21,272 bases of DNA from a bacterium (lineage in GTDB: Bacteria; T1Sed10-126): contig PWOD01000115.1 of the NCBI GenBank assembly GCA_003557545.1, positions 1 through 21,272 of the forward strand, given 5' to 3'. Under the pieces are notes generated by a model. It made no database searches. It was given only the letters and a program-made list of their open reading frames with translations, and was not told the DNA's origin. A program made the translations under genes and the position numbers. Each line of letters begins with the position of its first letter. The stretch's first letter is position 1. This document shows, piece after piece, positions 1-21,272 of the stretch.

Positions 1-15
1 CTCATAAGTAGCCAT
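1..15 (-). CDS. Start of a putative transposase gene (only five codons in window)
   Basis: On the minus strand an ATG at 15-13 begins M-A-T-Y-E and runs off the left edge. It is preceded by a strong Shine-Dalgarno site (AAAGGAG, complement of 24-30) with 8 bases of spacing. Five codons cannot identify the product; transposase is inferred from the terminus-like sequence just outside and from the hairpin-bearing leader. It could also be an ordinary host gene. Confidence 0.45.
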
Positions 16-82
16 CGTCCTCACTCCTTTTGGTAGATTTGATGTTTTTCTCACTCTAAAAATCTACCGGAGGACGGTGGCT
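10..82. promoter_or_regulatory. Long two-part hairpin covering the transposase start
   Basis: Bases 10-22 pair with 70-82 (13 bp, one G-U/G-T mismatch type pair) and bases 32-40 pair perfectly with 60-68 (9 bp). The loop is 41-59. In minus-strand RNA the outer stem contains the ATG (15-13), and the Shine-Dalgarno site sits in the internal bulge, so a transcript entering from outside would hide the start codon. In plus-strand RNA the same stem is followed directly by TTTTTC (82-86), the layout of an intrinsic terminator. Such protection from incoming transcription is known for several insertion sequences, for example IS10 and IS50. Confidence 0.6.
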
Positions 83-191
83 TTTTCAATACCTCTTTTA
101 CACAATTATATGGACACAACTTTTCTCATGTAATATACTTTCCTTAGAATAAACAAGCGATTAATGACTGAACAATACTCTAACGGGACTA

Positions 192-220
192 TTGATATAA
201 CAAGCTTTTACCCTTAATAA
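192..220 (+). promoter_or_regulatory. Candidate sigma-70 promoter for the barrel/surface-protein cluster
   Basis: TTGATA at 192-197 and TAATAA at 215-220 are separated by 17 bases. Transcription would start near 227, only a few bases before the ribosome site (AAGGAG, 231-236), so the leader would be very short. The stretch 121-244 shows no other clear signal. Confidence 0.35.
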
Positions 221-244
221 AAATCAATTAAAGGAGCTTTAACA

Positions 245-763
245 ATGCATAAAAAATCCCTGCCTTCTGGTAGACTGTTGTTAATTTTTACTGTTTTTTC
301 TCTTATCATACTGGGGACAATGGTTATCCATTCTCCAGCCAGTGCCACAGCATCATATCTCGACCGGGACGGCTTTTATTTTGGTATCAACTACCCGGGA
401 GTATCAGCCGGATATCAATTTGACGATTTCGGAGCTGAAATGAGGGTTTTTGGTAGCTCCGACATTTTGATTTATGGTCTGCGAGGACGACACAACGTCC
501 ATCGCATGGATCCAGAAAATTCTAACATAGACCTGATTTATTATGGGATTGATATTTTTTACATTGATCATGAAGGGACAATTACCGAGGGCGACGGTTA
601 CATGGTTGGTCTTTTCGGCGGCATTCAGACCTTTTTTGCTGACGGTTTTTCACTGAACCTTGACCTGGGTCCCTATCATATTGCTCTGGATGACGACATT
701 TCCGGGGTTGACAGCAGCGGACTTCACTTTGTGCTGAACGCGGGGGTTGGTATCCATTTCTAA
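245..763 (+). CDS. Small exported protein, likely outer-membrane beta-barrel
   Basis: The 172-aa product starts with basic residues and a hydrophobic stretch (about 11-33) ending near S-A-T-A, a plausible signal peptide. The mature part of about 135 residues has alternating strand patterns (GFYFGINYPGVSAGYQF) and ends in H-F, the aromatic C-terminal residue typical of outer-membrane barrels; the size would suit about eight strands. The ATG follows AAGGAG with 8 bases of spacing. It is a clear paralogue of the protein at 16499-16987: shared motifs include FYxGxNYPGxSAGY, ITEGDG and LGPY, and both end in HF. Both genes sit directly before a protein with the FGPIxAVESE head, so the barrel may anchor or export that partner (inference). 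I do not recognise a named family. Confidence 0.8.
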   Translation: MHKKSLPSGRLLLIFTVFSLIILGTMVIHSPASATASYLDRDGFYFGINYPGVSAGYQFDDFGAEMRVFGSSDILIYGLRGRHNVHRMDPENSNIDLIYYGIDIFYIDHEGTITEGDGYMVGLFGGIQTFFADGFSLNLDLGPYHIALDDDISGVDSSGLHFVLNAGVGIHF

Positions 764-2771
764 TCAAAAAACTCACCCGGCAAACAAGATATTAATCACA
801 GGGCTATGCTGTTTTCTGATACTCGTGACAGGATTAATCTTCATCAACTTACTGGAGCTTCACGCCTTTAGTTTTGGCCCAATTAGTGCGGTTGAATCGG
901 AACAGGACGACCTAGAATCGGCGGCTAACAAACACTGGGTAGAACGCTGCGGATCCTGTGAAAATCAGATAGAAGCACAAGCAGCTGGAATCCCCAGCCG
1001 GGTTATCGACTACTGGAACTCCAACCCCGGCCAATCTCCCCTCACCTACCGGGGACCGGACCAGGATGGTTTTGTAACTACCGCTTCACATCTTGCCGAC
1101 GATCTCGCCGCTGGAATTAATCAAATTAGATTTGGCACGAGCATTGATGCTCCTGACACGGTTTTTACCATTACAGACGATCTAACCATCTATGGGGACG
1201 GCCACAGCCTGACTGCTGAAAAACTGGAGATAGATGGTTCGGCAGTCGAGGTCAAGATTAATCAACTGATTTTAAACAATCTTACTCTCACGACGATGGG
1301 CAGCAGCCAGGTAACCCTGGAAGATGGTCAGACTACCGATCTGGAAGTTGACTGGACCTCGTGGGTTTCACTAATAAACAACCCTGTTATTAATTCCCGA
1401 TTTTATGAATCGAGTGTGGTTGAAGGGGCAGAAAATATTCAACAGGCTCTAATAAACTCTCCGGGAGTCGAACTGGACCGGTTCAATCGTAACCGTATTG
1501 ACCCGGGTTCATCATACAGCCCGGTGATTACTGTGGAGCTATTTGAGCTTGAAATTGAGATCAGTCCACATGAAAATGCGGGGACTATTGAACTGAACGG
1601 CCAGCGCCTGGACCCGCTCCCGTACCTGCTGGATCTGGCCGAAGGTGAAACATTAGCAGTGGTCGCCAGCTCACTGAATGATTATCAGTTTGACAGATGG
1701 GAGCTTAACGGCAACAACCTGAGTTCTGACCCCGAATTAAGCTTTACTATGCCGGGGGCTGATACACAGCTAACCGCACATTTTGTTTTCTCACTCCCAC
1801 CGATGGGACCGCCGGACGGACTGGAAGGGGATGGTCTAAGTGATATGGACGGTAATCAGTACCAAACAGTCTGGCTTAACGGACTGGAATGGATGGCGGA
1901 AAATCTCCGGACACGTTGGTACAGCGATGGGGATATGATTGCGACTGATTTTATGACCGACACCGACTGGCGCGAAGCAACCGAAGGCGGATATGCTCTC
2001 TATCCCCACGAGGAGATTGATGGACTGGATTCGCCCCGGCAAGTAGCCGAAGCTTACGGGCGACTTTATAACTGGAAAGCAGTCGACGATCCACGGGGTC
2101 TCTGTCCGGTCGGATGGAAAGTTCCGACAGAGACTGATTGGATCAATCTGGTTGACCATATGGCCGACGAACACAATGAAATAACCCAGCAGAATATCGG
2201 GAGCTACCTGCGCTCCTGCCGTCAGATTAACTCACCCCTGGGAGGACAATGTAACACTGACATACATCCACGGTGGAATCACCAGTTCGACGGTTTTCAT
2301 GGAAATGATCAGTTCGGTTTTAGTGCCCTACCCGGGGGTATGCGACATCAGTATGGGGGATTTAATGATATTGGAACATGGGGACGCTGGTGGTCCTCAA
2401 CAACGGAAAATACAAACCCTGAAAACGCTCATATATTCGGGCTTAGCAACTTCCACCCGGAATCGGGACCAGAAATTGATCAATACTACATCAAAACATT
2501 TGGTCTGTCAGTTCGCTGTGTCCGAGATATATATCCCGGACAGAACGAGGTCACGTTAACCATTAAAACTAGCGGGATTGGTAATATAACGCCATCAGTG
2601 GGCACCCACGTTTTTCCCCAGGGAGAAACTATTAACCTGGCCGCTGAGCAATCTGATCCTAGCTGGCTCTTCATCGAATGGGAGGGTGCCGTTGACGACA
2701 ACAGTTCTGCTGAAACAACAATCACCCTCCATGAAGATAGGGTCGTCAAAGCAATATTTGCGGCCCTGTAG
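747..2771 (+). CDS. FGPI-head surface protein with FISUMP domain (674 aa)
   Basis: Residues 14-37 form a hydrophobic anchor, followed by the head: FGPI at 43-46, AVESE, ANKHW near 60-64, a CxxC pair (68, 71) and IPSRV near 82. Residues about 100-260 look like a parallel beta-helix (TASHL, IDAP, TIYGDGHSL). A Flg_new/InlB-type repeat follows (about 266-347), then a FISUMP domain (365-594, TIGR02145 type, with EWMAENLR, LYNW, FGFSALPGG and a final SVRCVRD), then a second repeat to the end. FISUMP domains are common in Bacteroidota and Fibrobacter surface proteins; their function is not settled. The start is a TTG that overlaps the barrel gene by 17 bases. It is chosen because it gives the same anchor length as the paralogues and no ATG precedes the anchor; ATT or another rare start is possible. 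The protein probably faces the periplasm or cell exterior. Confidence 0.85.
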   Translation: MVSISNQKTHPANKILITGLCCFLILVTGLIFINLLELHAFSFGPISAVESEQDDLESAANKHWVERCGSCENQIEAQAAGIPSRVIDYWNSNPGQSPLTYRGPDQDGFVTTASHLADDLAAGINQIRFGTSIDAPDTVFTITDDLTIYGDGHSLTAEKLEIDGSAVEVKINQLILNNLTLTTMGSSQVTLEDGQTTDLEVDWTSWVSLINNPVINSRFYESSVVEGAENIQQALINSPGVELDRFNRNRIDPGSSYSPVITVELFELEIEISPHENAGTIELNGQRLDPLPYLLDLAEGETLAVVASSLNDYQFDRWELNGNNLSSDPELSFTMPGADTQLTAHFVFSLPPMGPPDGLEGDGLSDMDGNQYQTVWLNGLEWMAENLRTRWYSDGDMIATDFMTDTDWREATEGGYALYPHEEIDGLDSPRQVAEAYGRLYNWKAVDDPRGLCPVGWKVPTETDWINLVDHMADEHNEITQQNIGSYLRSCRQINSPLGGQCNTDIHPRWNHQFDGFHGNDQFGFSALPGGMRHQYGGFNDIGTWGRWWSSTTENTNPENAHIFGLSNFHPESGPEIDQYYIKTFGLSVRCVRDIYPGQNEVTLTIKTSGIGNITPSVGTHVFPQGETINLAAEQSDPSWLFIEWEGAVDDNSSAETTITLHEDRVVKAIFAAL

Positions 2772-2797
2772 GCCAGTTTAGAAAATAGGCTACAGGG
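2764..2797 (+). other. Hairpin spanning the stop codon of the first surface protein
   Basis: Bases 2764-2774 (CCCTGTAGGCC) pair with 2788-2797 (GGCTACAGGG): ten base pairs with one bulged G. The stop codon TAG (2769-2771) lies in the left arm. No run of T follows, so it is not a standard intrinsic terminator. It could slow 3' decay or partly separate expression of the next gene. Confidence 0.45.
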
Positions 2798-2850
2798 ATA
2801 ATAGCAAAATTGCATCATTACATCCGAAAGTACAACAGGAACTGATAAAC

Positions 2851-4860
2851 ATGGTTAAAAGACAACAAACAGCGACCTACATCATTTTCACAATCTTCAT
2901 CCTTACTCTGTCTGGAGTCAACCCGGTTATAAACGGAGCCATAGACACAAAACTCTATGCTTTAAGTTTTGGACCAATTGAGGCAGTGGAATCAGAACAA
3001 GAAGAGTTAGAAACAACAGCTAACCGGTACTGGATAATAAAATGTCAGGACTGCACCGATCCTGATGAGGCGTTCCTGGCTGGTATCCCTCGTCGAGTTA
3101 TTAATTACTGGAACTCAAATCCCGGAAAATCACCGCTCAGTTACCGGGGCCCCGATGAGATCGGAATTGTCACCAGCGCTGCCCATCTTGAAGAAGATTT
3201 GGCAAATGGTATTGACCCGATCCGATTAGCCGCCGATATAGACGCTCCGACCAGCAGCTTCACAATCTCAGAAGATATCACCATTTATGGCAAAGGCCAT
3301 TCTTTGATCGCCGAAGAATTAATCATCGACGGGCCTGAATCTGTAACAATTAGAGAGCTTGAATTTAACAAACTAATTATCAACTTTATGACCGGTGTCG
3401 ACCAAAGAATAGAGCTTCATAACGGTTTGCTGAACCAGTTGATTAATAATAGCAAAGTTTTCCCAATCATTGCTTTATATAACAACCCCACACAACAGGC
3501 CAAGCTCGAAGAAGATGCTTATGTAATGGGCGCTGATAATCTGGCTCAGGTTAAAATAAATTCTAAGGGAATTACACTTGACCGCTTCAATCCCGACAGA
3601 ATCGATCCCGCTTCCAGTGAAAAAGTCGACAGAATTTTGGATAAAATGTCGGAGCTTACAATCAATATCAATCCACCCGAAAAAGTGGCCACTGTCAAAA
3701 TCAATGGAACTCCAACCGAACAACTGCCACACAATGATTTTATTCGCGGCGAAATACTTCAATTGTCAGCAATTGTCGGGCGTGACTATGAGTTTTTAGA
3801 ATGGACCACTAATTCCAACTTTTTAAGTTTTAACTCCCAGTTTGACCTACTAATGCCCGATACAAACTACCAAGTAATAGCTAATTTTACTGAAAAATCG
3901 GACTCCGATAAACCGAGCGACGGCAGCTCCGGAAACCGGCTGACTGATGCCAGTGGGAACTATTATGAAACCGTCTGGATTGGCGGTAAGGAATGGATGA
4001 CAAAAAATCTCCGGGCCAGTCATTACAACGACAGAACAGAGATCAGTTCCGACTTTCCAACCAACTCCGACTGGATAGGGGCAACCGAAGGTGGCTATTC
4101 AATCTATCCCCACGACAACATAGATAATCTGCAAACAGATGCTGAAGTCGTGGCAGCCTATGGAAAACTCTACAACTGGTATGCAGTAAATGATACCCGG
4201 GGGCTCTGTCCCGCGGGCTGGTCAGTCCCCAACGCCACAGAATGGCATCGACTGATCAAATATTTAACGGATGATTACCAGGAAATAACAACAGATAATT
4301 TCGATTTATATTTGCGTTCACGTCGGCAGGTCGGATCGCCACTGGGAGATGCTTATGATACTGTGGTGCACCCCCGATGGGACAATCCACCACGCCCCAA
4401 CTGGTATGGCAACAACCAGTTCGATTTTAGCGCTCTACCAGGTGGCCTGCGGGACGATAATAATTTCCGAAGATTAGGCAGTTACGGTTACTGGTGGTCT
4501 TCCTCGGCCAAACAACCCGATTCTCAGGAGGCCTGGTATTTGGGGATGACTAACTTTAACACCCATCCGGTCGATGAAGCTTTTCCGCAATATAACGAAC
4601 TGTCAGTCCGCTGTGTTCGCAATAGCTATCCCGCTCCCGGAGAAGTCAGTTTGACAATCAAAGTACGGGGGCCGGGAACAGTCGAGCCAGCCGTAGGAAC
4701 ACATATTTTCAGCCAGGGACAGGAGTTAACTGTAGAAGCCACAGCTGCTGGTTCGGCAGTTTTTCTCAACTGGGAGGGCGAGGTTGCTGACAGCAGTTCC
4801 AGTTCAACAACCATTCAGCTAAATGAGGATCAGGTAATTACTGCCAATTTTGCTAATTGA
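2851..4860 (+). CDS. FGPI-head surface protein with FISUMP domain (669 aa)
   Basis: A full-length paralogue of the preceding gene with the same domain order: hydrophobic segment (about 8-30), head with FGPI at 40-43 and CxxC at 65 and 68, IPRRV near 79-83, beta-helix-like part, Flg_new-type repeat (about 260-345), FISUMP (about 360-590) and a C-terminal repeat. The FISUMP domain keeps EWMTKNLR, LYNWYAV, GLCPAGW, SALPGG and SVRCVR. It lacks both cysteines of the SCRQ...SPLGGxC motif found in its three sister domains; the corresponding segment reads SRRQVGSPLGDAYD. The gap to the previous gene is 79 bases; AGGA about 10 bases before the ATG is a modest ribosome site. It probably shares a transcript with its neighbours. 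Confidence 0.85.
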   Translation: MVKRQQTATYIIFTIFILTLSGVNPVINGAIDTKLYALSFGPIEAVESEQEELETTANRYWIIKCQDCTDPDEAFLAGIPRRVINYWNSNPGKSPLSYRGPDEIGIVTSAAHLEEDLANGIDPIRLAADIDAPTSSFTISEDITIYGKGHSLIAEELIIDGPESVTIRELEFNKLIINFMTGVDQRIELHNGLLNQLINNSKVFPIIALYNNPTQQAKLEEDAYVMGADNLAQVKINSKGITLDRFNPDRIDPASSEKVDRILDKMSELTININPPEKVATVKINGTPTEQLPHNDFIRGEILQLSAIVGRDYEFLEWTTNSNFLSFNSQFDLLMPDTNYQVIANFTEKSDSDKPSDGSSGNRLTDASGNYYETVWIGGKEWMTKNLRASHYNDRTEISSDFPTNSDWIGATEGGYSIYPHDNIDNLQTDAEVVAAYGKLYNWYAVNDTRGLCPAGWSVPNATEWHRLIKYLTDDYQEITTDNFDLYLRSRRQVGSPLGDAYDTVVHPRWDNPPRPNWYGNNQFDFSALPGGLRDDNNFRRLGSYGYWWSSSAKQPDSQEAWYLGMTNFNTHPVDEAFPQYNELSVRCVRNSYPAPGEVSLTIKVRGPGTVEPAVGTHIFSQGQELTVEATAAGSAVFLNWEGEVADSSSSSTTIQLNEDQVITANFAN

Positions 4861-4955
4861 TACCTGAAAAATACTCTATACACCCGGTTAATTTCAAATA
4901 GTTACCTAAATTTTCGATGTAGTTAATTGAATTATATTCAAGGGAGCTGGTCACC

Positions 4956-7900
4956 ATGTGGGGTTTAAATAAACAGGCTTTTATGCGGGTTTTATATGGA
5001 GTTTTGCTGGGTGTTCTTGTGATTTTTACCAGTCTCAATGCCGCTGAACAGTGGAACCTTTATGTTTTCAGCTTTGGCCCGATAAATGCTGTTGAATCGG
5101 AGCAGGATGAGTTAGAATCGGCAGCTAATAAACACTGGGTAGAGCGTTGCTCCAACTGTGAGAATCAGTTAGAAGCCCAAAACAGAAATATTCCGCGCCG
5201 GGTCATTAGCCACTGGAACTCTAATCCGACAAAAGCTCCAGTGAATTACCGTGGCCCCCAACAAGAAGGCACAGTAAGTACAGCTTCACATCTGACAGAT
5301 GATCTGCAGGCCGAACTGTCCACAATCGATTTTGCGGCTAATATCGACTCACCGGGAGAAACCTTCACTATCAGCCACAACCTTACACTAAAAGGTAATG
5401 GATACAGCCTTACCGGCGCAATCCTTAAGATCGATGGTTCAGTCAGCCAGGTTACAATCGAAAATCTCCAACTTGATAATTTAATAATATCCAGTATGGG
5501 TACAAGCAATCTTACCCTGCAGGGTGGTTCAGTAAATAACCTTACTTTAAATCATGATATTACACTGGAAATAATTAACTGTCAGGTAAACCAGGCGATA
5601 TTTAATACCGCTTCAACTGTTACAGGAGCCAACCTGCTTGAGCAAGCTGCAGTTAATAGCAGCGCAGTTCAATTTGATCGGTTTAATCGCAGCCGGCTGG
5701 CTCCCGGTTCAACTGAACAGCCCCAGATAGTTGACGAACTATTTGAACTTAAAATCCAGATAAACAACCCTGATGCCGGTGAAATTAGCAGCAATAATAC
5801 AACAATAACAGAGTTCCCCGCAATTTTTGAACTGGCCGAACTGGAGAGTCTCCAACTCCTGGCGATTCCCGAAGAAGAGTTCGATTTTTCGGGTTGGTAT
5901 GATGCAGCTGATCTCCTGGTAGAAAGCGCTCCCACCTTTCCCTTTATAATGGGCGATACCGATTATCAACTCTTTGCCAATTTTGATTTTGCTACAGGAA
6001 GTTACCGCATAGCCGGAGCCGGGGTAACCGATATTGATGGTAATTACTACTCGACCGTAATTATTGACGGTGTCGAATGGATGGCAGAAAACCTCCGAAC
6101 TACGCGTTACCAGGACGGCACGTGGATCATCATCGGTCCCAGCGGCACGAACTGGGACAACAATACCAGCGGGGCCGGGGTTATCTATCCCCACGATGAA
6201 GTTGCCGGAATAAACTCCTCAGCAGCAATGGTTGACGCCTACGGCAAACTGTACAACTGGTATGCCGTAGACAATCAAAATGGATTATGTCCAGTCGGCT
6301 GGCAGGTACCCTCCGATCAGGATTGGAGCGACCTGGAAACTTATATTACCACCAATTATTCTGAAATACTCGAGAATAATGCTGCCAATTATTTAATCTC
6401 CTGCCGCCAGGTCGACTCGCCGCTGGGCGGAGACTGCGACACTACCGAACACCCTCGCTGGGACAACGATGACGGGCTTTCTGGTTTAGATGAGTTCGGA
6501 CTGTCAATTTTACCGGCCGGAACCCGGGCGGCCTGGTCAGGCGGAGCAAATACGTTTACCAGTCTTGGACACAACACACGCTTCTTTAGTGCAACCGAAG
6601 ATAGCGAAAACCTCTCGCTGGCATGGACCCGAAGTTTTGCAGGCAATCGAATCCATCGGGCCAGATACAACAAAGCCATCGGGGCCTCTGTACGCTGTAT
6701 TAACCAAAGTCCAGCCCTGCAACTGACTACGGCTGAAGCTACCGGCTACTCATCAGGCTTGCTGGAAGCGACGGTTCTTGGCGAAGGCAATTCGCCAGTT
6801 AGCGAACGTGGTTTTGTCTGGGGAACTTCCAGCGATCCAACCCTGACCAGCAACAGCGGCATGGTTGCTCGGGGCTCCGGGACAGGAAAATTTAGTTACG
6901 AACCAACCGGACTTGATGCATCAACCGTTTACTACGTGCGAGCCTATGCGATAAACAGCAGTGGTACCTCCTATTCCCACCAACTTTCCTTCGAAACCGA
7001 CCGCGACCCAACTGTTCCGTTCAGCTTAGAGCTTGAAATTGAACCGGCAGGCAGCGGCCAGGTTCAGGGGGGCGGGAACTATCTGGCCGGTGAAACAGTT
7101 CAGCTAACTGCTTCTCCAGATACCGATTTCCTGTTTAAAGCCTGGCTGGATTCCGAAAGCGATACCGTCAGCCTGGACAGTCAGTTCACCTATACAATGC
7201 CGGCGACCAACAGCACTCTAACGGCAGTTTTTGAAGCGGTCCCCGAGATGGTCCTGGTTAACCCGGTAATCTGGTTGGGCGGGGATACAGTGCTGGGAAC
7301 CGGTTACCATCCGGCCAACTCAACGATTGAACTGATTGCCGTTCCACTCCCCGGTTATAAATTTTCTCAATGGAGTGACGGCAGCGGTCACCTGAGTTAC
7401 GACACAACCTATTTTTTCACTGTCCCCGAACCCCCACAAAGCCCTTTCCTCCGGGCTGAATTTGAAGCTATCACCTACAGCCTCACACTGCAATCAGAAC
7501 CTGCCGCCGTAGGCACAACCAGCGGTGCGGGGGACTATCCAGCCGGCGAGCAGGTCACTCTAACCGCTACCCCGGACACCGGATATAAATTTGTTAACTG
7601 GACCGATCCACAACAAAATATCATCAGCACCGACAGCTCCTTTCAATACACCACCAGCGATACCGATCTAACCCTGACGGCAAATTTTGCTCCGATTCAG
7701 TATGTCCTGACACCAACGACAGATCAGAAATTTGGTGGCACAGTATCTGATACCGGCAGCTATATAGCCGGCGAAACTGTTCAGTTAACTGCAGTACCGT
7801 CTGACACCTACCTGTTTACCAACTGGACGGATGAAACCGGCACGATCATTAGTAGCGAACCGCAGTTTAACTTTACCATGCCCCCCTCTGACTTTATAAT

Positions 7901-8684
7901 TGTTGCCAATTTTAAAGTTAAGATCTATCCTGGGGCGGGGGTTACTGATATTGACGGCAACTCCTACTCAACGGTGATTATTGGTGAACAGGAATGGATG
8001 GCCGAAAATCTCCGCACAACCCAATCAGCCGATGGAGACGGAATTCCCGGCGGACTGACTAACCAACAGTGGGAAGAGACAAATGATTACGCCTATGCCA
8101 TCTATGATCATACCGACACCCGGGCGGAAGGAATTGACTCGGAGGCAGAAATGGTTGAGGCCTACGGTAAACTGTACAACTGGTATGCGGTAGACAATCT
8201 GAACCTCTGCCCGGCCGGCTGGTCTGTCCCCTCCGATACCGACTTCCAGGAGCTTCTCAATTTTCTTGAAGTCAAACACGATGTCGACAACCAGTCAACA
8301 CAATCTTCCTCACGCAGTCACCTGCCACGCCAGGGTGAAGCACTTAAATCCTGCCGAACGGTGGATTCGCCACTGGGTGGTGACTGTGCGACCGACGAAC
8401 ACCCCCGGTGGGATTATTTTGAAACTCCTGCCGGTGATCAACGCTACGGAATAGATATGTTCGGTTTTGCTGGATTACCGGCTGGATGGCGAAAACGCAC
8501 AGGTATCGGAGAACCACATGATTTTCAAATGCTGGGTGAAAGGGCTTTATTCTGGACCCGGACCAAAGTGGACCATACCTTCCGCAGGATCTATCAACTA
8601 AGAACAGGGCAGTTTGCTGATACTATATCAAGAGCCAGTGATTTAGATACAACCGGTGCCTCCGTGCGCTGTTTAAAGGATTAA
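4956..8684 (+). CDS. Large FGPI-head surface protein with two FISUMP domains (1242 aa)
   Basis: The largest member of the cluster. In order it has a hydrophobic segment (about 10-30), head with FGPI at 40-43 and CxxC at 65 and 68, beta-helix-like part (to about 255), a Flg_new-type repeat (to about 345), and FISUMP domain 1 (about 354-586). A fibronectin-like domain of about 100 residues follows (RGFVWGTSSDPT, STVYYVRAYAINSSGTSYS), then four tandem Flg_new-type repeats (about 686-988) and FISUMP domain 2 (about 990-1242), which ends the protein. AGGGAG 9 bases before the ATG supports the start. Compared with the two upstream paralogues it looks extended at the C-terminus by duplication of the repeat and FISUMP parts. 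Its role is unknown; adhesion or a surface-layer-like display is a reasonable guess from the repeats. Confidence 0.87.
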   Translation: MWGLNKQAFMRVLYGVLLGVLVIFTSLNAAEQWNLYVFSFGPINAVESEQDELESAANKHWVERCSNCENQLEAQNRNIPRRVISHWNSNPTKAPVNYRGPQQEGTVSTASHLTDDLQAELSTIDFAANIDSPGETFTISHNLTLKGNGYSLTGAILKIDGSVSQVTIENLQLDNLIISSMGTSNLTLQGGSVNNLTLNHDITLEIINCQVNQAIFNTASTVTGANLLEQAAVNSSAVQFDRFNRSRLAPGSTEQPQIVDELFELKIQINNPDAGEISSNNTTITEFPAIFELAELESLQLLAIPEEEFDFSGWYDAADLLVESAPTFPFIMGDTDYQLFANFDFATGSYRIAGAGVTDIDGNYYSTVIIDGVEWMAENLRTTRYQDGTWIIIGPSGTNWDNNTSGAGVIYPHDEVAGINSSAAMVDAYGKLYNWYAVDNQNGLCPVGWQVPSDQDWSDLETYITTNYSEILENNAANYLISCRQVDSPLGGDCDTTEHPRWDNDDGLSGLDEFGLSILPAGTRAAWSGGANTFTSLGHNTRFFSATEDSENLSLAWTRSFAGNRIHRARYNKAIGASVRCINQSPALQLTTAEATGYSSGLLEATVLGEGNSPVSERGFVWGTSSDPTLTSNSGMVARGSGTGKFSYEPTGLDASTVYYVRAYAINSSGTSYSHQLSFETDRDPTVPFSLELEIEPAGSGQVQGGGNYLAGETVQLTASPDTDFLFKAWLDSESDTVSLDSQFTYTMPATNSTLTAVFEAVPEMVLVNPVIWLGGDTVLGTGYHPANSTIELIAVPLPGYKFSQWSDGSGHLSYDTTYFFTVPEPPQSPFLRAEFEAITYSLTLQSEPAAVGTTSGAGDYPAGEQVTLTATPDTGYKFVNWTDPQQNIISTDSSFQYTTSDTDLTLTANFAPIQYVLTPTTDQKFGGTVSDTGSYIAGETVQLTAVPSDTYLFTNWTDETGTIISSEPQFNFTMPPSDFIIVANFKVKIYPGAGVTDIDGNSYSTVIIGEQEWMAENLRTTQSADGDGIPGGLTNQQWEETNDYAYAIYDHTDTRAEGIDSEAEMVEAYGKLYNWYAVDNLNLCPAGWSVPSDTDFQELLNFLEVKHDVDNQSTQSSSRSHLPRQGEALKSCRTVDSPLGGDCATDEHPRWDYFETPAGDQRYGIDMFGFAGLPAGWRKRTGIGEPHDFQMLGERALFWTRTKVDHTFRRIYQLRTGQFADTISRASDLDTTGASVRCLKD
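7011..7920 (+). repeat. Four tandem Flg_new/InlB-type protein repeats
   Basis: Four copies of about 75 residues each lie inside the 1242-aa protein. Each has roughly G-x-Y-x-A-G-E-x-V-x-L-T-A-x-P, then Y-x-F-x-x-W, then F-T-M-P and ends in x-A-x-F. The second copy is the most divergent: it has lost the AGE box and reads TVPEPP in place of TMP. Confidence 0.75.
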
Positions 8685-8886
8685 TGGCCTATAATTACTA
8701 TAGTTTTACTGTCCAGGGCCAATAGGGATTAACTGTAATTTTTGGAGGTTATTCGGCCATCGACAATTCTGGCAGAAATTTCACCAGTTTTAGTTTGGTA
8801 CAAAACTCATTTTTTGACGCTAATTAAAATTTAACAAAACACCGGTTTTCTGAATGCCAGTTTTTATACGAGCAAAATTATAAAAT

Positions 8887-9396
8887 CTAAAATCGGCCAC
8901 CAATTCGACCGCTGATTGCCACCCCATAGATAAACTCATCTTCGCGATCATCATCAACCAGCTCATGTAAAATATATTTACCGGTTAATCCGAGAGTAAA
9001 ATCACCCATATCCAGGGTCAATGCTGCCTCGCCAAAGGGAGCATTACTATTACTCCGGGAAGCAAACCGATAACCGGCTCCAGCCGACGGCCGAACAGTC
9101 ATCTGCCTGTCAAGTCGAATCAACCTACTAAAACTCAAGGAACTATCCAACCCATAAAAATCATCCGCCTCTGATTCTTCCCTGAAAAAAGCCGCATTAC
9201 GCCAGCGGGTCCAGTTGTTAAAATCCGTATTCACCGCAGCATTCAGCTCAACAAATGAACCGGCCTGGGAAGTCCCCGCCGAAGCACCCAGATCATACGA
9301 AAAACGAGGGTAAGACTCTACCTGCGGCACAGGTAAAATAGTCCAAACCACTGCCAGAAAAGCAATACAGATGTAACATCTGAATCGGAGATGCAT
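8887..9396 (-). CDS. Small exported beta-barrel-like protein
   Basis: The 169-aa product begins with a basic and hydrophobic signal peptide ending near Q-V-E-S. The rest shows alternating strand patterns (SYDLGASAGTSQ, VRPSAGAGYRF, FIYGVAISGRIGGRF) and ends in phenylalanine, as outer-membrane barrels do. The ATG at 9396 is preferred because AAAGGA lies 9 bases upstream; a TTG at 9426 would add ten residues (MGSCDKGCVI) that spoil the signal peptide. It is not clearly related to the two small barrels at 245 and 16499. It lies 184 bases downstream of the LolA-like gene on the same strand and could share its promoter. No family recognised. Confidence 0.7.
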   Translation of the reverse strand: MHLRFRCYICIAFLAVVWTILPVPQVESYPRFSYDLGASAGTSQAGSFVELNAAVNTDFNNWTRWRNAAFFREESEADDFYGLDSSLSFSRLIRLDRQMTVRPSAGAGYRFASRSNSNAPFGEAALTLDMGDFTLGLTGKYILHELVDDDREDEFIYGVAISGRIGGRF

Positions 9397-9580
9397 AATA
9401 ACACATCCTTTATCACAGCTACCCAACAGGTTTTCCAGTCGGTACCCGTGAAGATTTACTAACTAAAAAATCTTTTTACAATCAATCCGGAGTGTTTTAG
9501 CCTGTCCGAATTTTTTAAATTTCCCAAACTGTACAGATCAATCATCCGGGTCCATCCAACACCAGATTAGTGCACAGGGA

Positions 9581-10444
9581 TTAAAACTCCTCAAGACCGA
9601 CGTTCACCTTTACCTCTTCAACCTCAACTAAATGTTCAATCTGGTCCTGCTCCAGCATCTGCTGAAACTGCTCTATCTGCTCCTGCATCATCGCTTCTGC
9701 AACCTCCCGTTGCTCGGGTGGCATCTGCTCCAGCTGCTGCTGCATCTCCTGCATGCCGATCTCAGCCTGCTGTAATTGTTCCTCCGTAAGTGTTTCACTC
9801 AATCCTTTTATCCGACTGACCGTTCTAAACGGTATTACCAGTCCCTCAACCTCCTGATAATCCTCATGTCGAACTTCAACATCCAGCTCGATTTCCTGCC
9901 CCTCAGCAACCGTCCGGACTGAAAAATCAATTCCTCTTAAAAGATACTCATCCGTGTCAAAATATACTCGCACCCGCTCAATGGTATCCTCCTGAAGCTC
10001 CATATCAGTCGGGTCGTCCAGCTCAAAATCTTCCACCAAACCTTCAATCTCTGTTATTTCTAACAGATGAACTTCCCTGTTATCCAGCTCCGTAATACCA
10101 CCATAACTGGCCTTTTGAAGGGCTTCCTGATAGAGTTGAGAACTGAAAAAATCTTCATCAAAGGTGGTGGGGGGAAGCTCCGGCTGATCTCCCTCATCCA
10201 ACTCGATTTTAACTTCAAAATAACTTCTGCCGTCCTCCTCGACTTTCCGATGATAACTGGTATAACTATCTGTAACTAAAACAAAATCATCAACACCCTC
10301 AACTGTCTCCTCATAGGCTTCACGGGCAGCCTGCAAAATTTCCACTGCCTGCTCGTCAGGCTCAAGATTGTCTGCCAGCCCCGCTCCAGCAATGACTGTA
10401 ATCAAAAAAATGCCGGCCAATAAAATTCTCGTCCATTTCACCAT
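9581..10444 (-). CDS. Exported LolA-like protein with a Gln/Met-rich helical segment
   Basis: The 287-aa product has a signal peptide (about 1-24, ending GAGLA) and a strand-rich body with conserved-looking pieces: AREAYEETVEGVDDF, VRVYFDTDEYLLRGIDFSV and YQEVEGLVIPFRTVSRI. This pattern of successive antiparallel strands recalls LolA/MolA-type outer-membrane lipoprotein carriers and related periplasmic proteins; the match is by feel. Residues about 215-272 form a Gln/Glu/Met-rich helix (QQLEQMPPEQREVAEAMMQE), an unusual insertion before the last strand (VEVEEVKVNVGLEEF). The protein is very acidic. The ATG has a good ribosome site (GGGAGG, 9 bases upstream) and a near-consensus promoter. There is no lipobox cysteine, so it is probably soluble in the periplasm. 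Confidence 0.75.
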   Translation of the reverse strand: MVKWTRILLAGIFLITVIAGAGLADNLEPDEQAVEILQAAREAYEETVEGVDDFVLVTDSYTSYHRKVEEDGRSYFEVKIELDEGDQPELPPTTFDEDFFSSQLYQEALQKASYGGITELDNREVHLLEITEIEGLVEDFELDDPTDMELQEDTIERVRVYFDTDEYLLRGIDFSVRTVAEGQEIELDVEVRHEDYQEVEGLVIPFRTVSRIKGLSETLTEEQLQQAEIGMQEMQQQLEQMPPEQREVAEAMMQEQIEQFQQMLEQDQIEHLVEVEEVKVNVGLEEF

Positions 10445-10501
10445 AACTAACGCCTCCCTGGATAATTAAGTAATCAAACAAATTTTTACTATACTAATTA
10501 A

Positions 10502-10530
10502 AATATAGGTCTTTTGTAACTCTATGTCAA
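10502..10530 (-). promoter_or_regulatory. Strong sigma-70 promoter for the LolA-like gene
   Basis: On the minus strand a perfect -35 box TTGACA (complement of 10525-10530) and a -10 box TATATT (complement of 10502-10507) are exactly 17 bases apart. The -10 box lies about 57 bases before the ATG at 10444. Confidence 0.7.
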
Positions 10531-10675
10531 TTTTTTTCAATTTAGGTAGATATCTTCAAAATAATAAATTTTTCATGATGCTTTCAAAGTCAATAACACT
10601 ACCCGGATAAGGACCACCCTATCCTCATTACTACATATATCGATTAAAAGCGACAAACTGCTTATTCAAAACTTT

Positions 10676-11371
10676 CTACCAGGGCAGTTTTTCACCATCG
10701 TAATTATAAAATCCCCCACTCATCTCCCGGTCTAACCGGGCAATCAGACGACGCATTCCGCTGACCGACGTGGTCGTATCAATCTTTGCATTTTCTCCAC
10801 CCATCCGGGTTCTAACCCAGCCTGGATGTAACAATAAAGAATAGATACCATCAGCCTGATAATCCTGACTCAATGTCTTGCCAAACATATTAAGAGCTGC
10901 TTTAGAAATCCGGTAAGCATAGGCGCTGCCACTGCGATTATCAGCAATAGATCCCATTAGTGAAGTGATAAAAATGATTTTTCCGCGGGCTGAACTGATA
11001 AAAGAAAATAACCTCCGGGTTAACTGCAACGTGCCCAGACAGTTTACCCTGAAAACCCTCAGAACTTCCTCAGTGTCCATCTCTGTAAAACTCTGTTTAG
11101 AACCATAAGTTCCCGCATTATTAATCAATAGTTCCAGTTTCGATTCGAGGCGTTCCATAGTTCTACCAAGAATATCTATCGACCTACTGTCCATCAAGTC
11201 GACTTTTAATATGTTTAGCCTATCTCCTGCTTCTTCCTGTAACTGCTTCAGATCAACCGCTGCCTCCGGCTCTCTTGCGGTTCCATACACCTGCCAGCCA
11301 GCGGCCAGATACTGCCGGACAAATTCTAACCCGATTCCCCGGTTTGCTCCAGTGATCAAAACTCGTTTCAT
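10676..11371 (-). CDS. Short-chain dehydrogenase/reductase (SDR), C-factor-like
   Basis: A 231-aa classical SDR. The Rossmann nucleotide-binding motif TGANRGIG is at 7-14, NNAG at 84-87, a structural Asn at 110, the catalytic Ser at 137 (FITSLMGS) and the catalytic Tyr/Lys pair at 153 and 157 (YRISK). HPGWVRTRMGG near 182-192 is typical of the C-factor/CsgA-like or carbonyl-reductase branch. It is expected to be a cytoplasmic NAD(P)-dependent oxidoreductase; the substrate cannot be told. AGAGGG 9 bases upstream of the ATG supports the start. It stands alone, 231 bases upstream of the LolA-like gene on the same strand, and nothing around it hints at a pathway. Confidence 0.9.
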   Translation of the reverse strand: MKRVLITGANRGIGLEFVRQYLAAGWQVYGTAREPEAAVDLKQLQEEAGDRLNILKVDLMDSRSIDILGRTMERLESKLELLINNAGTYGSKQSFTEMDTEEVLRVFRVNCLGTLQLTRRLFSFISSARGKIIFITSLMGSIADNRSGSAYAYRISKAALNMFGKTLSQDYQADGIYSLLLHPGWVRTRMGGENAKIDTTTSVSGMRRLIARLDREMSGGFYNYDGEKLPW

Positions 11372-11657
11372 GGCTCACAACCCTCTTTCGGTAAATAGAT
11401 TGATCCAAAACAAACAACCTGCTGACCAACAGTGAATAAGATTTAAATTATACGGGTAGTTGAGTTGTCTGAAAAGTCCTACGTGTACTACATTTCACCA
11501 GTTCACAAAGATTCAGTTTCATAAAAAAATGATTACTGCTTATTTCTTAGCTTGATTGTCACTGAATTTAAGAGCCCGCTTGACCAGTTGCTTGTTCGGC
11601 GATAAAAAATATCGTAAACTTTTTCAATATCCAAAAACCAATCCAGGGAGACTATTT
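11372..11657. other. Intergenic stretch between divergent genes
   Basis: About 290 bases between the SDR gene and the antiporter leader peptide. Apart from the candidate promoter listed at 11580-11608 I see no RNA gene, strong hairpin or recognisable riboswitch. It is AT-rich and may also hold the SDR promoter, which I could not place. Confidence 0.5.
11580..11608 (+). promoter_or_regulatory. Candidate promoter for the antiporter operon
   Basis: TTGACC at 11580-11585 and TAAAAA at 11603-11608 are 17 bases apart. The -35 box is near consensus and the -10 box is weak. Transcription would begin near 11615, about 40 bases before the leader peptide start. Confidence 0.35.
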
Positions 11658-11741
11658 ATGCAACTATTTTGTATTTTTCAACCCCAAAAATTAAACCTCA
11701 TGAACATACCGGCTCACAGCCCAGATAACACAGTTAAATGA
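11658..11741 (+). CDS. 27-aa leader peptide upstream of the antiporter
   Basis: A short reading frame beginning MQLFCIFQ and ending NTVK. It has a strong Shine-Dalgarno site, AGGGAG at 11645-11650, 7 bases before the ATG. Its TGA stop overlaps the antiporter ATG in ATGA (11738-11741). The antiporter itself has no visible ribosome site, so translational coupling through this leader is likely. The peptide has no export signal or known motif, and it may matter only for coupling. The same frame stays open further upstream (to a TTG near 11556), but only this ATG has a ribosome site. Confidence 0.55.
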   Translation: MQLFCIFQPQKLNLMNIPAHSPDNTVK

Positions 11742-12751
11742 ACCAGCTGTTTTACTGGACACTGTTTGGGCTACTAGCCTCTGTCATCTATCATTCCGGA
11801 ACAAAATTAACCTACCTTGCTGATAGCCTGGGTGAAAAATGGCAGGTAAATAAAAGTTTTGTCGGGATCATCCTGCTTTCCACGGTAACCAGTCTTCCTG
11901 AACTATCAACCAGTCTGGCCTCTGTTCTACTAACAGAGTCGGCTGATCTAGCTACAGGCAACCTGCTGGGCAGCAATATCTTCAACCTGGCGATCATCCC
12001 CCTGCTTGCTTTGCTCGGTCGAAAAGCTTATCTACACCGAGCAACCCGGGGCCAATTTCTCATCAACTTCCTTGTATTCCTCCTCTATTTTATAGTGATC
12101 GGCGGACTAATCAGGGATCAAAATATCCTGGTTTCGCCGCTCGGAATTTCCCTGGGGGTCTCTAGCTTTATCCTGCTGGCAGGTTACATGGGAGGACTAT
12201 ATTTACTATTCAAAAAGCGCGCAATTGAAACCACAGAGCTTCAACTGCCAGAACCACTCCCCGCCCAACAGGTCAGGGGTTTAATCACCACCGCTCACTT
12301 TCTATTTTATGCAACAGTGGTAATCCTGGCTGGAATTAGTCTGTCTATGGTTGGCTCAGAGTTGGCTGAACTAACCGGACTGGGGCAGACTTTTCTGGGA
12401 ACTCTTTTCTTGGCCTTCGCCACCAGTCTCCCGGAAATTGTTGTCTGTTGGGTAGCCATCAAACAGCTACAGGCAGTAGATCTTGCCCTGGGAAATATCT
12501 TCGGTAGCTGTCTGTTTAACCTGGCTCTCATACCCCTGATAGATCTGGCCTATCCGCACAGTCCAGTTTTGATGGCTGTTAGTTTCCCTAATTTTTTCTC
12601 AGCTGTTGGAGGGATAACGATGCTAACAATAGCGACCTATTCAATCCACTATCGGCAAAAACATCGAGGGACTTTCCCCTATCTTCCGGAACAGGCAGCA
12701 CTCCTGCTCATCTATTTTACGACACATCTTTTACTCTACATTTTTCGTTAG
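11738..12751 (+). CDS. Sodium/calcium exchanger family antiporter (CaCA, YrbG-like)
   Basis: A 337-aa membrane protein with the two inverted alpha-repeats of the Ca2+:cation antiporter superfamily. Alpha-1 is near 42-83 (TSLPELSTS, then GNLLGSNIFN) and alpha-2 near 222-265 (ATSLPEIVV, then GNIFGSCLFN). The paired acidic residues in the two SLPE motifs are those that bind Ca2+ in the family. About ten membrane segments are expected, a normal size for YrbG-type proteins. It probably expels Ca2+ (or a similar cation) in exchange for Na+ or H+ across the cytoplasmic membrane. The codon before the ATG is a stop in frame, so this is the earliest start, and it lacks its own Shine-Dalgarno site; see the leader peptide. 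It converges with the next gene with only 35 bases between. Confidence 0.92.
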   Translation: MNQLFYWTLFGLLASVIYHSGTKLTYLADSLGEKWQVNKSFVGIILLSTVTSLPELSTSLASVLLTESADLATGNLLGSNIFNLAIIPLLALLGRKAYLHRATRGQFLINFLVFLLYFIVIGGLIRDQNILVSPLGISLGVSSFILLAGYMGGLYLLFKKRAIETTELQLPEPLPAQQVRGLITTAHFLFYATVVILAGISLSMVGSELAELTGLGQTFLGTLFLAFATSLPEIVVCWVAIKQLQAVDLALGNIFGSCLFNLALIPLIDLAYPHSPVLMAVSFPNFFSAVGGITMLTIATYSIHYRQKHRGTFPYLPEQAALLLIYFTTHLLLYIFR

Positions 12752-12786
12752 ACGGGTTATCCAGTGTTTCCATAATAACAGGTTAT

Positions 12787-13206
12787 TTAAGCCGGTTGCT
12801 GAGGGTCTGATTCCTCTGCTTCCAGTGGCTGAGGGGCATCGCCAGCTGCTGTTTTCCATTCATCATATTGGTCAAGATCACTATTAATCGACTGTAAAAC
12901 TAATCCCAGCAAAATCGCCTTGTTCAACCTGCCAATCCGGGGAAACTCACGGGGTACTAAATCTCGGGGATTGGCCAGATAAACTATTGAAAAAGCTACC
13001 ATCAAAACGGTTTTAAGAGGAACTTTCCGATACTCACCTGATTTCCAGTCAATCAAAAAACTTCCGATTAATTCAAGTTTTTCAACAAACTGATGCAATC
13101 TATCGTCATTACGAGCAGTTTCAACCGCCTGTTCCACCTTATACAAAGACTTTTCAATCTCCTCAACACGCAAGCCTTCAACAAGTTTTTCAACAATCGA
13201 AAACAT
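12787..13206 (-). CDS. DUF1232 / YkvA-like small membrane protein
   Basis: The 139-aa product has a helical N-terminal half and a YkvA-type (DUF1232, PF06803) core at about 63-117: VPLKTVLMVAFSIVYLANP, then RDLVPREFPRIGRLNKA and a DLDQYDEW end. Family members usually read DLIPDxIPxxGxxDD; here several acidic positions have become Arg, Asn or Lys, so this copy is divergent. The function of the family is unknown. AAAGGAGG 10 bases before the ATG gives a firm start. It lies 62 bases downstream of the next gene on the same strand and is probably cotranscribed with it. The C-terminus is acidic and Pro/Gln-rich. Confidence 0.75.
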   Translation of the reverse strand: MFSIVEKLVEGLRVEEIEKSLYKVEQAVETARNDDRLHQFVEKLELIGSFLIDWKSGEYRKVPLKTVLMVAFSIVYLANPRDLVPREFPRIGRLNKAILLGLVLQSINSDLDQYDEWKTAAGDAPQPLEAEESDPQQPA

Positions 13207-13268
13207 TTTCTGGCAGCCTCCTTTAACAAAGCTAAGTTTTACGATTAAAGATGATTATACTATTTAAC

Positions 13269-13925
13269 TTAATTGTTTTTTGAAACAACATCCTCGTCAT
13301 TTTCACCGGTTGATACCGGATTAGATTGTGATCTAAATCCCAGTTTAACTACAAATTTTTGTGGCTCAACCGTCAATTTTTTAACCTTAATTAAAGCATC
13401 TAAAGAATAACCCAAAAATCTATATTGCCAGATTTTTCCAAACCTGGTATTGGATAAATCAACCCGATATCCCTGTTCAATGTTGCTGATCTCCGGGCGA
13501 GATTTGATCACCTGTTCAACCGGATCAACTCCCAGTTTCCCTGTTAGATTTAAAATTTGAGCCAACAGCCGGGATAAAATCCTGTTTCCACCATATCTGA
13601 CCGGTTCCTCAACAATCAATTCCAGCGTCTGTTGAGTATTATTAAATCTTATTTCACCCGGCCGCAAAAACATTTTGATCTCGAGAGGAATAGAAAATTT
13701 TCTAATCCACAAAATAACCACTGCACGCTTCATTTCAGGAATCACGGTTATTTTTTCAATTAGCCCATCTTTCTTAACTATTTTATCCTTTAAACGTCGA
13801 TTAAGCGATTCAGCCGAAACAGTAAATTCTCCAGTTCTCACCTGCTGAATAAAACTGCTTAACAGTCCTTCATCAGAATTTTTATCATCTTTAAACAGCA
13901 TCCCTTTTAAAAAATCTTTCAACAT
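13269..13925 (-). CDS. Unrecognised 218-aa protein, possibly lipid-binding
   Basis: There is no signal peptide or clear membrane segment. After a charged N-terminus (MLKDFLKGMLFKDDKNSDEG) the middle alternates strands (EKITVIPEMKRAVVILWI, LEIKMFLRPGEIRFNN, LELIVEEPVRYGG), followed by a helix (RILSRLLAQILNLTG) and more strands (YRVDLSN, ALIKVKKLTVEPQKFVVKLGF). The layout resembles DUF2993/LmeA-type or other tubular lipid-binding folds, but I cannot confirm this. The C-terminal tail is polar and low in complexity. AAGGAG 11 bases upstream of the ATG supports the start. It probably forms an operon with the DUF1232 gene downstream, which suggests a shared membrane-related role. Confidence 0.65.
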   Translation of the reverse strand: MLKDFLKGMLFKDDKNSDEGLLSSFIQQVRTGEFTVSAESLNRRLKDKIVKKDGLIEKITVIPEMKRAVVILWIRKFSIPLEIKMFLRPGEIRFNNTQQTLELIVEEPVRYGGNRILSRLLAQILNLTGKLGVDPVEQVIKSRPEISNIEQGYRVDLSNTRFGKIWQYRFLGYSLDALIKVKKLTVEPQKFVVKLGFRSQSNPVSTGENDEDVVSKNN

Positions 13926-14077
13926 TACTGGACCAGCTCCTTGATATCAATTTTTTAAGTGCTCGATATCCATATTCCAGCAAGCTCTACCTGTCTAACA
14001 ATTTTAGCCTTCACCATAAAAAAACTCCACCCTACCATCCCAATCATAATTTGTCCCTTAAATCTGTCTGACAATGT

Positions 14078-14794
14078 TCAATTATGGTGACATAAATCAG
14101 CCTCGGTCAAGTTGGCGGTAAACTCATCCGGCGGTCCGGAAAGTTTAATCTGTCCGGCTTCCAATAAATAAATCGTATCGAAAAAATCGAGGAAATTAAT
14201 TTCATTGGTTGACATCACCAGAGCTGCCTGAGATTCTTTCTGATAATCCTTCAACAGCTTCAGAGCTCGCTTTTTACCGGACTGATCGAGCTCACTCAGT
14301 GGCTCATCCAATACCAATAAAGCTGGTTGATGAACCAGGGCTGCAGCCAGTGCAACCTTTTTTTTCTGACCGCCGGATAGATAATGGATCAGTTTGTCCG
14401 ACTCTTGCTGAAGATCAAGCTGGTACAAAAGTTCTTGCACCCGGCGTTTTATTGTTGATCTATCAAAACCAAAATTTCTTGCTGTAAAAGCAATCTCATC
14501 AAATAATGTAGGACCGATAAGCTGATCCTCTATATTCTGCAGAACAAACCCGATATGGCGCCCCAGGTCCGCCTTCCCGGGCGACTGCCCCATAACCCTT
14601 ACACTCCCCTTGCTGGGACTAAGAAACCCCAGCAGATGTTTCAAAAGAGTACTTTTTCCTGAGCCGTTCCGACCGATAACTGCAACAGCCTCACCTCTAT
14701 TTACCACAAAGTCCAGCCCACAAAACTCAACTGAAGTACTATCCGGGTAGGTATGCTTAAGACATTCGACTTCAACCAGTTTTTTTAAATCCAT
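14078..14794 (-). CDS. ECF transporter ATPase (CbiO/NikO-type)
   Basis: A 238-aa ABC ATPase that powers the adjacent nickel/cobalt importer from the cytoplasmic side. Walker A GRNGSGKS is at 41-48, the Q-loop at Gln86 followed by the ECF-typical segment EDQLIGPTLFDEIAF, signature LSGGQ at 139-143, Walker B LLVLDE at 159-164 with catalytic Glu164, and D-loop SELD. The H-loop, where family members have STH, reads STN with Asn197 (codon AAT). The switch histidine is therefore missing. All other motifs are intact, so the enzyme may still work, perhaps more slowly. It overlaps the T-component gene by 10 bases and ends the three-gene operon. Only one ATPase is present, as expected for a dedicated CbiMQO system. 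Confidence 0.92.
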   Translation of the reverse strand: MDLKKLVEVECLKHTYPDSTSVEFCGLDFVVNRGEAVAVIGRNGSGKSTLLKHLLGFLSPSKGSVRVMGQSPGKADLGRHIGFVLQNIEDQLIGPTLFDEIAFTARNFGFDRSTIKRRVQELLYQLDLQQESDKLIHYLSGGQKKKVALAAALVHQPALLVLDEPLSELDQSGKKRALKLLKDYQKESQAALVMSTNEINFLDFFDTIYLLEAGQIKLSGPPDEFTANLTEADLCHHN

Positions 14795-15474
14795 AAAAGA
14801 CCGCTGATGAGAAACAAGATTCCAACAATAAAGATAAGATCAGTAAATTGAAACCGTTTGTTGGAGGTAATAAAGATTTGTCCCGTAAATCCCCGCAGTG
14901 CAACCGTCTGATAGATAGTTTCAGACCGATCAATGAAATCAACAAAGAAAAACCCGGCCAGTTTGGCAAGGTTCATAGGCAAGCGCTTCCAACACATTCC
15001 GCCGCGTAATTTCATAATTCTTAATTTTTTCTCAACAGTACTTAACAGGAGAAAAAAGAATCTGTAAGAAAACAGCAAAAAACTCACCAGACCCTTAGAA
15101 ATACCAGAAAATATCGAGAGAAACTCGGGAAATGGGGTGGTGGTGAAGAAAAAAATTGAAAACAGCGCAGCAGTTACAGCGCGGGCCAGAGTTAAATATG
15201 GAAGCAGCCCACTGCCTAGCTGTGCCAGCGCAAAGATCAAAGCAAAAAAAGCCGGATAAGCCGCCCATTTTAACGCCTGTTTTAATGGAATGCCGGCAAT
15301 AAACAGCAGTGTCAAGGCAACTATTAACAGAATACCAACCCGATATAGTGAACTAGTAAAAACAGTAGTTAAGAGGAGCAACAGATAGCCGATAAACTTG
15401 CCGATAACATGACGCCTGTGAAAAAACGAACAACCACTGCTAGCATAAAAATCGATCAGGTAAATAGAACTCAT
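14785..15474 (-). CDS. ECF transporter T component (CbiQ/NikQ-type)
   Basis: The 229-aa hydrophobic protein has about five to six membrane segments. In the cytoplasmic region it carries the two coupling motifs of T components, KLRGG (155-159) and ALRGF (192-196), whose arginines contact the ATPases. It overlaps the CbiM-like gene by four bases (ATGA) and the ATPase gene by ten, so the three are translationally coupled. It links the metal-binding component to the ATPase. Assignment to the metal (CbiQ) branch rests mainly on the neighbouring CbiM-type gene. Confidence 0.88.
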   Translation of the reverse strand: MSSIYLIDFYASSGCSFFHRRHVIGKFIGYLLLLLTTVFTSSLYRVGILLIVALTLLFIAGIPLKQALKWAAYPAFFALIFALAQLGSGLLPYLTLARAVTAALFSIFFFTTTPFPEFLSIFSGISKGLVSFLLFSYRFFFLLLSTVEKKLRIMKLRGGMCWKRLPMNLAKLAGFFFVDFIDRSETIYQTVALRGFTGQIFITSNKRFQFTDLIFIVGILFLISGLLWI

Positions 15475-16223
15475 CTAATCAACATTCGCGGTCTAACTTT
15501 TACTATGAAGCCCGCTACTCCCGCAGCAATCAGACTTTCGAAGATAGCCACCAGTAAAAAAAGTGGTCCGCTCAACCCAACAAAAACAGTTAGATTGAAA
15601 GTTTCATCAGATGCGGGTGATTGACCGTGATCATGGTGACCATCAATCTCTGTTGGCTCAATTTCTTCAGCATGATGATGGATGGCGTGTTCAGATTCTT
15701 CCGCATGATGATGGTGATGATGGGACGGAGCAAATAGTTGCATCGGTCGCTGATGTGGCAAAGCAGCCAGCAAAACCAAAAAACCAAAGGAAATAATAAG
15801 CCCCACAAAAACAGCTGCTGCAGCTCGCAGACTCACCTGATGAAAAATCGGCCGCAGCAAATAGCTGAACAGATAATAGGCCGCCGCCGCTTGAACCCAT
15901 AATAACAGGGTATTGAGCCCCACAATAGTTGCACCACCATGCCCAAAACCGGCCAGCACAAGATTTACCACAAAAGCCACATAAAAACTCCAGATAGGAC
16001 CAAGAATGATTCCGACCAGTGACAGTAGATTAAGGTGAACAGGTAGCCCCAACGGGACCGACATTACAATCAGGCTGAAAGCTGTAAACATAGCTGCCAG
16101 CGCAATTTTTGAGCCCCCCCGCCGTAAAAAATTAGAAAACAGTCCCAGTAATACCAGGATCACAGCATAGCCGCCACCCCACAACCAGAACGGTAATACT
16201 CCATCCGGTATATGTATATGCAT
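15471..16223 (-). CDS. ECF substrate component for nickel/cobalt (CbiM/NikM-type) with His-rich loop
   Basis: The 250-aa membrane protein begins MHIHIPDG. In NikM/CbiM the N-terminal amine, His2 and a later His bind the metal; His2 and His63 (in the PVHL segment) are in place. The family motif FGHGG...GLN lies at 93-104. Between membrane segments a loop at about 168-199 holds 13 histidines, including six in a row, as seen in several nickel-handling proteins. The C-terminal segment (SGPLFLLVAIFESLIAAGVAGFI) is a membrane helix. No separate CbiN or NikL/NikN gene is visible nearby; the loop and last helix may stand in for it (inference). The substrate is Ni2+ or Co2+; I cannot choose. GGAG about 9 bases upstream of the ATG supports the start. 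Confidence 0.88.
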   Translation of the reverse strand: MHIHIPDGVLPFWLWGGGYAVILVLLGLFSNFLRRGGSKIALAAMFTAFSLIVMSVPLGLPVHLNLLSLVGIILGPIWSFYVAFVVNLVLAGFGHGGATIVGLNTLLLWVQAAAAYYLFSYLLRPIFHQVSLRAAAAVFVGLIISFGFLVLLAALPHQRPMQLFAPSHHHHHHAEESEHAIHHHAEEIEPTEIDGHHDHGQSPASDETFNLTVFVGLSGPLFLLVAIFESLIAAGVAGFIVKVRPRMLIR

Positions 16224-16295
16224 TTAAATCAGCTCCGATTTTCTAAAATCCATAACTAATTAATTTTTTGTTGTTAAATCAATCCAGCAAAGTAG

Positions 16296-16324
16296 TTGAT
16301 TCAAGAAAAAATAATACCTTTAAT
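16296..16324 (+). promoter_or_regulatory. Candidate promoter for the second barrel/FGPI pair
   Basis: TTGATT (16296-16301) and TTTAAT (16319-16324) are 17 bases apart. The region is AT-rich, so chance matches are likely. The start would lie just before or within the inverted repeat at 16331-16356. Confidence 0.3.
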
Positions 16325-16330
16325 CGTGAT

Positions 16331-16356
16331 AATTAAAAAGCGTTAACTTTTTAATT
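16331..16356. promoter_or_regulatory. Perfect AT-rich inverted repeat between divergent genes
   Basis: The arms AATTAAAAAG (16331-16340) and CTTTTTAATT (16347-16356) are perfect complements around the loop CGTTAA. It lies between the metal-importer operon and the second barrel gene, about 108 bases from the former, and could be an operator for a dimeric regulator or a weak bidirectional terminator. It does not match the NikR consensus as I know it. The rest of 16224-16498 is AT-rich; a small hairpin at 16427-16441 (CCTGG/CCAGG) has no T-run. Confidence 0.45.
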
Positions 16357-16498
16357 TGCTAACTTTTAACTTAATTTTACCATCTAAAAGGTCGATTCAA
16401 TAATAGACAGATTTAGAAATTTTTACCTGGAAAAACCAGGGGCAGTTATTATAAATTTTCATGACTCTATTTAATTTTTAATTAGGGACTGATCAGCG

Positions 16499-16987
16499 GT
16501 GTCCGGAATGATCATAAAATTATTTAAGCTAGTAATTTTCACTCTAGTGCTATCTATAATTATCGCCCCACACGGACAGGCTGATGTTCGAGAGGCTTTC
16601 TACCTGGGCTTAAACTACCCCGGTTTATCAGCAGGCTATCGTAGCGGTAAAACCGCCTATGAACTACGCCTGTTTTTTGCCAGCAAAACACAGATCTACG
16701 GCGGCCGGGTACGACGTGACTTTTACCAGTTTGAAACGGCGGATTTTGAACAAAACTTTATCTATCTGGGGCTGGATGGTTTTTACACTCAGTTTGAAGG
16801 AGAAATTACTGAAGGTGATGGATTTATGTTAGGTCTGGTTGGTGGTCTGGAAACCCGTTTAACCGATGGGTTTTCTGTTAATTTTGACCTCGGTCCCTAC
16901 TATCTGACCATCGACGACGACTATTCCGGTCTTAACAGCAGCTCTTTACACTACATCCTTAACTTTGGAATAAACTATCATTTTTAA
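16499..16987 (+). CDS. Small exported protein, likely outer-membrane beta-barrel (paralogue)
   Basis: This 162-aa paralogue of the protein at 245-763 has a signal peptide (about 4-28, ending HGQA) and then the shared body: FYLGLNYPGLSAGY, ELRLFFASKTQIYGGRVRRD, EITEGDGFMLGLVGGLET, FSVNFDLGPYYLTIDDD, SSSLHYILNFGINYHF. The terminal phenylalanine fits an outer-membrane barrel. The start is a GTG at 16499 (AGGGA about 11 bases before) or an ATG three codons later at 16508; the ATG has no clear ribosome site. It is followed after 20 bases by an FGPI-head protein, the same order as in the first cluster, which supports a functional pair. Confidence 0.8.
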   Translation: MSGMIIKLFKLVIFTLVLSIIIAPHGQADVREAFYLGLNYPGLSAGYRSGKTAYELRLFFASKTQIYGGRVRRDFYQFETADFEQNFIYLGLDGFYTQFEGEITEGDGFMLGLVGGLETRLTDGFSVNFDLGPYYLTIDDDYSGLNSSSLHYILNFGINYHF

Positions 16988-17007
16988 CAGTAGAGGAAGC
17001 ATAACCA

Positions 17008-18597
17008 ATGGATAAAACAAGACGGTTAAAAAACTTACTAAAGCCAATTGCTGACCCTTTCACTATAGTCCAACTACTGATTATTATTGGCTTGGTCAGT
17101 ACCAGCCTGCTGCTGATTATCTCAACTCCAGTCCTGAGTAGTTTTCATTTTGGCCCGATCGATGCCGTTGAATCAGAGGTTAACCAGTTAGACGATATGG
17201 CTAACAAACATTGGACAGAGCTTTTTGTTGAAAAGTGCGAATATGACCCTGATCCTGAAAATTGTGCTGGTTCGGTAGGTATACCCCGCCATGTTTGGCG
17301 GCACTGGTTTGCTGACAATCGAAAACGTCAATCACTCGATCTGGATGGCGATTTTTATATCAACCTGGTGTTCGATCAAGAACCAATGGCCGGCAATGGT
17401 GGTGGAGTTTATGGCGGAGCGCTGGAACTTACAGATTTTTCTGGTGATGGTGTGGCAGACCTTGCCGTCACAGGTATGGACGGCAATAAAAACCCCCGGC
17501 TAATAATTTATTTGAATGATGGCAATGGAAATTTTATAACAACTGAAGAACCACTGATTGGTGAAGGTCACGGTCTACAACAATCCGATTTTGCTGCTGC
17601 TGATTTTACCGGTGACAGTACCATTGATCTTGCCGTCGCCGGTAAAGATATAAATGAAAATCACCGCCTTATCATTCTCAGCCAAAACGGGGGGCAATTT
17701 TCTATTATTGAAGAGCCAATGATCAACAATAACGACGGAACCGGGGTCTGGACAGCCTCGCTTGACCATGGCGATATAACTGGCAATGGTGTCCCTAATC
17801 TCGTAGTTAGCGGACGAGATCAGGCCGACCAACCTCGGCTGCTAATCTACCACAAAGAACGACATTCCGATACTTTCGTCACCTATCAGGAACCGATGTT
17901 GGAAGATGGTAATGGCGTCTGGAACGGCTCGGTTCGACTCGCCAACTTCACTGAACGTTATCGAGATTTTTCAGGTGGTGCCTACATGGATCTGGCTGTT
18001 ACCGGGCGCGATGGTGGCGAAGAAGATGGTCGGCCTCGATTCAAACTATATGACAACCGACGAAATATCGGTTTTACTGAACTATCCACCCCGCTGAGTG
18101 ATACAGACGGACTCTGGGCCTCTTCTATTGATTTTGCTGATTTCACCCACAACGACCGACTTGATATGGCAATAAGTGGTCTTGATATTCATGATCAACC
18201 CCGACTTATCCTCTATAAAAACATCGGTAATGGACAGTTTGAATATCACAGCGAACCACTCAAAAATATAACAGACGGCCTGGCTGGTTCTGCTCTTGAA
18301 TTTGCTGACATGACCAACAATGGCAGCCCTGACCTGCTGGTCGCCGGACGTACCAAGGACTACAAACCAAAATTTTTCATATTTCTTAATGATGGAAACG
18401 GTAATTTCACCAAACATACACAACCACTTGCTGAAGACCCCGCGATCAACCTTCAGGGGTTCTGGTCACCCTCGATAGCAGTTGGTGATTACACCGGTAA
18501 TGGAAGATTGGACATGGCTATCAGCGGTAGTGAAACTGATCCCAGCCGGCTTCCCCCTGTTCCACGATTGCTGCTGTTTGAAAATCAACTTCCCTGA
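17008..18597 (+). CDS. FGPI-head protein with seven-repeat FG-GAP beta-propeller (529 aa)
   Basis: A basic N-terminus and hydrophobic anchor (about 20-42) are followed by the head seen in the FISUMP proteins: FGPI at 48-51, AVESE, ANKHW at 65-69, two cysteines (77 and 86, here CX8C instead of CxxC) and IPRHVW at 92-97. From about 118 to the end there are seven repeats of about 55-65 residues of FG-GAP/VCBS type, each with DFxGDGxxDLAVxG, a PRLxIY strand and often a DGNGNF turn. These are calcium-binding-like loops as in integrin alpha propellers. Seven repeats would close one propeller. Repeat 4 has an insertion (TERYRDFSGGAYMD). The ATG follows GAGGAAG at about 9 bases. It is probably exposed outside the cytoplasm and binds a partner or ligand; the function is unknown. 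Confidence 0.85.
   Translation: MDKTRRLKNLLKPIADPFTIVQLLIIIGLVSTSLLLIISTPVLSSFHFGPIDAVESEVNQLDDMANKHWTELFVEKCEYDPDPENCAGSVGIPRHVWRHWFADNRKRQSLDLDGDFYINLVFDQEPMAGNGGGVYGGALELTDFSGDGVADLAVTGMDGNKNPRLIIYLNDGNGNFITTEEPLIGEGHGLQQSDFAAADFTGDSTIDLAVAGKDINENHRLIILSQNGGQFSIIEEPMINNNDGTGVWTASLDHGDITGNGVPNLVVSGRDQADQPRLLIYHKERHSDTFVTYQEPMLEDGNGVWNGSVRLANFTERYRDFSGGAYMDLAVTGRDGGEEDGRPRFKLYDNRRNIGFTELSTPLSDTDGLWASSIDFADFTHNDRLDMAISGLDIHDQPRLILYKNIGNGQFEYHSEPLKNITDGLAGSALEFADMTNNGSPDLLVAGRTKDYKPKFFIFLNDGNGNFTKHTQPLAEDPAINLQGFWSPSIAVGDYTGNGRLDMAISGSETDPSRLPPVPRLLLFENQLP
17362..18594 (+). repeat. Seven FG-GAP/VCBS-type protein repeats
   Basis: Seven units share DLAVxGxD followed by PRLxIY. The DxxGDG-type loop is intact in units 1 and 2 and degenerate in others (for example TGNG, THND, TNNG), so calcium binding may not be equal in all blades. 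Confidence 0.8.
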
Positions 18598-18717
18598 CAA
18601 CCATCCACTTAATTATGCTGTTTTATTTTCACTGTTCGAAAATTTAAGCTAAAATAATTCTTCCAATTAATTCACAGCCAGCCTGGTTTCATCAATCACA
18701 CTGAAAGGATCATCTCT

Positions 18718-19869
18718 GTGAAATACCTTGTCTTGTTGTTTACTTTTATCAGTCAGGCCTGCCTGGGAAGCCTTTACGCCTGGAGTGCATTTGTCCCTGA
18801 ACTGCAGTCTAACTACGGGATCAGTGCCACTGAAACCCAACTAATTTTTGGCGGACTTATTCTTGTAAACACTCTGACAATGATCCCCGCCGGCCGGCTT
18901 ATAAAAACGATTGGAGTCAAACCACTACTGGCAACTGCCGGATTATTTTTTACCGGTGGCTATCTGCTGGCTGGATCTTCGGGGGGGAACTTTTACCTGC
19001 TGTTTTTGGGGGTTGCAGTATTTCTCGGAATCGGGATCGGCTGCGGGTATGTCACTCTCCTGGTCAGCTGTACCAGCTGGTTCCCCAAAAAAAGGGGCCT
19101 GGCAACAGGACTGGCTGTGAGCGGATTTGGAGGTGGAGCAATTTTTATCTCGGCCGTGGTTGACTGGATGCTATTATCTGGATTTGACGTCTTGCAAATC
19201 TTTGTCTGGCTAGCCCTGTCCGGTGGCCTGATAATTCTCAGTTCAACCCTTATTATCTCCCTCCCTCAGAATTTTGAAACAACCGCTTCCCGCAAACTAA
19301 ATATTTCGCTTTTCTGGCAGGATATCCGGATTTTCGGCTTGTTTATTGCGATGCTTGCCGGTACACTGTCCGGTCTTATAATCATCGGGAACCTGAGACC
19401 GATTGCACTGGCCAGCGGTTTTCCCGAACGAATCGCGCTATACTCAATCGCTGTGTTCTCGGCTGGAAACGCCGGAGGGCGGTTATTCTGGGGGATTGTC
19501 GATGATAAAATCGGTCCTCGCACCATTCCTCTCACACTCTCCATGTTAAGCCTGTCAACAATCGGAATCAGTATTTTCATAACACCAGTTTTATTCTATT
19601 TCGCCGTACTAATAGCCGGTCTCTCCTTCGGCGCTTCTTTTGTAATCTACGCCACCCAGATCAACAAACTCTTTGGAACACGAGGACTCAGTGATGTTTA
19701 TCCTGTGGTTTTTGTTTCACAGGGTTTTTCTGGCATCTTTGGCCCCCCTCTGGGAGGTGTCATCTACGATCTAACAGGCAGTTACCAACCTGCTCTATTG
19801 ATCGCCATTATCTTTCCTCTACTGGCTACCGCACTCATCAGTCAAACAGTTTTAAACTCCTCCCAATAA
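18718..19869 (+). CDS. MFS transporter, OFA (oxalate/formate antiporter)-like
   Basis: The 383-aa protein of about twelve membrane segments has the OFA-family opening (CLGSLYAWSAFVPELQ) and the loop segment AGRLIKTIGVKPLL after helix 2. SWFPKKRGLATGLAVSGFGGGA follows in the first half and GNAGGRLFWGIVDDKIGPR near the start of the second half. OFA members carry monocarboxylates such as oxalate, formate or pyruvate; the substrate here cannot be told. The start is a GTG with AAAGGA 9 bases upstream. It lies 120 bases after the propeller gene on the same strand and is followed by a sulfotransferase-like gene after 97 bases. Neither spacing shows a terminator. Confidence 0.9.
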   Translation: MKYLVLLFTFISQACLGSLYAWSAFVPELQSNYGISATETQLIFGGLILVNTLTMIPAGRLIKTIGVKPLLATAGLFFTGGYLLAGSSGGNFYLLFLGVAVFLGIGIGCGYVTLLVSCTSWFPKKRGLATGLAVSGFGGGAIFISAVVDWMLLSGFDVLQIFVWLALSGGLIILSSTLIISLPQNFETTASRKLNISLFWQDIRIFGLFIAMLAGTLSGLIIIGNLRPIALASGFPERIALYSIAVFSAGNAGGRLFWGIVDDKIGPRTIPLTLSMLSLSTIGISIFITPVLFYFAVLIAGLSFGASFVIYATQINKLFGTRGLSDVYPVVFVSQGFSGIFGPPLGGVIYDLTGSYQPALLIAIIFPLLATALISQTVLNSSQ

Positions 19870-19966
19870 ATTTCTATACAGTATCCTCGTTCTGACGATA
19901 ATTAGATAACAGGAAAGCTCTTCAAATTAATCTTCTGAAAGATCTGGCCCGGGTGACCATCAGACA

Positions 19967-21046
19967 ATGCAGGTTTACTGTCCCGAACTAAATAAAAATA
20001 TTCGTCTTAACACACATGTGCTTGATTATCTCGGTCCCGGTGATAATCATACTGCCTGGTCAGCCCGAGGTTTAAAAGGGCATGACGGCGCGGCCGAGCA
20101 GGCCTATAAATCTACCTTTTCCAGTGCTCAACAGCTGCTGGCTGATCTCCCCCGGGCAGAAGCAGAAAAAATTCAGCAAAAAACAGCTGACTTTCTCCAA
20201 CGCACAATTGAAATCTACCGGAGCCTCAAACAGAATCCCAAAAAATACTTGCGTAACTTCCTTGCTGACCGCCAATTTTACCTCATCTGTGGATTTTATC
20301 GAAGCGGTGGAACCTATCTACTTACCCATGTTCTGCGCGCTTTCAATCAACCAATCAGCTCCTACAATCGCGGCATGATCCACGATGGGTGTCCGAATAA
20401 ATCCCATATTCCCGCAACATTATCACCGGTCGAATCGGACGAGTTTTTGCTGGAATTCTCCCAGTGGTTAGCCTGGGCTGAAGAGCGTTTTAAAGACGAG
20501 GCTTATATTGTTAAAAAATCTACTGCGTTAGGTAAAATAGTTTCCTGGTTAGCAACAATTTTCCAGGATCAACTGACCGTGTTATTTCACTACCGCCATC
20601 CTTTCCCAACCCTGCTGTCTTACTATGATTACCGTGGAAAAACCCTGCAGTCTGACTCCAACAAACTGCTCAGCCCGAGTGCAGATCTGAATAATTATCT
20701 CCAGGGATTCACCAGAGGATTGATTCGACTACCACAAAATAGATATAACAAACTCAATCCGCTCACCAAACTCACCCTGAGCTGGATAGTCTATCATTCA
20801 ACTATTCTTCAGGATTTTAAAGCGTTAGAAAAAAACTGTCACTTCAAATGGCTCAAATTTGGACCAGCACTCGAACAGTTTGTCAGACAATTTATTCAGA
20901 ATAACGGTAAACAGGGGAAGGTTGAAAAATTCGCTCCACGTCAACGAACCATTCCTCGGGATTTTTTCAAACAGCCGATTGTCAAACAACTTGATCATTT
21001 GCGTGACCGCTGGACAATGCTGGGAATCAGTTTCCCAGATCCATAG
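19967..21046 (+). CDS. Sulfotransferase-like protein (PAPS-dependent fold)
   Basis: The 359-aa cytoplasmic-looking protein has no signal peptide. The segment FYLICGFYRSGGTYLL (about 104-119) matches the 5'-phosphosulfate-binding loop of sulfotransferases (GxxRSGTT), and FHYRHPFPTLLSYYD (207-221) matches the 3'-phosphate site (RHPxxxxxSYY). Such enzymes transfer sulfate from PAPS to a sugar, lipid or small molecule. The N-terminal 100 residues are helical and unlike anything I know; the family's Stf0-type members are shorter at this end. The ATG at 19967 lacks a strong ribosome site. The acceptor is unknown; no glycan gene lies next to it. Confidence 0.7.
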   Translation: MQVYCPELNKNIRLNTHVLDYLGPGDNHTAWSARGLKGHDGAAEQAYKSTFSSAQQLLADLPRAEAEKIQQKTADFLQRTIEIYRSLKQNPKKYLRNFLADRQFYLICGFYRSGGTYLLTHVLRAFNQPISSYNRGMIHDGCPNKSHIPATLSPVESDEFLLEFSQWLAWAEERFKDEAYIVKKSTALGKIVSWLATIFQDQLTVLFHYRHPFPTLLSYYDYRGKTLQSDSNKLLSPSADLNNYLQGFTRGLIRLPQNRYNKLNPLTKLTLSWIVYHSTILQDFKALEKNCHFKWLKFGPALEQFVRQFIQNNGKQGKVEKFAPRQRTIPRDFFKQPIVKQLDHLRDRWTMLGISFPDP

Positions 21047-21106
21047 TTCCAGCTAAATCTACTGGCCGTACTTAGCGAACCGGCCTTATCGGATCACCGG
21101 AGCGAC

Positions 21107-21272
21107 CTAAGGGAACAATAGCTGCGGGGGCTGATTTTTAAACTGTGTCATAACCTGTCCGGGGCCGGCATTTATATAGGTTGGATCATTCAACAGATAA
21201 TTAACTCCCTCGACTGTAACAAACCGGCCACGGGGCTGAGTCGGACCGGGATATTCTACAGCCGTAGAAAGA
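21107..21272 (-). CDS. C-terminal end of a minus-strand gene (partial)
   Basis: Frame open from the right edge to a TAG at 21107-21109, giving the last 54 residues. It reads as real protein: RGRFVTVEGVNYLLNDPTYI, then NAGPGQVMTQF and ends QLLFP. DPTYINA after a strand resembles the Asp-Pro-Thr region of transglutaminase-like cysteine-protease folds, but 54 residues are too few for a firm family call. It converges with the sulfotransferase-like gene, with about 60 bases between. Those hold a short GGCCG/CGGCC hairpin (about 21064-21084) without a T-run. Confidence 0.6.
   Translation of the reverse strand, partial: LSTAVEYPGPTQPRGRFVTVEGVNYLLNDPTYINAGPGQVMTQFKNQPPQLLFP

Follow-up and report, generated by a model that had tools for sequence, protein, structure and literature searches.

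A small predicted outer-membrane barrel paired with exported proteins that share a short N-terminal motif in several bacterial phyla

How non-lipidated proteins are held at, or delivered to, the cell surface is largely open for diderm bacteria outside Proteobacteria and Bacteroidota. In two-partner secretion, TpsB consists of a 16-stranded barrel with two POTRA domains, and its partner TpsA carries a β-helical TPS domain (PMC5422565). Slam proteins combine TPRs with a barrel of about 14 strands, and their substrates are mostly lipoproteins (PMC7857515). Intimin has a wider barrel with the linker running through its lumen, all within one polypeptide (PMC13078405). For RcsF, an association between the N-terminal segment of the exported protein and an outer-membrane barrel was proposed (PMC4942254), and later work found that the OmpA barrel neither binds RcsF nor offers a channel (PMC7553776). 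Literature searches covering open-licence papers found no description of the pair reported here, in which the gene for a small barrel adjoins that for an exported protein with a short conserved motif at its mature N-terminus (referred to as the head).

The window analysed here, 21,272 bases long, is the entire contig C152 of a draft genome (2.15 Mb in 239 contigs, 92% complete), which belongs to GTDB phylum T1Sed10-126, a phylum from hypersaline soda-lake sediment with the proposed name Candidatus Busufiota (PMC11382960). This phylum is represented by two genomes, that of the window and that of a sister species, T1Sed10_126 (G001). A first-pass annotation of the window had described two paralogous small barrels, each directly before a gene for a protein with an FGPI head; this description holds, with the genes on the same strand. 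Barrel copy 1 (245–763, +; 172 aa) has a signal peptide and a mature barrel of about 136 aa, and is homologous to copy 2 (16499–16987, +; 162 aa), which was modelled and has eight predicted strands. The two are 44% identical over 160 aa and, by a genome-wide search, are the only barrel copies in this genome. Both begin with a hydrophobic N-terminus/signal peptide and end in a canonical C-terminal β-signal, NxGxxxHF (NFGINYHF and NAGVGIHF). Neither reaches the cut-off of the Pfam family OMP_b-brl (PF13505), copy 2 scoring 14.2 bits against 28.7 and copy 1 having no match; among 14 members of the barrel family, three match this profile, with a best E of 2e-5.

Head 1 (747–2771, +) overlaps the stop of barrel copy 1 by 17 bases, with a TTG start codon that is a guess, and consists of a signal peptide, FGPISAVESE at the mature N-terminus, InlB B-repeats and a FISUMP domain; its 24-residue head motif, AFSFGPISAVESEQDDLESAANKH, is encoded at 864–935 (+). 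Head 4 (17008–18597, +) starts 20 bases downstream of barrel copy 2 and carries a signal peptide, the FHFGPIDAVESEVNQL motif and an FG-GAP β-propeller. A model of head 4 (mean pLDDT 74) predicts a helix at mature residues 8–33 right after FGPI, followed by three short helices and the propeller. The barrel-paired heads of the window have a common layout of signal peptide, FGPIxAVESE, a helical stretch to near GIPxxVI..W and then the passenger, and their passengers differ as had been noted, FISUMP and InlB B-repeats in one and FG-GAP in the other.

Heads 2 (2851–4860, +; FISUMP) and 3 (4956–8684, +; two FISUMP domains and five InlB B-repeats) are tandem paralogues, neither with a barrel of its own. 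The window holds four heads and two barrels, so that heads without their own barrel do occur, and the earlier statement that no separate copy of either part lies in the window was mistaken. Among the window heads, the FISUMP domain (TIGR02145) is above cut-off in heads 1–3 only; its absence from the FG-GAP head makes it a passenger rather than the mark of the family. A fifth head of this genome, with an LRR passenger, lies on a 3.4 kb contig (C14), where no adjacent barrel is visible. There (L006 2318–3366), the LRR head is preceded by a lipoprotein-like gene at the place where the sister genome has a barrel, and also upstream, where the contig ends, is the end of a protein weakly similar (E 7e-5) to a FecR-domain protein of the sister genome (L013). 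Elsewhere in the window, a further predicted small outer-membrane protein outside the barrel family (8887–9426, −; weak Autotransporter β-domain match) is convergent with head 3, and 14078–16223 (−) holds genes of a cobalt/nickel ECF-type transporter (CbiM, CbiQ and CbiO-like, by eye), the CbiM-like protein having a His-rich stretch, HHHHHH.

The sister species has three barrels and three heads, which form three barrel-then-head pairs out of three, each on the same strand, with FG-GAP, GLUG, and PQQ propeller plus LRR as the respective passengers. Two of these pairs adjoin a second conserved gene pair (L013 9789–13909; L014 7759–12276), made up of a predicted outer-membrane protein of about 550 aa (weak SlpA_C/porin match) and a FecR-domain protein of 800–870 aa, the copies being mutually homologous. 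In the same genome (L012 12340–19808), a PorV-like protein adjoins a 2153-aa repeat protein whose C-terminus resembles, by eye, a FlgD/T9SS sorting domain; the heads have no such C-terminus.

A contig scan with back-translated barrel patterns matched the sister genome only, so a profile search was needed for distant barrels. A search of 386 genomes with a profile of five barrels turned up distant members in six more, and a 14-row profile confirmed these and added others. Barrels are present in at least four phyla, counting that of the window; this lower bound takes the phylum of G183 as two genomes and that of G106 as seven, neither set including other lineages, with families f198 and f116 falling in none of the G183, G106 or window phyla. 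With these distant members, the idea of an oddity confined to one phylum was rejected. No barrel relative was found in viral contigs, and the barrel profile had no match among PDB sequences. At three loci (L054 243–1274, L055 7568–8599 and L051 6627–7547) the barrel has an extra N-terminal, periplasmic-looking domain, i.e. it is fused to other modules. Weak barrel matches in G080, G152, G208, G221 and G367:C12 (E 1e-3 to 1e-6) were taken as other small outer-membrane proteins, no head adjoining those inspected (L089–L091).

Strong barrel matches occupy 24 places in ten genomes, 21 intact and three broken by stops or insertions. A head gene directly adjoins 20 of the 21 intact barrels, mostly overlapping or within about 30 bases, and the lone exception (L044) has surroundings that match those of L045 and L082, minus the head. 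Two of the broken barrels (G386:C24 and G183:C74) are without a head and one (G116:C59) has kept it. The broken barrels without a head (L087, about 3179–4632, and L088, 6392–6967), one interrupted near AAA-ATPase genes and one by a stop codon, look as if barrel and head had been lost together. The head precedes the barrel at four loci (L048, L053, L085 and L086, with L053, cut by a contig end, assigned by synteny with L085), and the pairing is therefore independent of one gene order.

What the heads share across phyla is the motif alone, within the first 20 or so mature residues: a hydrophobic strand, a glycine and an amphipathic helix, hG[LIPM]xxAVxxxVxxL. The neighbours of the distant barrels, inspected without a head search, are exported proteins starting, for example, with GLHFGIISAVKDKVKEI, KFGIGLPSVIKERVEDL, GFHLGLSSAVKTKVQEL, GFFVGIVDAFRDKISKM and KLTVGLPNAVKTFKSQM, and these mature starts align gap-free with SFHFGPIDAVESEVNQL of the window. 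By a simple (−3,−1) cleavage rule, 22 of 25 heads have the conserved glycine between mature +2 and +7, a common position being +5. Following the motif are passengers of many kinds, including FISUMP, FG-GAP, LRR, GLUG, PQQ/YVTN/SBBP propellers, Ig-like and GH26-like domains; since the motif is shared while passengers are swapped, it is the motif with which the barrel keeps company. To avoid circularity, a held-out test used a position matrix derived from the eight heads of the window's phylum only and scored the first 80 residues of 186 ORFs at 19 distant loci. The top 13 ORFs were all barrel-adjacent, each with the motif right after the signal peptide (P about 6e-12), and scores above 8 bits were reached by 13 of 31 barrel-adjacent ORFs compared to 1 of 155 non-adjacent ones.

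A 24-position head profile run against 385 genomes gave matches at E<1e-3 in eight genomes only, all of them barrel-bearing, and 22 of these 23 matches adjoin a barrel (in one case judged by synteny, as the contig breaks between them). Most heads were already in the profile and many had been found via their barrels before it was built, so this search is not fully independent; its informative part is the absence of heads from about 376 barrel-less genomes and the near absence of unpaired copies. At G116:C183, a head has no barrel nearby, and its repeats carry on, in a different frame, in the following ORF. A weak match in G039 (E 0.003, one stop codon) and the remaining tail (E>0.004) were taken as chance. 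The check called for by the first-pass annotation, searching for barrels and heads separately and counting how often they adjoin, comes out in favour of the pair from both sides: the pairing is real, extends beyond the window and is far above chance.

The model of mature barrel copy 2, built from a five-sequence alignment, has eight strands (pLDDT 86), and Foldseek and VIA-align group it with OmpW, OprF, NspA and OmpA (Z 13.5–15.6), the best solved matches being OprF (Z 15.6), NspA (15.1) and OmpA (14.7). The most conserved positions of the barrel include E29, R31, R44, D/E67, E92, D104 and N129, together with an outer YPG turn and a GxG turn. Judging from strand alternation, these seven charged or polar residues would face inward; such a conserved core suggests a closed lumen, as in OmpA, and makes a transport pore unlikely.

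We propose a two-part envelope module of neighbouring genes, the products of which would both leave the cytoplasm with Sec signal peptides. The first part, a small eight-stranded barrel of the OmpA/OprF fold, would insert into the outer membrane; the second, an exported protein, would present its docking motif at the mature N-terminus and carry, after it, one of a wide range of repeat or β-rich passengers. The inserted barrel would then hold the head motif and so anchor the passenger with neither a lipid nor a covalent bond, and one barrel could also serve, in trans, heads that lack a barrel of their own. Docking of the motif on the barrel, with the barrel as the passenger's anchor in the outer membrane, is the reading we consider most likely, at about even odds; contact and anchoring are both what we infer. 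The passenger would most likely face the outside, which the types of passenger and the conservation of the outer loops weakly suggest. We put forward somewhat more tentatively that this is an undescribed docking system of several phyla, in which a mature N-terminal motif of about 20 residues could act as a modular address tag, coupling any passenger to a dedicated eight-stranded barrel.

The barrel might instead dock the motif on the periplasmic side, the passengers remaining periplasmic and tethered to the outer membrane, which we consider unlikely. No crossing of the outer membrane would be needed, the motif does follow the signal peptide directly, at the start of the mature protein, and PQQ/YVTN propellers are found in periplasmic proteins too. 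However, the passengers include LRR, GLUG, InlB-repeat and Ig-like domains, which are found more typically in secreted proteins or those of the surface. In addition, no part of the barrel is less conserved than its periplasmic turns. Small outer-membrane proteins usually have outer loops that are less conserved than their inner turns; here the outer loops are short and score a mean conservation of 0.50 compared to 0.35 for the periplasmic turns (P=0.07 for whole halves), a hint that the outer face has a partner.

Less probable still is that barrel and head are envelope genes expressed together and passed on as one operon, with no physical partnership. Contact between the products is indeed only deduced, and most pairs are tight and on the same strand, as in any operon, but the upkeep of the mature N-terminal motif alone while passengers are swapped across phyla speaks against this reading, as does the reversed gene order at the four loci named above. 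The sequence divergence of the two parts also argues against it. Over 20 pairs, barrel distances correlate with distances between the 24-residue head motifs (r=0.82), and when partners were shuffled within genomes only, which removes organism effects, the real pairing was matched or beaten in 0.145% of 20,000 shuffles (P=0.0015); as co-duplication of linked pairs would also yield co-divergence, this result speaks for a pairing of long standing and not for contact in itself. The partner relation first suggested for the window has come through its adjacency test, and barrel and head also diverge together within genomes.

Very unlikely, in our judgement, is a split inverse autotransporter or two-partner exporter, in which the barrel itself would pass the head protein out. 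The order of barrel, helix and passenger mirrors that of intimin, whose linker crosses the lumen (PMC13078405), and the two-gene layout is like that of two-partner secretion. However, the barrel has eight predicted strands rather than 12 or 16, a lumen that the conserved inward residues would fill and, at 162–172 aa, no POTRA-sized domain, and barrels of the OmpA type leave no open channel through which a linker could run (PMC7553776). As modelled, the barrel would probably not serve as the passenger's pore. The first-pass annotation had offered export, anchoring or guidance as roles for the barrel; anchoring or guidance fits best, and export through the barrel is disfavoured by its OmpA-like eight strands and charged interior. 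Least probable of all is a barrel that acts as assembly helper or chaperone, accompanying the head for a time instead of anchoring it, since sharing in trans, by which this reading would explain the heads without their own barrel (2851–4860 and 4956–8684), is equally possible for an anchor, and to our knowledge no small eight-stranded barrel is an established chaperone of this sort.

If the docking proposal is true, the short N-terminal tag and its cognate small barrel would form a simple and portable device, doing with protein what the lipoprotein anchor does with lipid. The attachment of diverse adhesin-like repeat proteins in little-studied phyla would then be explained, and surface proteins could be recognised from sequence.

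Compared to the described systems, the module has partial likenesses to several. Like TpsA and TpsB, head and barrel are encoded by adjacent genes and combine an outer-membrane barrel with a large exported protein whose N-terminal part would serve for recognition; the features of TpsB are missing from the barrels, which have no POTRA match, 162–172 aa and eight strands, and the TPS domain is also absent. As with Slam, an outer-membrane barrel gene adjoins the gene of a surface protein, here a putative one, but the barrels have no TPR match and eight strands, and no head has a cysteine at its mature start. RcsF resembles the heads in being an exported protein with an N-terminal segment and a proposed barrel association; unlike the heads, which have no lipobox cysteine after the signal peptide, it is lipidated. 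Inverse autotransporters likewise comprise a barrel, a linker and a C-terminal passenger with Ig-like domains, whereas barrel and passenger are here in separate genes at every locus examined.

The closest likeness in fold and size, as predicted, is to the N-terminal barrel of OmpA/OprF, NspA and OmpW (Z 13.5–15.6 over 113–129 residues), and the C-terminal aromatic β-signal and the signal peptide are shared with OmpA-type proteins as well. In contrast to those proteins, to which its identity is only 13–19%, this barrel has no Pfam assignment above cut-off and no OmpA C-terminal domain, adjoins a head gene, and has very short outer loops that are conserved, where those of the known proteins are long and variable. 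With a barrel of the predicted fold of small, OmpA-type outer-membrane proteins, the module falls under the broad known kind of outer-membrane barrels with a cognate exported partner.
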